Shown: positions 1 through 64,000 of the stretch, in pieces
Layout of the letters: each line of letters opens with the position of its first letter
Numbering within the stretch: position 1 is the first letter of the stretch
DNA from: a bacterium
GTDB taxonomy: Bacteria > Oederibacteriota > CAKKQC01
Direction: 5' to 3'
Assembly (NCBI GenBank): GCA_919901855.1
Contig: CAKKQC010000028.1
Location: forward strand, 117,598 to 181,597
DNA: 64,000 nt
Translations under genes and position numbers: made by a program
The notes under the pieces: model-generated
Database searches by the model: none
What the model was told of the DNA's origin: nothing
Seen by the model: only the letters and a program-made list of their open reading frames with translations

Positions 1-91
1 CGCCCCCCCTCCGTCCGCTACTTCGGCGCGGACTAACGCGCCGCTGGCCTCCGCCTCGGCCCCTGACGCCCCCTCCCGCGCCGACAGAGAC

Positions 92-117
92 CGCTTTGCC
101 CAGCATCAGGCAAAGCG
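92..117. repeat. Inverted repeat upstream of the methyltransferase gene
   Basis: Two perfect 9-bp arms, CGCTTTGCC at 92-100 and GGCAAAGCG at 109-117, are separated by 8 nt. The repeat ends about 50 bp before the methyltransferase start codon. Methyltransferases of restriction systems are often autoregulated through upstream operators, so an operator role is possible; a terminator for a gene left of the window is equally possible. Nothing else is recognisable in bases 1-165. Confidence 0.45.
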
Positions 118-165
118 TCGAATCTCGGCCTTTCCGACTCACGGCCGCTGAGCGAACAATAGTGC

Positions 166-1551
166 ATGGACAGGGAACTGTCGGAACCGCTCGGTTTGGT
201 AGAATGCACGCCAACGGTGGATAGGCTGCGACCAATAGGCATCGATCTGTTTGCGGGCGCCGGGGGGATGAGTCTCGGCTTCGAGCAAGCCGGTTTCGAT
301 GTCGTTGCGGCGGTGGAAATCGATCCAGTGCATGCGGCCGTTCACAAGTTCAACTTCCCCGCCTGTGCCATGCTGACTAGCTCGGCGATAGGGCTTACCG
401 GAGCCGAGATCCGGAGGGCGGCCGGCATCGGGGCGCGGCGAGTCGACGTGGTATTCGGAGGCGCGCCGTGCCAGGGCTTCTCCCTGATCGGGCACCGCGC
501 AATGGACGATCCGCGCAATTCGCTCGTCGGCGAGTTCGTGAGAATCGTGTCCGAGCTCGAGGCGAGGTACTTCGTCTTCGAGAACGTGAGAGGCCTGACT
601 CTCGGCCCTCATCGACAGTTCCTGGAAGAGGTCATCGAAGCCTTCCGAGTCGCGGGCTATCGGGTTCGCGTTCCTTGGCACGTCTTGGACGCGAGCGCCT
701 ATGGCGTTCCGCAACATCGCGAACGATTGATCCTTCTGGGCGCCCGAAAGGGTTGCCGAGTGCCGGAATACCCCCTACCCACGACGTTGGCTGCAGGAGG
801 AGCGCCCACGCTTCCGCGCTTGCGAGTCGGCCCCACGTGTCGAGATGCACTCGGCGATCTGCCGGATGTGGACGCCTTCGAGGAGCTCTGGGAACGCGAC
901 GAGGTGAAGGCGGGCGAGTGGGGAAGACCCTCCCGCTATGGAGTGGAACTCCGATGCCTGAAGGGACTCGGATGGCACTTCGGCTATCGGAGGAAGATGG
1001 AACCCGGGATTCTCACTTCTAGCATACGGACGAGGCATTCGGACATTTCGCGTCGCCGCTTTTCGGAGACTGCCGGCGGAGAGACCGAGCCGATCTCGCG
1101 TTTCTACAGGCTCCCTGCCGACGGAATCTGCAACACTCTTCGGGCCGGCACGGACGCTGCTCGCGGAGCATTCACCAGTCCGCGTCCCATTCATTACGCA
1201 TTTCCTCGTTGCATCACGGTTCGGGAAATGGCTCGGTTGCACGGCTTCCCGGATTGGTTCCGATTGCACGAAACGAAGTGGCACGGCGCGCGCCAGGTCG
1301 GCAACGCCGTACCCCCTCCGCTGGCACGGGCGATTGCGACTGTCGTGATGTCGGCGCTCGGGGTGCGGCCCAGCCGGCCGAGGGATACTATTGTGCTCGG
1401 AGAAACGTCCCTCCTGCGAATGGATACATCGCACGCCGCGGCCTACTGGGGCGTGCCGAATCCCATCGGCAAGCGAGACAGAAAGAGCGGCGCGAGGAAG
1501 CGGAAACAAGAGGAGATCGAAGTCGAGCGCCTTCAGGCGGTGCATGCGTAA
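166..1551 (+). CDS. DNA (cytosine-5-)-methyltransferase of a restriction-modification cassette
   Basis: A 461-residue C5-cytosine methyltransferase that would protect host DNA from the endonuclease encoded next. The family motifs occur in order: the AdoMet-binding DLFAGAGG segment (about residues 27-34), the catalytic GAPCQGFS loop with nucleophile Cys102, the ENV motif (139-141), QHRERL (183-188), a variable target-recognition region (about 200-340), and the closing QVGNAVPPPLA motif. The ATG at 166 precedes motif I by about 26 residues, as is usual. Its stop overlaps the endonuclease ATG by one base (TAATG), so the pair is translationally coupled. Base composition is less GC-rich than in the main chromosome genes, which suggests acquisition. 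The recognition sequence cannot be read from the protein. Confidence 0.93.
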   Translation: MDRELSEPLGLVECTPTVDRLRPIGIDLFAGAGGMSLGFEQAGFDVVAAVEIDPVHAAVHKFNFPACAMLTSSAIGLTGAEIRRAAGIGARRVDVVFGGAPCQGFSLIGHRAMDDPRNSLVGEFVRIVSELEARYFVFENVRGLTLGPHRQFLEEVIEAFRVAGYRVRVPWHVLDASAYGVPQHRERLILLGARKGCRVPEYPLPTTLAAGGAPTLPRLRVGPTCRDALGDLPDVDAFEELWERDEVKAGEWGRPSRYGVELRCLKGLGWHFGYRRKMEPGILTSSIRTRHSDISRRRFSETAGGETEPISRFYRLPADGICNTLRAGTDAARGAFTSPRPIHYAFPRCITVREMARLHGFPDWFRLHETKWHGARQVGNAVPPPLARAIATVVMSALGVRPSRPRDTIVLGETSLLRMDTSHAAAYWGVPNPIGKRDRKSGARKRKQEEIEVERLQAVHA

Positions 1552-2360
1552 TGGCGGGAGCCAAGCAGCAGGGGCGCTACGGCGCTCTCGTTGCCAAGCT
1601 GTTCAAGGATCGGTATCGACCGGGTAAGACGCACGTGCCGTTCACGCGCGACGATCTGAGAACGGCAGCCAACGCGCTCCGCATCGTTCTGCCGAAGAAC
1701 TTGGGCGACGTCGTGTATTCGGTGCGATACCGGGCCGATCTGCCCGATGCAATCGTGAAGACGGAGCATGGCGGCAGGAAATGGATGATCCTCGGCGAAG
1801 GAATCGCGAAATACGCGTTCAGACTCATGAAACTCGAACCAATCGTGCCGAATCCTGGCATGTCGGTCGTCAAGATACCCGACGCCACTCCCGAGATCGT
1901 GGCACGCTACGCACAGAGCGACGAGCAGGCGCTTCTCTCCAAGGTTCGATACAACCGGATCATCGACATCTTTCTGGGCATTGCCACCTTCTCCCTGCAG
2001 AATCACCTGCGAACGACGGTGGAGGGCATCGGCCAGGTCGAGCTGGACGAACTATACGTGGGAGTGGACCGGCGAGGCCGGCAATACGTGATACCCGTAC
2101 AGGCGAAGGGGGGGAGCGACAAGCACTCGCCCGTCCAGACGCTGCAGGATATCGCATGCTGTCGCGAGAAATTCGATGGCCTCGTTTGTCGTCCCATTTC
2201 CGCCCAGTTTATGGACAACGAGACCATAGCCATCTTCGAGCTGACGGAAGAGCAGGACTCCGTGAGGATCGTCGAGGAGAAGCACTACAAGCTCGTGCCG
2301 GCGAGCCAAATCAGCAAGAAGGATCTGGAGGCCTACGGCAGAGCTCGGCCGGATCTCTAG
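1551..2360 (+). CDS. Type II restriction endonuclease, PD-(D/E)XK-like
   Basis: A 269-residue protein coupled one base downstream of the cytosine methyltransferase and converging on a vsr gene; that position is the main evidence for restriction function. A candidate nuclease core is visible: an acidic stretch ELDELY (residues 164-169), then a beta-strand with IPVQAKGG in which Gln184-Ala185-Lys186 would be the (D/E)XK element with Gln replacing the acid, a substitution seen in some restriction enzymes. Region 190-200 (KHSPVQTLQD) fits the helix that follows. The start is the ATG at 1551; the open frame continues upstream inside the methyltransferase gene but that part is shadow. The stop overlaps the convergent vsr stop by four bases (CTAG). 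Family assignment rests on context plus motif. Confidence 0.8.
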   Translation: MAGAKQQGRYGALVAKLFKDRYRPGKTHVPFTRDDLRTAANALRIVLPKNLGDVVYSVRYRADLPDAIVKTEHGGRKWMILGEGIAKYAFRLMKLEPIVPNPGMSVVKIPDATPEIVARYAQSDEQALLSKVRYNRIIDIFLGIATFSLQNHLRTTVEGIGQVELDELYVGVDRRGRQYVIPVQAKGGSDKHSPVQTLQDIACCREKFDGLVCRPISAQFMDNETIAIFELTEEQDSVRIVEEKHYKLVPASQISKKDLEAYGRARPDL

Positions 2361-2788
2361 CGCTTCGTAGCCGGCCCCAGGAACGCACCGACTTTTGCGG
2401 CTAGGTCCCCGGGATGCCGTCTCAACTGGCACTGCCAGACGGTCAGGACGGTCCATCCTCTTCTGCGTAGCCGCACTCGCGTCCTGCGGTCTCGTTCCCT
2501 GTTCTCTCTCCGTTTTGCACTCCAGAAGGCCCGATGCGACTTGGGAGCTCTGCCGTATCGGCACTTATGTGCGTGCCAGAAACAGCCATGCACGAGGATG
2601 ACTCGTCTTCGTGCAGGAAAGGCCACGTCGGGCGTGCCCGGAAGGCTATGCGGATGCAGGATGTAGTCCTTTCGATAGCGATAGCCACCGGCAGAGAGGA
2701 GGCGCCGCATGAGCAGCTCGGGGCCGGTGTTCTTACCCCGGACACGGCGCATTAGCGCGCTCCGCCTCCGGACGCTAAGCCGATCCAT
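2357..2788 (-). CDS. vsr: Very short patch repair endonuclease (Vsr)
   Basis: Vsr nicks DNA 5' of T in T:G mismatches produced by deamination of 5-methylcytosine, so it counters the mutational cost of the neighbouring methyltransferase. The 143-residue protein has the family signature: an N-terminal RGKNTGPELLMRRLL segment, LPGTPDVAF carrying the catalytic Asp, the GCFWHAHKC histidine/zinc segment, and the RENRERDRR and RRGWTVLTVW segments. The usual WEC near the end reads WQC here. Length matches the family. Upstream, TGTAAT lies 6 nt before the ATG, so a separate leaderless promoter is plausible. It converges on the endonuclease gene and shares four bases with it. Confidence 0.93.
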   Translation of the reverse strand: MDRLSVRRRSALMRRVRGKNTGPELLMRRLLSAGGYRYRKDYILHPHSLPGTPDVAFPARRRVILVHGCFWHAHKCRYGRAPKSHRAFWSAKRRENRERDRRTRVRLRRRGWTVLTVWQCQLRRHPGDLAAKVGAFLGPATKR

Positions 2789-3194
2789 GAGACCATTACA
2801 TCAAGCTGGTGGGTGCGAATACGAATCGCGGTGCGGATCCGGAGAACGCTTGGCTCTCCGCGCTCTCCGGGAGCCAGACGGCACTACCCGCCAGTTGGGG
2901 CCTTATCGTGTTCGTGTTGCGGTTCGTACCACCAGAAGTTGATGGGCTGCTTCGGGTTGTACGTCCGAAGGCCCTTCGATGAAGGGAGCAATGCTCCGAG
3001 GCTCGCCTTGACTTGATGTGCTCAAGAACATTGAGATCGAACCGCTGTCGAGCAGGCCCGAGACTGACGCGCCTTCTCGACTCCGGGCCACCGGGACTTG
3101 ACTGGCTCATCCATATTCGGACAGAGCATCCAGACTTCGATGTGCTTGACACGTCCGTCGCTCCATGCCAGCATCATGCGGGAAGGGGGTGTAG
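2789..3194. other. Stretch without a convincing gene between vsr and the sensor kinase
   Basis: About 400 bases. Short open frames exist on both strands but none has recognisable motifs, a ribosome-binding site and matching codon bias together. The left end should hold the vsr promoter. The right end carries the AAGGGGG ribosome-binding site of the kinase gene. It may be residue of an inactivated gene, but nothing identifiable remains. Confidence 0.5.
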
Positions 3195-5891
3195 ATGCCG
3201 TATATCTGTGACGATTGCGTTCGACCGAGCGAGGAGCGCGTCATCCTCGAGGGGCAAGCGGTGCGATGCTCTGGATGCGGCAAGCGCTTCCACCCAGACT
3301 GCTTCTTGGCTCACAATGGGCAGCGACACAACGGCAAGGCAACGTCCTCACCGCTTAGAGAACTAGGCGACCCCGGCGGCAATCGGGGCTCTGACAAGTT
3401 CCAGGAGATGGCGGATGCATCTGAGTTGCGAGGGGCCATTCTCGAGGCCCAAGAGGAAGACCAAGTCGTCTGGGCTCTCGTAAAATCCTGCGCGGTCTTC
3501 GGTTTTGAAAACGCCCGGTACTATGATGCCAACTATGATCGTCTCGCCAAGGAATACGGGTACACGCTGCGTGCCGCCTCCCGGACCTATGCTGGGGCTC
3601 CGGTCGGCTTTACGATATACAGGGCCACCATCTCGGATGCGGCAATTAAGTCGCGCGAGCCAGCGTGGGAAACTTATGATGAAGCCCATGCCGATCTGCT
3701 GAAGCGCGAATGGATCAACAAGCTGGAACTCCAGGGGCAGGGCTGGGTCGACATTCCCATACACTCCGGCGCGCGGCTGGTTGGTCTCTGGGCAATGGAT
3801 CGTAAGAGCGCGCGCAAGCTCACAGGGACGGAAAGGCATCACCTGCGAGAGACGGCCTCACTTGCCGCCCTCAAAGTTGACGGACTTCGGGAGCGATGGA
3901 TATGTTCGGTCATGGATCGCCTGGTAGGGAGATCGACGGCGCAGGATGACTGCAAGGCGGAATCGGCCCATTCCTCGGACTCGTTCATGAGGTCGCTATG
4001 CTTGGACCTGAACGCGGTATTCGGTTCCCTCTTCTTGTTCGATCCTGTTCGGGGAAGGATCGCGAAGAAGGTCGAGTTCCTCAACGATGGCGTGGGGGCT
4101 TCGGAAGTCAGCGCGCCGTGGGATAGGGAGTACCGCCTCGGCCAGTGCCTAACTGGCAAGGCGTTCGTGGACAGCCGGCTGCGGTTCATCCCCGATGTAG
4201 GTCGACTGAAGAGCGAGGAACCGGACCTCATCGAAAGTAGATCTGAAGACTGGCACGTGCTTGAGGGGCGCGAGCCGTTGAGGACCATCATGTATGGGAA
4301 GCTTATCGTTCCCCCAGACGCATCTGCTCTACTTCGGTTCATCAACAGGACGGATAGGCCAACACTCCCATTTACGCCAGCCCACGAAGCGCTCATGGAT
4401 CGTGCCGCCCTCTGTCTATCGCAAGTCTTGGCGCTTGAGCATGCCTCGCAGAGACTGCGCTCAGTGTGGCAGGGGTTCTCTTTCGCTTTGGGTAGGCCCT
4501 ACCAGGGATCCGCAAACTACGCCGCCATCGCGCGGGCCGCTGCGGATATCGGGTACCCGGTCTTCCTCATCACGATCTGGCAGGATGACGGAGTGCTCAG
4601 TGCATCATGGGCCAACGATAAGGAACTGAGCTCCGAGATGAAGCCTCTTGAGGGGGCGGCTGAGTGGCCCGAGATTCATGGACTCGGCCCGCCAGGCACC
4701 AAGAGCCTCGGTGCAATACCACGAGCCTTGCGTAATGTGCTTGAGAGGCGAGGGGTTCGAAGGATCTATGTTGTGCCGACATCATCAGGGAGGATGGAGG
4801 CGGCCATTCGGGAGCATACGGTTTCCATCATCCCCATCCGGATTGACGACGCGGAGAACGCGGAAGCTGAGGAACAGCGTTCTCCGGATGCCATACCGGA
4901 TTCGCACCTTTCCCTGGATGTTCTGGGGGGCTTGGTGGGCAGCATCCGAACCATTGCTCACAATCGGGATCTACTGCTTTCGGCTGACGAGGCGATCGGC
5001 ACGATTGCGCACGAGATGAACACGCCTTCCAGTGCGCTTGTGACGATGGCGGGGGTAATGGCTGACCAGTTGAGGGAGCTTTCATCGGCCATTCCTGATG
5101 AGGTGCATTCGGAGCTCGGCTATCAGGAAGTCATGGACAATGGGCATTTTAGGTGGCTCCGCGCTGTCGGGAGGAGGCAGATCGGAGCCTATCTCGAAAC
5201 TATTGATCGCAGGATCGACCATTACGCCGTCTACGTGCAGAAAGTTGTCGGCGATGCGCTCGTTTGGGCGAGGATGGGAGACAAGCAGATCGAGATGGAC
5301 TTCACCGACGTCAACATCCTCGACCTCCTCAAGTTGGTGGTTCACGAAGCCAAGAAACGGCTAGATGAGAAAGAGGCCGAGATCAGAGCTCCTTTCCGCG
5401 TGAAGATGGGCGAGAACGTCTCGAAAGTGGGATCTCTGGTTGCGGACCTTGTCCTCCTCCACAAGATGTTCGCCAACCTGCTCGACAACGCGATCAAGTA
5501 CTCCCACTCCAGGCCAGGCTTCGACAATGTCATCGTGATCAGCGCGGAACGTCAGACGGGCCTAGTAGACGTCGCATTCACTAACTGGGGGCTCGGCATC
5601 GACGAATCCGACTACGAGAACATCTTCGACAGGTTCTACCGGAGTTCGGTGCGGGATCGAAGGCATACCGTGAGAGGTGTCGGTCTGGGACTGGCGACCT
5701 GCAAGAAGATTGCGCTACTTCATGGGGGGACCATACGGGTTCAGTCCAGCCCGACGCTTGATGACCCCGATCGTGTAAAGGCAAAGGAGGGATATGAAAC
5801 GACGTTCACGGTTCGCCTCTCCACCAACCTGAAGAGGGGTCGCAAGGACATCATGGGGGCGGGAGTGCCATCTCATGGGGGCGACAAGTAG
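3195..5891 (+). CDS. Soluble sensor histidine kinase with N-terminal zinc finger and GAF-like domains
   Basis: An 898-residue cytoplasmic kinase with no transmembrane segment. It opens with a compact metal site: Cys5, Cys8, Cys25, Cys28, His33 and Cys36, a RING/treble-clef-like spacing. Then come two, possibly three, GAF-like sensory regions (about 75-235, 265-415 and 425-560). The dimerisation/phosphoacceptor helix has IAHEMNTP with His606, and the ATPase domain has Asn765 in LLDNAIKYS, a G1 box NWGLGI (Asn for the usual Asp) and the G2 box GVGLGLA. A strong ribosome-binding site (AAGGGGG) precedes the ATG. The receiver protein starts 2 nt downstream, so they form a two-component pair. Composition is lower in GC than the chromosome genes. 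Zinc-finger kinases next to a restriction cassette suggest a stress- or invasion-sensing role, but the ligand is unknown. Confidence 0.85.
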   Translation: MPYICDDCVRPSEERVILEGQAVRCSGCGKRFHPDCFLAHNGQRHNGKATSSPLRELGDPGGNRGSDKFQEMADASELRGAILEAQEEDQVVWALVKSCAVFGFENARYYDANYDRLAKEYGYTLRAASRTYAGAPVGFTIYRATISDAAIKSREPAWETYDEAHADLLKREWINKLELQGQGWVDIPIHSGARLVGLWAMDRKSARKLTGTERHHLRETASLAALKVDGLRERWICSVMDRLVGRSTAQDDCKAESAHSSDSFMRSLCLDLNAVFGSLFLFDPVRGRIAKKVEFLNDGVGASEVSAPWDREYRLGQCLTGKAFVDSRLRFIPDVGRLKSEEPDLIESRSEDWHVLEGREPLRTIMYGKLIVPPDASALLRFINRTDRPTLPFTPAHEALMDRAALCLSQVLALEHASQRLRSVWQGFSFALGRPYQGSANYAAIARAAADIGYPVFLITIWQDDGVLSASWANDKELSSEMKPLEGAAEWPEIHGLGPPGTKSLGAIPRALRNVLERRGVRRIYVVPTSSGRMEAAIREHTVSIIPIRIDDAENAEAEEQRSPDAIPDSHLSLDVLGGLVGSIRTIAHNRDLLLSADEAIGTIAHEMNTPSSALVTMAGVMADQLRELSSAIPDEVHSELGYQEVMDNGHFRWLRAVGRRQIGAYLETIDRRIDHYAVYVQKVVGDALVWARMGDKQIEMDFTDVNILDLLKLVVHEAKKRLDEKEAEIRAPFRVKMGENVSKVGSLVADLVLLHKMFANLLDNAIKYSHSRPGFDNVIVISAERQTGLVDVAFTNWGLGIDESDYENIFDRFYRSSVRDRRHTVRGVGLGLATCKKIALLHGGTIRVQSSPTLDDPDRVKAKEGYETTFTVRLSTNLKRGRKDIMGAGVPSHGGDK

Positions 5892-5893
5892 CG

Positions 5894-6652
5894 ATGCGCA
5901 TCCTCTGGCTTGAGGACGTCCCGGAGGAGGTCGGGCGCGTAACGCGCTCGCTCATGCGAGCTTCACATGAGCTGCGGGTGGCAAGGAGCTTCGACGAAGC
6001 CGTCGCGTATGTCGCGGAATCCGTTGCGGCGGGTGAGTACTATGACCTTGTGCTTCTCGATGCTCGCCTGGAGGAGCAGCACAAAGGTTCAATACTCTTT
6101 GGCCAGATGAGAAGGGGAGAGCACGGCTCGTGGGGCAAGGAAGTATGGGTGATTTTTCTGACCAAGTATAAGGAGAGCATCGTAGGCCAGATCCGTGGGA
6201 TCGAGCCACCTCCGCTGGGGGTGATCAGGAAACCTCTGAGCATGGAGGAGGTGAGAGATTGCTTCGGGAAGATCGGTGTTTCACTTTCGGAGACAGCCGT
6301 GACCGTTAGCGTTCCTCCAATCCAAGTGAATCCGTCTGCTCCTGGTGTTCCCCCGGCGCTTGTTCAATCGACCGTGAGGATCACCCTCTTCCCCAAAGAT
6401 CTTGCGGAGCTTGATGCGGTCGTGAGAGAACTCACCGCGAGTACAGCAATGGAGATTGAGTTGGCGGGCCACCATGTTGCAAGGATCCTAGATAGCTCGG
6501 ACGAGAATGGCCGTCTTGAATGCATAAAGAGATTCAGGGATGGTCTGGCCAAGGCTCCAGTCGCGATCAGAGAGGCACTCCGCGTCTCCGCAGCGGGGCG
6601 CGGGGCCGGCGGATCGGCGATGGAGTTCCTGCGAAGTCTAGCTGGTATGTGA
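5894..6652 (+). CDS. Response-regulator receiver protein with unknown C-terminal domain
   Basis: A 252-residue partner of the upstream kinase. The first 120 residues form a receiver domain: acidic pair Glu7-Asp8, phosphoacceptor Asp56 in LVLLDARLE, Thr90 and Lys113 (IRKPLS). After a Pro/Val-rich linker (about 130-160) comes a 90-residue domain with no visible helix-turn-helix, GGDEF, HD-GYP or other standard output motif. It probably acts by protein contact rather than as a classical transcription factor. The gap to the kinase is 2 nt. There is no gene downstream on this strand, so the two proteins may be the whole module, or the output is the neighbouring restriction cassette. Confidence 0.82.
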   Translation: MRILWLEDVPEEVGRVTRSLMRASHELRVARSFDEAVAYVAESVAAGEYYDLVLLDARLEEQHKGSILFGQMRRGEHGSWGKEVWVIFLTKYKESIVGQIRGIEPPPLGVIRKPLSMEEVRDCFGKIGVSLSETAVTVSVPPIQVNPSAPGVPPALVQSTVRITLFPKDLAELDAVVRELTASTAMEIELAGHHVARILDSSDENGRLECIKRFRDGLAKAPVAIREALRVSAAGRGAGGSAMEFLRSLAGM

Positions 6653-6948
6653 GCGCAGGCATATGGTCCGAGCCGAATACTGAGGTCTATCTGCCCTAGA
6701 TAATCGGAACTGACTCACCGTAGAGTGGCTGCCGCCATCCTCACCTCAGCTCATCCCGATCGAGTTACTGTGGGGCCATCTGGACAACACGACACACGCC
6801 AACACGCCGGCAGAGAACCGGACTCTCCTGGGGCGACGAACGCGACGCGGGATCTCGCGGGTTCAGGCGAAGCCGTCCATTGGTCGCGGCTTCCTGTCAC
6901 ACACCGGCTTGTTCACGTACTGATGTAACTCTATTGCGCGAGCCCCAA
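6653..6948. other. Intergenic region between receiver gene and efflux operon
   Basis: About 300 bases between two convergent transcription units. No supported gene, no clear rho-independent terminator and no tRNA were seen. It marks the step from lower-GC DNA on the left to very GC-rich DNA on the right. Confidence 0.5.
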
Positions 6949-8061
6949 TCAGTTCAGCGTCTGCCGGAACCGCTTGACAGCTAGCCACGCTGCGCATATC
7001 GCGAGCGCGGCCATGGCGGCGAGGTTGGGCCAGACGACCTCCGGCGAGCCGCCCTTGAGGATGATGTTGCGGAGGAGCGTGACGAAGTAGCGGAGCGGGT
7101 TGAAGTACGTGATCCAGTAGACGGCCGAGGGCATGTTCTCGAGGGGGAAGAAGACGCCCGAGAGCATCATGCCCGGGAGCATGAACAGGAAGCCGCCGAT
7201 CATGGCCTGCTGCTGGTTGCGGGCGAGCGACGAGATCAGGGTGCCGATGCTCGAGGTCGCGATGGCGAAGACGAAAGCCGAGAGGGCGACCATCCAGACG
7301 GCCCCGCGGAACGGGACTTCGAACCACAGGATGCCGCCGGCGAGGACGATCGGCGTGTTCACGAAGGCCATGAGGACGTAGGGAATCGTCTTGCCGGCCA
7401 GGATCTCCCACCGGCTCACGGGGGCGGAGAGGAGCATCTCCATCGTGCCGAGCTCCTTCTCGCGGGCCAGCCCCATCGCGGTCAGGATGACCATGAGCGA
7501 GAGCACGAGGACGGCCAGCGCGGGGATCATGAAGATCGACGACTCCATCGTGGGGTTGTACAGGACGCGGACGTCGAACCGGACCGGTCCGGCGGGGGGC
7601 GCCGTCCCGGCGGCGTCCCCGAGCACGCCCGCCGCGATGCCGGTGAGGTACCCCTCGACGGCGCGGGCGCGGACGGCGTTCGTGGCGTCGACGAGGAGTT
7701 GGGCTCGCCCGGCCCCTCGGCCGATCGCGCGGGTGAACCCGTGGGGTGGAGCGACAAGCACGGCGTCGGCACGCCCGGCGGCGAGGTCCTCGTAAGGGTC
7801 GGCGCGGTCGACCTTGGCGGGCAGGAAGTAGCCGGAGGCGTACGCCCGCTCGGCGATGCGGGCCGCGATCCGGTCGCCCGGGGCGGCCACCACGCCCAGC
7901 CGGATGTTCTTGATGTCGGTCCGCAGGGCGTAACCGAAGAGGGTCATCTGGACGACGGGGGCGATGAAGAGCAGGCCCACCATGCGCCGGTCGCGGAAGG
8001 CCTGGCTCAACTCCTTGCGGATGAACCCGAGGATGACGGGGTTCGGCCGGATCCGGATCAC
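6949..8061 (-). CDS. ABC-2 type permease, YbhR/YbhS-like (second of pair)
   Basis: Last gene of the efflux operon; 370 residues. Layout is that of YhhJ/YbhS-type permeases: an N-terminal RKELSQAFRDRR amphipathic segment and first membrane helix, a periplasmic domain of about 150 residues, then a cluster of five helices with AREKELGTMEMLLSAPVSRWE and FMLPGMMLSGVFFPLENMP signatures. GTG start at 8061 overlaps the upstream permease stop by four bases (GTGA). With its partner it should form the inner-membrane channel for a hydrophobic or cationic substrate, powered by the two ATPases encoded upstream. Substrate is not predictable from sequence. Confidence 0.9.
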   Translation of the reverse strand: MIRIRPNPVILGFIRKELSQAFRDRRMVGLLFIAPVVQMTLFGYALRTDIKNIRLGVVAAPGDRIAARIAERAYASGYFLPAKVDRADPYEDLAAGRADAVLVAPPHGFTRAIGRGAGRAQLLVDATNAVRARAVEGYLTGIAAGVLGDAAGTAPPAGPVRFDVRVLYNPTMESSIFMIPALAVLVLSLMVILTAMGLAREKELGTMEMLLSAPVSRWEILAGKTIPYVLMAFVNTPIVLAGGILWFEVPFRGAVWMVALSAFVFAIATSSIGTLISSLARNQQQAMIGGFLFMLPGMMLSGVFFPLENMPSAVYWITYFNPLRYFVTLLRNIILKGGSPEVVWPNLAAMAALAICAAWLAVKRFRQTLN

Positions 8062-9179
8062 GGCTCGAGATCCACCTTGAACCGGCGGACGGTCACGTTG
8101 ACGAGCACGAACCCGATAACGAGTAGGGCGGCCATGGGACCCGCGAGCTCGCCCAGTCCCGCGTCCTTGAGGAAGATCCCCCGGCAGATCTGCATGAACC
8201 AGCGGGCGGGGAGGACGGCGGACAGGTAGTGGAAGAACGCGGGCATGCTCTCGATCGGGAAGATGAACCCCGAGAGCAGCATCGCGGGGAGCAGGCTCGA
8301 GATCAGCCCCACCTGGATGGCGACGGCCTGCGCCCGGAGGGTGGTCGAGATCAGGAGGCCCTGGGCGAGCAGGGGCACGAGGAAGAGGAGGCACGAAACG
8401 GCAAAGAGGAGGTGGCTCCCGCGAAACGGCACGCCGAGGACGACCCGGGCCATCAGGTAGACGAGGACGATCGCGGCGACGACGAGCGCGAGGTAGGGCG
8501 CGAGCTTGCCCGCCACGATCTCGGCGGGGCGGACAGGGGTCGACAATAGCAGCTCCATCGACCCGGTCTCCCATTCCCGGGCCACGGTCAGGGCCGTGAG
8601 CATGACGGCCAGGATCGCGGTCACGACGACGAACAGGCCGGGGACGACGAACCACCGGCTGTTGAGTTCCGGGTTGTAGAGGAACCGGGTCTCGAGCCGG
8701 CCGGGCGGGGAGAAGGGGGAGGCGGCGAGGCGCTGGTTCGCGACCCGCTGGAGGCCGCCGAGGTAGCCGACGAGCGTGCCCGCGGAGGAGTTGTCGGCGC
8801 CATCCACCAATATTTGGACGCGGGCATCGGCCCCTTCTGCGACCTTGCGGCCGAAACCGCCCTCGATGACGACGACCGCCTTTGCGCGCTCGGCGTCGAG
8901 CAGCGCCGCGGGAGTCCAGTCCGCGGGCGCCGGGGAGACGAGGAAGAACCCGGACGCCGAGAACGTCCGCGCGAGCTCGCGGGAGGCGCGGGTCCGGTCG
9001 CGGTCCTGGACCATGATCCGGATCTCGCGCGGGTCGAGCTGCATGACGTACCCGAAGAACAGGACCAGGAGCAGGGGCAGCCCCAGCCCCATCGCGAGCG
9101 TGAAGGGGTCGCGGAGGACGTGGTGGACCTCCTTGCGCGCGATGGCGGCGACCCGGCGGGGATCGAAGGGCGGCGTCAC
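8058..9179 (-). CDS. ABC-2 type permease, YbhR/YbhS-like (first of pair)
   Basis: A 373-residue paralogue of the next permease with the same topology: N-terminal ARKEVHHVLRDP segment, one helix, a periplasmic domain, then five helices with AREWETGSMELLLSTPVRPAE and LLPAMLLSGFIFPIESMP. GTG start at 9179 overlaps the ATPase stop by four bases (GTGA), and its own stop overlaps the next permease start the same way. The two permeases probably heterodimerise, matching the two non-identical ATPases of this operon. Confidence 0.9.
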   Translation of the reverse strand: MTPPFDPRRVAAIARKEVHHVLRDPFTLAMGLGLPLLLVLFFGYVMQLDPREIRIMVQDRDRTRASRELARTFSASGFFLVSPAPADWTPAALLDAERAKAVVVIEGGFGRKVAEGADARVQILVDGADNSSAGTLVGYLGGLQRVANQRLAASPFSPPGRLETRFLYNPELNSRWFVVPGLFVVVTAILAVMLTALTVAREWETGSMELLLSTPVRPAEIVAGKLAPYLALVVAAIVLVYLMARVVLGVPFRGSHLLFAVSCLLFLVPLLAQGLLISTTLRAQAVAIQVGLISSLLPAMLLSGFIFPIESMPAFFHYLSAVLPARWFMQICRGIFLKDAGLGELAGPMAALLVIGFVLVNVTVRRFKVDLEP

Positions 9180-10096
9180 CGGTCCTTGCCCTCCACGAGC
9201 CGCATGAAGACATCCTCCAGGGACGGCGGGATCCGCTTCGCGTGCAGGCTCTTCGGGAGGCGCCGCGCGAGCCGCGCCCACGCGGCGGCGTTCCGGACGG
9301 CGAAGTGCCAGCGCAGGCCGTGCGGAGCGAGGTCGCCCACGGCGGGGTCGCCGAAGAACTTCCGGCGCCAGTCCGCGGGGGGGCTTGGGGCCGGGTCGAG
9401 CTCGATCATGGGCGTGGGGAAGGCGGAGGCCTTGAGCCCCGCGGGGGTGTCCAGCGCGATTATCCTGCCCGCCCGCATGAGCGCGATGCGGCCGCACTGC
9501 TCGGCTTCGTCCATGTAGTGGGTCGTGACGAAGACGGTCGTGCCGGCGGAGGCGATCCGGCGGATGAGGTCCCAGAACTTCGCCCGGGAGGAAGGGGTCA
9601 CGCCCGCGGTCGGTTCGTCTAGGAAGACGACCTCGGGGTCGTGGAGCATGGCGTTGACGAGCGCCACCTGCTGCTTGACGCCGGGCGGGAGGTCCCGGAC
9701 GAGGAGGTCGCGGCCGAGCGTGAAACCGGTTAGCCCGAAAAGCTCGTCCGTGCGCCGGTCGAGCGCCGGCCGGGACATCCGGCGCAGGGCGGCCGTGAAC
9801 GCGAGATTCTCGCCGACGGTGAGGTCGTTGTAGAGCGTGAACCGCTGGGACATGTATCCCACGACCCGCTTGACGCGGTTCAGCCCCTCGCGGAGGTTGC
9901 GGCCGGCGACGATAGCGGTGCCGGAGGTCGGGAGCAGGAGGCCGCACAGGATGCGGATGGTCGTGGTCTTCCCGGCCCCGTTGGCGCCCAGGAACCCGAA
10001 GATCTCGCCGCGCCTGACGCGGAAGCTGACGCCATCGACGGCCGTGAACGACCCGAACCGCATCGTGAGTCCCTCGGCGACGACGGCGTAACTCAC
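9176..10096 (-). CDS. ABC transporter ATPase equal to the C-terminal half of YbhF
   Basis: A 306-residue ATP-binding subunit. Walker A is GANGAGKTTT, Walker B VVFLDEPTAG, and the H-loop histidine is present (VTTHYMDEAE). The ABC signature is not LSGGQ but LPPGVKQQ, the degenerate form found in the second ATPase half of YbhF/RbbA-type proteins. A 70-residue C-terminal extension follows, as in that family. GTG start at 10096 overlaps the upstream ATPase stop by four bases. With that partner it reconstitutes the asymmetric double ATPase that is one polypeptide in enterobacterial YbhF. Confidence 0.9.
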   Translation of the reverse strand: MSYAVVAEGLTMRFGSFTAVDGVSFRVRRGEIFGFLGANGAGKTTTIRILCGLLLPTSGTAIVAGRNLREGLNRVKRVVGYMSQRFTLYNDLTVGENLAFTAALRRMSRPALDRRTDELFGLTGFTLGRDLLVRDLPPGVKQQVALVNAMLHDPEVVFLDEPTAGVTPSSRAKFWDLIRRIASAGTTVFVTTHYMDEAEQCGRIALMRAGRIIALDTPAGLKASAFPTPMIELDPAPSPPADWRRKFFGDPAVGDLAPHGLRWHFAVRNAAAWARLARRLPKSLHAKRIPPSLEDVFMRLVEGKDR

Positions 10097-10827
10097 GAGA
10101 CGGCCTTCGCGGCGCGGCGGAGGAAAAGGGCCTCGAAGGACGTGACCTGCTCGCGGGCGAGGAGGGCGCGGGGCTCGCCGGAGGCGAGGAGCGCGCCGTC
10201 CTCGAGGAGGTGGACGCGCGCGCACCGCTCGGCCTCGTCCATGTACGAGGTCGAGAGGATGACGAGGACGCCCTCGCCGACGAGGCCGTAGAGGAGTTCC
10301 CAGAACTCGCGCCGCGAGATGGGGTCCACGCCGTTAGTGGGCTCGTCGAGCAGGACGACGCGCGGGGACTGGAGGAGCGCGCACATGAGCCCGAGCTTCT
10401 TGTACATGCCGCCCGAGAGCTGGCCCGCGGGCCGGGCGATGAAGGGCTCGAGCCGGGTCAGGTGCAGGAGGCGATCGCGCCGCCCGGAGTACACGCGCGG
10501 GGGAATCCGGTAGAGCTCGCGAAAGAACTCGAGGTGCTCGTCGACCGACAGGTCCGGGTAGAGGCTCTGCTGCTGGGGCATGTACGCCATATAGGGGCGG
10601 ACGGAGGAGAACGGAACCCGGCGCCGGCTTTCCGCGAACGTGATCCGGCCGGCGTCGGGCCGCAGGAGCCCGATGAGCAGGCGCAGGAGCGTGGTCTTGC
10701 CCGCGCCGTCGGGACCGATGATCCCGTGAAGCTTCCCGGCGTCGAACGTGGCCGTGATGCTCCGGAGAGCCTGCGTCTCCTTCAGCCTCTTGGCGAGGCC
10801 CGCGACCTCGATCCCGATTCCCGCCAT
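10093..10827 (-). CDS. ABC transporter ATPase equal to the N-terminal half of YbhF
   Basis: A 244-residue ATP-binding subunit: Walker A GPDGAGKTTL, a normal LSGGM signature and Walker B VVLLDEPTNG. The H-loop histidine is replaced by serine (LSTSYMDEAE), so one catalytic site of the heterodimer should be weak; the N-terminal half of YbhF shows the same loss. ATG start at 10827, 8 nt after the stop of the adaptor gene. The Q-loop region MAYMPQQQSLYPDLSV is typical. The neighbouring ATPase supplies the complementary H-loop. Confidence 0.9.
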   Translation of the reverse strand: MAGIGIEVAGLAKRLKETQALRSITATFDAGKLHGIIGPDGAGKTTLLRLLIGLLRPDAGRITFAESRRRVPFSSVRPYMAYMPQQQSLYPDLSVDEHLEFFRELYRIPPRVYSGRRDRLLHLTRLEPFIARPAGQLSGGMYKKLGLMCALLQSPRVVLLDEPTNGVDPISRREFWELLYGLVGEGVLVILSTSYMDEAERCARVHLLEDGALLASGEPRALLAREQVTSFEALFLRRAAKAVS

Positions 10828-10835
10828 GGCTGATG

Positions 10836-11567
10836 CTACTTCGGCAGGCGGACTTCGATGGTCATGCCCGGCTTCAGGAGGCCGTCGCGGTTCGGGAACG
10901 CGATCTTGACGCCGTAGACGAGGCGCGTGCGCTCCTCCCGGGTCTGCACGTTCTTCGGGGTGAACTCCGCCTCCTCCCGGATCCGGGCGACGGTGCCCGG
11001 GAGCGTGCGGCCCTTGACCTCGGGGAGGACCCCCAAGACCGCCATCCCGGGCTTGATCCGGGCCAGGACGGGCTGGGGGACGTACACGTACGTCCAGACT
11101 TCGGAAAGATCCGCGAGGGTCATGAGCTTCGTGCCGGGCCCCACGAGTTCCCCGGGCTCGTGGTAGATGTCGAGGACGACGCCGGCGAGGGGGGCCGTGA
11201 TCGAGCACCAGGTCTCGCGGACGGACGCGTCCTCGCGCTGGTAGCGGATGCGGTCGTACTCGGCCTGGGGCATCGACCCGCTCTTGAAGAGCTCGGCGGC
11301 GCGGCGGTAGTTCGTCTCGGCGAGCCCGGCGGAGAGCCGGATGTCCTCGCAGGCGAGCCGGACGAGGGGGGCGCCCAGGCGGACCGTGTCGCCCTCCTTG
11401 ACCTCGAGGGCGGAGATGACGGACGAGACCCGGGAGGAGATGTCCACCTCCGTCGCCTCGACGGTGCCCGCGTACAGGAAGTCGTTGCCGAGCAGCCGCC
11501 AGACGAGGAGGGCCAGCAGGAGGGTGCCGGCGATGGCACCGATGATCCGGGCGCGTTTGATGTTCAT
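10836..11567 (-). CDS. HlyD/YbhG-like periplasmic adaptor (membrane fusion protein)
   Basis: A 243-residue adaptor linking the inner-membrane ABC complex to the TolC-like channel. It has one N-terminal membrane anchor (about residues 8-26), a lipoyl half-motif around GTVEATEVDISSRVSSVI, a short helical hairpin (about 80-130), the second lipoyl half APLAGVVLDIYHEPGELV, and a beta-barrel ending in LLKPGMTIEVRLP. The ribosome-binding site is AAGGAGG about 10 nt before the ATG, the strongest of this operon, which may raise adaptor yield relative to its neighbours. It lies 6 nt after the channel gene. Confidence 0.9.
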   Translation of the reverse strand: MNIKRARIIGAIAGTLLLALLVWRLLGNDFLYAGTVEATEVDISSRVSSVISALEVKEGDTVRLGAPLVRLACEDIRLSAGLAETNYRRAAELFKSGSMPQAEYDRIRYQREDASVRETWCSITAPLAGVVLDIYHEPGELVGPGTKLMTLADLSEVWTYVYVPQPVLARIKPGMAVLGVLPEVKGRTLPGTVARIREEAEFTPKNVQTREERTRLVYGVKIAFPNRDGLLKPGMTIEVRLPK

Positions 11568-11573
11568 TGGTCG

Positions 11574-12929
11574 CTATTCCTCCTTGGACAGGCTGCGTAT
11601 CAGGGCGATCTGGACGAGCATTTCGGCCTTGGTGCGCGTCTCCTGGACCCGGGCCTGGAGCTCGCCGAGGTTCGCGGTCTGGACCTCGATGAGCCGCGCC
11701 TGCCCGGTCATGTAGGCGGCGTAGGTGAGGCGGGCCAGCTCGCCGGCCTCCTCGGCGGCCCGCCGGTTGGTCGTTCTCTGGACCCTGAGGCCCGCCAGCG
11801 CGTCCTGGGCCTTGCGCCAGTCGCGGGAGTAGTCCGCAGCGGCGCCGTCCCGGCGGGCCTCGAGCGCCCGGGCCTGCTCCCGCTGGTCGGCCTCGGCGCG
11901 CGCCCGCCGGAAGCCCTCGAAGAGGGGCAGCGAGGCGGACACGCCGAAAGTCCGCTGGGTGATGTCCTCGAGCACGGGGCCGTTCGGGTACTCGCGCGAG
12001 ACCTTCCCCGTCACCGCGATGGCGGGGAGGCGGGAGGCCCGGACGCCGCCGGCCGCTTCCCGGGCGGCGTCCGCCATCCGGGCGAGGGAGGCGACCGCGG
12101 GATGCCCGGGGTCGGGGAGCGCCACTGCGGCGCCCGCCTCGAGGGCGACCACCGAGGATTCGATGGCGTCCGGCGCCACGACCAGCGTCGCCGGGGTCGT
12201 CTCCGGCGGCGGCGCCGCGGCGGTCGCGCCGTCGAGCGGGAACGAGGTGTCGTAGCGCGTCGCCGATTCGCCGGTGACGTCCAGGAGATCCTGGAGGGCG
12301 GCCCCCAGGGCCGTGCGCGCGGCGGTGAACTCCCGCTGCCGGGCGAGCACGGCCTGGTGCGCCTGCAGGACGTCGAGACGGCTGGCGGCGCCGGCCCGGA
12401 GCCGGAGGCTAATGTCCGAGTACTGGGTCGACGCGAGCGCGACCGAGTCGCCGAGCACCATCACGGTCTCAACCGCCATCTGGACGCCGACGTAGGCGAC
12501 GGCGGCCGCGAGCCGGACCTGGCGGCGGATCAGGGCGACGTCTTCGGCTTTCGCGTCCGCTAGCGTCTTCGCCGCCTGCCAGTTCCGGTAGGTCGAGCCC
12601 CAGTCCCAGGCGATCCAGTTCAGCGCGGGGCCGACGGACCAGTTGTCGTGCGAGCCGAACTCGACCTTGGGGCGTCCGGGGACGATGGCCATCTCGGGGA
12701 TCACGCCGATATACCGCCAGCTCGCGTCCAGCGAGATTCGGGGCCAGAGAGGGCTACCGGCCGCGCCGGACCGCTCCCGGGCGGCCGCGAGGTCATGCTC
12801 GGAGGCGCGCAGGCGCTCGGACGACGCCAGCGCGGCCGTGACCGCCTCCTCGAGCTGCGTCGAAAAGACGGGGACCGCCGCGGGCGCCGGAGATACGAGC
12901 AGGAGCAGGGAGAGCGCGGCCGGAATCAT
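11574..12929 (-). CDS. TolC-family outer-membrane efflux channel
   Basis: A 451-residue outer-membrane factor with an N-terminal signal peptide (cleavage near PAPAAVP). Two related halves each carry long heptad-type helices separated by beta-strand segments; the RASRLDVLQAHQAVLARQREF and ARLIEVQTANLGELQARVQETR stretches are the conserved helix sequences of the family. ATG start overlaps the TetR-family gene stop by four bases (ATGA). It should form the outer-membrane exit duct for the YbhFSR-type pump encoded downstream, so the operon carries the whole trans-envelope path. Confidence 0.9.
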   Translation of the reverse strand: MIPAALSLLLLVSPAPAAVPVFSTQLEEAVTAALASSERLRASEHDLAAARERSGAAGSPLWPRISLDASWRYIGVIPEMAIVPGRPKVEFGSHDNWSVGPALNWIAWDWGSTYRNWQAAKTLADAKAEDVALIRRQVRLAAAVAYVGVQMAVETVMVLGDSVALASTQYSDISLRLRAGAASRLDVLQAHQAVLARQREFTAARTALGAALQDLLDVTGESATRYDTSFPLDGATAAAPPPETTPATLVVAPDAIESSVVALEAGAAVALPDPGHPAVASLARMADAAREAAGGVRASRLPAIAVTGKVSREYPNGPVLEDITQRTFGVSASLPLFEGFRRARAEADQREQARALEARRDGAAADYSRDWRKAQDALAGLRVQRTTNRRAAEEAGELARLTYAAYMTGQARLIEVQTANLGELQARVQETRTKAEMLVQIALIRSLSKEE

Positions 12930-13576
12930 GGACGCGTCTTCGCCGGATCGAGAGAGTTGAGCAGGAAGTCCAGCCGCTCCTCGATGGCGCGGTCGCTGGA
13001 GATGAAGGGCCCCAGGAGGTGGCGCGGAATCGCGCGGAACCCCGCGGGGAGGATGCGGCCGATGAGCTCCTCGGCCATGACGGGGCCGACGGCGGTCACG
13101 AAGATCAGGGGCATGAGCTTGATGATCGGCATCTTCCGGATCTGGCCCGCGCGCTGGGCGTCGCGCGCGAGCCGGACCAGGAGGACGAGGTGGCGGGGGA
13201 AGCTGGCCCGCGCGAAGGCGAGGACCTCCTGGTTACCGCCGAGGAGGTCGCGGACGAGCGCGAGGATGAGCGGCCGGTGCTCGCGGGCGAACCGGGCGGC
13301 GGCGAGGACGGCGCCGCGGAGCCGGTCGCGGGGGGAAGTCCCGCTCGCGTGCTCGACGGCTTCGGCGAGCCGGGTGAAGAAGGTCTCGTAAAGCTGGTCG
13401 AGGACGCGCCGGCTGAACGCCTGCTTGGTCTTGAAATGGTAGTGGAACATCCCGAGGTTGACCTTTGCCCGGGCCGCCACCCGTCGTACGGACAGGCCGG
13501 AGAGTCCGGTCTCCGGGATGAGTTCGAGCGCCGCCCGGATGAGTTTCTGGTCCGCGTCACCCGCAGGTCTAGTCAT
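12926..13576 (-). CDS. TetR/AcrR-family repressor of the efflux operon
   Basis: A 216-residue regulator, first gene of the leftward operon. The N-terminal helix-turn-helix is visible at about residues 10-55 (SVRRVAARAKVNLGMFHYHF); the C-terminal three-quarters is helical and would bind the inducer. A perfect inverted repeat sits inside its promoter 8-25 bp upstream of the ATG, so autorepression of the whole seven-gene operon is the natural reading. Gene order and family resemble enterobacterial CecR (YbiH) with ybhGFSR. The ATG falls where transcription is predicted to start, so the mRNA is probably leaderless. Confidence 0.92.
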   Translation of the reverse strand: MTRPAGDADQKLIRAALELIPETGLSGLSVRRVAARAKVNLGMFHYHFKTKQAFSRRVLDQLYETFFTRLAEAVEHASGTSPRDRLRGAVLAAARFAREHRPLILALVRDLLGGNQEVLAFARASFPRHLVLLVRLARDAQRAGQIRKMPIIKLMPLIFVTAVGPVMAEELIGRILPAGFRAIPRHLLGPFISSDRAIEERLDFLLNSLDPAKTRP

Positions 13577-13612
13577 GTGTATAACTATACGGTCGTATAG
13601 TAGTCATGTCAA
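13577..13612 (-). promoter_or_regulatory. Near-consensus leaderless promoter with TetR-type operator
   Basis: Read leftward: -35 TTGACA (13612-13607), 17-nt spacer, -10 TATAGT (13589-13584), then 7 nt and the ATG at 13576. Transcription should start at or next to the A of the ATG. The operator is ACTATACG (13584-13591), 2-nt centre, CGTATAGT (13594-13601): perfect 8-bp arms covering the -10 and half of the spacer, so a bound dimer would block RNA polymerase directly. Confidence 0.85.
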
Positions 13613-13615
13613 GGG

Positions 13616-13660
13616 ACGCCCGAAACGGGCGTCTTCGAGCTTCCGCGGACGCGGAAGCTC
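13616..13660. terminator. Two hairpins downstream of the signal peptidase gene
   Basis: Hairpin 1: 7-bp arms 13616-13622 and 13626-13632 with an AAA loop. Hairpin 2: perfect 10-bp arms 13637-13646 and 13651-13660 (GAGCTTCCGC / GCGGAAGCTC) with a GGAC loop. They lie between the end of the signal peptidase gene (13710) and the efflux promoter, so they probably insulate the two units. There is no T-tract. Hairpin 2 belongs to the GGA-loop group described in the findings. Confidence 0.55.
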
Positions 13661-13709
13661 TGCCTCCGGGTTGGCGGTCATGAACCTAGCTAACGGGCGG
13701 CGGGCGCTG

Positions 13710-14798
13710 TTATTTGAGGGGGCCGGAACGGGCCCGCGGCCAGTAGAGCTTGTAGGCGCGGCCGTACACGGACTCGACGGGGACGAAGCCGAAGTACCGG
13801 GAGTCGCGGCTGTTGTCCCGGTTGTCGCCCATGACGAAGTAGCTGGCCTCGGGGACGGTCAGGGGCATGACATCGTCGCGGCCCGGCTGGCGGCGTCCGG
13901 CGTCCCGGTGGACCCCCCAGGGATCGGCGAGGGGCTTCCCATCGATGTAGACGCGCTGGCGGCGCACCTCGATCCGCTCGCCGGGGAGGCCGATCACGCG
14001 CTTGATGTAGTCCTCCTGCGGTCGGTCGGGGGGGCGGAATACGACGATGTCGCCGCGGGAGAAGGTCGTGGCGCGGCGGGCCCAGAGCCGGTCGCCCTCG
14101 CGGAGCGTGGGCTCCATCGAGGCGGACGGGATCCGGAAGGACCGGATAAGGTGGTCCTTGAGCCAGGCTTCCCACGGGAGTTCGGCGGTGAGCCAGACCG
14201 CCACGGCGAGCCCCAGCCAGGGCAGGGCCAACTCCGGCCGGCGCAGGGGCTGGCCGGCCCGCCGGAGGCCCAGCCGCCAAGCGTGGGATGCGGCGGCGGC
14301 GGAGAGCCCCGCCGAGGCGGCGAAGGCGGCCCAGCCGGGCCAGTGCAGGGCCCAGGCCGGCCAGGCGGCCACCGGGGGCTCCTCGAGGGCGAGTACGGCC
14401 ATCAGGAGGAGGCCGGGCAGGCCGCAGACGAGCGCCAGCGGGGGCCAGAGCCACCAGCGGCGGGCCCACAGGTACGCATGCCCGAGCCCGGGGAAGAAGA
14501 TCGAGAGGGCGAGGGCGCCTTCCGGCGACTTCAGCTCGGGGGCGCCGCCTGCTCTACGCGCCACCCAGTAGGCGTCCACCCAGCTCCCGAGTTCGGTGGC
14601 CCCGAGCGCGATGAGCCAGAATCCCGCCTCCGCGACGTTCGAGCGGACGGGGTCCAGGATCCACCACAGGAAGCCCGCGAGCGAGCCCGCGCACAGGAGG
14701 ACCCAGATCAGGCCCCGGAGGCGCCGGCCGGCGGCGATCTGGCCGAGCCCCGGGAGCAGAAGGGAGAGCGCGGCCGCGAGCCAGGGGTGGACGATCAC
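13710..14798 (-). CDS. lepB: Signal peptidase I with polytopic N-terminal extension
   Basis: A 362-residue leader peptidase. The catalytic C-terminal part has FRIPSASMEPTL with the Ser nucleophile, YIKRVIGLPGE with the general-base Lys, and VMGDNRDNSRDSR. The first ~190 residues are unusual: two related membrane blocks beginning LSLLLPGLGQIAAGRRLRG and LSIFFPGLGHAYLWARRW, each a pair of helices, like the small TM2/DUF5683-type membrane domain, then further helices before the usual anchor. GTG start at 14798 overlaps the phosphatase stop (GTGA). A second, conventional signal peptidase lies at 23856. The duplicated N-terminal block could recruit a special substrate class. Confidence 0.9.
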   Translation of the reverse strand: MIVHPWLAAALSLLLPGLGQIAAGRRLRGLIWVLLCAGSLAGFLWWILDPVRSNVAEAGFWLIALGATELGSWVDAYWVARRAGGAPELKSPEGALALSIFFPGLGHAYLWARRWWLWPPLALVCGLPGLLLMAVLALEEPPVAAWPAWALHWPGWAAFAASAGLSAAAASHAWRLGLRRAGQPLRRPELALPWLGLAVAVWLTAELPWEAWLKDHLIRSFRIPSASMEPTLREGDRLWARRATTFSRGDIVVFRPPDRPQEDYIKRVIGLPGERIEVRRQRVYIDGKPLADPWGVHRDAGRRQPGRDDVMPLTVPEASYFVMGDNRDNSRDSRYFGFVPVESVYGRAYKLYWPRARSGPLK

Positions 14799-15646
14799 GC
14801 GGCCCTCTGCCTCCGGCCCGACAGCCCGGGGAGCTTGAGCAGGGCCGGCAGGCTGGCGGCCACGAAGTCGGGGCGGATGCCCCGGCGCCTGATGTCCGCG
14901 CGGCGGTCCACGCCGGTGAGGACGAGGGCCGTGCGGGCGCCTATCGCGCGGCCCGCCGCGACGTCGATGTCCAGCCGGTCCCCGACCACGAGGGTGTCTC
15001 CCGGAGACACCCGTTGCTCACGGAGGATCAGGCGGAAGAGCAGGGGCGACGGCTTGCCGATCAGGACCGGCGTGACTCCCGAGGCGTACTCGAGGAGCTT
15101 GACGAGCGATCCGGAGCCAGGCAGGAGCATGCCGAGCGCCGGGTAGCTCGAGTCGAAGTTGCCCGCGATCAGGCGCGCGCCGCGCTGGAGCGCGAGATGC
15201 GCCGCGCACAGGCTCCAGTAGGTGAGCTCATGGTCCATCGCGACGACGACGGCGCGGATAGGTGGAGGGGACGTCCGGAACCGTTTCCACGCCGCGCGCG
15301 TGTGGAGCCAGACCGGCCGGTATCCGGCGGCGCGGAGTTCCCCCGACAGTCCCTTCCCGCCGAAGACTAATACCCGTGACCCGCGCGGAAGGTGTCGAGC
15401 GACCCAGAGGACGCAGCCGTGGGACACGTTCATGATCTCGGCGGTGCCGCACGGGATGCCCAGGCGCGTGAGGTGGAGACCGAACTCGCGCCGCGAGCGC
15501 GTGGCCCCGTTCGTCACGAAGAGCACGCGCACGCCCCGCGCGCGCAGGGTCCGGATGGCGTCCGCGACGCCGGGCAGGAGGACGTTCTCGAGGTAGACGA
15601 CGCCGTCGAGATCGAGAATGATCGCGCGAATCGGCCGGTTGGACAT
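14795..15646 (-). CDS. HAD-IIA family sugar-phosphatase (NagD/phosphoglycolate phosphatase-like)
   Basis: A 283-residue HAD hydrolase: motif I ILDLDGVVY with the nucleophilic Asp, motif II FVTNGATRS, the type IIA cap between motifs II and III, the GKPSPLLF lysine motif, and VVGDRLDIDVAAGRAIGA at motif IV. The ATG at 15646 fits family length; a longer reading from an ATG at 15712 would add 22 residues that look unlike coding sequence and contain a perfect hairpin. The stop overlaps the signal peptidase start. It is the first gene after the structured leader at 15647-15840, so it may be controlled at RNA level. Substrate unknown; small phosphorylated metabolites such as phosphoglycolate are usual. 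Confidence 0.88.
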   Translation of the reverse strand: MSNRPIRAIILDLDGVVYLENVLLPGVADAIRTLRARGVRVLFVTNGATRSRREFGLHLTRLGIPCGTAEIMNVSHGCVLWVARHLPRGSRVLVFGGKGLSGELRAAGYRPVWLHTRAAWKRFRTSPPPIRAVVVAMDHELTYWSLCAAHLALQRGARLIAGNFDSSYPALGMLLPGSGSLVKLLEYASGVTPVLIGKPSPLLFRLILREQRVSPGDTLVVGDRLDIDVAAGRAIGARTALVLTGVDRRADIRRRGIRPDFVAASLPALLKLPGLSGRRQRAA

Positions 15647-15840
15647 GGCACTTAAGGGCCGTTGCGTTCCCGCAACGGCCCTTGGAAGCAGCGGATGAAT
15701 TGTTGACTTCATGAACGGCTTCTAGTGTCGCACAGCGGGAGCGCGCGCGTTGGCGGGAAGGGGTGCCGTGAATTAATTCAGGCGGTGCCCCTTTTCCCCG
15801 TTCGGGGAAATCGCTCTCTAGGCTTTGGGGACCGCCTGTA
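15647..15840 (-). ncRNA. Structured leader or small RNA upstream of the HAD phosphatase gene
   Basis: Read leftward from the predicted transcription start. An outer stem pairs 15831-15838 with 15779-15786 (CAGGCGGT/ACCGCCTG) and continues with four C:G pairs. Inside is a 7-bp stem with a GAAC tetraloop (15793-15810) and a 16-nt purine-rich asymmetric loop. An AT-rich AATTAATT segment follows. The leader ends in a perfect 13-bp hairpin (15654-15666 with 15671-15683, loop GGAA on the sense strand) 7 nt before the ATG. No Shine-Dalgarno sequence is visible. It could be a riboswitch with a start-proximal expression hairpin, or a free small RNA ended by that hairpin. It matches no class I can name. 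Confidence 0.55.
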
Positions 15841-15846
15841 ATTGGT

Positions 15847-15875
15847 GGTATACGCGCGCGGGTGACGCTTGTCAA
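15847..15875 (-). promoter_or_regulatory. Promoter of the structured leader / HAD-lepB unit
   Basis: Read leftward: TTGACA at 15875-15870, a 17-nt spacer, and TATACC at 15852-15847. The -35 is fully consensus and the -10 matches four of six. Transcription would start near 15840, at the foot of the outer stem of the leader. Confidence 0.75.
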
Positions 15876-15880
15876 CTCGT

Positions 15881-15930
15881 CATGTCCCGAAATCCGAGGT
15901 CGGGTCGGCCCCGGTTGGGATCGGGACATG
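15881..15930. promoter_or_regulatory. Inverted repeat just upstream of the leader promoter
   Basis: Perfect 10-bp arms CATGTCCCGA (15881-15890) and TCGGGACATG (15921-15930) separated by 30 bp. The inner edge lies 5 bp from the -35 hexamer at 15870-15875. It may be a paired binding site for an activator or repressor, or a long stem at the end of the transcript arriving from the right. Confidence 0.45.
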
Positions 15931-15966
15931 CCGTTCGCCGATCCACCGGAACCGGAGGGTCCGGGC

Positions 15967-15985
15967 GGGGGCCTCTTCGGCCCCC
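15967..15985 (-). terminator. Probable terminator hairpin after the GT-C/TPR gene
   Basis: Perfect 7-bp GC stem, GGGGGCC (15967-15973) and GGCCCCC (15979-15985), with a 5-nt loop, about 200 bp past the stop of the leftward gene ending at 16180. There is no T-tract, as for other hairpins in this window. The rest of 15931-16179 shows no gene. Confidence 0.5.
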
Positions 15986-16179
15986 AGCGGACTGCCGGAT
16001 CGGCGCCGTGGAGTGTCAGAGTCTGTCACCGCATCGGGCGGGGGTCACGTGGAGCGCCACCATCCGTGGATGTTCGAGTGCTGATTAGCCGGGGCGCCCG
16101 CACTTCTTCGCCTTCATGGTTCATCACTTCCCGCGCGCCGTTTTACGCATCAATCGTGCCGACACCCCGCTTGTGGTGG

Positions 16180-18690
16180 TCAGTGGACGTTCACATAATC
16201 CCTGGTTCGCCTGTATTCGACCTCGGCCCACCAGACGAGGCCCCGGTCGTGGAGGCGCCAGCCGAGGACCGCGAGATCGAGCCAGGCAAAGGGGTCGTCG
16301 GAGAAGCCGCGGGCGGCCGGCGCTAGGAGCCGGGTGGCTTCCGCCACCCGGCCTTCGGCCGCCGCCAGGGCGGCGCGGAGGCGCAGGTCCGCGGGGGAGC
16401 CCGGCGCGAGCGCGTAGAGGCGGCGGGCGCAACTCATCGCGGCGGCGATGTTCCCCTGGGCGGCGCGGGCCATCCCGAGCGCCATCCAGAGCTCGGCGTT
16501 CCCCGGGAAGGTCGGAGCCACGTCGGCGAGGAGCGCGGCCGCCTCCTCGGCCCGGCGCCGGCTGACGAGCACCAGCCCAAGCCGGACGATCTCGGATTCG
16601 AATCCCGGGGTCAGGCGGTGGGGGCCCCGGAGGGGCCGGCGCGATAGCGCGAAGAGGCCGAGGTGGCGCCCATGCGCGGCGAGCGGGATTGCATGGCGGT
16701 CCCAGAACGCGATCCAGCGGTCGACGGTGCCGGGTGGGCCCCAGTCCCAGAACCGCCAGTAGTCGAGGTAGACCTCGCCCAGCCAGCGGTTCACGAGCAC
16801 GTGCGTGAGGCCGAGCTGGCGGAACCGCTTCGCGATCTCGCCGACGTCGCGGGCTTCGCGCGTGATCGCGACCGGCAGGGGACGTCCCTGGAGGGGCGTG
16901 AAAACGCACCACCGGGGGATGCCGTACGCGCCGCCGAACCCGCCGATGAAGAGCAGGCGGGCGTCCCGGGGGGTGAGCTCCGCGGCCGCGCGGTCGGGCC
17001 AGGTCGCCGGAAACGGGTAGTACACGCGCGGGTAGCGCATCCGATCGAGATAGCGGCCCGCGGGCTCGGTGCCCAGCACGACTGGCAGGGGCTCGTCGTA
17101 CCCGTGCCACGTGCCCGGGACGAACTCGGCCGCCTGCCAGCACAGGCCGAGCGTGACCGCCGCGAGGGCCCCGGCGCGGAGGCGGGACCCCGGGGGGAGG
17201 CGGCCGTCCGCCATGGCGGCGGCCGTCAGACGGCTGGCGCCGCGGGCGATTACCGCGGCGGCCAACGGGAGAGCGGGCAGGAGGAACCGGATGCCGGCGG
17301 CGCCCAGGGCGTTCGGGAGCGCGAAGGCGACGAGGGCCACGGCCTCGCGCAGCCGGCACGCGACCAGCAGCAGCGGGAGGCCGAGCGCGAGGAGGATGCC
17401 GGTCGAGCCGTCCGCGCCGGCGCCCAGCCCGCGGACGGAGAGGAGCCAGGGGAGCGCGGGCAGGCCGGCCGCGAGGTCGCGGAGCGGGGAGACGCCCTGC
17501 CAGCCCTCCTTCCGGAACCGCCACGCGAGCTGCTCGTCCCACCCGGCGTCGCCGAAGAGCCGCCACAGGAACGGGTGCACGGGGTTGCCGAACAGGCAGG
17601 CGTTGCGCGCGAGCCAGGGACCGGCCACGGCGAGGGCCGCGACCGCGGCGGGGAGGACGGCGCGGGCCGGGAGGAGGGGCACGACGAGGCACGCGAGGAG
17701 GAGGCCCGTGTACTTGCACGCCCCCGCTATCCCGACAATGACGCCGGCGAGGACGCCATGGCCGCGGCGCGCGGCGAGCACGGCGGCGGCGCCGCATGCG
17801 ACCAGGAAAAGATCGCTGAACGCGCGGCCCGCGAAGGTCCAGACGATGGGGACGGTGGCGGCCGCCAGGAGCGTGAACCGTAGGGGCCCGGGGCCGGAGT
17901 CCTCGAGGAGGCGGGCGAGGCCGGCCAGCGCGAGCCAGCCCGCGGCCCAGTGGAGCCACTTGACCCCCCCGCCGACTCCGGCGGCCTCCCCGGCGGCGTA
18001 GAGGAGGGTATCCATATGAGGAAAGGCGGCGAAGACGTTCCCGGGCTGGAGCACGATCCCGTGGTGGCGCAGGTACCAGCGGGCGAGCCCGAGATGCACT
18101 ACCAGCTCGTCCGAGACGTGCGGGGGGGTGAGTCCCGAGACCAGCGAGGCGGCCTGGACGAGGGAGGCGGCCACCAACCCGACGATCAGCCAGGCGGCGG
18201 GCCGAGGGGAGACGAGTGCGCGGACGGATGTCAGGATGGGAAGCGCGCTCCGCCAGCGGCGCAGGGCCAGGAGGGCCGGGGGGAGGAGGAGGAGCGCGTA
18301 CAGCCCGGGGCCCCAGAGGCGGCACAGGCCGGCCCCGAGGGCGGCCGTCGCGATACCCCCCAGCCCGAGGAGGGGGCTGAATACCCGCGAATCGGCTTCG
18401 CCGACACGCGCCGCCCACCCGAGGACCCGGGCGCCGGTCCATGCAGCTGCGAGGAGGAAGACGAACAGAAAGATCGCAGCTGAGGCGGCGCGGCCGGCGG
18501 CAGCCGGGAGTGTTCTCCAGTCGAGCGAGACGAGCGGGGCGCCGATCAGTTCGAGATACGGCGCGAACCGGAGCGGGTGGTTCGTACCGTAGTTGAGCAC
18601 GACCAGGAGCGCCCAGCCGGCCCCGAGGGCCGCGAGCAGGCTGGATCGGGTCGGGGAGCCGGGCGGCGTCAGCGTGGCGGCACGATCCAC
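16180..18690 (-). CDS. GT-C fold membrane protein (PMT/ArnT/RgtA-like) with C-terminal TPRs
   Basis: An 836-residue multi-spanning protein resembling glycosyltransferase family 39/RgtA-type enzymes that use lipid-phosphate sugar donors. The first periplasmic loop has LTPPHVSDELVVHL, the acidic DE pair expected of the GT-C active site; GRAFSDLFL, CKYTGLLLA and GPWLARNACLFGNPVHPF follow. About a dozen helices lead into a soluble region (about 480-690) and then TPR-like helical repeats (about 700-820). It is a paralogue of the proteins at 19474 and 55965. GTG start at 18690 overlaps the end of iolB by 22 nt; codons further upstream in this frame are only shadow of iolB. A 10-bp GGAA-loop palindrome lies in its TPR region (16329-16352). 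Confidence 0.8.
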   Translation of the reverse strand: MDRAATLTPPGSPTRSSLLAALGAGWALLVVLNYGTNHPLRFAPYLELIGAPLVSLDWRTLPAAAGRAASAAIFLFVFLLAAAWTGARVLGWAARVGEADSRVFSPLLGLGGIATAALGAGLCRLWGPGLYALLLLPPALLALRRWRSALPILTSVRALVSPRPAAWLIVGLVAASLVQAASLVSGLTPPHVSDELVVHLGLARWYLRHHGIVLQPGNVFAAFPHMDTLLYAAGEAAGVGGGVKWLHWAAGWLALAGLARLLEDSGPGPLRFTLLAAATVPIVWTFAGRAFSDLFLVACGAAAVLAARRGHGVLAGVIVGIAGACKYTGLLLACLVVPLLPARAVLPAAVAALAVAGPWLARNACLFGNPVHPFLWRLFGDAGWDEQLAWRFRKEGWQGVSPLRDLAAGLPALPWLLSVRGLGAGADGSTGILLALGLPLLLVACRLREAVALVAFALPNALGAAGIRFLLPALPLAAAVIARGASRLTAAAMADGRLPPGSRLRAGALAAVTLGLCWQAAEFVPGTWHGYDEPLPVVLGTEPAGRYLDRMRYPRVYYPFPATWPDRAAAELTPRDARLLFIGGFGGAYGIPRWCVFTPLQGRPLPVAITREARDVGEIAKRFRQLGLTHVLVNRWLGEVYLDYWRFWDWGPPGTVDRWIAFWDRHAIPLAAHGRHLGLFALSRRPLRGPHRLTPGFESEIVRLGLVLVSRRRAEEAAALLADVAPTFPGNAELWMALGMARAAQGNIAAAMSCARRLYALAPGSPADLRLRAALAAAEGRVAEATRLLAPAARGFSDDPFAWLDLAVLGWRLHDRGLVWWAEVEYRRTRDYVNVH

Positions 18691-19463
18691 GCGTGTCGCG
18701 GATCGTCGCGCGGCACGAGCTTGCGGTCGCGGAACGCGGCCAGCACCCAGAAGTAGTAGAGCTCGTAGCCGGGGGCCGCCACGACGGGGTGGAAGCCGCG
18801 CGGCAGCGTGACGACGTCGCCGTTCTCGACTACGAACACCTGGTCGTACCCGTCGGCGGTGTAGACGCGCTGGAGGCCGAAGCCCTGAGCCGGGCGGATC
18901 CGGTAATGGTAGAGCTCCTCGAGCTGGGCCTCCTCGGGCGGGGAATCGATGTCGTGCTTGTGCGGCGGGGCCGACGACCAGTTGCCCGGCGGGTTGAAGG
19001 TCTCGCCGAAGATCAGGCACGTGGCCTCGACGTTGTCGACGCCGACATCGTGGACGCGGCGGAACCAGTTGTCGCGCCCGACCTCGCGGACCGTGACGTC
19101 GCGCGGCCGCACGACCTGCGGGGGGCCGCCCACGGAGGCGGGGGCCTTGACGAGCGCGGCGTGCACGTTGGTGGTCGCATCGATCACGTACCGCGTGTTC
19201 GGGGGGAGGTAGACGGCCGACGCCTTGCCGTCGAACACGTCCGCGCGTTCGCCGACCTTGCCGAACTCGAAGCCCTCCCCGCGCACGTCGACCGTGCCGC
19301 CGAAGATGTGGAAGATGGCCTCCTCCTGTTTGGTCCCGTCGCGCAGGGATTCCCCGGCGCGCAGGTTCACGAGTCCGAAGTCGATGAGCAGGAGGTCCTG
19401 GCGCTTGCGCTTCACGATCCAGCGCAGGCCGTCGCCCTCCTTCGGTTTCAGGTGCGTGGCCAT
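18669..19463 (-). CDS. iolB: 5-deoxy-glucuronate isomerase
   Basis: A 264-residue bicupin of the IolB/KduI type. IolB converts 5-deoxy-D-glucuronate to 5-dehydro-2-deoxy-D-gluconate in myo-inositol breakdown. The second cupin has the metal-site pattern PPHKHD...EELYHYRI (His, His, Glu, His), and the C-terminal LPRGFHPVVAAPGYELYYFWVL is characteristic of IolB. Length matches the family. No other inositol gene is in the window; it sits between two GT-C membrane protein genes, 10 nt after one and overlapping the other by 22 nt, so it may serve an envelope-sugar task instead. Ribosome-binding site GGTGAGGA precedes the ATG. Confidence 0.88.
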   Translation of the reverse strand: MATHLKPKEGDGLRWIVKRKRQDLLLIDFGLVNLRAGESLRDGTKQEEAIFHIFGGTVDVRGEGFEFGKVGERADVFDGKASAVYLPPNTRYVIDATTNVHAALVKAPASVGGPPQVVRPRDVTVREVGRDNWFRRVHDVGVDNVEATCLIFGETFNPPGNWSSAPPHKHDIDSPPEEAQLEELYHYRIRPAQGFGLQRVYTADGYDQVFVVENGDVVTLPRGFHPVVAAPGYELYYFWVLAAFRDRKLVPRDDPRHAWIVPPR

Positions 19464-19473
19464 GTCGTCATCC

Positions 19474-22011
19474 TCACCAGCGCTCCGTCCGGAATTCCTT
19501 GATGTTGTCCGAGATCCGCTTGTACCAGGCGGCTTCCTCGCGCTTATCGAGGAGACCGCAGAGCATGGAGAGGTCCAGCCAGGCCTGCGCGTCGCGGGCG
19601 TCCCGCCGGCAGATCTCGCGCACCAGGACGGCGGCCTCGGCGTACTGCGTGCGCGCGAGGCAGACGGCCGCCCGGCCCCGCAGGAGCTCGACCGAGCCGG
19701 GCGCCATCCTCGCGAGGTGCGCGCACAGGGTCGCGGCGTCGAACACCTTGTCCTGACGGGCCGCCAGCTCGACCGCGCGCAGCGCGAAGACGGGGTCCGT
19801 GGGGAAGATCGAGATCATGGTCTGGAGCAGGGGGAGGGCTTCCGTGAAGGCCCGCCGCCGGATCATGTATCCGAGCAGCTTGCCCACCTCGTCCTCGAGG
19901 CCCGGGGTGAGTCGGTGCGGCTGGACCACGGGCCGGCGCGCGATACGGTAGCACTCGGAGACCTTGCCGTACCGCCAGACGGACACCGCGTACCGGTCCC
20001 AGAACTGGATCCAGCGCGAGGCCTCGTACCCCGGGGCCCAGTCCCACATCCGCCAGAAGTCGTAGAAGATCTCGTTCTCCCAGCGGTTCACGATCACGTG
20101 CGTGATGCCATACTGCCGGAACTTGACGCGGATGCGGGAGGCATCGGCGGCTTCCCGCGAGACCGGGATCGGAAGCGGGCGGCTCTCGAGCGCGGTGAAA
20201 AGTACGGGCCGCGGGATCCAGTAGGCGCCGCCGTAGCCGCCGAGGAAGAGGATCCGGGCGTCCGGCGGGACGTTCTCCGCCGCGGCCTTCAGCATGCGGG
20301 AGTAGCTCGGCGGGTAGTAGATCGCGGGGGTGAGCCGCCGGTCGAGGTAGCGCGCGATCGAGACCTGCCGGAATATGACCGGGAGGGGGTGGTCGAACTC
20401 GCCCCAGAACACGCGGAAGTAGCCGGCGGCCTGGACCCAGAGCAGGAACGCGAATCCGGCTGCGACCACCCGCGCCGCGCGCGGGCCCGGGGCCGCCCCG
20501 GACAGCCGGCGGGCCGCGATCGCGAGGGCGAACGGGATCAGGGGAAAGAGGAATCGCAGGCCCGGGACGCTGAAGGCGACGGGGATGAAGAAGGCGGCGA
20601 GGACGGCGAGCTCGCGGCCCGTGGCGCCCGCGAGCGCGAGCCCGACCACGGGACCGATCAGCGGACCCGGGATGCTGTCCGGGCCGCCGCCCGAGCCGAG
20701 AACGGGCATGTTCCAGAGCTGGACCGGCAGGGCGGCAAGCCGCTGCCAAATCGTGAAGTCGCCCTGCATCTGTTCCTTGGCCAGCCGCCACGCCAGGTGG
20801 GCGTCCCAGTCGAGCCCACCGAGGAGGTGCGCCCCGTACGGGAAAACGGGGTTGCCGGTGACGATCCAGCTCTTGAGGAACCACGGGGACACGACGGCGG
20901 TGGCGGCCACGGAGGCGGCGACCATGCGGCGGGGCGTGAGGCCGGACCACAGCAGGACCCAGAGGAAGAGGCCGTTGTATTTCATTCCCGCGGCGATGCC
21001 GACGAAGGCGCCCGCGACCCAGGCCCAGCCAACGCCTCCGCGGCCCGGCCGGGAAGAAGCCCGCCGGACGGCGACCAGCGCACCCGTGGCGTACGCGAGC
21101 AGGAATCCGTCGTTGAACCCGCGGCCCGCGAATCCCCACAGGGTCGGGATCGTCAGGAACAGGAGCACGGCGGCTCGGCGGAGCGCGGGCTTCGCGTCGT
21201 GGAGGAGGCACCAGACGCCCGCGGCGGCGAGCAGGCCGCCGACCCAGTGGATCCATTTGACGCCGAAGACGAGCCCGAAGGCGAGCGGCGGGCCGTAGAG
21301 CATGCTCGCGACCTGGGGGTTGAACTCGAAGAAATTATGCGGCCACGCGACGGCCCGCCCCATTTGCAGGTACCACTGCGGGTAGCCGAGGTGGTAGATG
21401 CCCTCGTCGGAGATGTGGCAGGGCGTGAACCCCGACGCGAGGGCGCCGATCTGGCAGAGGACGGCGGCCCCGATCCCCCAGCGGACCCACGGGGAGACGG
21501 GGGCGGACGGTCGCGAGGGGAGGGCGACGCGCCCGCGGCGCCACGCGCGGAGGGCGAGCACGGCCCCGAGACCCAACAGCACGGCGTGCGACCCCGCCGA
21601 GTAGAACCCGAGCGTCCCCGCCCCGTACGACGCGAAGGCGAAGAGGCCCAGGCCCAGCAGGAGCGCGATCCAGGTCCGCTCGGCGCGCGTCCGCCAGGGC
21701 AGGTCCAGCCACGCCGCCGCAGCCTCGCCGAACCCGAAGGCGCCCGCGACCTCGAAGACCAGGCAGGCACCGGCAAGGAGGAGGTCGGGGACCGGGGCGA
21801 GCAGGCCACGCCAGTCAAGTTCCAACAGGGGGACGAGCGTGATGGAGAGGGTGAGATGCGAGAACGGGTCGGGCGGATGCATGCGGGCGTACGCGACGAA
21901 GGCCATGACAGCCCAGAGCGCGGCCACGACGGAGACGGGAGAGAGCGGCCGGGCCGGCGGCGCGGCGGGGCCACGCGAGCCGGACAAGGGGACGCCGGGC
22001 CGACGCTTCAT
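19474..22011 (-). CDS. GT-C fold membrane protein with C-terminal TPRs (paralogue 2)
   Basis: An 845-residue paralogue of the proteins at 16180 and 55965. It has the same layout: helices, the first-loop motif FTPCHISDEGIYHLGYPQW with the DE pair, GRGFNDGFLLAYATGAL, MKYNGLFLW, SWIVTGNPVFPYG, then a soluble segment and TPR-like repeats. ATG at 22011 starts 31 bp from lepA, which runs the other way. It probably transfers a polyprenyl-phosphate-linked sugar to an envelope acceptor, by family analogy; donor and acceptor are unknown. First gene of the leftward unit that includes iolB. Confidence 0.8.
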   Translation of the reverse strand: MKRRPGVPLSGSRGPAAPPARPLSPVSVVAALWAVMAFVAYARMHPPDPFSHLTLSITLVPLLELDWRGLLAPVPDLLLAGACLVFEVAGAFGFGEAAAAWLDLPWRTRAERTWIALLLGLGLFAFASYGAGTLGFYSAGSHAVLLGLGAVLALRAWRRGRVALPSRPSAPVSPWVRWGIGAAVLCQIGALASGFTPCHISDEGIYHLGYPQWYLQMGRAVAWPHNFFEFNPQVASMLYGPPLAFGLVFGVKWIHWVGGLLAAAGVWCLLHDAKPALRRAAVLLFLTIPTLWGFAGRGFNDGFLLAYATGALVAVRRASSRPGRGGVGWAWVAGAFVGIAAGMKYNGLFLWVLLWSGLTPRRMVAASVAATAVVSPWFLKSWIVTGNPVFPYGAHLLGGLDWDAHLAWRLAKEQMQGDFTIWQRLAALPVQLWNMPVLGSGGGPDSIPGPLIGPVVGLALAGATGRELAVLAAFFIPVAFSVPGLRFLFPLIPFALAIAARRLSGAAPGPRAARVVAAGFAFLLWVQAAGYFRVFWGEFDHPLPVIFRQVSIARYLDRRLTPAIYYPPSYSRMLKAAAENVPPDARILFLGGYGGAYWIPRPVLFTALESRPLPIPVSREAADASRIRVKFRQYGITHVIVNRWENEIFYDFWRMWDWAPGYEASRWIQFWDRYAVSVWRYGKVSECYRIARRPVVQPHRLTPGLEDEVGKLLGYMIRRRAFTEALPLLQTMISIFPTDPVFALRAVELAARQDKVFDAATLCAHLARMAPGSVELLRGRAAVCLARTQYAEAAVLVREICRRDARDAQAWLDLSMLCGLLDKREEAAWYKRISDNIKEFRTERW

Positions 22012-22042
22012 GATGGGTCATCTTACCGCGTACTATATATAG
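22012..22042. promoter_or_regulatory. Compact divergent promoter region, GT-C gene / lepA
   Basis: Only 31 bp separate the two start codons. Rightward: TACTAT (22031-22036) followed by 6 nt and the lepA ATG. Leftward: TAAGAT (22026-22021) followed by 8 nt to the ATG at 22011. Neither side has a ribosome-binding site or a clear -35. Both fit leaderless starts, and the two -10 regions are almost adjacent, so the promoters should compete. Confidence 0.55.
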
Positions 22043-23839
<1,797 letters not shown>

Positions 23840-23855
23840 GTAAGATACAACCATA

Positions 23856-24593
23856 ATGCCGGACAACATCAACGAAATCCTCCTGACGGTCACGGTCGTG
23901 CTGGCCGTGGCCGCCCTCGCGTTCCGGATCCTCCTGCGCGTGAACCGCGTCGAGTGGCTGAAAACGGCCATGACCTGGATCCTGGGCTACGTCGACGTCT
24001 TCCTCTCCGCCCTCATCATCGCCCTCGTTATCCGGACCCTCGTCGTGGAACCGTTCAAGATCCCGTCGTCGTCCATGGAGGACACGCTCCTGGTCGGGGA
24101 CCACCTGTTCGTGAACCGCTTCCTGTACGGCTGGCGGGTGCCGGGGATGAAGTCCCGGCCGCTGGCCCTGCGCGCGCCCCGCCGGGGCGACATCGTCGTC
24201 TTCATCCCGCCCCAGCGCCGGGACACGGACTTCATCAAGCGCGTGATCGGAACCCCCGGGGACACGCTCGAGATCCGTAACCAGAAGGTGTACGTGAACG
24301 GAACCCCGCTCGGCGAGCCCTACGTCGTCCACAAGGACCGCCGCGTCCTGGGATCGGCGCCTCCGGGCCGCGACCGGATGGGGAAGATCGTGGTCCCGCC
24401 GGCCCGGTACTTCATGATGGGCGACAACCGGGACTTCAGCGACGATTCCCGGTTCTGGGGCTACGCCGAGCTGCCCGACCTCAAGGGGAAGGCCATGATC
24501 ATTTACTGGTCGTGGGATTCCAACCCCGAGATTCCGATCTACGACCTCATCCACAAGATCCGCTGGGGGAGGATGTTCAAGGTCGTCCGGTGA
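23856..24593 (+). CDS. lepB: Signal peptidase I (conventional)
   Basis: A 245-residue leader peptidase that removes signal peptides from exported proteins. It has two N-terminal membrane helices (about 8-27 and 40-62), box B FKIPSSSMEDTL with the Ser nucleophile, box D DFIKRVIGTPGDTLEI with the catalytic Lys, and box E MMGDNRDFSDDSRFWG. It follows lepA by 16 nt. TAAGAT 9 nt before the ATG could be a private -10. This is probably the housekeeping enzyme; the paralogue at 13710 has an extra membrane part. Confidence 0.95.
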   Translation: MPDNINEILLTVTVVLAVAALAFRILLRVNRVEWLKTAMTWILGYVDVFLSALIIALVIRTLVVEPFKIPSSSMEDTLLVGDHLFVNRFLYGWRVPGMKSRPLALRAPRRGDIVVFIPPQRRDTDFIKRVIGTPGDTLEIRNQKVYVNGTPLGEPYVVHKDRRVLGSAPPGRDRMGKIVVPPARYFMMGDNRDFSDDSRFWGYAELPDLKGKAMIIYWSWDSNPEIPIYDLIHKIRWGRMFKVVR

Positions 24594-24597
24594 GCCC

Positions 24598-24675
24598 GGA
24601 ACCGGTGTCGCCGCGGCCTGCCATGCCCGGGACACCGGTTCCACCCGGGGTTCACGGGATGATCCCGTGAACCCC
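24598..24675. repeat. Tandem perfect palindromes between lepB and hemW
   Basis: Two large inverted repeats sit back to back. The first has 12-bp arms at 24598-24609 and 24631-24642 (GGAACCGGTGTC / GACACCGGTTCC) around a 21-nt loop. The second has 14-bp arms at 24647-24660 and 24662-24675 around a single G, and its right arm contains the GTG start of hemW. In RNA the second would hide the start codon; together they could terminate the lepA-lepB message. Confidence 0.7.
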
Positions 24676-25788
24676 CTCGGCCTGTACATCCACGTTCCCT
24701 TCTGCGAACGGAAGTGCGCCTACTGCGATTTCTACTCCCTCCCCGCCGTCGTGCCCGCGTCCCGCGACCGCTACGTCGACGCGCTGGTCGCCGAGATCCG
24801 GACAAAGGCCACCCACGAACCCGTGGCCACGGTCTTCTTCGGCGGCGGGACGCCGTCCGTGCTCACGCCCGCCCAGATCGGCCGGATCCTCGACGCGCTC
24901 CGCGCCGGGTTCGCGCTTGCCCCCGAGGCCGAGATCTCGATGGAGGCCAACCCCGAGACCGTGACCGGAGCGGCATTCCGGGGCTACCGGGCCGCCGGGG
25001 TCAATCGGGTCAGCCTCGGGGTGCAATCGCTGGATGACGGCATTCTCAAGGTCCTGGGCCGGATTCACGACGCCGCCCGGGCCCGGGACGCCGTCCTCGA
25101 GGCTGCGGCCGCCGGATTCACCCGCCTCGGCGCGGACCTCATGTTCGGGCTTCCGGGCCAGACGGCGGAGCGGTGGAGAGCGGACCTGCGCGAGGTCCTG
25201 GGCTGGCCGATCGAGCACCTCTCCGCCTACGAGTTCTCGGTGGAGCCGGAGACCCCGTTCGCCTCGCAGACGCATATCCTGCCCGACGAGGACGCGGTCC
25301 TGGCGATGTGGGACATCCTCCTCGAGGAGACCTCCCGCGCCGGCTTTCCTCAATATGAGGTGTCGAACTACGCGAAGCCCGGGGCCGAGTGCCGGCACAA
25401 TCTCGTGTACTGGCATGACGGCGAGTGGCTCGGGTTCGGCGCGGGCGCGTGGTCCGCGCGCGAAGGCGTGCGCACGGGGAACCCGCGCGACCTTGACCGG
25501 TACCTGGCGGGCGAGGCTGCCGGTTTCCCGCCCGCCGAGGCCGACGAGCTCCCGTACGACCGGCAGGCGGCCGAGACGATGGTGCTGGGCCTGCGCCTGC
25601 GCGAGGGGGTCGACCTCGCCGCGTTCGAGGTTCGCTGGGGCGCGGTCGCGCTCGCACGGCTCGAGCGCATTCTCGCCGAGCACCTTGCCGCCGGCCGCCT
25701 CGAACGCGTCTCCGGGCGCCTCCGGCTCACCCGCGCCGGCCTCCTTGTCGCGAACGATGTGTGGTCGGATCTGGTGGGCACGATGTAG
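24667..25788 (+). CDS. hemW: Radical SAM heme chaperone HemW (coproporphyrinogen oxidase-like)
   Basis: A 373-residue radical SAM protein. Cluster cysteines are Cys13, Cys17 and Cys20 in FCERKCAYCDF; then FFGGGTPSVL, the SAM-contacting MEANPET and RVSLGVQS, and the C-terminal HemW region NPRDLDRYLAG. HemN-like proteins with this CX3CX2C pattern lacking the fourth Cys are heme chaperones rather than coproporphyrinogen dehydrogenases. The GTG at 24667 gives the usual short lead-in (LGLYIHVPFC). It lies inside the arm of a 29-nt palindrome, so initiation may depend on unfolding it. Confidence 0.92.
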   Translation: MNPLGLYIHVPFCERKCAYCDFYSLPAVVPASRDRYVDALVAEIRTKATHEPVATVFFGGGTPSVLTPAQIGRILDALRAGFALAPEAEISMEANPETVTGAAFRGYRAAGVNRVSLGVQSLDDGILKVLGRIHDAARARDAVLEAAAAGFTRLGADLMFGLPGQTAERWRADLREVLGWPIEHLSAYEFSVEPETPFASQTHILPDEDAVLAMWDILLEETSRAGFPQYEVSNYAKPGAECRHNLVYWHDGEWLGFGAGAWSAREGVRTGNPRDLDRYLAGEAAGFPPAEADELPYDRQAAETMVLGLRLREGVDLAAFEVRWGAVALARLERILAEHLAAGRLERVSGRLRLTRAGLLVANDVWSDLVGTM

Positions 25789-25830
25789 CCGTTGCAATAC
25801 TCGGAGTGGTGGTGGCATCATGGACCTGCG

Positions 25831-27312
25831 ATGACTGATCCTTCCGGCCGCGCGGTCTACCTCCTGCGCCCCCGGGCACGATTGCTGACCCTCCCCGCGT
25901 TCGTCCGGCGGTTCATCACCTTCGGGGTCCTGCTCGCGACGGCTCTTCCAGCTTCGGGCGGGAACATCTCGACAGTGGCGGGGACCGGGATGTGGGGATA
26001 CAGCGGTGACGGACTACAGGCGACCTCGGCCCAATTGTATTATCCGTGGGATGTCGCCCTGGACAGTGCGGGGAATCTCTTCATCGCGGACACCAGGAAC
26101 TACCGTATTCGCAGGGTGGATCATGCCACCGGTGTGATTTCCACGGTTGCGGGGATCACGGGGGGTGGCTACAACGGTGACGGAATCCCGGCGACCTCGG
26201 CACGCCTGCAGTGGCCGAATGGCGTCGCACTGGATAGCGCCGGTAACCTCTACATCTCCGACACATGGAATCATCTCATTCGCCGGGTGGACGCCGGCAG
26301 CGGGCTGATCACTACGGTCGCGGGGTCGATGACGGCCACGGGGGGGTACAACGGCGACGGCATCCTGGCGACCTCGGCACGCCTGAATACCCCGGGGGGA
26401 ATCACGGTGGACGGAACCGGCAACCTGTTCATCGCGGATACCTACAACCATCTTGTGCGGCGGGTGGACGCCGTCAGCGGACTGATCACGACGGTTGCGG
26501 GGTCGACGACGGCTACGGGAGGCTACAACGGAGACGGTATTCCGGCGACAGCATCGCGGCTGTACTGGCCGGAGGATGTGGCGTTCGATGCCGGAGGCAA
26601 TCTCTACATCGGAGACTGGGGGAACAGCCGCGTCCGACGGGTGGACGCAGCCACGGGTCGCATCTCGACGGTGGCAGGGCGCGGCTTCTGGGGGTATGAC
26701 GGTGACGGGATCCCCGCGACTTCTGCGGAGCTGAACGGTGTGGGTTCCGTAGTAGTGGCCCGTGATGGCATCCTGTATATCGGTGACTTCTTCAACGATC
26801 GCGTTCGTCGTGTTGATCCGATAACCGGCCTGATCGACACCGTTGCAGGGACGGGAACGGCTGGGTACAACGGCGACGGGATTCCGGCATCGACGGCGTC
26901 GTGCGATCATCCCTCGGGATTGGCCGTGGATGCCAATGGCAACCTGTTCATCGCGGATTCATGGAATCACCGGGTGCGGCGGGTAGAGGGATACATCCGC
27001 GTGCCACCTGCGCTCGGTCGCATGCTCTTGGCTCCGAACGTGCTGGAGACATCCGGTCCGGTGGGTATTGTCCGCATTGGGCTCAGGGGCCATCCGTCGG
27101 AGAGCGTCCTGGTGCGGGTCTACTCCGAGGCAGGGGAACTGGTCAGGTCCTTCTCGTGCAGCCTGAACTCGGTGGGAGATGCGCTGGTGCCATTCGATGG
27201 GCTCGATGACCGGGGCGTGAGGCTCGGACTGGGAGGATACTGGTTGGTGGCCTCGGGTGGCGGCGTGAACGACCGACAATCCCTGCTCGTCGTCCGGAAG
27301 CGGAAGCGATGA
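25831..27312 (+). CDS. Secreted six-bladed NHL-repeat protein with FlgD-like C-terminal domain
   Basis: A 493-residue exported protein. After a signal peptide (ending near LPASGGN), six repeats of about 57 residues follow, each ISTVAG..GYNGDG..ATSA.L..P..VA.D..GNLYIAD..N.RVRRVD, which should close a six-bladed propeller. The last ~85 residues resemble the FlgD Ig-like fold found at the end of many surface proteins of FCB-type and related bacteria. The ATG at 25831 is preferred; an upstream TTG at 25792 would add 13 poor residues. The PorV-like gene overlaps its stop (ATGA). GC is lower than in flanking housekeeping genes. Function unknown; carbohydrate or protein binding is likely. Confidence 0.82.
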   Translation: MTDPSGRAVYLLRPRARLLTLPAFVRRFITFGVLLATALPASGGNISTVAGTGMWGYSGDGLQATSAQLYYPWDVALDSAGNLFIADTRNYRIRRVDHATGVISTVAGITGGGYNGDGIPATSARLQWPNGVALDSAGNLYISDTWNHLIRRVDAGSGLITTVAGSMTATGGYNGDGILATSARLNTPGGITVDGTGNLFIADTYNHLVRRVDAVSGLITTVAGSTTATGGYNGDGIPATASRLYWPEDVAFDAGGNLYIGDWGNSRVRRVDAATGRISTVAGRGFWGYDGDGIPATSAELNGVGSVVVARDGILYIGDFFNDRVRRVDPITGLIDTVAGTGTAGYNGDGIPASTASCDHPSGLAVDANGNLFIADSWNHRVRRVEGYIRVPPALGRMLLAPNVLETSGPVGIVRIGLRGHPSESVLVRVYSEAGELVRSFSCSLNSVGDALVPFDGLDDRGVRLGLGGYWLVASGGGVNDRQSLLVVRKRKR

Positions 27313-28586
27313 GGCTTGGCTGGGCAGTCGCCTGTGCGTCACTCGCGCTCGCGTGCGGTGCAAGGGCCGGTTCTCCGATAGGGGCGCAGTTCCTGAACGT
27401 GCCGCTTAGCGTGCGGCAGATGGGGATGGGCAATGTCAGTTGCGGGGGTGGGGACATCCTGCGAGCTTGGAGTAACCCCTCCCTGATTTCGGATCAGGCG
27501 CAACGTGGTGAGGTCGCACTCCACGGGGCGTCGAGGTTCGAGAAGCGGGAGTCCACGTTCGGTTTCGGGGCAGGCTGGGGGATTCCGTCGGGCTGGCACG
27601 TGGCCGCGGTGCTCTCGTCGTATTCGCTTACCGTGGCCGAAACGGACGTGGCTGGCCAGCGGACCGGCTCGAACCTGGACCGAAGCCTCATGGCGGCGGG
27701 ACTGGCGGCGGCGGGAAGCTTCGGCTCGGTCGATGCGGGGATCATGGCGAAGGGATTGTCGGACAACGTCCAGGGCGATCGGGCCGGCAGTACGGCCGTC
27801 GATCTGGGGGCCTCGACCCTCTGGAGGGATCTCTCCGTGGCGGTCGCATGGCGCAACATCGGGACGCGTCTCCGCCGTACCCCGGAATCGGAAGGCGATG
27901 TGCTGCCGACGGAGGTCCGGCTCGGCGCCGTCTACCACTGCAAGCCGTGGCGGTTCTCCGGCGGAGTCGAGTATGCCCAGACGATCGGGCTGGTCTCGCA
28001 CGTGGGGATTGGCGTGGAGTGGTGGCCGGTCCTGCCGTTCGGTCTGCGATGCGGCACGGCGAACTTCTGGGACGCGGCCGCCCAGATGACGGCGGGATTG
28101 TCGGCGTTGTACCGGCGGATTGGCCTGGACTACGCCTTCGTTGCGCATCCAATCGGGCCGACGCATGTCGTGAGCCTTTCTTATGCGTTTGGGCCTGCCA
28201 AGTCTCGGACAGGAGACGCCTCCATGCGTCTGACCGAGCCGGGCGTGATGGGTGGTCCGTCAGCCATGGAGCTCAAGGAAGCTGTCTCGCAATTCCTTGA
28301 CAGCCAGACCGCGTCCTCCGGCGGCCTCTTCACGATGAAGGACGATGCGACGAAGCGCATGTGGCGACTGCGCATGAAGCGGATCGATGATGCCGTTCGT
28401 CTCTATGACGAGGTGTACGTTGTGTGCGCCGATTTCGTGTCCGAAGCGGATGGCGCGCTGGTCGATCTGGACTTCTGGCTCAAGGTGGTCGCCGACGGCG
28501 GCCCCGCGGTCTTCCGGACCAGGGTGCACCGGGTCAACGGCGCCATGCGCCTGAACTACAAGGGCGACGGCGTAGAAGTGCCCTGA
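27309..28586 (+). CDS. PorV/PorQ-like outer-membrane beta-barrel protein
   Basis: A 425-residue exported protein with a signal peptide (cleavage near ACGARAGSP). The start of the mature part, [29 protein letters not shown], is the N-terminal signature of PorV/PorQ-type barrels; alternating hydrophobic strands fill residues 60-300. A C-terminal region of about 110 residues (after [11 protein letters not shown]) is additional and unrecognised. The ATG overlaps the NHL gene stop by four bases, so the two are made together. PorV proteins assist type IX secretion, but no Por secretion gene is present here, so a general surface role should be kept open. Confidence 0.7.
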
Positions 28587-28753
28587 ACGTTGCGCCGGCT
28601 GCTGAAACGGCGTTGATTGCCCGTCCCGGTCCGCGGGTGATATCATCTCAAGACCCAATACACACGCCCGCCGAATCAACACGGCGGCCCGGGTCCCCGA
28701 GACAAGGGGCGGCTGACCGGGCGGGCGGAGGGAAAACCCAAGGAGAATATCGC
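28587..28753 (+). promoter_or_regulatory. rpsB promoter and leader
   Basis: An extended -10, TGA-TATCAT (28638-28646), gives a start near 28653 and a ~100-nt leader. The leader holds a 6-bp hairpin, CCGCCG (28668-28673) with CGGCGG (28682-28687), and ends with AAGGAG about 8 nt before the ATG. rpsB leaders in many bacteria bind S2 for autoregulation; whether this one does cannot be seen. Confidence 0.6.
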
Positions 28754-29734
28754 ATGACGTCAGTGACCATGAAGCAGCTGCTCGAAGCCGGCATGCACTT
28801 CGGACATCAGGTGCACCGCTGGCACCCGAAGATGCGGAAGTACATCTTCGGCACCCGCAACGGCATCCACATCATCGACCTGCAGAAGACGATCCGCCTC
28901 CTGAAGGAGGCGTACACCGAGGTGAAGGAGACGGCCGCCGAGGGCGGCCTGGTCCTCTTCATCGGCACCAAGAAGCAGGCCCAGACCGTCGTGCTCGAGG
29001 AGACGGCCCGGTGCAAGCAGTTCTCGTGCACCAACCGCTGGGTCGGCGGGACGCTGACGAACTTCACGACGATCCGCAAGAACCTCGCCAAGATGCGCGA
29101 GTACGAGCAGCTCGACGCCGAGGGCCTGCTGGCCCAGCTCCCGCGCAAGGAAGAGGCCTCGCACCGCCGCCGGTGGGAGAAGCTGCGGGAGGCGTTCTCG
29201 GGCATCCAGGACCTGCCGAAGGTCCCGGAGATGCTCTTCATCATCGACCTCAAGAAGGAGCACATCGCGCTCCAGGAGGCGCGCCGTCTCGGAATCCGGG
29301 TCGTCGCGATCGTGGACACGAACTGCAACCCGGACGAGGTTGACCTCCCGATCCCGGGCAACGACGACGCGATCCGGTCCATCAAGCTCGTGACGAGCTT
29401 CATGGCCGACGCCGTGATCGAGGGCCAGGCCGAGTGGGCCGCCAAGGGCGGCGTGACCGCGGGCGCCGAGGTCGATCTGCAGCCGGCCACCGAGGCCGAG
29501 CTCGCCGAGCAGGTCGCGGCCGCCGCGCACGCGCTCAAGATCGAGTCCGAGATGGAGGGCGAGGAGGAAGACCTCAAGCTCTTCGAGCAGGCGATCAAGG
29601 GCGAGTTCCCGCTGCCCGGCGCCAAGGAAGAGGTGGTGGTGGTGGAAGCCGCTCCGCCCGCGCCGACGACCGGGGTTTCGACGTCCGGGGAAACCCTGCC
29701 ACCTGCTCCTGCAGGTGACGGGAAGGGCGCGTAA
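28754..29734 (+). CDS. rpsB: 30S ribosomal protein S2
   Basis: A 326-residue S2. The core is canonical: [50 protein letters not shown], and [23 protein letters not shown]2 usually ends near residue 240-260; here an acidic, Ala/Pro-rich tail of about 70 residues follows. Its last third ([18 protein letters not shown]) is encoded by two adjacent hairpins (29673-29696 and 29700-29717), so the tail may have grown by insertion of palindromic DNA. ATG at 28754 with ribosome-binding site AAGGAG. EF-Ts follows 5 nt later. Confidence 0.97.
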
Positions 29735-29739
29735 CGCCG

Positions 29740-30345
29740 GTGGCGGTTTCGGCGGACTCCATAAAGAAACTGAGGGAAGAGACCGGTGCGGGGATCATGG
29801 ACTGCCGCAAGGCGCTCGAGGAATCCACGGGGGATCTCGAGCGCGCGGCCCTGCTCCTGCGCGAGCGCGGCGCCGCCAAGGCGCTGAGCAAGGAGAACCG
29901 GCGGGCGCAGGAAGGCTCGATCATGGCCTACGTCCACCACGGCGGCAAGCTCGGAAGCCTCGTCGAGGTGAACTGCGAAACCGACTTCGTGGCCCGGAAC
30001 GAGGAGTTCATCACCCTCGCGAAGGAGCTCTCGATGCAGGTCGCGGCCACGAGCCCGCGCTGGGTGGCGAAGGAGGACGTGCCGGGAGCGTTCCTCGAGG
30101 CGCAGAAAGAGGAGTTCCGGAAGCAGGCGGCCGAGCTGGGGAAGCCCGCGGACGCCTTCGTGCAGGAGAAGACGGACCAGCTCCTGTCCCAGCTCTGCCT
30201 GCTCGAACAGCCCTACATCCGCGACGCGGCGATCATCGTATCGAGCCTCATCACGGAGAAGGTAGCCAAGTTCGGCGAGCGGATCCGGGTGAAGCGATTC
30301 GTCGTGTTCAAGCTCGGGGAGGGCGATGAGCAGCCGCCCGTCTAA
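29740..30345 (+). CDS. tsf: Translation elongation factor Ts
   Basis: A 201-residue EF-Ts, the nucleotide-exchange factor of EF-Tu. It has the N-terminal UBA-type domain with [18 protein letters not shown], then [19 protein letters not shown] and the C-terminal [12 protein letters not shown]. This is the short form with one core subdomain, as in Thermus-type proteins (E. coli is about 280). GTG start at 29740, 5 nt after rpsB. Its last 20 nt overlap pyrH. Confidence 0.96.
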
Positions 30346-31057
30346 AGGGACCCGCTACACGCGGGTCGTCCTCAAGCTCTCGGGCGAGTCGCTCGCCGGG
30401 GGCGAGCACGGGTACGGGCTGTCGGCCGCCGTGCTCGAGCGGATCGCGGGCGAGATCGCGCAGGTCCACCGGGCGGGCGTCGACGTCGGGATCGTTATCG
30501 GCGGCGGGAACATCTTCCGCGGCGCCTCGGGCGGCACGATCGACCGCGTGGCCGCCGACTACATGGGCATGCTCGCCACCGTCATCAACTCCGTGGCCAT
30601 GCAGGACGCGATCGAGAAGATGGACGTGCCCGTGCGCGTCCAGTCCGCGATCGAGATGGCGAAGGTCGCGGAGCCGTTCATCCGGCGCCGGGCGATGCGG
30701 CACCTCGAGAAGCACCGCGTCGTGATCTTCGCGGGCGGCACCGGCAACCCGTACTTTTCCACCGACACGGCCGCGGCGCTGCGCGCGACCGAGATCGGCG
30801 CCCAGGTCGTGCTCAAGGCGACCCGCGTTGACGGGGTGTACGACCGGGACCCCGAGAAGGACAAGAAGGCGAAGCGGTACGACCGGCTCACGTTCGAGGA
30901 GGCGATCAGCCGGCGCCTCAAGGTCATGGATGCGACGGCGTTCACCATGTGCGCGGAACAACACATCCCGATCGTGGTCTTCAACCTGAACGTCGCCGGA
31001 AACATCGTCCGGGCCGCGAAGGGGGAGCCGATCGGCACGCTCGTGACGGGAGGCTGA
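30326..31057 (+). CDS. pyrH: UMP kinase
   Basis: A 243-residue hexameric amino-acid-kinase-fold enzyme that phosphorylates UMP to UDP. Motifs: [22 protein letters not shown], the UMP-site segment [19 protein letters not shown], and [16 protein letters not shown]. The ATG lies inside the 3' end of tsf (20-nt overlap), and the stop is 2 nt before frr. Standard position in the rpsB-tsf-pyrH-frr cluster. Confidence 0.97.
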
Positions 31058-31059
31058 CG

Positions 31060-31623
31060 ATGGCGGGAGGGGACGAGATCCTCAAGGACGGCGAGGTGAA
31101 GATGAAGAAGACCTTCGAGGTCCTGCTGAACGACCTCTCGGGCCTGCGGACGGGCCGGGCGAGCCCGGGCCTCGTCGAGCACATGAAGGTCGACTACTAC
31201 GGCCAGTCGATGCCGCTCAAGCAGCTCGCGAACATCGGCGTGCCCGACGCGAAGACGATCGAGATCCGGCCGTGGGACAAGAACGCCATCCAGCCCATCG
31301 AAAAGGCCTTCGCCACCTCGGACCTCAAGCTCGCGCCCCAGCGGCAGGGCGACGTCATCCGGCTCAACATCCCGCCGCTCACCCAGGACCGCCGGATGGA
31401 GCTCATCAAGGTCGCGAAGAAGACGGCCGAAGAGGGCCGCGTCTCGATCCGGAACGTGCGGCAGGAGACCAACAACAAACTCAAGGCCGCCAAGGACGGC
31501 AAGACGATCTCGGAGGACGAGCTGAAGCGGTTTAACCAGCAGGTCCAGAAGCTGACGGACCAGTTCATCGCCAGGATCGACGAGACCCTTGCCAAGAAGG
31601 AAAGCGAAATCTCGACGGTCTGA
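31060..31623 (+). CDS. frr: Ribosome recycling factor
   Basis: A 187-residue RRF, which splits post-termination ribosomes with EF-G. The family signatures are present: FEVLLNDLSGLRTGRASPGLVEHMKVDYYG, ANIGVPDAKTIEIRPWD, IRLNIPPLTQDRRMELIKVAKK and VSIRNVRQETNNKLK. Length is typical. ATG at 31060, 2 nt after pyrH. uppS follows. Confidence 0.97.
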   Translation: MAGGDEILKDGEVKMKKTFEVLLNDLSGLRTGRASPGLVEHMKVDYYGQSMPLKQLANIGVPDAKTIEIRPWDKNAIQPIEKAFATSDLKLAPQRQGDVIRLNIPPLTQDRRMELIKVAKKTAEEGRVSIRNVRQETNNKLKAAKDGKTISEDELKRFNQQVQKLTDQFIARIDETLAKKESEISTV

Positions 31624-31624
31624 G

Positions 31625-32440
31625 ATGACTGGTCGGGCTGAAGTGTCCGACCGTTCGGGGTCCGGGCAGGAGCCCGGACCCCGCCCGTCTGACGTGCGCC
31701 TCCCGCGGCATGTCGCGATTATCATGGACGGGAACGGGCGCTGGGCGAAGGCCCGCCGCCTGCCCCGCATCGTCGGCCACCGGGCCGGGGTCAACACCGT
31801 CCGCGAGATCACGACCGCCTGCGCCGAGCTCGGCATCCCGGCCCTGACCCTCTACGCCTTCTCCGCCGACAACTGGAAGCGCCCGTCGCGCGAGGTCGGG
31901 GCCCTCATGGGCATCCTGGTCCGGTTCCTCAGGCTCGAGCTACCGACCATGCGCCGCCACCAGGTGCGCCTGCGGGCGATCGGGCACACGGAGGCCCTGC
32001 CCCCCGCGGCCCGGGCCGCCCTGCGCCGGGTCACGGCGGAAACCGCCCGTCACCGGGGCATGATTCTCACGCTGGCGCTGAACTACAGCGCCCGGCAGGA
32101 GATCCTGGACGGGGCGCGGAAGCTGGCCGGCGATCTCCACAAGCGGCGTGTAACGGGCCGGCATGGTTCCGCCGGAGGCGGAACCATGGGGCGAAGCCGA
32201 CTGCACCGCGACGACTTCCGGCGATACCTGGCCACGGCGCATCTTCCCGACCCGGACCTCCTGATCCGGACGAGCGGCGAGATGCGGCTCTCGGACTTCC
32301 TGCTCTGGCAGGCCGCGTACGCGGAGCTGTGGTTCACGCCCGTCCTGTGGCCGGACTTCCGGCGCAAGCACCTGATGGCCGCCCTGCGTGCCTTCGCCCG
32401 GCGCCAGCGCCGGTACGGAGGGGTGGAGGACGTTGCATGA
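31625..32440 (+). CDS. uppS: Isoprenyl (undecaprenyl) diphosphate synthase with palindrome-encoded segments
   Basis: A cis-prenyltransferase making the lipid carrier for wall and envelope sugars. HVAIIMDGNGRWAKAR carries the catalytic Asp; GVNTVREITTACAELG, TLYAFSADNWKRP, LIRTSGEMRLSDFLLWQAAYAELWFTPVLWPDF are canonical. Two oddities are visible. The first ~24 residues are encoded by hairpins (31631-31652; 31657-31682), and a GTG at 31694 (248 residues) is an alternative start that would leave them non-coding. Around residues 180-190, between the KLAGDLHKRR helix and the DDFRRYL helix, a Gly/Arg-rich insert of about 13 residues is encoded by a perfect 12-bp palindrome (32162-32188). Overlaps cdsA by four bases (ATGA). 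Confidence 0.93.
   Translation: MTGRAEVSDRSGSGQEPGPRPSDVRLPRHVAIIMDGNGRWAKARRLPRIVGHRAGVNTVREITTACAELGIPALTLYAFSADNWKRPSREVGALMGILVRFLRLELPTMRRHQVRLRAIGHTEALPPAARAALRRVTAETARHRGMILTLALNYSARQEILDGARKLAGDLHKRRVTGRHGSAGGGTMGRSRLHRDDFRRYLATAHLPDPDLLIRTSGEMRLSDFLLWQAAYAELWFTPVLWPDFRRKHLMAALRAFARRQRRYGGVEDVA
31657..31682. repeat. 11-bp perfect hairpin at the start of uppS (AGGA loop)
   Basis: GGGGTCCGGGC (31657-31667), loop AGGA, GCCCGGACCCC (31672-31682). A smaller 6-bp pair, GGTCGG (31631-31636) with CCGACC (31647-31652), lies just before it. Both fall either in the first codons of uppS or, if translation starts at GTG 31694, in the frr-uppS spacer. Confidence 0.8.
32162..32188. repeat. 12-bp perfect hairpin inside uppS coding sequence (GGA loop)
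   Basis: CATGGTTCCGCC (32162-32173), loop GGA, GGCGGAACCATG (32177-32188). It is in frame and encodes Gly/Ser/Ala-rich residues between two conserved helices of the enzyme, where other family members have a shorter link. It looks like an inserted palindromic element tolerated in a surface loop. Confidence 0.8.
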
Positions 32441-33288
32441 GCGATCTCCCGCGCCGCGCGGTCGCGGCCGTCGTCGCGATACCGCTCCTCGGGTGGTTCC
32501 TGTTCTCCCGCACGCCGTATCCCTTCGGGGCCGTGATCGTGGTCGCGAGCCTGGCCGGCCTGCGCGAGGTCTTCGCCATGCTCCGCAAGCTCAAGTTCCG
32601 GCCGTTCGAGCCCGTCGGGTACGCGGCCGCCCTCGCTTGCCACGCCGCGGCGCTCTGGGAGTGGAACCTCCCGGCCTCGCTCTCGATCCTGGCCGCGCCC
32701 GTCTTCCTCCTCACCGTGATCCTGCTCGCCCTCCTCCTCGCGATGCTGTGCCGGGGGATGGAGAAGGACAACGTGCCGTCGGTGGCGGTCACGCTCTTCG
32801 CCGCCCTTTACGCGGGCTGGCTCGCGAGTTTCGTGACCCGGCTCCGCGTCCTACCCGAGGGCGCGCAGTGGGTATTCCTGCTCTTCGTCCTGACGTGGAC
32901 GTACGACACCGCCGCGTATTTCTGGGGCGTCAACTTCGGCGGCCCCAAGCTCTGGCCGTCGGTCTCGCCGAAGAAGACCTGGGCGGGCTTGTGGGGCGGG
33001 ATCGGCACCACGCTTGCGATCCTCGTGGCTCTGCGGCACCTGCTCCCGGCCGGGACCGGGCCGCACCTCTTCCCGTATCCGCTCGCAATCCGGTCGCTTT
33101 GGTGGCTCGTGCCCGTCGGGTGCGTGATGGCCCAGCTCGGCGACCTCGCGGAGTCCATGCTCAAGCGCGCGGCGGGCGTCAAGGACTCGGGGGCGTTCCT
33201 CCCGGGCCACGGCGGCCTCCTCGACAAACTCGACAGCTTCCTCTTCACCGGCCCGCTCCTCTATTTCCTCGCCGTAGCCGTCCTCTAG
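32437..33288 (+). CDS. cdsA: Phosphatidate cytidylyltransferase
   Basis: A 283-residue membrane enzyme making CDP-diacylglycerol, the precursor of acidic phospholipids. About eight hydrophobic helices; the family signature LKRAAGVKDSGAFLPGHGGLLDKLDSF is complete, with the earlier SPKKTWAGLWGG motif. ATG overlaps the uppS stop (ATGA). Ends the rpsB-to-cdsA run; a double hairpin follows at once. Confidence 0.95.
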   Translation: MSDLPRRAVAAVVAIPLLGWFLFSRTPYPFGAVIVVASLAGLREVFAMLRKLKFRPFEPVGYAAALACHAAALWEWNLPASLSILAAPVFLLTVILLALLLAMLCRGMEKDNVPSVAVTLFAALYAGWLASFVTRLRVLPEGAQWVFLLFVLTWTYDTAAYFWGVNFGGPKLWPSVSPKKTWAGLWGGIGTTLAILVALRHLLPAGTGPHLFPYPLAIRSLWWLVPVGCVMAQLGDLAESMLKRAAGVKDSGAFLPGHGGLLDKLDSFLFTGPLLYFLAVAVL

Positions 33289-33340
33289 GCTCGAGGACGA
33301 GCCTTCGTCGAAGTTGGCGGGATTCTCAATAACTTCGACG
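33288..33340. terminator. Bidirectional terminator between cdsA and the aldo/keto reductase gene
   Basis: A short hairpin, GGCTCG (33288-33293) - AGGA - CGAGCC (33298-33303), is followed by 10-bp arms CGTCGAAGTT (33306-33315) and AACTTCGACG (33331-33340) with a 15-nt loop. It separates two convergent genes. No long T-tract on either side. Confidence 0.65.
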
Positions 33341-33354
33341 CGTCGCCCGAGCTT

Positions 33355-34176
33355 CTAGAAGAACAACCCCTTCTTCTTGTGGATGAAGTCGCCGAGGCGG
33401 CGGGCGCGATCCATCTCGGCGGGCGAGAGCGGCCCCAGGTCCAGCGCCGTGATGGCGTGGGTGAGCTGGTCGGCATTCGCGGGACCGGTCATGCAGACGT
33501 CCACCTGCGGGTTCGAGAGCACGAATCGGTAGCAGTCGGCGGCCGTCATCGGCGGTTCGCCAGACGGCATCTTCCCTGGCCTCAAGAGTTGGCTCCAGCA
33601 CGTGGCGGTGTAGGCGATGATGCCCGGCGGATTGGCCGACGGGATGAGGGGGAAGATCTCCTGCTCGGCACCGCGGTGGACGGCATTGTACCGGAGCATC
33701 TGGGCGCCGAAGGGCGAGTCCGCCTTCGCGGCCAGCGTGCCGTGGAACGGGCGATCATGGCCCGATACCGCGAGGTGGCGGACCTTGCCCTCCTGCTGGA
33801 GTTTGAGGCATGCGTCCACGAGCCGCGGGGACGGGTACCGGTTGACCCAGCCCAGCAGCAGAATCTCGACGTGGTCGAGGCTCAAAGCCCGGAGCCCCTT
33901 CTCGACCGACCGGCGCACCCACCATCCGGGATGGTCGTACGACTGGAGCATGACGACGAGCCGGGCACGGTCGGTCTTCGCGATATTCCGGATCGCCTCG
34001 GCCATCGCGGCCCGGCGTAGGGTGCCCCAGTAGAAGAAGTTGATGCCATGTTCGTGGAACGCCTTCTCCAGCGGGGCCGCCGGGATGCCGTAGCCGGACG
34101 AGATGCCGAGCCGGGAGACCATGAGCCCCGTGCGTCCGAGGGCCCGGGGCTGGCGGAAGCCGTTATCTGCTGCCAT
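33355..34176 (-). CDS. Aldo/keto reductase-like protein with incomplete catalytic tetrad
   Basis: A 273-residue TIM-barrel protein. The fold is recognised from LGRTGLMVSRLGISSGYG, SLDHVEILLLGWVN, GKVRHLAVSGHDRPF (the His position) and NPQVDVCMTGPANADQL. The usual Asp and Tyr of GINxFDTAxxYG read GINFFYWGTLRR here, and the catalytic Lys segment reads RLVVMLQSY, so Asp and Lys are not at their normal places. It may have another chemistry or be a non-enzymatic homologue. A TAGAAT -10 lies 8 nt before the ATG (34190-34185), consistent with a leaderless mRNA. Confidence 0.78.
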   Translation of the reverse strand: MAADNGFRQPRALGRTGLMVSRLGISSGYGIPAAPLEKAFHEHGINFFYWGTLRRAAMAEAIRNIAKTDRARLVVMLQSYDHPGWWVRRSVEKGLRALSLDHVEILLLGWVNRYPSPRLVDACLKLQQEGKVRHLAVSGHDRPFHGTLAAKADSPFGAQMLRYNAVHRGAEQEIFPLIPSANPPGIIAYTATCWSQLLRPGKMPSGEPPMTAADCYRFVLSNPQVDVCMTGPANADQLTHAITALDLGPLSPAEMDRARRLGDFIHKKKGLFF

Positions 34177-34210
34177 ATTCGCCGATTCTACCCGAAGGTC
34201 CTGGTTGCGT

Positions 34211-37200
34211 TCAGCGGAGGCGGATGGCGAAGACGCCGGCGGCGGGGGTGAAGGAGAAGACGCCCTTGGCGCGGTGGAGGGAAACCTTGCCGAGCGGGGC
34301 GCCGTCCTCGGCGGCGGCGGTCGCCAGCGTGGGCTCCGGGAGCTTCCACGGGAGCGACCGCCACCCGAGCGAGATCTTCGCCGTCGTTTCGGGGAGCGGG
34401 GTCACGGTGACCACGTCGTCGACGACCGTGACCCGGCAGCCGCCGGCGGCGGCGACGCCGCGGACCGCGACCTTGGCGCCGCGGCCGTTCACGTATAGGC
34501 CCGAGGGGCCGTACGACCACTCGACGATCCCCTCGTCCTTGCGCTCGATCGCGGCCTCAACGACGCCTCTCTTGGTGGGGATTCGGGAGTAAAACCCGAA
34601 AGGCGGGAGAGTGTGGTCCTTGACCATCCAGGCGGTCTTGCCCCGGTTCACCCAGACCTCGCCGCCACCCTCCCACTTCACGTGCTGGCGGTGGAGGTCC
34701 TTCCCCGCGAACTCGACCCGGTCCATGCGCGCGAGTCCAAGCGCTCGCGCGACGTCATGCGTGAGCCAGTATTTCCGGACGACGTCGGGGGAGAAGGCGT
34801 TCGAGACCATGGCCGGGTGCCCGTCCAGGATCTCGGTGGCGATGTAGTCGTCGGAGTAGATGCCGTGGGCCTTGGCGTCGAGTCCGCCCTCGTACCGGCC
34901 CGGGTACCCGGCGCCGTGGAGGATGAACCGGTCATGGTGGGCGGCGTCGTGCCACGGCACCCGCTCGGCGTCCGCGCACCGGATATCCCACACGCACCAC
35001 GACATGTCGCCCGGCAGCGGCGGCCCGACCCGGAGATGGTTCGTCTGGGCGCCGTCGAGCCAGCCGATCAGGGCGTCGTGTCCGCTCTCCGAGATCTGGG
35101 GGGCGTTGCCGCCGAGCGTGGTCCGGATCCACGCGAACGCCTCCCCCCAGACCGTGCGCGTGAACGACCGGTCGAGGAACCGGCCGTCCCGGCTCCAGCA
35201 GTCGTACGGCCCGATCGAGGACCAGACGTCGATGAAGTAGGCGTCGGGCGCGAGGCCGGCCTTGATGAGGCGCACGTTGCGCTGGAGCGGGGCGAGGTCG
35301 GCGTCCGGCCGGGACCGGTACGACTGCGCGTTCGCGTGCCAGGAGTTGAGCCAGGCCTTCACGGGCGCGCCGCCCGCGTCGAACGCGATCTGGTCGTACG
35401 AGAAGCCCTCGGAGTCGGGGTAGAAGTCGATGTAGTTGTCGTGCGGGGCGAAGAGGACGCCGTGGTCGCGGCAGGACTTCGCGAGCGCGGCCAGCTCGGC
35501 CAGCGTGCCGTACTCCCCGCGCGGCGGCCAGATGTCCGGGAGCCGGTAGTCGTAGCCGTGCCGCTGCCAGACGTGCCAGACGACGACGGCGTCGGTCAGC
35601 CCGTACCGGAACGCGCGCTCGAGCGCCTTCATCGACTCCGCGTACCGGCCGCCCCAGAGGTCGAAGACGAACCGGCCCGCGAGGGTCTGGACGCCGGCCG
35701 CGGCCTTGAGGCCGTTGGTGTCGCGCCACGCCCTGATCCCGTCCCAGACCGTCCGGCAGGGGAGGAAGACCTGGGTCTGGGTGCCCGGCCCCCGGAGCGT
35801 GTACTGCCGCGCGGCAGGGTCCACGGTCAGGGAATCCGGGACCGCGTCCGTGGCCTGGACGATCGAGACGCCGGGGAAGTCGAACCCGACGAACGAGGTC
35901 GAGAGCCGGTGGCCGTCGAACCCGAGGTTGAAGCTCCCGGGCTTCTCGATCACGTTCCCGTCGCCGGCGAAGACGCGGGCGGCGGTCGCGCTCCACGGAC
36001 CGGCGGCGACCTCGTCGAGCCGGACCACCATCCAGGGCCGGTCGGCGGGGGCATTCTCGAGGCGGAACGAGGCACGCAGGGCGGGGCCCCAGACCGAGAG
36101 CTCGCCGACGAGGTCGAAGCTCCCGGCCCAGCTCTCGAACCGGTGGCGGACCCGGACACCGTCCGGGACGGGCTCGTTCACGACCTCGCGCAGTACGGCC
36201 GCGGACCTCGTGTCGTCGAGCGCGTCGCCGAGGACGCGGACCCGGAATCCGTGGAAGAGCAGTCGCCGGTCGCCGTTCCGGAACTCGACCGCGGCATCGA
36301 GGAGCCCGCGGCTCCCGGGCCGGACTCCGACCGTCCACGCGTCCCTGCCCTTGCCGATCCTGCCGAGGGTCTTCTGCGGTGAGCCGGCCTTCGGCGGGAA
36401 CACCGCCGGCTTCGGGGGCTTTCCTGCGACCAGCGTCGGCTCGGCCCAGAAGGACTGGTCGCACGTCGTGTCGTTCTTCGGCCCCGGGTGCGACTCGAGC
36501 TGGAGCCGGACCGCCTGGCCCGCGAACTTCGACAGGTCGGCCTCGTGCGGCTCCCAGCGCTTGGCGAGGGTGTGATGCTCGAAGACGACTTCCCCCTCCT
36601 CGCCCGCCGCGATGCCGGAGGCATCGCGGAGCGACGCTCCTGCGTCGCCCGGTCCGTCGACCGGGGCATCCAGCGGGGCCACGCGGACCCGGAAGGTGAC
36701 TCCGTCGCTCGGCGGCTCGCCCTGGTCGTGATGGTGGTCGCGGATCGCATTGGCGAAGGTGAGCTTGAGCGGCGTCGTCGCCGGAAGCCGGACCGGGTAC
36801 TCGGTCAGGATCGTCCCGGCCCGGTCGAGCCAGGGCGGATGCATCGTGATCGCTTCCCGCCATCCGCCGCGGTCGGTCCCGTCGGAGAAACCGGCCCAAG
36901 CCCGCGTGACCGCGTCCTCGCCCGACCAGCCGACCGGGAGCGTTCGGGCGGGATCGCCGAAGACGCGGAGGATGACCCGGCGGACCGGGAGCCGCCAGAG
37001 GGCGAGCGCGGAATCGGGCGCGACCGCGACGGGGGTCCACGGGATCGATGGCGTGGCGCGCGGCGGGTCCGGGAGCGCGCACTCGACGAGGAGGACGGGA
37101 TGCAACGACGCGCCTCCGGCCTCGATGAAGGCGTGGACCGGATACCAGGCGTTGTAGGTGCCGACCGGGGCGGTTACGACGAACGCGGCCTTGGCCAGTC

Positions 37201-37450
37201 CGCCGGCGGGGATCTCGACATCGCGGGAGGCGGGCTCGGCCCGCCACCCGTCGGTCCCGGCCAGCCGCACCGCGCCCCGGAGGGGCGTTTCGCCCCGGTT
37301 CTCGACGACGACGGTCACGACGTACGGGGTCGCGGTGGCCGTGATCCTGGCCGGCCCCTCGATCCGGGCGGTGAGCGTCCCCGCCGAATCAACCGGCGGA
37401 TCGAACGCGGCGAGAACGGTCGTGGTGGCCATCATGAGCATCGCCAGCAT
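34211..37450 (-). CDS. Large exported glycoside-hydrolase-like protein (family unassigned)
   Basis: A 1,079-residue protein with a short N-terminal signal sequence. Residues ~25-125 look like an Ig-like NEW3/CARDB domain (VVENRGETPLRGAVRL). Beta-rich regions follow to about 560, then a TIM-barrel with VVVWHVWQRHGYDYRLPDIWPP, FAPHDNYIDFYPDSEGF and APDAYFIDVWSSIGPYDCW, where the Asp of FIDVWSS is a good nucleophile candidate; a beta-sandwich ends the chain. The barrel resembles glycosidases acting on O-glycans or alpha-galactosides (GH101/GH36-type architecture), but I cannot assign a family. A TACAAT -10 sits 7 nt before the ATG. A compound palindrome (36607-36648) lies in the coding sequence. 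Confidence 0.72.
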   Translation of the reverse strand: MLAMLMMATTTVLAAFDPPVDSAGTLTARIEGPARITATATPYVVTVVVENRGETPLRGAVRLAGTDGWRAEPASRDVEIPAGGLAKAAFVVTAPVGTYNAWYPVHAFIEAGGASLHPVLLVECALPDPPRATPSIPWTPVAVAPDSALALWRLPVRRVILRVFGDPARTLPVGWSGEDAVTRAWAGFSDGTDRGGWREAITMHPPWLDRAGTILTEYPVRLPATTPLKLTFANAIRDHHHDQGEPPSDGVTFRVRVAPLDAPVDGPGDAGASLRDASGIAAGEEGEVVFEHHTLAKRWEPHEADLSKFAGQAVRLQLESHPGPKNDTTCDQSFWAEPTLVAGKPPKPAVFPPKAGSPQKTLGRIGKGRDAWTVGVRPGSRGLLDAAVEFRNGDRRLLFHGFRVRVLGDALDDTRSAAVLREVVNEPVPDGVRVRHRFESWAGSFDLVGELSVWGPALRASFRLENAPADRPWMVVRLDEVAAGPWSATAARVFAGDGNVIEKPGSFNLGFDGHRLSTSFVGFDFPGVSIVQATDAVPDSLTVDPAARQYTLRGPGTQTQVFLPCRTVWDGIRAWRDTNGLKAAAGVQTLAGRFVFDLWGGRYAESMKALERAFRYGLTDAVVVWHVWQRHGYDYRLPDIWPPRGEYGTLAELAALAKSCRDHGVLFAPHDNYIDFYPDSEGFSYDQIAFDAGGAPVKAWLNSWHANAQSYRSRPDADLAPLQRNVRLIKAGLAPDAYFIDVWSSIGPYDCWSRDGRFLDRSFTRTVWGEAFAWIRTTLGGNAPQISESGHDALIGWLDGAQTNHLRVGPPLPGDMSWCVWDIRCADAERVPWHDAAHHDRFILHGAGYPGRYEGGLDAKAHGIYSDDYIATEILDGHPAMVSNAFSPDVVRKYWLTHDVARALGLARMDRVEFAGKDLHRQHVKWEGGGEVWVNRGKTAWMVKDHTLPPFGFYSRIPTKRGVVEAAIERKDEGIVEWSYGPSGLYVNGRGAKVAVRGVAAAGGCRVTVVDDVVTVTPLPETTAKISLGWRSLPWKLPEPTLATAAAEDGAPLGKVSLHRAKGVFSFTPAAGVFAIRLR
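36607..36648. repeat. Compound palindrome inside the glycosidase-like gene (GGA and AGGA loops)
   Basis: First hairpin: perfect 10-bp arms CCGCGATGCC (36607-36616) and GGCATCGCGG (36620-36629) around GGA. Directly after it: 7-bp arms GCGACGC (36631-36637) and GCGTCGC (36642-36648) around TCCT, which is AGGA on the other strand. Both are in frame and encode an Ala/Gly/Ser-rich stretch. Confidence 0.75.
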
Positions 37451-37457
37451 TGCCCCG

Positions 37458-37463
37458 ATTGTA
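37458..37463 (-). promoter_or_regulatory. -10 element of the large glycosidase-like gene
   Basis: TACAAT (37463-37458) followed by 7 nt and the ATG at 37450. No ribosome-binding site and no clear -35. It matches the leaderless arrangement seen at several other gene starts in this window. Confidence 0.6.
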
Positions 37464-37496
37464 CTCCCCGCGGGCGGCGCGGCCCCATCGCCGGGG

Positions 37497-40085
37497 CTAG
37501 TCGTCCTCGCCGGAGAGGGTGAGGCCGAGGGGCTTGAGGCCCCGGCCGTGGGGCCCGGCCCACTCGGCGGGGTAGGGCTCAGTCCCGCGCATCGCGTGCC
37601 AGAGAATCCGGTTAAGCGTGTCCTCGTTGGCGGCGTCCACGTGCGCGAAGTCCAGGCGCTCGCTCAGTTCCGCCCAATGCCGCTCGTTCGGCGCCAGCGT
37701 CTTCTTCTCCGGGTTCATCTGGTCCAGCGGCACCTCGTTGGGCCGGGCCATGTACGGCGTGAGGTCCGGCTTCTCCCCGAAGCACGCGGTCATGAGCGGC
37801 GCCATCGCGTCCATCTGGTTGAGCGGCGGGAGGCCCAGGATCCGTTCGATCGTGTGGATCACGGAGGTCTGGTTGTAGAACTCCTTGACCGTCCGCTTGA
37901 GCCGGCTGTACGGGCTGATGACGAGGCACACGGACCGGTGGCCGTCGACGTGATCGAACCCGTCCTGGGGGTCGTCCTCGTTCACGAAGAGAACGGTCTT
38001 GGGCCAGAACCGGCTCTTCGAGATCGCCTCGACGCACCGGGCGAGCGCGAGGTCGTTGTCGGCGACGTGCGCGGCGGGCGTGGGGTAGCCCGGCTGCGAG
38101 CCCGAGGTGTGGTTGTTCGGCAGGTACAGGATGATGAAGTTCGGCCACTCGCCCCTGGCCTCGCACTCCGCGAACTCCTTGAGGAAGGCCTCCGCCCGCA
38201 CGACGTCCGGGATGCGCATGAGCCAGCCCGGATAGGTGGGGCTCGTATACGGCCCGAGGTGCTCGGGCAGGAGGTGCTGGACGAACCGGGGGCCGCCGGT
38301 CTTCGCCTGGTACCCGCGCCAGAAATCCGTCCAGGAGGCGTCGTCGGGCACGGCATCGGGCAGGTCGAGCTCGCCGTAGTTCCGGAACGAGAGCCCGTGA
38401 CTTAGCACGTTGTCCCAGATGGACCCGGAGGTCGAGAACGCGAGCGGGTCGGTCCCGAAGTTGTAGGTCCGCGTCCACCCCGCGGTCGCCTTCTCGAGGT
38501 AGCCGGAGGCGTTGGCCTCGATCGCCCACGCGTGGCCGTCGGACGAGAGGACGCCGTTGCAGTAGTAGTTGTCGAGCAGGACGAACTGTTCCGCGATCGC
38601 GTGGTGGTTCGGAGTGACCTTCCGGCCGAAGATGCAGAGCCGGGGCTCGCCGTTGCCGCCGGCCATGTCGCCGAGGACCTGGTCGTAGGTCCGGTTCTCC
38701 TTGATGACGTACACGACGTGCTCGAAGACCGACGGCTCGCCCGTGCGCGCGGGCACCGGGACCGGCTTCACGCCCGTCCGGGACTTCTCGTAGGCCTTGA
38801 GGATCTGGGGGACCCGGCCGTCGGCGAGCACGCGCCGGGTCATCGCCGCGAGTGTTTCCCGCCCGGGCACGGCCACCTTCGTCGCCGCGCCGTTGGCCCA
38901 GTACACGCTCCAACCCCACTTCGCCCGCTCGTCCTTCTTGACCTCGTCCTTCCGGCCCTGGGGGTTCCGGCCGCCGAGGCCCTTCACGCTCGAGATGAAG
39001 AGCGACTTCCCGTCGGTGACGACGCCGCCCGGGTACCAGGGGGTGGGGATGAACCCCGTGACCTGGCCGAGCCCGTCGGGGGAGAGAGAAACAACCGCGA
39101 TGGCGTTGTTGCCGCCGTTGGCGACGTAGAGCGTCTTCCCGTCGGGCGAGACCGCGACCGCGTTGCTGGCGCTTCCATATGGAAGGGCCGGATTGGGCCT
39201 CACCGGGATGGCGCCCAGCGCGGTGCCCGCCGCGGTGTCGATCACGGTCACGAGGTCCGCGTTCGTGCAGGCGACGTAGAGCCGCTTGCCGTCGGGCGAG
39301 AGCGCGAGCCCGGCCGGGTGGAGCCCGGTCTCTATCTGGGAGGATTCGCGGCCCGCGGCAAGGTCAACGACGCTCAACGTTCCGCTCGACGCGATCCCGC
39401 GGGCGTCCACGACGACGTCCGAGCCCGCCGACTTCGCCGTGGTCTCGCCCGGCTTGGGGACCCGGCCGCCCCAGTTCGAGACCCAGGCCGTCCTTCCATC
39501 CGCCGAAAGGACGACCTGGTACGGGGCGATTCCGACCGGGATCTCGCGGACGGCGCCGGTGACAAGGTCCACGCCGGCGATGGTATTGTTCATCGAGAGG
39601 CAGACCCAGGCGGTCCTGCCGTCGCGGGAGATCGCGACGCCCAGCGGGTTCGACCTCTCCCGTCCGCCCGTGCCCGTCAGCGTGAACTGGCGGCCCCACG
39701 AGAGCGTGCGGTTGGGCGCGACCAGGAGTTCGTTCAGCGTCTTCTCCGTTAGCGTCACGAACACGCGGCCTCCGTCGGGGCTGACCGCGATCCCGGTCTG
39801 CGATCCGCCGTAGTCGCCCCATACCGTGCTCAGGTTCTTCCACGTCTTCGTGTCGACCGCGACCACGCTCCAGCCGCCCTTGACGTACACGGTCCTTCCG
39901 TCGGGCGAAAGCGCCAGGTCGAGCGCCGTGGACCCGATCTCGAGCGTCTTCCCGGCCGGATGCAGGAGCTGGCGGGTGGAGACCACGATCCCGCCGTCCT
40001 CGGCCGGGCCCACGGTTGCCTGGTCAACGGCGCGGACGGGGGAAGCGAGGAGGAGTATCGCGATCGCGAGGGTGCGCATGCCCAT
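37497..40085 (-). CDS. Exported beta-propeller fused to a phospholipase C/acid phosphatase-type phosphoesterase
   Basis: An 862-residue protein with a signal peptide (cleavage near ASPVRAVD). Residues ~50-400 are YVTN/NHL-like propeller blades, each with LSPDGRTVYV-type strands (ALSPDGKRLYVACTNADLVTVID). The C-terminal ~400 residues are a phosphoesterase of the alkaline phosphatase superfamily: VYVIKENRTYDQVLGDM with the nucleophile Thr, SSDGHAWAIEANASGYLEK, then LPNNHTSG and FVNEDDPQDGFDHVDGHRSVCLVISPY with metal ligands. ATG at 40085 overlaps the alpha-galactosidase stop by one base (TGATG). An open frame continuing further upstream is only shadow of that gene. Substrate may be a phosphodiester in environmental glycans or lipids. 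Confidence 0.85.
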   Translation of the reverse strand: MGMRTLAIAILLLASPVRAVDQATVGPAEDGGIVVSTRQLLHPAGKTLEIGSTALDLALSPDGRTVYVKGGWSVVAVDTKTWKNLSTVWGDYGGSQTGIAVSPDGGRVFVTLTEKTLNELLVAPNRTLSWGRQFTLTGTGGRERSNPLGVAISRDGRTAWVCLSMNNTIAGVDLVTGAVREIPVGIAPYQVVLSADGRTAWVSNWGGRVPKPGETTAKSAGSDVVVDARGIASSGTLSVVDLAAGRESSQIETGLHPAGLALSPDGKRLYVACTNADLVTVIDTAAGTALGAIPVRPNPALPYGSASNAVAVSPDGKTLYVANGGNNAIAVVSLSPDGLGQVTGFIPTPWYPGGVVTDGKSLFISSVKGLGGRNPQGRKDEVKKDERAKWGWSVYWANGAATKVAVPGRETLAAMTRRVLADGRVPQILKAYEKSRTGVKPVPVPARTGEPSVFEHVVYVIKENRTYDQVLGDMAGGNGEPRLCIFGRKVTPNHHAIAEQFVLLDNYYCNGVLSSDGHAWAIEANASGYLEKATAGWTRTYNFGTDPLAFSTSGSIWDNVLSHGLSFRNYGELDLPDAVPDDASWTDFWRGYQAKTGGPRFVQHLLPEHLGPYTSPTYPGWLMRIPDVVRAEAFLKEFAECEARGEWPNFIILYLPNNHTSGSQPGYPTPAAHVADNDLALARCVEAISKSRFWPKTVLFVNEDDPQDGFDHVDGHRSVCLVISPYSRLKRTVKEFYNQTSVIHTIERILGLPPLNQMDAMAPLMTACFGEKPDLTPYMARPNEVPLDQMNPEKKTLAPNERHWAELSERLDFAHVDAANEDTLNRILWHAMRGTEPYPAEWAGPHGRGLKPLGLTLSGEDD

Positions 40086-42091
40086 CAGGATACCGGAACG
40101 ACTTCGACCACGGTGGCCCGGAATCTGGCCGGCAGTTCGACGCGGAGCCCGCGGTCCATGAGCTCGGCGCCCGTCGCCTCGGCGGGCGAGACGCCGTTGC
40201 CCGCCAGGGCGTACCGGGTCCTCGGATCGAGGTTCCGGAGGGGAATCCACCGGACGGCGAAACGATCGTCGAGCCGGTACGCGAACACGAGCGACCGCGA
40301 GTCGTCCGCCCGCCGGAGCTGGAGCGCGGCCCAGCCCGTGTGGTCCTCCATCGGCGCCGGGGGCGTGAGGAGGTCGGTGGCGGCCGCGACGATGAATTCG
40401 CGCCAGCGCTTGTACCACGCGACCCGGGCGGCGAGCGCCGTCCGGTCGGCGAGCGGCAGGCTCTCGAGGTCCCCGCTGAGCACGAAGATGCCGGGCATGC
40501 AGACGAGCGTGGCGAAGTCCATGTCCACGGGGATCGGATCGTCGAAACCGTGGATGCGCGCCGCCACGAGCCCGCGGTCCGGCAGCGACTTGATCACGGT
40601 CCAGAGCGTCATGCGCGCGGGCGGCACCCGGAGGGCCGATCCCTGGATCATCCTGATCATGTCGTTCGGGGTCACGTTGTCCGAGAGGAAGATGCCCTCG
40701 TGCTGGCGGGTGAGCTCGAGGTCCATGCGGAGTCCGCCGCTCGCGCACGCCTCGAAGACGCAGCCCGGGAACTTCGCCCGCAGTTCGCCCAGCAGGCGGA
40801 ACCAGGCCGTGTAGTAGTCGGTGAGCTCCCCGCGGCACTCGTCGAGGCCGAGCGGGAAGTTCGAGTCGATCTTCATCCACGCGAGGTCGTAGGTCTCGAC
40901 GACGCGGGACATTTCGCCTTTGAGGTAGGCGTACGCGGCGGGCTCCTCGATGGCGACGCGGAAGGCCTTGTGTCCGGCGGGGGCGAGCCACTCGGGATGG
41001 GACTTCGCGATCGGGGCGGTAGGCACGACCCGCTCGGCCTCCATCCAGAGCCCGAACCTGAGCCCGGCCGCCCGGACCTCGCCGGCGAAGTCGCGCATCT
41101 TCCCCTTGAACGACCGGTCCGCGGTCTCGCGCCAGTCTCCGACCCGGCCGTCCCAGCTCCCCGCGGCGTAGCCGAACCAGCCCGCGTCCACGGTGAAGAC
41201 CTCGCACCCGACCTCCTTGGCGGCCGCCAGCTCCGCCCGCAAGTGGTCGACGTCGAGGTTGTCGTACCGGTCGAACCAGGTGTTGTACTGAACCGGAAAG
41301 GAGGGCTTGGCTTTCGCGAACCACCGGCGCCAGGCGTGGGTGTGCAGGGGCGCGGCGCCGAGGTGGGGCTCGCCGCCCGGGATGCCCTGGAGCAGGAGCT
41401 CGGGCAGCTCGAGCGTGGCCCCGGGCGCGAGGACGAGCGCGAGCGCGCCGTCCGCGAGCCCGGCTTCGATAACCATGCACGGCTTGCCGTCGTAATAGCC
41501 GCCACGGCGTGCGACCCGGATCGTCCAGTTGCCGCGGGGGAGGACGTGGAGGGCGACACCGGGGCCGCCGCCGGGCCGCCGGAAGAACAGATACGGCGGC
41601 GCCGGGATCGCGCTCCGCCCCTGGAAGCCCTCGAGCACGAGCTCCGCGGCCGGGAGGTCAACCCACCCGCCCTGCGATTCGCGGCCCCAGTGGCCGCGCT
41701 GGGCGTAGAGCTCGAGGCCCCCGGGGGCGAGCGGGAACCGCGCCTGGCAGCGGTTGAGCGTGACCGGCGCCACCCCCGAGTTCGTGATCCGGTCGCAGCG
41801 GCTCAGGACGAGATTGGCGGTGTCGAGCGTCCAGACGGTCTCGAGCATGAGCGCGCCGGCCTCGAACGTCGCGGCCATAGTGGCCTGCCCCTCGGAGAGT
41901 CCGCGGAGGAGCGGCTCGCTCGCGTCGCCATCGCCGGCCGACGTCTTGAGGGCGAAGAGGCCGCGGATCTCGGGCTCCTCGGGTGTCGCGGCGCAGGCGA
42001 AGCCGAAGAGCCGCTCGAGCCGGAGCTGGAGGCCTTCGGCCTGCACGACCGTATCGAGCCCGCCGGGCGCGCAGAGGGTGACCTCGTGCAT
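40085..42091 (-). CDS. Alpha-galactosidase, GH36-like
   Basis: A 668-residue enzyme releasing terminal alpha-linked galactose. An N-terminal beta-sandwich (to about 270) precedes the TIM barrel: FPVQYNTWFDRYDNLD, FTVDAGWFGYAAGSW, WMKIDSNFPLG with the Asp nucleophile, FEACASGGLRMDLE, and FLSDNVTPNDMIRMIQG with the acid/base Asp. A C-terminal beta-domain follows. No signal peptide is seen from the ATG at 42091, so it should act in the cytoplasm on imported oligosaccharide. TTGACA (42130-42125), 18 nt, TACCGT (42106-42101), then 9 nt to the ATG forms its promoter, divergent from the iron transporter gene. Coupled to the downstream phosphoesterase gene by TGATG. Confidence 0.9.
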   Translation of the reverse strand: MHEVTLCAPGGLDTVVQAEGLQLRLERLFGFACAATPEEPEIRGLFALKTSAGDGDASEPLLRGLSEGQATMAATFEAGALMLETVWTLDTANLVLSRCDRITNSGVAPVTLNRCQARFPLAPGGLELYAQRGHWGRESQGGWVDLPAAELVLEGFQGRSAIPAPPYLFFRRPGGGPGVALHVLPRGNWTIRVARRGGYYDGKPCMVIEAGLADGALALVLAPGATLELPELLLQGIPGGEPHLGAAPLHTHAWRRWFAKAKPSFPVQYNTWFDRYDNLDVDHLRAELAAAKEVGCEVFTVDAGWFGYAAGSWDGRVGDWRETADRSFKGKMRDFAGEVRAAGLRFGLWMEAERVVPTAPIAKSHPEWLAPAGHKAFRVAIEEPAAYAYLKGEMSRVVETYDLAWMKIDSNFPLGLDECRGELTDYYTAWFRLLGELRAKFPGCVFEACASGGLRMDLELTRQHEGIFLSDNVTPNDMIRMIQGSALRVPPARMTLWTVIKSLPDRGLVAARIHGFDDPIPVDMDFATLVCMPGIFVLSGDLESLPLADRTALAARVAWYKRWREFIVAAATDLLTPPAPMEDHTGWAALQLRRADDSRSLVFAYRLDDRFAVRWIPLRNLDPRTRYALAGNGVSPAEATGAELMDRGLRVELPARFRATVVEVVPVS

Positions 42092-42100
42092 AACGCCCTG

Positions 42101-42151
42101 ACGGTAGGCTCCCGCACGGGTCCCTGTCAATGCCCCACGTATTGATATACT
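42101..42151. promoter_or_regulatory. Interlocked divergent promoters, alpha-galactosidase / ferritin-VIT1
   Basis: Leftward: -35 TTGACA (42130-42125), 18-nt spacer, -10 TACCGT (42106-42101), 9 nt to ATG. Rightward: extended -10 TGA-TATACT (42143-42151) with 7 nt to ATG at 42159, and its -35 position falls on the leftward -35. RNA polymerase could not occupy both at once. Confidence 0.7.
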
Positions 42152-42158
42152 CCGGGCG

Positions 42159-43277
42159 ATGGCAATGGAGCAGGCCCAATTGGCCGCCTGGCGCATTCAC
42201 TGGCAGGACGAGGTGGACGCGGCGTGGCTGTACCGGCGGCTGACGGTCCTGGTCCGGGACGACCGGAGCCGCGGGCTCTGCGCCCGGCTGGCCGAGGTCG
42301 AGGACCGCCACGCGTCCATGTGGACGAAGGTGCTTGCCGAGCACGGGGTTACGACCCCGGCCCCGGCCCCCCGGCTCAAGGCGCGGATGCTGGCGTGGGC
42401 CGCGGAGCGGTTCGGTCCCGGGTTCCTGCTCTCCATGATGCTCCGCGAGGAGGGGCGGGAGGTCCAGGGCTACCTCGTCATGCACCGGCAGGAGGCGCCC
42501 GGCGAGGTCAAGGACACGGCGCTCACGCTCGCGCGGGATTCGGCCCAGCATGCGAGCGCGCTCCAGGACCTGGCGGGCACCGGGGCCGCGGGCGAGCCGT
42601 GGCACCAGGCGGGGTCCGGCGGATTCCTGCGCAACGTCGTGTACGGGTTCAACGACGGGCTCACGGCGAACTTCGGGCTGGTCGCCGGCGTCATCGGCGG
42701 CGATGTCAGCGCGCATGTGATCATCCTCTCCGGATTCTCGGGATTGCTCGCGGACTCGCTCTCGATGGGATCGTCCGGGTACCTGGCGGCCAAGAGCGAG
42801 GCCGAGGTCTACGAGCACGAGATCCAGATGGAGCGGGACGAGATCAAGCTCATGCCCGAGGTCGAGGAGCAGGAGCTCGCGATCCTGTACGAGGCCAAGG
42901 GAATGCCGCCCGACCGGGCCCGCCAGCTCGCGCACGAGGCGACCGCCGACCCCGAACGGTTCGTCGCGGAGTCGGTGAAGGAGGAGCTCGGGATCTCCGG
43001 AACCCGCTCCTCGCCGATGCGGGAGGCGTGGGTGACCGGGACCGCCACCGCCGTCGGCGCGTTCATCCCCGTCGTTCCCTTCCTGTTCATGACCGGGCCC
43101 GCCGCGGCCTGGACCTCGTTCGGAATCGCGATGTTGTCCCACTTCGCCGTCGGCGCGATGCGGAGCTTCTTCACCGGCCGCGGGATATTCCGGTCCGGGA
43201 TCGACATGTTCGTGGTCGGCCTCGGCGTCGCCGTCCTCGGGTACGTGGTCGGCGACCTCGTGGCGAAAGTGCTGTGA
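42159..43277 (+). CDS. Ferritin-like/VIT1 membrane iron (or manganese) transporter
   Basis: A 372-residue fusion. Residues 1-~145 form a ferritin-like four-helix region with paired acidic/histidine motifs (WQDEVDAAWLYRRL, EVEDRHASMW, REEGREVQGY, DSAQHASAL). Residues ~150-372 are a CCC1/VIT1 domain with FLRNVVYGFNDGLTANFGLVAGVIGG, SMGSSGYLAAKSEAE, a cytosolic acidic helical segment, and three C-terminal helices. MbfA-type proteins with this layout export iron and protect from peroxide. It starts from an extended -10 promoter, probably leaderless. The next gene overlaps its stop (GTGA), an unexpected link with a glycosidase-like gene. Confidence 0.88.
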   Translation: MAMEQAQLAAWRIHWQDEVDAAWLYRRLTVLVRDDRSRGLCARLAEVEDRHASMWTKVLAEHGVTTPAPAPRLKARMLAWAAERFGPGFLLSMMLREEGREVQGYLVMHRQEAPGEVKDTALTLARDSAQHASALQDLAGTGAAGEPWHQAGSGGFLRNVVYGFNDGLTANFGLVAGVIGGDVSAHVIILSGFSGLLADSLSMGSSGYLAAKSEAEVYEHEIQMERDEIKLMPEVEEQELAILYEAKGMPPDRARQLAHEATADPERFVAESVKEELGISGTRSSPMREAWVTGTATAVGAFIPVVPFLFMTGPAAAWTSFGIAMLSHFAVGAMRSFFTGRGIFRSGIDMFVVGLGVAVLGYVVGDLVAKVL

Positions 43278-44389
43278 CGCTGGCGGGCTTGCTGCTGGTG
43301 GCTTCGTCGCTCGCCCGCGCCGCCCTCCCCGAGTTGCCGATTGCGGTCTGGTGCCAGGACCCAGTGAATGCAGCCAAGTTCAAGGCCGCGGGGATCAACC
43401 TCTACGTCGCGCTCTGGAAAGGCCCGACCGAGGACCAGCTTGCGGCGCTAAAGGCGGCAGGCATGCCCGTGGTCTGCGACCAGAACGAGGTGGGGCTGAA
43501 GCACCTCGCCGACCCCGTGATCGCGGCGTGGATGCACGGCGACGAGCCGGACAACGCCCAGAGCCTGCCCGCGGGACAGGAGGGATACGGCCCGCCGATT
43601 CTGCCGTCCGTCATCGTTGCCGACTACGAGAAGATCCGGAAGCGCGATTCCGCGCGGCCCGTGATCCTCAACCTCGGCCAGGGCGTGGCGTGGGATGGCT
43701 GGTACGGCCGCGGGGTGCGGACCAACCACCCCGAGGACTATGCCCAGTACGCGAAAGGCTGCGACATCGCCTCGTTCGACATCTACCCCGCGGTCCACGA
43801 TCACGCCGACATTTCGGGGAAGCTCTGGTACGTGCCGTACGGCGTCGAGCGGCTGCGAGGCTGGGCAAAGGCCAAGACGGTCTGGGCCTGCATCGAGGCG
43901 TCGCGGATCAGCAACGTCAAGGTCAGTCCATCGCCCGCCCAGGTCCGGTTCGAGGTCTGGTCCGCGATCATCTCCGGCGCCCGCGGGATCATCTACTTCG
44001 TCCACCAGTTCGAACCCCGGTTCGTCGAGGCCAGCCTGCTCGAGAACCCGGACCTGCTCGCCGCTGTGACCGCGTTGAACCGCGACGTCACGGACTTTGC
44101 CCCCGTGATCAACGGCGAGGAGATGAGCGGCCACCTCACCGTCAGCTCCGACGCGGGCGCGGACCGGTTCCGGGTCATGCACCGCCGGGCGCAGGGCGCG
44201 GACTGGATCTTCGCCGCGTCGTGGCACGACAAACCCGCGACCGCGGTCTTCACGCTGTCGCCGCCGCAGGGCGGGAGAGCCAGGGTCGCGGTCGTGGGGG
44301 AGGCGCGTACCGTCCAGCGCCTCGGCCCCCGCTTCCAGGACGACTTCCCTCCGTATTCCGTCCACATCTACCGGCTCGGGACATTGTGA
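43274..44389 (+). CDS. Exported glycoside-hydrolase-like TIM-barrel protein, family unknown
   Basis: A 371-residue protein with a signal peptide (LAGLLLVASSLARAALP). The rest reads as a barrel: LPIAVWCQDPVNAAKFKAAGINLYV, VVCDQNEVG, WMHGDEPDNAQSL, ASFDIYPAVHD, WACIEASR, GARGIIYFVHQF, with a small beta-domain at the end. HGDEPD and FDIYP resemble the acidic motifs of clan-A glycosidases, so sugar hydrolysis or binding is likely, but no family can be named. GTG start at 43274 overlaps the transporter stop (GTGA), and its own stop overlaps a 41-residue membrane protein the same way. Confidence 0.7.
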   Translation: MTLAGLLLVASSLARAALPELPIAVWCQDPVNAAKFKAAGINLYVALWKGPTEDQLAALKAAGMPVVCDQNEVGLKHLADPVIAAWMHGDEPDNAQSLPAGQEGYGPPILPSVIVADYEKIRKRDSARPVILNLGQGVAWDGWYGRGVRTNHPEDYAQYAKGCDIASFDIYPAVHDHADISGKLWYVPYGVERLRGWAKAKTVWACIEASRISNVKVSPSPAQVRFEVWSAIISGARGIIYFVHQFEPRFVEASLLENPDLLAAVTALNRDVTDFAPVINGEEMSGHLTVSSDAGADRFRVMHRRAQGADWIFAASWHDKPATAVFTLSPPQGGRARVAVVGEARTVQRLGPRFQDDFPPYSVHIYRLGTL

Positions 44390-44511
44390 ACTCCATCTGG
44401 TTCGGACCCGTGTTCGTAGTCGGGGTCGCGATGCTCGTCATCGGGTTGACCTCACGGATCAGCGGGTGGTCCCTGCTTGCAGGCGGGGAAGAGAACTACT
44501 CAGGACACTGA
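44386..44511 (+). CDS. Small single-span membrane protein (41 residues)
   Basis: A 41-residue ORF starting with GTG at 44386, overlapping the stop of the hydrolase-like gene by four bases (GTGA), the coupling form used by annotated genes in this window. Residues ~5-22 (WFGPVFVVGVAMLVIGLTS) are a clear membrane helix; the tail is polar. Function unknown; it may be a small subunit acting with the iron transporter or the exported hydrolase. Confidence 0.6.
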   Translation: MNSIWFGPVFVVGVAMLVIGLTSRISGWSLLAGGEENYSGH

Positions 44512-44710
44512 GTAAATGGACAATTTGGCATGAAACGCATGTAAGAGGCCGGTTTCTGATGTCCTGTTTGCCCGACTCAGGGAGCTCGACAATTCGTGCT
44601 GGGGCAAAGGTAGGGGCATCTACGCCTGCGGGCTGGGGGACGCATGAATGGGGGGGCCCGCCACTGAGGTGATGTCCACATACCGATATTGGCGCCTCCG
44701 GGTTCTCCGT

Positions 44711-44860
44711 GGGTTCGATTGGCCTTGGGACTCCCTCTACCGCGAAGCGGGAGAGGGAGCTCATGCCAGAGAGGGTGAGGGTGCTGCGGAGAATTCAAGC
44801 CTGGGGTGCGGTAAGTCCAATCGAACCCTCACCCTCCCCTCTCCCGAAACGGGCGAGGGT
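44711..44860. mobile_element. MITE-like palindromic element
   Basis: Nested inverted repeats: GGGTTCGATTGG (44711-44722) with CCAATCGAACCC (44817-44828), and GAGGGTGAGGGT (44771-44782) with ACCCTCACCCTC (44825-44836). A local hairpin CTCCCTCT...GAA...AGAGGGAG spans 44731-44759, and CTCCCG-AAA-CGGG lies near 44844. CCCTCACCC/CTCTCCC-type palindromes are common dispersed repeats in GC-rich bacteria. No transposase is present. Confidence 0.55.
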
Positions 44861-44924
44861 ACAGCGTGGAGAAGGCGCTGCCATTGGTTGTGGCTGAGGC
44901 AGCCCACACGAACTCCGGAAGCGC

Positions 44925-44978
44925 TCCGATATCGGACAGCGTCACGCTAGGCGTGTCCGATATGACGGTGTCCGATAT
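44925..44978. repeat. Cluster of TCCGATAT sites
   Basis: TCCGATATCGGA, a perfect 12-bp palindrome, is at 44925-44936. GTGTCCGATAT occurs twice as direct repeats, 44953-44963 and 44968-44978, exactly 15 bp apart. Between them a 5-bp hairpin, CACGC-TAG-GCGTG, spans 44943-44955. The spacing is regular enough to suggest a protein-binding array, though it sits at the 3' ends of both neighbouring genes. Confidence 0.5.
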
Positions 44979-45001
44979 TGCAGGTCCCGCACGACGGCCA
45001 G

Positions 45002-46342
45002 TCAGCGTTCCTTCTTGTAGACGCCCTCGAAGGAGTACATGCGGATCTTGACGGAGGCGCCGTCCGGGGCGAACTCGGCATTGCAGTCCCAGTCGCGGCA
45101 GAAGAACTTCCGGTCGGACTCGGGGACCAGCGTCGCCGCGCCGCCCTTGGCCTTCCCCTTCCTGAACTGCGCCTTCAGGCCCTTGGCCTGCACCGTGACC
45201 TCGACCCACGACGCGGCGTCGAGGCGGTAGGTCCCCGCATAGGCGGCGAGGGTGGCGGCCGGGAGCTCGACGGCGACCCGGGGCCTGGGGAAGTCCGGCT
45301 TCCCGCCACCGAGCGCGTCCAGCATCGCGAGTCCGAGTCCCTCGATGCCCTGAAGTCCGGCGCCGAGGATCAGGACCGTGCCGACATGCGTCTTACGGTC
45401 GATGCCGATGAACGCGTGCGTGAGCCCGGCGTGGTACAGCCGGCCGGTGTACTCGTCGATCTGCCAGCCGAGCGCCAGCCGCTTGCCGCCGGTGTCCCGG
45501 GCCTGCGGCTGGAACGTGATCGTGAAGTCCTCGGCCAGCGGCTTGGGTGCCGCTCCCAGCGCGGCCTGCACGAGGAGGGCGAGATCGGCCGCCGACGAGT
45601 GGAACGAGCCCGCGGCGGCCAGGGGCCCGAGGTCGAGGTGGACGCGCGGGGCCGGCGCGCCCGCGGGGAGCGTGAGCATCGTGTGCGCCATCCCGAGCGG
45701 CCGGCACACGCGGGCCAGGACCGCCTCCTCGTAGGTCGTGCCCGCCTTCGTCGCGATCGCGTGGCCGAGGAGCCCCATCCCGACGTTCGAATACTCGAAC
45801 TTCGATCCGGGCGCGCGCTCGAGCCTGGACTTGGCGAGGTAGGCGAAGAGGTCGTCCCACGTGACGCCGCCGATGGCCCCGGTCTGGCCCAGGACCCAGC
45901 GGCGGAACAGGATGCGCCAGAGGTGCGGGGAGTACCAGGCGAGCACGCGCGGGAACGACTGGCCCGCCTGGCCGGACGGCAGGGCGGACGTGTGGGTCGC
46001 GAGGTCGCGGATCGTGATCTCGCGGTTCTTCCACTTCGGGAGGTCGCGGGCCGCCGGGATCACGGCGCGGACGGGATCGTCGAGCGAGAGCTTACCCTCC
46101 CGGATCAGGTCGGCCATCGCCAGCGTGGTCAGCACCTTGGTGACCGAGGCGACCCCCGTTACCCCGGTCGCCGTGAGCCCTCCGGCGGCGAGCGTGGTCC
46201 CGCCCGCGGGCGTTATCAGGACGGCCACGTACCCGGGGACGGTGCCGGAGTCGACGAAGGCGCGGAGCGCGGCCTCGATGGCCGGCCGCCCCGCCGCCTC
46301 AGCCCGGCCCATGACCACCAGCGCGACGCAGAGGCCCCACAC
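45002..46342 (-). CDS. Serine hydrolase of the class C beta-lactamase family
   Basis: A 446-residue exported protein (signal-like start to about RAEAAGRP). The beta-lactamase/transpeptidase motifs are present: SVTK (nucleophile Ser and Lys), YSN, and the KTG-equivalent HAG in LYHAGLTH. A 100-residue C-terminal lipocalin-like beta-domain follows (LAAYAGTYRLDAASWVEV). Such proteins are usually D-amino-peptidases, esterases or carboxypeptidases, not antibiotic lactamases. GTG start at 46342 lies 2 nt after the MalG-like permease stop, so it belongs to the transport operon; it may trim an amide- or ester-bearing glycan or peptidoglycan fragment. Confidence 0.85.
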   Translation of the reverse strand: MWGLCVALVVMGRAEAAGRPAIEAALRAFVDSGTVPGYVAVLITPAGGTTLAAGGLTATGVTGVASVTKVLTTLAMADLIREGKLSLDDPVRAVIPAARDLPKWKNREITIRDLATHTSALPSGQAGQSFPRVLAWYSPHLWRILFRRWVLGQTGAIGGVTWDDLFAYLAKSRLERAPGSKFEYSNVGMGLLGHAIATKAGTTYEEAVLARVCRPLGMAHTMLTLPAGAPAPRVHLDLGPLAAAGSFHSSAADLALLVQAALGAAPKPLAEDFTITFQPQARDTGGKRLALGWQIDEYTGRLYHAGLTHAFIGIDRKTHVGTVLILGAGLQGIEGLGLAMLDALGGGKPDFPRPRVAVELPAATLAAYAGTYRLDAASWVEVTVQAKGLKAQFRKGKAKGGAATLVPESDRKFFCRDWDCNAEFAPDGASVKIRMYSFEGVYKKER

Positions 46343-46344
46343 GG

Positions 46345-48225
46345 CTATTTCTCAATGGGCACCACGATGCCCTGGAGGATGATCCGCTGGGCGAGGACGA
46401 AGACGAGGAAGGTCGGGATCGAGGCCACGAGCAGCGCCGCGAACGTCACGGACTGGTGCGCGTACTGCTGGAGGTTGTAGAGGTAGACGCCGAGCGTCCA
46501 CATCTTCTCGTTCTGGCAGACGATGAACGCGAACATGAAGGCGCCGTAGGCGGCGTTGAAGGCGTCGAGGGCGATGACGGCGAGGATGGGCTTGGACAGG
46601 TTCATCGTGATCAGCCAGAACATGGTCCACTCGCCCGCGCCGTCGAGCTGGGCGGCCTCGTACAGCTCGCGCGGGAGCGAGTCGAAGAAGCCCTTGAGCA
46701 GGAAGATCGCGTAGCCGTTCACCATGCCCGGGAGGATGAGGGCGAAGAACGTGTTGAGCATGCCGAGCTGTTTCAGGAGCAGGAAGTTCGGGATCGCGGT
46801 CACCATCGGCGGGAACGCGATGGTCGCGAGCAGGAAGAGCAGGATCTTGTAGGTGGACGGGAGATTGTACCGGCTCATGGCATAGGCGGCGACCGGGTTC
46901 ACGATCAGGGTAGCCAGGATCGAGAGCGTGCAGAGGATCAGGGTGTTGACCAGCCCGCGGCCGTGGAGCGCCAGGTACTCGACGACGTGGCGGTAGTTCC
47001 GGGTCGCGAACTCCCACCGCAGCGCTCTTGGGTGCGCCTGCATCTCGGCCCAGAGCGCCTCCTTGACCGGCATCGGGATCGTGTCCAGCGACGCGTACGA
47101 GGCGCCGTGGGTGGCGCGGAGCCCCGCCAGCTTGGCCCCGTACTTGTCGCGGAGCCACGCGCGCCAGCGGATATCCGGCCCGTCCACGGAGAGCGCGGCG
47201 GGGGGAGCCTCGCGGATGAAGATCTCCCAGTCCACGAGTGGGTTGCCCACGGCGAGCGTGCTCGCGGGGAACGGGACCGCCTCAAAGCTCGCGTACCGCC
47301 GGCCGTACGCGCGGTTGAGGTCCCGGAGCCGCCCCTCGTACCGCCGATTCAGGAATCCGGCGAACGCGGGGCGGGCCGCGGGGGAGACGCGGACGAACTG
47401 GAGGTTGAGATCGGCCCTGACGAACTCGAGCCACTCCGCCCGTTCGAGGCCGTCCGCGGGTGGCTTGGCCGGGAGCGTGACGGTCGACCAGTCGGCATGC
47501 CGGGTCCCGTGCGCGCGGTTGTAGGCCCTGATCCCCTTGCCGTACTTGAGCTGGAGGAAGTCGTTCACGTAACGTCCATCCAGGGAAATCACGACGAGGT
47601 CCTCGACGGGCTGGAGGACGAGGTAGCGGAGCGCCTCGGCCTGGAGGGGCGAGCCCGTGAGCTTGAAGGCCCGGTCCGCGGTCGAGACCGGCGAGGGGAA
47701 GTTGACGTTCAGCCACGAGGTGACGAGGCTGCCGAACCGCGCGTGGTACTCGCCCAGCTCGCCGCCGCAAGCTTTCACGACCGAGGCCCGGAACCCGCGC
47801 GCGTGCCGGGGGTAGAGGCGGCTATTGACGGACGAGGCGTGGCCGAGGAGGACCCACGTGGGCGGGAGCCTGGCCTCGACCAGGAACGCGTGCCAGTCGT
47901 CCGTGCGCGCCGCCGGGCAGGCCGGGGGCGGTTCGACCTTGGTGAACGCGTACTCGGACTGCCGGGCGCAGGAGTTGTAGAGCGCGACGGACTCGTTGAA
48001 CTTCGTCTCCACGTACTTCCGGAACAGGACGGCATCGGAGTAGAAGTACTTCGGCACGACGTCCCAGTCGCGCAGGTCCACCTCGCTCTTGAACGACCCC
48101 GAGATCATGATGAGGAAGGGATAGATCATGGTGACGCCGCCGGTCACGAGGAGCGTGTAGATCAGGGCGACGTAGAGTTTCGCCTCGCGGCTGCGCCGGG
48201 CTACGGTGGTCGAAAGCAGGCTCAT
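46345..48225 (-). CDS. MalG-type sugar ABC permease with a very large periplasmic insertion
   Basis: A 626-residue CUT1 permease; MalG homologues are about 280. The first helix (about 18-42, LYVALIYTLLVTGGVTMIYPFLIMI) is followed by some 330 extra residues, then the remaining five helices from VNTLILCTLSILATLIVNPVAAYAMSRY onward with the EAA loop ELYEAAQLDGAGEWTMFWLITMNLSKP. The insertion holds three to four degenerate repeats of ~60 residues of the form FLxxKYGxxLxxLNxAYGxxYASFxxVPxP (NDFLQLKYGKGIRAYNRAHG; FLNRRYEGRLRDLNRAYG; WLRDKYGAKLAGLRATHG), a pattern seen in GH42-like sugar hydrolases. It should face the periplasm and could bind glycan. ATG overlaps the fusion gene stop (ATGA). Confidence 0.88.
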   Translation of the reverse strand: MSLLSTTVARRSREAKLYVALIYTLLVTGGVTMIYPFLIMISGSFKSEVDLRDWDVVPKYFYSDAVLFRKYVETKFNESVALYNSCARQSEYAFTKVEPPPACPAARTDDWHAFLVEARLPPTWVLLGHASSVNSRLYPRHARGFRASVVKACGGELGEYHARFGSLVTSWLNVNFPSPVSTADRAFKLTGSPLQAEALRYLVLQPVEDLVVISLDGRYVNDFLQLKYGKGIRAYNRAHGTRHADWSTVTLPAKPPADGLERAEWLEFVRADLNLQFVRVSPAARPAFAGFLNRRYEGRLRDLNRAYGRRYASFEAVPFPASTLAVGNPLVDWEIFIREAPPAALSVDGPDIRWRAWLRDKYGAKLAGLRATHGASYASLDTIPMPVKEALWAEMQAHPRALRWEFATRNYRHVVEYLALHGRGLVNTLILCTLSILATLIVNPVAAYAMSRYNLPSTYKILLFLLATIAFPPMVTAIPNFLLLKQLGMLNTFFALILPGMVNGYAIFLLKGFFDSLPRELYEAAQLDGAGEWTMFWLITMNLSKPILAVIALDAFNAAYGAFMFAFIVCQNEKMWTLGVYLYNLQQYAHQSVTFAALLVASIPTFLVFVLAQRIILQGIVVPIEK

Positions 48226-50636
48226 GGTTCCGCCGCCTTGAACTGCATCCGCGACAGCCGCTTCATCTGGTAGACCGTGAACCCGATGAGGATGAACCCC
48301 AGGACCCAGGCGGTGGCCGTGGCGGGGCCGAACCGGAGGTAGAAGAAGGCGTCGTAGAAGATCTTGAGGTCGAGGACCATGGTCGCGTCCGCGGGCCCCC
48401 CGCCGGTCATGGCGAGGATGAAGTCCGAGGCGCGGAACGCGCCGATGACGGACCCCACGAAGCTGATGATGATGAGCGGCTTGATGGTCGGGATCGTGAT
48501 GTGCCAGAGCTTCTTCCAGATCGAGGCGCCGTCCATCTCGGCCGCCTCGTAGAGCTCGAGCGGGATCGTCTTGAGCGCCGCGAGGTAGAGCAGGGACCCC
48601 GGGCCCATGGAGGCCCAGACGAGGGGCAGGACGACGCTCAACATGGCCCAGCGCGGGGAGGTGAGCCAGCCCTGCGGCGGCAGCGCCACGGCGACCAGGA
48701 ACCGGTTGAGTAGCCCGTTCTCGGTGGGGTCGTAGAAGCTCTTCCAGAGGAAGATGACGACGAGGCTGCTCACGACCGCGGGGAGGTAGAAGATCACACG
48801 GAAGAACACTTTGCCTTTCGGAACCTCGTGCAGGAGGAGGGCGAGGATGATCGGGGCGAAGAACCCGAGGCCGATCACGAGGGAGGCGTACTGGAGGCTG
48901 TGGGCCAGCGCGCTCCAGAACTCGGCGTCGAACAGGACCGTGGAGAAGTTGTCGAGCCCCGCGAACGTGCTGCCGCCCATGATCCGGTAGTCCATGAACG
49001 CGATAACGGCGCCGCGGACGGTGGGCACGTACTGCCAGACGGCCATCAGCCCCACGGCGGGGAGGAGGAGGGCGTAAGCCCACCGGTAGCGGCGGAAGCC
49101 CCAGCCGCCCGCGATCGCGCCCTCGGGCGTGAAGGCGCGCCACAGCGCCCGGAACGCCCACGCGAAGGCGAGCAGGATCGCGATCGCGACGACGCCCGCA
49201 ACCCGGTTGCGGAACCGCCGCTTCGCCGGCGGGAGCTGGCCCAGCATCTTCTCGTTCGTGACCCCGACCCAGTGGTCGAGGAGGGTCTGGATGCGCGGGA
49301 GGGCCTCGGCCGGCGGCAGGGCGCCGAGACCCTGGACGATGGCGAGGTCCAGCGGCTTGGTCAGGAACCAGTAGATGAGGTCGCAGTTCTTGCCGTAGGG
49401 CTCGGGCACGCCGCCCGCGAGCGCCTGGGCGTAGACGGCCTCCCAGCCCCGGGGCACGCGCTTGAGGTATTCGGGGAACCCGTATTTGCGGAGGTGGGCG
49501 GGGTTCAGGAACCGGCCGAACCCGTTCTCGACATATAGGCGCGTCCGGATCCGGTTGGCCTCCGGGCCCGCCCAGAACCGCATGAACGCCCAGGCGGCTT
49601 CGCGGACGCGCGGGTCCCGGATGCCCGCCGACATCCCCATGCACGTGCTGTTCACCTCGCTCCCGCGCTTCCCCGCGGGGCCGAGCGGGACCGGCGCGAT
49701 CCCGATCTGCTCCGGGTTCACGGCGCTCAGGAGCTTGCTCGAGAGGTAGTCCTGGAAGATCGCGATCCGGCCCTGGTCCCACATCGTGTAGATGTCGGAG
49801 TCTCGTATCGCCGCTGCCGCGATACGTTTGCCGTCCTTCATATAGGGCTCCTGGAGGAGCCGGGCGTAGAAGTGGACGGCCACCGCGGCCTCGGGGGTGT
49901 CGTACGCCGCGCGCCACCCGCCCTTGGCGTCCTGGGTCACGGCCTGCGCGCCCGCCGAGAGCAGGAGCGTGTAGAAGTTCCACGAGGCGTCCGGCCCGGC
50001 GCCGAACCCCATGCCGTAGACGCCCTTGGCCGGGTTCGTGATGATCCGGCAGTCGGCCAGCAGCTCGTCCCACGTGCGCGGCGGCTTCTCGGGGTCGAGC
50101 CCGGCGTCGTGGAAGAGGTCCTTGCGGTAGAACATGGCGATGACGTAGTGCCCCCACGGGTACGCCCACCAGTGCGGTTTCCCGTCCGGCCCGGCCCGGT
50201 AGACGACGCGCTTCATGCTGGGCAGGATGGCGTCGGCCAGCTCGTCCTGGGGCACGGAGCCGATGAACTCGTCGAGCGGCTGGATGAATCCCTGCCGGAT
50301 GTACGAGTCGGACTTGCGGAAGTTCACGTAGAGGACGTCCGGGGAGATGCCGGCGGCGATGGCCATGAGCGGCCCGACATCCATGGCGGCCCCCTGGATC
50401 CGGATGCCGCCGAACCGGACGACCTCGATCCACGGGTACTTGTCGCGGAAGGCCTTGAGGACCTCGCGTTGGGCCTGGCCGTCGATCCCCATGTCGTCGT
50501 CGCGGGGGAGGATGATCTCGGACACCGTGAGCTTGACGGTGGGTTGAGGGCCGCGAGGGGCGGTGGCCGCCGGCCGGGCCAGGCCGGCGAACAGGGTCAC
50601 GACCAGGGCGGCGTGCGACAATGGGAGCCGGGACAT
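48222..50636 (-). CDS. Fusion of a sugar-binding protein and a MalF-type ABC permease
   Basis: An 804-residue polypeptide. After a signal peptide (residues 1-~26), residues ~30-455 form a CUT1 extracellular solute-binding protein (GISPDVLYVNFRKSDSYIRQGFIQPLDEFI, WAYPWGHYVIAMFYRKDLF, WDQGRIAIFQDY, WAFMRFWAGPEAN). A helix near 475-495 leads into a MalF permease (about 520-804) with PAVVSSLVVIFLW and the EAA loop ELYEAAEMDGASIWKKLWHITIPTIKP. The binding domain is thus tethered to the channel. The MalG partner overlaps its stop; no ATPase is encoded nearby. TATCGT lies 7 nt before the ATG. The start is 2 nt from the divergent aldolase start. Confidence 0.9.
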   Translation of the reverse strand: MSRLPLSHAALVVTLFAGLARPAATAPRGPQPTVKLTVSEIILPRDDDMGIDGQAQREVLKAFRDKYPWIEVVRFGGIRIQGAAMDVGPLMAIAAGISPDVLYVNFRKSDSYIRQGFIQPLDEFIGSVPQDELADAILPSMKRVVYRAGPDGKPHWWAYPWGHYVIAMFYRKDLFHDAGLDPEKPPRTWDELLADCRIITNPAKGVYGMGFGAGPDASWNFYTLLLSAGAQAVTQDAKGGWRAAYDTPEAAVAVHFYARLLQEPYMKDGKRIAAAAIRDSDIYTMWDQGRIAIFQDYLSSKLLSAVNPEQIGIAPVPLGPAGKRGSEVNSTCMGMSAGIRDPRVREAAWAFMRFWAGPEANRIRTRLYVENGFGRFLNPAHLRKYGFPEYLKRVPRGWEAVYAQALAGGVPEPYGKNCDLIYWFLTKPLDLAIVQGLGALPPAEALPRIQTLLDHWVGVTNEKMLGQLPPAKRRFRNRVAGVVAIAILLAFAWAFRALWRAFTPEGAIAGGWGFRRYRWAYALLLPAVGLMAVWQYVPTVRGAVIAFMDYRIMGGSTFAGLDNFSTVLFDAEFWSALAHSLQYASLVIGLGFFAPIILALLLHEVPKGKVFFRVIFYLPAVVSSLVVIFLWKSFYDPTENGLLNRFLVAVALPPQGWLTSPRWAMLSVVLPLVWASMGPGSLLYLAALKTIPLELYEAAEMDGASIWKKLWHITIPTIKPLIIISFVGSVIGAFRASDFILAMTGGGPADATMVLDLKIFYDAFFYLRFGPATATAWVLGFILIGFTVYQMKRLSRMQFKAAEP

Positions 50637-50638
50637 CG

Positions 50639-51673
50639 ATGGAACGATACCATTTTGCGAGCGACAATACCGCCGGGGTCTGCCCGGAGGCGTGGGACGC
50701 GATGGCGAAGGCGAACGGGGGCTTCGCCCCTTCCTACGGCGACGACGCCTGGACGAAGGAGGCCGCGGACGCCATCCGCGCGCTCTTCGAGACCGAATGC
50801 GAGATGTTCTTCACGTTCACGGGCACGGCCGCGAACTCGCTCGCCATCGCGTCGCTCTGCCAGTCGTACCACAGCGTCATCTGCCACGAATACGCACACG
50901 TCGAGACCGACGAGTGCGGGGGACCCGAGTTCTTCACCCACGGGACCAAGGTCCTGCTGGCCGGGGGCGCGCACGGGAAAGTGGATCCGCGGGAGGTCGA
51001 GCGGATCGTGACGTCCCGCGACGACCTGCACTTCCCGAAGCCGCGGGTCCTGACGCTCACGCAATCCACGGAGCTGGGGACGGTCTACACGGTTCCCGAG
51101 CTGGAGGCGCTGTGCGCGGGGGCGAAGAAGCACGGGCTCAAGGTCCACATGGACGGGGCCCGGCTGGCGAACGCGTGCGCGTCGCTGGGGGTGCGGCCCG
51201 CGGAGCTCACGTGGAAGCGGGGCGTGGACGTCTGCTCGCTCGGCGGCGTCAAGAACGGGCTGGCGATGGGCGAGGCGGTCGTGTTCTTCGACAAGGACCT
51301 GGCCGCGGAGTTCGAGTTCCGGTGCAAGCAGGCGGGCCAGCTCGCGTCCAAGATGCGGTTCATCGCCGCCGGCTGGGTCGGCCTCCTGAAGACCGGCGCC
51401 TGGCAGAAGTACGGCCAGCACGCGAACCACCAGGCGAAGACACTGGCCTCCGAGCTGAAGGCGCTTGGTATCGGGGTCGTTAACCCGGTGGAGGCGAACG
51501 CCGTGTTCGCCAGGTTCACGCCCGAGGTGAAGGAGGCCCTGCACGCGAAGGGCTGGCACTTCTACGGGTTCATCGGGACCGGCGGGTGCCGGCTCATGTG
51601 CTCGTGGGCGACCACGTCCGTGGACGTATCGTCCTTCGTCACCGACCTGAAAGAGGTCCTGGCGAAGGGCTAG
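50639..51673 (+). CDS. PLP-dependent threonine aldolase/beta-eliminating lyase-like enzyme
   Basis: A 344-residue fold-type I PLP enzyme. Recognisable parts: FASDNTAGVCPEAWDAM at the start, TGTAANSLAIASL, the HEYAHVETDECGGPEFF segment, HMDGARLANA with the cofactor-binding Asp, and SLGGVKNGLAMGEAVV with the Schiff-base Lys. The family cleaves L-threonine/L-allo-threonine to glycine and acetaldehyde. ATG at 50639 is chosen over one at 50621 because conserved residues begin at once. It is divergent from the transporter operon with 2 nt between starts, and converges with the next gene by a 4-bp CTAG overlap. Confidence 0.88.
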   Translation: MERYHFASDNTAGVCPEAWDAMAKANGGFAPSYGDDAWTKEAADAIRALFETECEMFFTFTGTAANSLAIASLCQSYHSVICHEYAHVETDECGGPEFFTHGTKVLLAGGAHGKVDPREVERIVTSRDDLHFPKPRVLTLTQSTELGTVYTVPELEALCAGAKKHGLKVHMDGARLANACASLGVRPAELTWKRGVDVCSLGGVKNGLAMGEAVVFFDKDLAAEFEFRCKQAGQLASKMRFIAAGWVGLLKTGAWQKYGQHANHQAKTLASELKALGIGVVNPVEANAVFARFTPEVKEALHAKGWHFYGFIGTGGCRLMCSWATTSVDVSSFVTDLKEVLAKG

Positions 51674-53424
51674 TCCTGGTCGCGGCGGGGGGAGCCGAGC
51701 TTTATCAGATCGATAAGCTGCTGCCGCGCCCGCTCCCACGCGGTGCCGTCGACGGGCCACGAGGCGGGCTCGCCGGGCTTGGCGTCGGAGAAGGCGCGCG
51801 GGATGAGCTTCTTCCCGATCGCGCGGGCTTGGCGTTCGTGCCCGTTCGCGATCGCGAGCGCGACGTAGGCGAGGTCCTGCTGGCCGCGGCGCAGGTTCTT
51901 CATCCGGATCGACGACACCGGGCCCGGGATGCCGCGGTCCTGGTCCTTGAAGATCGCGTCCTGGCCCGGGTAGAAGAGCGTCCCGTCGCCGTTGACCTCG
52001 GCGTCGCCGCCCGCGAACGTGACCGGGTCCACCCACACGTTCTGGTCCTTTCCCGCGCGCGGCCCCTGGTGGTTGTGCTGCCAGTGGGTGGATTCCCAGT
52101 AGAACCAGCACTCGACGCCGTTGAGCCAGCAGATCCAGGGCTGGACGCGAAAGTCCACGCCCGGGGCGTCGATGGTGACCGCGCCGCTCATCGGCCGCAT
52201 GCCGTTGTAGAACCACCAGCGGCGGCCCTTCGCGCGCTCGGCCTTGACGCCGTCGATATTGAGCGCGTCCGCGACGGTGTCGAAGATGTCCACGGCCCCC
52301 TCGACCTCGGGCCGCGGTTTCATCGTCACGAAGACCGGGAGCTTGCCGCCCGGGCCCGGGTTCTCGTGGATCCAGTCGCCCTTTTCCTTCACCCATGCCC
52401 ACATGTCCTTGCGGGGCTCGTCGGTCAGGTAGATGAAGGAGAGGACTTTCGGGGCGTGGGCCTTGAACCATTCGGCGTACGCGTCGAACTCCTTCCATAG
52501 CTCCGCCTTCGTCTGCTTGCCCACGGCGCCGTAGAACCCGACGCCGAAGACCCTGAGCCCCTGGCCCTGGCCGGGGCCGTCGTAGCCCGCCGCGCGGGTG
52601 AACGCGTCGCCGGTGAGGTAGGGCGCGTACGCGGGGAGTTCCGCGAGCCCGACGCCCTCGGCGGTGTCGAACCGGTGGCGGTGGGCCATGAGCCGGTACG
52701 CGCGCCGAATCGCCGGGTCCGTAATCCCGTGCCGCCGCTCGACGTCGGAGAGATAGATCATGGTCTTCACGAGGTCGGTGTCCGGCAGGGCCGCGTCGAC
52801 GACCTCGAGCTGGAGGGGCAGGTGCACGAGTCCCTCGTTCGTCTGCACCCGCACGGTTGCGCGCAGGAGGCCGGCCGGGAACGCGGGGTCGTTCGGGATC
52901 GCGAGGTCGATCCAGAACGCCTGCTGGCGGCCGTACTCGATCCGGATCGGGAGGCCTCCGCGGCCGGCCCTGGCCGTGAGGGGCACGAGGGCGTCGGGGA
53001 GCCAGCCGGTCAGGTTCGGGGCCGCCGCCTTGTACCAGAACCATCCGCCGTGCTCGTCGTCGGGGCTGGGCTTGACGACGTTGAGGTAGTGCTCGGAGAA
53101 GACCTCGGCGATGCGGTTGAACGGCGGGGCCGCGAACCGGACCTCCACGCCCGTCACCGTGACCGCCGAGAACTCGGCGGCCACGACGACCTGGACGGCC
53201 ACCGTCTCGTTGCGGCAGGCCGTGATCCGGATCATGCGTCCGTCCCAGAACGGGTTCAGGTCCCGGGACGGGTAGTCGAGCGCGTCGGCCGGGATCCGGT
53301 CGCCGTCGCCGGCGACCCAGAGCCGGGGCAGCTCGGCGCGGACGGGAGCACTCACGAATACGGCCGCGAGGAGGGTTCCGGCGGCCAGCCGCCGGGCGCT
53401 TGCGAATCGGGGCGATGCGTACAT
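51670..53424 (-). CDS. Exported DUF4091-like protein (putative glycoside hydrolase)
   Basis: A 584-residue protein with a signal peptide (cleavage near SAPVRAELP). An N-terminal beta-sandwich (ITACRNETVAVQVVVAA; LRATVRVQTNEGLVHLPLQLEVVDAALP) precedes a TIM-barrel-like part with FIYLTDEPRKDMWAWV, FVTMKPRPE and WICWLNGVECWFYWESTHW, and the DGTLFYPG and SSIRMKNLRRGQQDLAYV segments that define DUF4091 proteins. These are common in glycan-degrading soil bacteria; activity is undefined. The TDEP acidic pair could be catalytic. Its start lies 52 bp from the divergent exported epimerase gene. Confidence 0.8.
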   Translation of the reverse strand: MYASPRFASARRLAAGTLLAAVFVSAPVRAELPRLWVAGDGDRIPADALDYPSRDLNPFWDGRMIRITACRNETVAVQVVVAAEFSAVTVTGVEVRFAAPPFNRIAEVFSEHYLNVVKPSPDDEHGGWFWYKAAAPNLTGWLPDALVPLTARAGRGGLPIRIEYGRQQAFWIDLAIPNDPAFPAGLLRATVRVQTNEGLVHLPLQLEVVDAALPDTDLVKTMIYLSDVERRHGITDPAIRRAYRLMAHRHRFDTAEGVGLAELPAYAPYLTGDAFTRAAGYDGPGQGQGLRVFGVGFYGAVGKQTKAELWKEFDAYAEWFKAHAPKVLSFIYLTDEPRKDMWAWVKEKGDWIHENPGPGGKLPVFVTMKPRPEVEGAVDIFDTVADALNIDGVKAERAKGRRWWFYNGMRPMSGAVTIDAPGVDFRVQPWICWLNGVECWFYWESTHWQHNHQGPRAGKDQNVWVDPVTFAGGDAEVNGDGTLFYPGQDAIFKDQDRGIPGPVSSIRMKNLRRGQQDLAYVALAIANGHERQARAIGKKLIPRAFSDAKPGEPASWPVDGTAWERARQQLIDLIKLGSPRRDQD

Positions 53425-53476
53425 GTCGTCGTGGGTCACTCCCGGGCCTATTGTACGGGAGTAGAATGCGAGGGAT

Positions 53477-54757
53477 ATGCGCACGCTGGCGGCCGCCGCG
53501 ATCCTCCTCGGCATGCTGGCGGCCCCGGCGTCGGCCGAGCCGCCCCCGTCCCGCGCGCGCCTGCAGGGATGGCGGGACCGGTTCGAAAGCCACCTCCGGG
53601 GGAATCTCCTCGCCTTCTGGCTCAAGCACGACCTCGACGGGGCGCGCGGCGGGTTCCACGGCGCCCTGGACCGCGCGGGCACGCCGGACCTCAAGGCGGA
53701 CCGGTCGCTCGTCCTCAACGCCCGCCTCCTCTGGACGTTCTCGGCGGCGAGCCGCATGTTCTCCGACCCCGCGTACCGGGACGCGGCGAAGCGCGCGTTC
53801 GACTATCTCGACAAGTTCAGGGATCGGAAGCACAAGGGCGGCTACTTCTGGTCCGTCGACGCCGGCGGCAAGGTCAAGGACGACCACAAGTACATCTACG
53901 GCCAGAGCTTCGTCGTCTACGGCATGATCGAGTACTGGCTCATGTCCGGGGAGCAGAACCTCCAGAAGCGGGTGTTCAGCATCTTCCACCAGTTCGACCT
54001 GCCGGCCCACGACCGCGTGAACGGCGGGTACATGGAGTCGTTCAAGCGCGACTGGCAGCCCGAGCTCGTGATCGACCCGATCGGGCCGCCGGACCAGAAG
54101 AGCGCCAACACGCACCTCCACCTGCTCGAGTCGCTCACGAGCCTCGTCCGCGCGACGGGCCACCGGCAGGTGCGGGAGCGGCTCGCCGAGCTGAGGTCGC
54201 TGTTCATCTCGAAGATGGTTGCCCCCGGGGGGTACACGCGCGAGTACTTCAAGCCGGACTGGACCCCGACGAAGGACGAATCCTCCTACGGCCACGACGT
54301 CGAGCTGGCGTGGCTCCTGCCCGAGGCCACGGAAGCGCTCGGACTGCCCGGGAACGACCCCGACACCCTCCGGATCTCGAAGGCCCTCGTCGACCACGCG
54401 CTCGCGTTCGGGTTCGACCGCGTGCGTGGCGGGTTCTTCGACCGCGGGCCGTCGAACGGGATGGCGTCGGACCGGTCCAAGAACTGGTGGGCGCAGGCCG
54501 AGGGGCTCGTCGGGCTCCTCGAGGTCTACAAGCGGACGAATGATCCCGCCTACTTCGACGCGTTCGAGCGGACGGCCGAGTTCGTCTTCCGCGATCTCGT
54601 CGATCCCGAGTACGGCGAGTGGTACGAGGGATTCAAGGCCGACGGGACGCTCCTCAACACCAACAAGGCTTCGTTCTGGAAGTGCCCGTACCACAACGCC
54701 CGGGCCTGCCTCGAGGTCATCAAGCGGCTAGACGTCCTCATCGCCCGGGCGAAGTGA
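53477..54757 (+). CDS. Exported cellobiose 2-epimerase-like protein (AGE family)
   Basis: A 426-residue (alpha/alpha)6-barrel epimerase. A clear signal peptide (AAAAILLGMLAAPASAEP) makes it exported, unusual for cellobiose 2-epimerases, which are normally cytosolic. Family motifs with catalytic histidines: SANTHLHLLESLTSL, ESSYGHDVELAWLL and FWKCPYHNARACLEV; also KNWWAQAEGLVGLLEVY. The reaction would invert C2 at the reducing-end glucose of a beta-1,4-disaccharide, giving a mannose end. TAGAAT lies 9 nt before the ATG. Its stop overlaps a second epimerase gene (GTGA). Confidence 0.88.
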   Translation: MRTLAAAAILLGMLAAPASAEPPPSRARLQGWRDRFESHLRGNLLAFWLKHDLDGARGGFHGALDRAGTPDLKADRSLVLNARLLWTFSAASRMFSDPAYRDAAKRAFDYLDKFRDRKHKGGYFWSVDAGGKVKDDHKYIYGQSFVVYGMIEYWLMSGEQNLQKRVFSIFHQFDLPAHDRVNGGYMESFKRDWQPELVIDPIGPPDQKSANTHLHLLESLTSLVRATGHRQVRERLAELRSLFISKMVAPGGYTREYFKPDWTPTKDESSYGHDVELAWLLPEATEALGLPGNDPDTLRISKALVDHALAFGFDRVRGGFFDRGPSNGMASDRSKNWWAQAEGLVGLLEVYKRTNDPAYFDAFERTAEFVFRDLVDPEYGEWYEGFKADGTLLNTNKASFWKCPYHNARACLEVIKRLDVLIARAK

Positions 54758-55968
54758 CGTCCGGTCCGACCCGCTCCCGGCTGCTCGGCTGGCGAGACCG
54801 GTTCGAGGCCCACCTACGGAAGGACATCCTCGGGTTCTGGATCCGGCACGGCCTCCAGGGTCGGGACGGGTTCCAGGGCGCCGTCGACCGGTTCGGCGAC
54901 CCGAAGCCGGAGTCCCGCCGGTCGCTGGTGCTGACTGCCCGCATCCTGTGGACCTTCTCCGCGGCGGCGCGCCGGTTCCATGACGACAAGTACTCCGCCG
55001 TTGCGCACCGGGCCCTCCGCGTCCTCATGACGCGCTTCCACGACCGGCGATACGGAGGCTGGTACTGGGCGACCGGCGCCGGCGGCCGGGTCCAGGACCC
55101 GAACAAGTACCTTTACGGCCTCAGCTACGCGATCTACGGACTTGCCGAGTACGGGATGATGGCCCGCGACCGGCCGGCGCTCGCGCTCGCGCTCCGCGAG
55201 TTCCGGCGGCTCGACGCCGTCGCGCACGACCGGGCCCGCGGCGGGTACCACGAGGCGTTCACCCGGGGCTGGGCGCCCGTGCTCGGGCACTACCCCATCG
55301 GCCCGGCGACCCAGCGGAGCGCGAACACGCACCTGCACCTGCTCGAGGCGTACACGACGCTCCTGCGCGCGACCGGTGACGCCAAAGTCCGGGACCGGCT
55401 CGCGGAGCTGCGGGCGCTGTTCTTCACCCGGTTCGCGAATCCCGCCGGCTACACGCACGAGTTCATGACCGCGGACTGGCGCCCCCTGACCTTCGAGTCG
55501 TCGTACGGGCACGACATCGAGCTGGGCTGGCTGCTGCAGGAGGCGACCATCGCGCTCGGGGAGCCCGCGGACGACGCGACCACGGTCCGGGTCGCGCGGG
55601 AGCAGGTGGATCACGCGCTGAGGTTCGGGTACAACCGGCCGCTGGGCGGGTTCTTCGAGCGCGGGCCCGCGATGGGGCGGGCGACGAAGCGGTCCATGAA
55701 CTGGTGGTCGCAGGCGGAAGGGCTGGTGGCCCTGCTCGCCCTCTACGCGACCACGCGGGACGCCCGGTACTTCCGCGCGTTCGAGCGGACGGCCGGGCTC
55801 GTGCTCGGCCGGCTCGCGGACCGGGAATACGGGGAGTGGTACGGCTACCTGGACGAGCGCGGGAGGCCGACCCGGACCATGAAGATCACGCCGTGGAAGT
55901 GCCCGTACCACAACGGCCGGGCGTGCCTCGAGATCATGCGGCGGACGGAGGCGCTGGCCGCGGGATGA
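54754..55968 (+). CDS. Cytosolic cellobiose 2-epimerase-like protein (AGE family), tandem paralogue
   Basis: A 404-residue paralogue of the previous gene, about half of its residues identical by eye, but without a signal peptide: GTG at 54754 is followed at once by SRLLGWRDRFEAHLRKD. It keeps SANTHLHLLEAYTTL, ESSYGHDIELGWLLQEA, NWWSQAEGLVALLALY and WKCPYHNGRACLEI. The pair is a tandem duplication in which one copy went to the periplasm and one stayed inside. Overlaps both neighbours by four bases. Confidence 0.88.
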   Translation: MTSGPTRSRLLGWRDRFEAHLRKDILGFWIRHGLQGRDGFQGAVDRFGDPKPESRRSLVLTARILWTFSAAARRFHDDKYSAVAHRALRVLMTRFHDRRYGGWYWATGAGGRVQDPNKYLYGLSYAIYGLAEYGMMARDRPALALALREFRRLDAVAHDRARGGYHEAFTRGWAPVLGHYPIGPATQRSANTHLHLLEAYTTLLRATGDAKVRDRLAELRALFFTRFANPAGYTHEFMTADWRPLTFESSYGHDIELGWLLQEATIALGEPADDATTVRVAREQVDHALRFGYNRPLGGFFERGPAMGRATKRSMNWWSQAEGLVALLALYATTRDARYFRAFERTAGLVLGRLADREYGEWYGYLDERGRPTRTMKITPWKCPYHNGRACLEIMRRTEALAAG

Positions 55969-58352
55969 AGTCCCGGGTGGCCGTGGCCGGCGCCGTGGGC
56001 GCGTTGGTGTGGGTGCATCTCGCGGTGGTCGCCACGCTCACCGCGCCCGGGCACTCGCGCGCCGCGCTCGTCTTCCTGCCCTGGCTCGCGGCCCCTAGGG
56101 CCGCGCCGCTCGGCGGGGCCGGAATGCCCGGCGCGATCGGGCGCGCCATCCTGTTGCTCGCGGGGGCCGCGCTCCTCGGGCTCGTCTGCGTCGCCGTGGG
56201 CGCGGGAATCATGCGCTGGCTGCGGTTCCGGCCCCGGAGCGGTGCCGAAGGCGCTGCCGTGGCCTTCCTCCTCGGCGTCGCCGCGGCGGGGTCGGCGTTC
56301 TTCGGGCTCGGGCTCGCGGGAGCCTTCACCCCCGGGGCCCTCGTCGCTGGTCTAGTCCTCGCCGCGCTCCCGGGCTGGCGCGGCGGCCTCCCGCGCTTCC
56401 GCGGCGCGGCGGGGGCGCATCGCCCGCCCGTCGCGGCCCTGCTCGCGGTCGCGTACCTCGCGCTCCAGTTCGTGCCGTACTGGCTGTGCCCCGAGACCGA
56501 CCAGGACGCGCTGAATTTCCACCTCGCCCTGCCCGAGCGGTTCCTGCGCCTCCACCGCGTCGTGCTCGACCCCCTCGTCGCGAGCACGTACGCGTTCCGG
56601 CCCTGTCCCGCCGATCTCGTGTACGCCCTGCCCGTCGCTGCCGGCCGGGACGCGATCGCGCGGCTCCTGCACGGGCTCGCGCTGGCGGCGGGGCTCGCGC
56701 TGGTCTTCGGGTACGCCGACCGGCGCGCCGGCCGCGGCGCCGCATGGCTCGCGGTGGCGGCCTGTCTCGCGCCGCTCTCGCTCGCGAACGTGGCGGCGCG
56801 GGCGAAGAACGACCTCTTCGCCGCGTCCGCCGCCGCGGGCGCGTGGCTCGTCTGGCTCGAGGGGCCCCGGGTTCCGGGACGACTGCTGGCGTCTTCGGCG
56901 CTGGCCGGATGCGCGCTGGCGTTCAAGGCGACCACCGCCGCGGTCGTCCTGCCTTGGGGCGTCTGCGCCGCCTTCGTCGCGCTGACGGCGGGCGGGATGC
57001 GGGCGGCCGCGGGGGGGGCGGGGCTCGCCGTCCTCCCGGTCCTCCCGTGGCTCGCGCGCACATGGCTCGCGACGGGCGATCCGGTCTATCCCCACCTCTC
57101 GCCCCGCTGGTTCGCGGGGCTCGCGTGGGACGAGGGCAACCGCGAACTCAACGCCGGCGTCTACCGGTTCATGTCGTACCGTGGTCCGTCTACGGCAGTC
57201 GCCGGGCTACTCCGGCTCGACGTGCCCTTCCTCATCGTGCTCGCGCCCGCCGCGTTCCTGCTCCGGGGGCTAACGGCTGCTTCAGCCGCGTGTGCCGTCG
57301 TCGCCTACGCGGGGTCGCTCGCGCTCCAGCCCGCCGCCCGATACACGATCCCGGCCGTCTGGCTGGCTTCGGCCGTCGTCGTCCCCGTGCTCATGCCGAT
57401 TCCGGGGGCGGCCGGGCGGCTACTGCGCGCCGGGGTCCTCGGGCTCGCGATCCTGCCCGCGATGTACCGGTTCCCGGCGGCGGAGACGATGGCCGACGAC
57501 CGGGTCCGGGCCGATACGCCGTGGCCGTACCTGCTGGGCGGTCAGTCGCGCGACGGCTTCCTCGCCGGCCGGCTCACAACCTACTTCGAGATGGCCCGGG
57601 CCCTGCCGGGTCTGGTCCCGGCGGGCCGCAACGTCCTGCTTCACCACGACGCCCGCAGTTACGGCTTGGCCATCCCCGCCCTCCGGGGGCAGGAGGACGC
57701 CGACGAGCCCGTCCTCCGCCGGCTCGCGCGCGAGAGTGCGGGACCGGGGGAGCTCGCGAAGAAACTGCGCCAGATCGATGCCGGGGCGCTCGCCATCAAT
57801 CCCGTAATAGCGTACCGGTACCTGGCGGAGGCGCATCCGCTGGCGTGGGACGAACGCAGTCTCGGAGTCTACCGGGATTTCGCCGCCCGCCGCGTGACCC
57901 GGGTCTGGTCGTCGCCGACCGAGGACGAACGCAACGGCGCCTACACGGTGCTCGTGCTCGGATCCCGCGATCACGCCCCGCGGCCGGTGCCGCTCCTGCC
58001 CGGGACGGCGCCGGTCTGGTCGCGCGTCAGCTACCGCGCCGCGCTGGGCGGCGGCGCCCCCGACGCGGCGGTCGAGGCCGAGCTCCTCGCGATCGCCGCG
58101 CGCCTGCCCGGCGTGGGTGAGGCGTGGTACAAGGTCGGGAACTACCGGTTCGTGACCGGGGCACGGGCGAAGGCGGCGGAGTCGTACCGGCGGGCGCTCG
58201 CGGACGGCTACGTCGAGGGCATCCTGCTGGCCCGGTTCGCGTACTCCGTGCCCGCCGGGACCGAGCGCGAAGGTATCCTGGCCCGTCTCCGCGCCCGGTG
58301 CGGCCCGGAATCCGGCGCCCTCCTCGCCGACGCCGCCCGCTGGGTGAGATAG
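55965..58352 (+). CDS. GT-C fold membrane protein with short C-terminal TPR-like part (paralogue 3)
   Basis: A 795-residue polytopic protein related to those at 16180 and 19474. The first-loop acidic motif reads CPETDQDALNFHLALPERFL (TDQDALNFH instead of SDE..HL); AARAKNDLFAASAAAG, LAFKATTAAVVLPW and ARTWLATGDPVYPHL are the counterparts of the other conserved segments. A soluble C-terminal region of about 180 residues ends with a TPR-like pair (GEAWYKVGNYRFVTGARAKAAESYRRAL). ATG overlaps the second epimerase stop (ATGA), so envelope glycosylation and epimerisation are co-expressed here. Confidence 0.8.
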   Translation: MKSRVAVAGAVGALVWVHLAVVATLTAPGHSRAALVFLPWLAAPRAAPLGGAGMPGAIGRAILLLAGAALLGLVCVAVGAGIMRWLRFRPRSGAEGAAVAFLLGVAAAGSAFFGLGLAGAFTPGALVAGLVLAALPGWRGGLPRFRGAAGAHRPPVAALLAVAYLALQFVPYWLCPETDQDALNFHLALPERFLRLHRVVLDPLVASTYAFRPCPADLVYALPVAAGRDAIARLLHGLALAAGLALVFGYADRRAGRGAAWLAVAACLAPLSLANVAARAKNDLFAASAAAGAWLVWLEGPRVPGRLLASSALAGCALAFKATTAAVVLPWGVCAAFVALTAGGMRAAAGGAGLAVLPVLPWLARTWLATGDPVYPHLSPRWFAGLAWDEGNRELNAGVYRFMSYRGPSTAVAGLLRLDVPFLIVLAPAAFLLRGLTAASAACAVVAYAGSLALQPAARYTIPAVWLASAVVVPVLMPIPGAAGRLLRAGVLGLAILPAMYRFPAAETMADDRVRADTPWPYLLGGQSRDGFLAGRLTTYFEMARALPGLVPAGRNVLLHHDARSYGLAIPALRGQEDADEPVLRRLARESAGPGELAKKLRQIDAGALAINPVIAYRYLAEAHPLAWDERSLGVYRDFAARRVTRVWSSPTEDERNGAYTVLVLGSRDHAPRPVPLLPGTAPVWSRVSYRAALGGGAPDAAVEAELLAIAARLPGVGEAWYKVGNYRFVTGARAKAAESYRRALADGYVEGILLARFAYSVPAGTEREGILARLRARCGPESGALLADAARWVR

Positions 58353-58373
58353 CGGCTCCGCCGGTAGGGGATC

Positions 58374-58442
58374 TTAATGGCCGGTTGGTGAGGGTAGATT
58401 ATCATGATAATCCACCCTCGTCGGGCAGATTGTCAGGTGGCC
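58374..58442. repeat. 69-nt structured repeat, copy A
   Basis: Element of 69 nt, 60 of 69 bases identical to the copy at 61885-61953 with no gaps. The core is a 15-bp inverted repeat around GATTATCATGATAATC (58397-58412), followed by the invariant GTCGGGCAGATTGT. An outer stem joins the ends (GGCC with GGCC). It lies 34 nt beyond the 3' end of the DUF5615 toxin gene. Confidence 0.8.
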
Positions 58443-58476
58443 GCAAGCGGGTCCGTGACCCGCGGACGCCGCCGCT

Positions 58477-58860
58477 TCAGGGGCTGCGGATGGGTCGATC
58501 CTCCGGTCCGGGCAATGGTGTCATCCGCACCCGATCCTCCTCGACCACGGAGAAGTGCCCGACCCAGTCGGTGCGCATTGCCAGGGCCGATGTGACGATC
58601 CGGGCGACCGCCCCGGCGGAGCGAATGGTCAACCGCACCAGGATGATGCCGCAGGCGGCTGGCAGGCGGGACCGGAAGGCCAACTCGCCGAAGTCCTTGT
58701 CGAATGTGACGAGCGTTCGCTCTTCGCGCCGCGCCCGGTCCAGTATCGCCGGATCCGCTACGCCCGGGGTTTCGACGCGTGCCCATACGATGTCGTGGCC
58801 GGCATTGCGGAGGGCGGCGACTAGCGCGCCGGGGACGTTCTCGTCGGCGAGAAGCTTCAG
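58477..58860 (-). CDS. DUF5615 PIN-like toxin with apparent CTG start
   Basis: A 127-residue PIN-like protein of the type paired with DUF433 antitoxins. The sequence begins LKLLADENVPGALVAALRNAGHD, where homologues have M-K-L-L-x-D-E-N at the start, so the first codon is CTG (58860-58858); there is no ATG, GTG or TTG in frame between the antitoxin stop and this point. VWARVETPGVADPAILDRARREERTLVTFDKDFGELAF carries the second acidic cluster of the nuclease site. The antitoxin stop TAG is in the same frame two codons before, so either a rare CTG start, stop-codon readthrough, or a mutated start must be considered. The remaining protein looks intact. Confidence 0.72.
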   Translation of the reverse strand: MKLLADENVPGALVAALRNAGHDIVWARVETPGVADPAILDRARREERTLVTFDKDFGELAFRSRLPAACGIILVRLTIRSAGAVARIVTSALAMRTDWVGHFSVVEEDRVRMTPLPGPEDRPIRSP

Positions 58861-58863
58861 GCG

Positions 58864-59097
58864 CTACACCCCGATCGGGTAGACCATTTCGGCGCGCAAC
58901 ACGTCACCGGCATATGCCAGGCACGCCCGGATGTCCTCCCCGGTGAGCCCGGGGTAGTTCGCCAGTATCTCGGGTTCCGCCATGCCCTGGGCCAGAAGGT
59001 CAACGATGAACTCCACCGTCAGCCGGGTCCCCCGGACCACGGGCTTTCCCGTCATGACCGACGGGTCGATCGAGATGTGATTCTTCCATTCCGTCAT
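58864..59097 (-). CDS. DUF433 antitoxin
   Basis: A 77-residue protein of the DUF433 family: HISIDPSVMTGKPVVRGTRLTVEFIVDLLAQGMAEPEILANYPGLTGEDIRACLAYAGDVL, a winged-helix-like fold that usually binds its own promoter and neutralises the DUF5615 partner. A TGG-TATAGT extended -10 (59124-59116) and an AAGAGG ribosome-binding site precede the ATG at 59097. The toxin coding region begins 3 nt after its stop in the same frame. Confidence 0.88.
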   Translation of the reverse strand: MTEWKNHISIDPSVMTGKPVVRGTRLTVEFIVDLLAQGMAEPEILANYPGLTGEDIRACLAYAGDVLRAEMVYPIGV

Positions 59098-59115
59098 AGC
59101 GAGCCTCTTGAACAG

Positions 59116-59124
59116 ACTATACCA
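59116..59124 (-). promoter_or_regulatory. Extended -10 promoter of the DUF433/DUF5615 module
   Basis: Read leftward: TGG-TATAGT, an extended -10, with start expected near 59109. The short leader carries AAGAGG, so this unit is not leaderless. Confidence 0.65.
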
Positions 59125-59198
59125 CGATCCAAAGACCGTCCCGGGACTTCCCCTGCCGCGACTTCGCCGCCCGCTGGGTGCGTTGACGGCGGGCACGC

Positions 59199-59204
59199 TA
59201 TCAT
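59199..59204 (+). promoter_or_regulatory. -10 element of the GHL6 gene
   Basis: TATCAT followed by exactly 7 nt and the ATG at 59212. There is no ribosome-binding site in between. A TTGACG at 59183 is too close to serve as -35. Confidence 0.6.
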
Positions 59205-59211
59205 CGTTGGC

Positions 59212-61209
59212 ATGAGCGCCGCCGGTGGATTCCCCCAGCGCCACGTCCATCTCGACTTCCACACCTCGCCGCACATTCCGGACGTGGGGGCCGAGTTCGA
59301 CGCCCGCGGCTTCGCCCGGACGATGAAGGACGCGCGCGTGGACGCGGTCAACATCTTCGCCAAGTGCCACCACGGCATGTGCTACTGGCCCGCGAAGACC
59401 GGGACCCCCCACCCGGCGCTCCACGGCCGCGACCTCCTGGGCGAGCAGGTCGAGGCCCTGCACCGGGAGGGGATCCGGTGCCCGATCTACTTCACCGTCG
59501 GCTGGGAGGAGGACGCCGCGCACGCCCATCCCGCGTGGCGGCAGGCACGCGCCGACGGCAGCAACCCCCGGGCGGGCACGCACCCGGGCGCGTGGTGGTT
59601 CATGAACTTCCTCCACCCCGCCTACCTCGACTATATGGAGGCCCAGGTCCGCGAAATCACGGCCCGGTATGCCGTGGACGGGTTCTGGTACGACATCGTC
59701 TTCTTCGACGGCGCGGCCTGCTGGAGCGAGGAAACGATGAAGTTCCGGGAGGCCCGGGGTCTCATGGGGACGGACGACGCGACGCGGGCCCGGTTCCAGA
59801 CCGCGGCCAAGGAGGCTTTCGCGGCCCGGTTCTCGCGGCTCGTCCGCGACGCGCACCCGGCGGCCACCGTGTTCTTCAACGGGACGACCGAGACCTACAC
59901 CGACTCGGACCTGGGCTGCCGCGCGGTCGTGCCCCACGAGACCCACCTCGAGATCGAGTCCCTGCCCAGCGGGTTCTGGGGCTACCATCATTTCCCGCGG
60001 CTGGCGCGCGCGTTCGCGGGCTGGGGGAAGCCCTGGGTCGGGATGACGGGCCGGTTCCAGCGCGCGTGGGGCGACTTCGGCGGGATCAAGCCGCAGGCCG
60101 CGCTCGAGTACGAGTGCTTCCGGACGCAGGCGCTCGGGGGGGCCAACTCCGTCGGCGACCAGTTGCCCCCGCGGGGCACTCTCGAGCCCGCCGCCTACCG
60201 GCTGATCGGCGCCGTGTACGAGCAGTGCGAAACCGCGGAGCCGTTCTACGCGGGGTCGGTTGCGATCCCCGAACTGGCGATCGTGAACCCCAACGCCACC
60301 GCGGGCACCTCCGGTTCGTCGCCGGACCTGGCGCTCGAGGGCGCGGTCTCGATCTGCGAGGAGGGGCACCGCGACTGCGCCGTCGTGGACGACGCCGACG
60401 ACCTTGCCGGGTACGGACTCGTGATCCTGCCCGACGGCGTCCGGCCGACGCCGAAGCTGGCCGCGAAGCTGGCCGCGTACGTCGCCGCCGGCGGACGGCT
60501 CGTGGTATCGCACCGGTCCGGGTTCGACGCGGCGGGGGCGTGGGCGCTGCCCTTCCTGCCGCTCGCCTTCTCGGGCGAGACGGACCGGTGGCCGAACTAC
60601 TGGCGGGCGCGGCCCGGGTTCTCACCCGCCCACGCCGGGAGCGACCGCGTCTGCTACAGCCGCGGGATGAACGTGAAGCCCGGCCCGGGGCTCGAGGTGT
60701 TGGTCGACAGGGTCCAGCCGTACTTCCAGCGGACGGAGGAGCATTTCTCGTCCCACGCCCAGACCCCGCCGGAGTCGCAGCCAGCGAAGAATCCCGCCAT
60801 TGTCGCGGGGAAGGAAGTCGTCTATCTCGCCGACCCCGTCTTCACCGAGTACCGGCAGACCGGGAACCTCGCTGCCCGCGACTTCGTCCGGCTCGCCATG
60901 GACCGGCTGGCCGGGCCCGCGCCCTTTGGCGCCGGGCTCCCGACCACGGTCGGCGTCTACCCGCGCCGGCGCGGCCACGACCTCCTCCTCACGCTCCTGC
61001 ACTACGTCCCCGTGCGCAAGGCGATCGAGATCGACGTGATCGAGGAGCGCATGGGGTTTACCGGGCTCTCCCTCCGCCTCCCGCCCGCCGTCGCCTCCGT
61101 CCGCGTCTTCGGGTCGGGGGAGTCGCTGCCCCGAAATCCCGACGGTTCCTTCGCCCTGCCCGCCTCCTCCGGCCGTCTCCTCCTCGAAGTCCCGGGGTTC
61201 TTTCGCTAG
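59212..61209 (+). CDS. GHL6-type glycoside hydrolase with beta-galactosidase trimerisation-like domain
   Basis: A 665-residue protein. The N-terminal barrel matches the hypothetical glycosyl hydrolase 6 group: RHVHLDFHTSPHIPDVGAEFD, VNIFAKCHHGMCYWPAKTG, YAVDGFWYDIVFFDGAACW, VFFNGTTETYTDSDLG and HETHLEIESLPSGFWGYHHF, with FWYDI as probable catalytic region. A Rossmann-like domain (about 350-480; SICEEGHRDCAVVDDADDLAGYGLVILPDG) is the trimerisation-type glutaminase-like fold seen in GH42 enzymes; a beta-domain ends the chain. No signal peptide is visible, so it is probably cytosolic. Substrate unknown; alpha-L-fucosidase-like and GH42-like roles are candidates. Confidence 0.82.
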   Translation: MSAAGGFPQRHVHLDFHTSPHIPDVGAEFDARGFARTMKDARVDAVNIFAKCHHGMCYWPAKTGTPHPALHGRDLLGEQVEALHREGIRCPIYFTVGWEEDAAHAHPAWRQARADGSNPRAGTHPGAWWFMNFLHPAYLDYMEAQVREITARYAVDGFWYDIVFFDGAACWSEETMKFREARGLMGTDDATRARFQTAAKEAFAARFSRLVRDAHPAATVFFNGTTETYTDSDLGCRAVVPHETHLEIESLPSGFWGYHHFPRLARAFAGWGKPWVGMTGRFQRAWGDFGGIKPQAALEYECFRTQALGGANSVGDQLPPRGTLEPAAYRLIGAVYEQCETAEPFYAGSVAIPELAIVNPNATAGTSGSSPDLALEGAVSICEEGHRDCAVVDDADDLAGYGLVILPDGVRPTPKLAAKLAAYVAAGGRLVVSHRSGFDAAGAWALPFLPLAFSGETDRWPNYWRARPGFSPAHAGSDRVCYSRGMNVKPGPGLEVLVDRVQPYFQRTEEHFSSHAQTPPESQPAKNPAIVAGKEVVYLADPVFTEYRQTGNLAARDFVRLAMDRLAGPAPFGAGLPTTVGVYPRRRGHDLLLTLLHYVPVRKAIEIDVIEERMGFTGLSLRLPPAVASVRVFGSGESLPRNPDGSFALPASSGRLLLEVPGFFR

Positions 61210-61251
61210 AAGCCACCGCTTCCAGAGGCCGTTGGGGTCCATCACGGGTGG

Positions 61252-61260
61252 TGCTACCAT
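61252..61260 (+). promoter_or_regulatory. Extended -10 promoter of the PIN toxin-antitoxin module
   Basis: TGC-TACCAT (61252-61260) with TTGGGG at 61232-61237 at 17-nt spacing. An ATG follows at once at 61261 and another at 61267. Only the second lies downstream of the expected transcription start. Confidence 0.55.
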
Positions 61261-61266
61261 ATGGAC

Positions 61267-61473
61267 ATGAGCGATCCGCGACCCGAAATGGCTGCCGACC
61301 TGCGCAAGCTCCCCCTCGAGGAGCGGATGCGCCGCGCTCGGGAGATCCTCGCCAGGGTCAGGGCGAGAGGGCCGGATCCCAATGTGCGCGGCAAATCCAT
61401 GGAGGAAATCGTCCAGATGGTGAAGCGCACACGCGAGGAGATGGCGAAGGAACGGCTTGCGGCTCGTCCTTGA
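61267..61473 (+). CDS. Antitoxin-like small protein upstream of a PIN toxin
   Basis: A 68-residue, highly charged, helical protein (LPLEERMRRAREILARVRARG; SMEEIVQMVKRTREEMAKERLA) directly upstream of and overlapping a PIN-domain gene by 17 nt. Size, charge and position are those of a VapB-like antitoxin, although no standard DNA-binding family is recognised. The start at 61267 is preferred to 61261, since the -10 hexamer ends at 61260 and transcription should begin at about 61267. Confidence 0.75.
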   Translation: MSDPRPEMAADLRKLPLEERMRRAREILARVRARGPDPNVRGKSMEEIVQMVKRTREEMAKERLAARP

Positions 61474-61888
61474 TTCGAACGAATACATCGCCGGATTCGG
61501 CGATCGCCCGGATCTTCCACCCGCCCGACTCCTGGATTACTTCCTCGATCATCCTGGACAGCATGAGATAGTCGCCTCCCGCACGATTGTCGAGGAAGTC
61601 AGGCGTAATCTGCTCCCGGAGGCCTTCAAGGACTTCTGGTCGTTTCTCGCGGTGTTTGCCGTAAACCCGGTCGAGGATTGGGAAATCCCTTCCGCATTGC
61701 ACGCGAAGTATCAGGCGATGGGCCTGAAGGGGGGCGATGCCGCCATCGCGGCGTGCGCGGAGGCCGCATCGGCGGTGGCCGTCATCACCGAGAACCGCGA
61801 CTTCCACGGGCGGAGCGGCCTGCCGTTTCGTCCACTGCGGGCCGAGGAGTTCCTGAAGGAACAGGGCACGGCCAGTCACGGACGTTGA
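61457..61888 (+). CDS. PIN-domain toxin (VapC-like ribonuclease)
   Basis: A 143-residue PIN nuclease. Acidic metal ligands are in place: Asp6 in RLVLDSNEYI, Glu in TIVEEVRRNLL, Asp in GGDAAIAACAE, and the ITENRDFHG segment. TTG start at 61457 gives the canonical short lead (LRLVLDSN) and lies inside the antitoxin gene. These enzymes cut tRNA or rRNA when freed from the antitoxin. The stop codon falls inside copy B of the 69-nt repeat, so element and gene end are merged. A 5' fragment of a related gene lies 100 bp downstream. Confidence 0.88.
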   Translation: MRLVLDSNEYIAGFGDRPDLPPARLLDYFLDHPGQHEIVASRTIVEEVRRNLLPEAFKDFWSFLAVFAVNPVEDWEIPSALHAKYQAMGLKGGDAAIAACAEAASAVAVITENRDFHGRSGLPFRPLRAEEFLKEQGTASHGR

Positions 61889-61953
61889 TGGCCTGTAGGA
61901 GAGGGGAGATTATCATGATAATCTCCCCTCGTCGGGCAGATTGTCTGGCGGCC
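61885..61953. repeat. 69-nt structured repeat, copy B
   Basis: Second copy of the element, 60/69 identical to 58374-58442. The inner inverted repeat GAGGGGAGATTATCA / TGATAATCTCCCCTC (61901-61930) is perfect over 15 bp. Relative to copy A, a T-A pair has become G-C in the inner stem and a T-A pair has become A-T in the outer stem, both keeping pairing. It begins one base before the PIN stop codon. Confidence 0.82.
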
Positions 61954-61994
61954 TCGGGCGGCTCCGTCCCCCCCCGACCGCCTGAACCTACGGC

Positions 61995-62075
61995 TTGCGG
62001 CTCGTCTTTGATTCGAGCGACTACATCGGGGCCTTGCGAGGCGACCGCTTCGGACGCCCGGTGACCAGTGGCTAG
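61995..62075 (+). pseudogene. 5' remnant of a second PIN-toxin gene
   Basis: A TTG-started stretch of 26 codons reading LRLVFDSSDYIGALRGDRFG before a stop. It repeats the first codons of the intact PIN gene at 61457 with near-identical DNA over about 40 nt (ACGGCTTGCGGCTCGTC at both places) and then diverges. The nuclease core is lost, so it cannot be functional. It marks an old duplication or a recombination scar around the 69-nt repeat. Confidence 0.8.
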
Positions 62076-62533
62076 CCGGAGGACGGGAGGAGGAGGTCGT
62101 GGGGACGGGTGTCAGGGAACGGCGGCGCGGGAGGAGGAGGTCGAAGTCAGTTCCACGAGCCGGAACGCGGCGTCAGTGGGGACATTGCAGCAGGTCATGC
62201 TGCGGCTGACCGCACTCCTGTGCGGCAGACGCACGCCGGCAATGGGATCGTCCAGGAAGTCGCTCTGGCCTCAGCCGCAGAGGCGAGTGGACACTGACGA
62301 GACCTCCGACAGGACCCGCGCCGCCGTCTGGACCCGCCCCTCGACTGGCCCCGATCCTTTCCTGCCGCTCCTTGACACGTCCTGATCCGCCCTGTTACCC
62401 TGCATTCAGGCGTCGCAGTGACGCCGCCTGGTCTGCGGAAAGGGCTGAGCCCACCTGCAAACGTTCGCACAACGGATCCCTTTTTCAGTCCGAGATGGCA
62501 GACTCCGGACACCACACGAAAGAGGGAGGCCCC
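62076..62533. other. Intergenic stretch without a gene
   Basis: About 460 bases. GGGAGGAGGAGGTCG occurs twice near 62088 and 62130 as a short direct repeat. Open frames exist on both strands but have low-complexity Arg/Ser composition and no family features. The GAGGGAGG ribosome-binding site of the next gene lies at its right edge. Confidence 0.5.
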
Positions 62534-63751
62534 ATGTCCTCGGAATTGCCCGCGAAGCCCAGTCTCGAACAGCTCAAGAAGCAGGCCAAAGACCTGCTCG
62601 CCGCGCACGCCGATCGTTTGCCGACCTGCCTGCCGGTCCTGCGTCAGCTCCACAAGTTCAAGGATGCGGACGACCAGGCCGTGTTTTCAGCCCCGCTGAA
62701 GCTGGCCGACGTCCAGTTCGCCCTGGCCATGGATTACGGATTCACCACGTGGGACGACCTCGTCCGGCACGTCGAGGGCCGCCAGTCGGGGCTCGGCGAG
62801 CGCGCGGCCCGCGCCTGGACCCGCCTGCGCAAGAGTGGGGCCCTGGCCGGGATCGTCGGTGGGGACGCCACGCCCGTCTCGGACGGCTCGTGGGAGGTCT
62901 TCACCATCTTCGAAATCGAGGGTCCCAAGGGCCGGTTCACCGTGCATGAGACGGAACCCGGCGAGCCGACCAACCGCCTCCTCCGGCAGAAGGGGCTGGC
63001 GGAGTTCCTGATCTCCCTGGGGATCCAGGCCCCGCGGATCACGACGCTGGAGGTGGACGGGCAGACGCTCGGCATCTACCCCAACCTCGGGGGGGAGTCG
63101 TTCAGCGGCGAGACGTTCCGCGACAAGTTCTCGCCGGCCGACCGGGAGCTGTACGTCACCCAGGTGGCCGAGATGCTGGACCGGATGCACGCGGTGCCCG
63201 TGGCCGAAGCCTGCCGGATCCTCGGTGTTCCGGTCATGAGCCTGGAGGAGGCCGCTCGGCAGAACCGGTTCGGAGGTTACCTCGACCTGCCCGTCATCGA
63301 GGGCAAGCTGGCGAAGGAAATGGACGTGGACCGGGCGCTGTACGACGCGTGGCGCGAGACGCGCGAGTGGATCACGACCTTCGTCTCCACGCCCGGGGAT
63401 CTCGTCTTTGGCCACCACGACATGTGGTTGTACAACACCCGGGTGACCAAGACCCCCGAGGGGTACCGGTTGACCGGTGTCTCGGGTCTGCACAACGCCG
63501 GACTGGGGAACCTGTACGACGAGTTCCTCCGGGTCGGCGGGCTCGGGCTGTATGACGGGGTGGATGGCGAGCCAGTCGGTCGACCGATCATCGAGGCCTA
63601 CAACCGGATGCCGGGCCACACGCGGCGGGTGGAGGAGGACCCCCTGCGCCATGCCATCGCAGCGTTCTGGTTCTATCTGGCCCATGAGAACACGGGCGAC
63701 TCCCGTCTGAATCTCCTGGGGCGCGCCAAGCGAACCCTGCTCCGGGGGTGA
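62534..63751 (+). CDS. APH-fold phosphotransferase-like protein with short N-terminal helical domain
   Basis: A 405-residue protein. The first ~90 residues (KPSLEQLKKQAKDLLAAHADRL; LADVQFALAMDYGFTTWDDLVRHVE) form the helical module often placed before ankyrin repeats or kinase-like domains in soil bacteria. From ~125 the chain follows the aminoglycoside phosphotransferase/choline kinase fold: an N-lobe with FEIEGPKGRFTVHET, then the catalytic loop FGHHDMWLYNTRV, an HxDxxxxN pattern with Asp and Asn in place. The second metal-binding Asp is not evident (VSGLHNAG). ATG at 62534 with ribosome-binding site GAGGGAGG. Substrate could be a sugar, amino alcohol or antibiotic. Confidence 0.78.
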   Translation: MSSELPAKPSLEQLKKQAKDLLAAHADRLPTCLPVLRQLHKFKDADDQAVFSAPLKLADVQFALAMDYGFTTWDDLVRHVEGRQSGLGERAARAWTRLRKSGALAGIVGGDATPVSDGSWEVFTIFEIEGPKGRFTVHETEPGEPTNRLLRQKGLAEFLISLGIQAPRITTLEVDGQTLGIYPNLGGESFSGETFRDKFSPADRELYVTQVAEMLDRMHAVPVAEACRILGVPVMSLEEAARQNRFGGYLDLPVIEGKLAKEMDVDRALYDAWRETREWITTFVSTPGDLVFGHHDMWLYNTRVTKTPEGYRLTGVSGLHNAGLGNLYDEFLRVGGLGLYDGVDGEPVGRPIIEAYNRMPGHTRRVEEDPLRHAIAAFWFYLAHENTGDSRLNLLGRAKRTLLRG

Positions 63752-63778
63752 GGAGTTGCGAGTTCTTGAGCAACTCCT
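63751..63778. terminator. Hairpin after the phosphotransferase gene
   Basis: Perfect 9-bp arms AGGAGTTGC (63751-63759) and GCAACTCCT (63770-63778) with a 10-nt loop, directly after the stop codon. Two more hairpins follow: 63780-63795 (6-bp arms, loop GTCC) and 63820-63846 (10-bp arms, 7-nt loop). Nothing coding is visible from 63752 to 64000. Confidence 0.6.
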
Positions 63779-64000
63779 ACGCGCCGTCCGGCGCGCAAGC
63801 GGAACCGCGGTGGGCATCGGCGCCCCGACGCGCATCGTCGGGGCGCTCGATCCGCCACGCTGACCGCAGGACGGGGCATCCGTGGGTGGTCACGAAAGGT
63901 GCTCATCCGCGTTGCGTCTGGCCGGCAAGTCGCTAGATAGGTTGTGTCAGTAGTGTCCCAACGTTAAGTGAACAACGACAACTGATTTGGGGCCTCGGCC

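What the first reader, a model, noticed from the sequence alone, without database searches (positions are those of the whole stretch)
13637..36648. A family of long perfect hairpins sharing GGA-containing 3-4-nt loops
Seen: tight-loop hairpins with perfect arms of at least 10 bp at 13637-13660 (loop GGAC), 15654-15683 (GGAA on the minus strand), 16329-16352 (GGAA, minus), 31657-31682 (AGGA), 32162-32188 (GGA) and 36607-36629 (GGA). Arms differ completely from case to case, yet each loop contains GGA on one strand. The only other tight-loop hairpin of this size I found (24647-24675) has a 1-nt loop. Shorter members include 29700-29717, 33288-33303, 36631-36648 and 63780-63795. Different stems with a common loop point to selection on a structure rather than copies of one sequence. 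CsrA/RsmE proteins bind GGA in hairpin loops, but both orientations and in-gene positions occur, so a DNA-level element or template-switch product is equally possible.
Basis: partly seen in the sequence, partly recalled or inferred. Interest (0 to 1): 0.8.

Follow-up and report, generated by a model that had tools for sequence, protein, structure and literature searches.

The report
Dispersed double-hairpin repeat with GGAC loop
Some of these GGA-loop hairpins are copies of a short palindromic DNA repeat, found at about 75 places in this bacterium's genome and nearly absent from its sampled relatives, that sits just after genes or inside proteins, almost always in the same reading frame; it is not a CsrA regulatory site.

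Summary
The hairpins are real, and the GGA-loop excess holds genome-wide: 38 of 79 perfect stems of at least 10 bp with 4-nt loops contain GGA, against about 10% for short chance stems. The excess is driven mainly by one dispersed repeat, not by many unrelated stems. The unit is about 45-50 nt: a first hairpin (6-9 bp, loop often AGGA or AAGA), a 0-4 nt linker, and a 28-nt second hairpin, consensus CGGAGTTTCGGC-GGAC-GCCGAAACTCCG. Loop and closing pair are near-constant, while stems change by paired Watson-Crick substitutions.
A covariance model finds about 75 loci in this genome, none in its only same-family relative, and three weak hits in 43 other genomes of the phylum. Intergenic copies often directly follow stop codons. 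In-gene copies lie on either strand; 24 of 26 internal ones use one frame, encoding GVSADAETP/GVSASAETP. Paralogues lacking the element indicate that it was gained.
In the window, 13615-13660, 29671-29717 and (diverged) 32162-32188 belong; 15654 is another small family; 16329 lies in coding sequence; 31656 and 36607 stay unresolved. CsrA was not found.
Best reading: a REP/RPE-like palindromic repeat lacking GTAG/CGTC tags and an identified transposase.

The parts
13615..13633 (+). first hairpin of a double-hairpin element: GACGCCCG-AAA-CGGGCGTC, between a tetR-family gene (12926-13576, -) and a signal peptidase gene (13710-14798, -)
13635..13662 (+). second hairpin of that element, GAGCTTCCGC-GGAC-GCGGAAGCTC
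   Evidence: model R1 match 37.3 bits, E 2.8e-9 over the window
29671..29698 (-). second hairpin of an element inside rpsB (ribosomal protein S2, 28754-29734 +), antisense; encodes GVSTSGETL in the C-terminal tail, outside the S2 domain
   Evidence: model R1 match 34.8 bits, E 1.9e-8; Pfam Ribosomal_S2 at aa 9-224; the relative's S2 tail lacks it
29700..29717 (-). first hairpin of that element, CACCTGC-AGGA-GCAGGTG
32162..32188 (+). diverged single second hairpin (3-nt GGA loop) inside uppS (about 31691-32440 +); overlaps a 12-residue insertion relative to a solved UppS
   Evidence: model R1 match 26.1 bits, E 1.2e-5; alignment to 7jli
31631..31683 (+). unresolved: GGTCGG/CCGACC (10-nt loop) then CGGGGTCCGGGC-AGGA-GCCCGGACCCCG, between frr and uppS; same layout as the family but not a significant model match
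   Evidence: sequence; model E 0.03; frr and uppS by Pfam
36607..36648 (-). unresolved: tandem hairpins GCGACGC-AGGA-GCGTCGC, T, CCGCGATGCC-TCC-GGCATCGCGG in gene 34211-37450 (-)
   Evidence: model E about 1.8
15654..15683 (-). hairpin of a different small repeat family (GTTGCG-N4-CGCAAC core with a conserved GGAAGCAGCGGAT-like tail); intergenic copies also at C7:13500 and C7:30899, and a shorter relative at C6:283166
16329..16352 (-). GGAA hairpin in coding sequence just after the predicted TPR region of gene 16180-18690 (-); probably a coding coincidence
   Evidence: model E 0.0098

Best explanation
The GGA-loop excess comes mainly from a dispersed, REP-like palindromic repeat: a 28-nt hairpin with loop GGAC, usually preceded by a shorter hairpin, present at about 75 places in this genome. 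Shown: the repeat unit, its near-restriction to this genome among those sampled, double-sided stem changes under a near-constant loop, location after stop codons or inside genes in one preferred frame, and paralogous sites without it. Inferred: it spreads as DNA, plausibly when a single strand folds and an HUH-type enzyme reads loop plus intact stem (as shown for Marinomonas and Stenotrophomonas REPs), and stem symmetry is renewed by replication template switching. Insertions survive after stop codons, or in protein linkers in the frame that encodes the small, polar peptide GVSADAETP; others are removed by selection.
For: Loop excess. Descriptor scan: 37 double hairpins with GGAN loops versus 1-7 for most other loop classes, 16 and 22 for two TCC classes, which partly read the same hairpins from the other strand. 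Twelve-bp stem: 10 of 12 pairs changed on both sides, 49 cells against 9.9 in shuffles. About 75 loci here, 0 in the same-family genome, 3 weak hits in 43 others. In-gene copies: 24 of 26 internal ones in one phase, 27 of 33 overall, on both strands, mostly without stops in the other frames. Copies checked lie outside Pfam domains. Sites without the element: the paralogue of C32:14569 lacks a 33-nt stretch, the paralogue of C12:28699 is 24 nt shorter, four copies of a dispersed repeat lack the one in C6:129219. REP/RPE precedent (PMC3733652, PMC10969869, PMC8266576).
Against: No mobilising enzyme was identified: the three Y1 transposase genes are not flanked by this hairpin, and two carry a different long inverted repeat. 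No target-site duplication or strain comparison was available. Members were partly chosen for good stems, which inflates pairing counts. Gene boundaries come from a home-made caller. Outside the detected family a GGA excess in 4-nt loops remains (19 of 56, 5.7 expected), so divergent members or another cause exist.
Confidence: 0.8

Rival explanations
1. RNA regulatory hairpins bound by CsrA/RsmE or another GGA-reading protein.
For: GGA in loops of stable hairpins, often in both hairpins of the unit; intergenic copies right after stop codons would be transcribed.
Against: No CsrA match in this genome or its family relative. About half of the in-gene copies are antisense. Few G-U pairs: 7 of 410 stem cells, against 3 A-C.
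Confidence: 0.04
2. Transcription terminators or mRNA 3'-end stabilisers: intergenic copies are selected as tandem hairpins after stop codons.
For: Several intergenic copies start within about 25 nt of a stop codon, some between convergent genes.
Against: No T-run follows; many copies lie inside genes in both orientations; published REPs have the same placement near gene 3' ends (PMC3733652). A secondary role is not excluded.
Confidence: 0.08
3. Local template-switch products: independent hairpins made in place by replication errors, not copies of one element.
For: Perfect stems with double-sided changes fit template switching (PMC8794818); host sequence beside C32:14569 has become a palindrome absent from its paralogue.
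Against: Shared arm sequence between distant loci (same top model score and identical 28-nt hairpin at C2, C6, C19 and C32), constant loop and two-hairpin layout require a common ancestor.
Confidence: 0.06

Closest known systems
REP sequences (GTAG and CGTC superfamilies; PMC3733652)
   Same: 20-40 nt palindromes with variable compensated stems, tens to hundreds per genome, near 3' ends of genes, sometimes paired, sometimes inside genes
   Different: no fixed GTAG or CGTC tag, a 12-bp stem with near-constant GGAC loop, no transposase gene flanked by the repeat
Rickettsia palindromic elements (RPE; PMC10969869)
   Same: palindromic repeats inserted in frame in unrelated genes, encoding a conserved peptide
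   Different: about 45-50 nt instead of about 150, GC-rich (70%) genome, many intergenic copies after stop codons; sequence relationship not tested
Mitochondrial double-hairpin elements and hairpin-forming repeats (PMC4478555, PMC2800124)
   Same: mobile-looking units built of hairpins
   Different: bacterial chromosome; resemblance taken from titles and abstracts only

Membership tests
GTAG/CGTC-tagged REP | terminal GTAG or CGTC tag next to the palindrome | tested here: not met
   no fixed tetranucleotide flanks the hairpin in the aligned copies; some intergenic copies have CGTC in the first hairpin's arm, in-gene ones mostly do not
GTAG/CGTC-tagged REP | small palindrome in many dispersed copies, mostly extragenic and near gene 3' ends | tested here: inconclusive
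   about 75 loci; intergenic copies near stop codons, but in-gene copies outnumber them in my gene calls
GTAG REP with RAYT | Y1 tyrosine transposase gene flanked by the same hairpin | tested here: not met
   three Y1_Tnp genes; no GGAC hairpin in their flanks, other long inverted repeats instead
Rickettsia palindromic element | in-frame insertion in unrelated genes with a conserved peptide | tested here: met
   24 of 26 internal in-gene copies in one phase, GVSADAETP-like
Rickettsia palindromic element | sequence relationship to RPE families | not tested
   no RPE sequence was fetched for comparison
CsrA/RsmE binding site | a csrA/rsmE gene in the genome | tested here: not met
   PF02599 no match, genome 93% complete

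The most novel reading that the evidence does not exclude
A palindromic mobile repeat whose mobility depends on a fixed GGAC loop and any intact stem, accepted in proteins in one reading frame on either strand, so that it donates nearly the same nine-residue linker wherever it lands, with a mobiliser outside the known REP transposases.
Probability: 0.25. Interest if true: 0.7.

Novelty: new variant of a known kind. Interest (0 to 1): 0.5.

Why it matters
In-frame palindromic insertions are best known from Rickettsia. A further case in a GC-rich, little-known bacterium, with a near-constant loop, freely varying compensated stems and one strongly preferred frame on both strands, would make two questions testable: what reads the loop to move such elements, and how often such repeats feed new linkers into proteins, here even into ribosomal protein S2.

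Tried and rejected
CsrA: searched and not found. Rfam: no match in the window or in two 20-kb pieces. Y1 transposases as mobiliser: present in 35 of 44 phylum genomes, so not specific, and not flanked by this hairpin. Viral contigs: two exact core matches, one in a VSPDGET coding context, judged chance. The window's six hairpins as one family: rejected by the model. Naming the organism: relatives come unnamed and the single genome-contig scan gave only distant partial matches; phylum not identified.

Full report
Observation. I rebuilt 2.62 Mb of the 4.68-Mb genome and listed perfect stems with tight loops. For stems of at least 10 bp with 4-nt loops, 38 of 79 loops contain GGA on one strand; for 5-7 bp stems the share is 10.2% (binomial P about 2e-17). 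Three-nt loops show no excess, five-nt loops a weak one.

What carries the excess. Listing the stems shows a recurring sequence, CGGAGTTTCGGC-GGAC-GCCGAAACTCCG, with variants whose two arms change together. Reading upstream of the loop showed a second, shorter hairpin in most copies, with loops such as AGGA, AAGA, CAGA or AAA. A descriptor scan for a hairpin followed within a few bases by a C[GGAN]G hairpin gave 37 places, against 1-7 for most other loop classes; two TCC classes gave 16 and 22, which is expected in part because they read the same hairpins from the other strand. A few of the 37 are probably not members.

Stem behaviour. In an alignment of 25 copies the 12-bp stem has 93.7% standard pairs; 10 of 12 pairs show changes on both sides, 49 such cells against 9.9 in shuffles, and sliding the partner by one base destroys it. 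The copies were selected for good stems, so the paired percentage is inflated; the number of different double-sided changes is less affected. On 41 model hits, stem positions 3-12 hold 381 Watson-Crick pairs, 7 G-T, 3 A-C and 19 others, so wobble pairs are rare, which fits DNA-level pairing or template-switch renewal better than selection on an RNA stem. That last step is inference.

Copy number and spread. A covariance model of the 28-nt hairpin finds 99 matches, about 75 distinct loci, in this genome at E up to 0.05. The same search in 45 genomes of the phylum finds none in the only same-family genome (83% complete, fragmented), two weak hits in one genome and one in another. The repeat is therefore essentially specific to this lineage as sampled.

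Where it sits. Gene calls are my own, supported by Pfam for the main examples. Intergenic copies often start within about 25 nt of the stop codon of the gene on the same strand, e.g. C7:107865, C12:108321, C1:313155, C1:131619. In-gene copies occur sense and antisense in about equal numbers. Of 26 internal ones, 24 have the same phase; the two exceptions are among the weakest model hits. Of seven near a gene's 3' end, three share the phase and four have another. The preferred frame encodes GVSADAETP (sense) or GVSASAETP (antisense); for most copies none of the three frames has a stop within the hairpin, so this is not a trivial effect. By hand, 24 of 26 at one in three has a probability of about 5e-10. 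Copies checked lie outside Pfam domains: between cellulase and CBM6, between GH42 and CBM9, before TPR or cytochrome c domains, in the S2 tail.

Sites without it. A nearby paralogue of the C32:14569 gene lacks a 33-nt stretch holding the hairpin; a paralogue of C12:28699 is 24 nt shorter there; and C6:129219 lies in one copy of a roughly 250-nt dispersed repeat whose four other copies lack it. In the same-family genome the S2 tail has no palindrome. These support gain of the element; exact ends remain unclear because neighbouring bases also changed.

The window. 13615-13660 is a complete unit (model E 2.8e-9). 32162-32188 is a diverged second hairpin inside uppS (E 1.2e-5) that overlaps a 12-residue insertion relative to solved UppS. 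15654-15683 belongs to another small intergenic family. 16329-16352 lies in coding sequence next to a TPR region. 31631-31683 and 36607-36648 have the two-hairpin layout but no significant model match; I leave them open.

Mechanism. REPs of Marinomonas and Stenotrophomonas are recognised as folded single strands by enzymes that need an intact stem and specific loop bases (PMC8266576); a fixed loop on freely changing but intact stems is what such recognition would leave. This is inference: no enzyme was tied to the repeat here. The three Y1 transposase genes of this genome are not flanked by the GGAC hairpin; two have long inverted repeats at both sides and the third, at a contig start, has one such end, and these resemble the separate 23-29 bp AT-rich hairpins scattered in the genome. 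CGTC-type REPs also lack a known transposase (PMC3733652). Template switching can renew stems (PMC8794818).

Known kinds. It works like a REP and, in genes, like a Rickettsia palindromic element, but it lacks the REP tags, and sequence relation to RPEs was not tested. I file it as a new variant of the palindromic-repeat kind. CsrA is rejected on present data.

Residual. Outside detected members, 19 of 56 four-nt loops still contain GGA against 5.7 expected. Some of these (C6:254791, C6:254841) are clearly units by layout; others with AGGA may be first hairpins or diverged copies. This is not settled.

Noticed in passing
G000 C21:55091, C30:18957, C6:268261, C6:278769, C7:113557, C12:148037, C18:14615, C22:138762; L155, L156, L157: Perfect 23-29 bp AT-rich hairpins, several starting (A)GGGGACGT or GGGACNNTCTTT, resemble the long inverted repeats around Y1 transposase genes (L156 and L157 both sides, L155 one end): they look like joined transposon ends without the gene.
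   Followed up: partly
G000 C1:265799/266132/266239, C29:11917/12286, C32:5999/6335, C16:7123, C6:244866: Hairpins of the type TTTGAGATCACA-AAT-TGTGATCTCAAA, often in pairs about 330 bp apart; the TCACA/TGTGA boxes look operator-like.
   Followed up: no
G000 C6:129100-129420, C2:1300-1600, C12:64402, C12:137295, C8:77366: A roughly 250-nt dispersed repeat with complementary ends (GAGGTCTCT ... AGAGACCTC), looks like a structured element; no Rfam match in the two pieces scanned.
   Followed up: partly
window 15654-15683; G000 C7:13500, C7:30899, C6:283166: Small intergenic hairpin family with GTTGCG-N4-CGCAAC core and a conserved GGAAGCAGCGGAT-like tail.
   Followed up: partly
G000 C22:124664: A copy lies at the end of carA and appears to supply the protein's C-terminal extension in a different frame.
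   Followed up: no
G000 C27:151583-151728: Three hairpins with similar stems (CGAAGCCG/CGGCTTCG type) inside one gene, next to a masked run of N.
   Followed up: no
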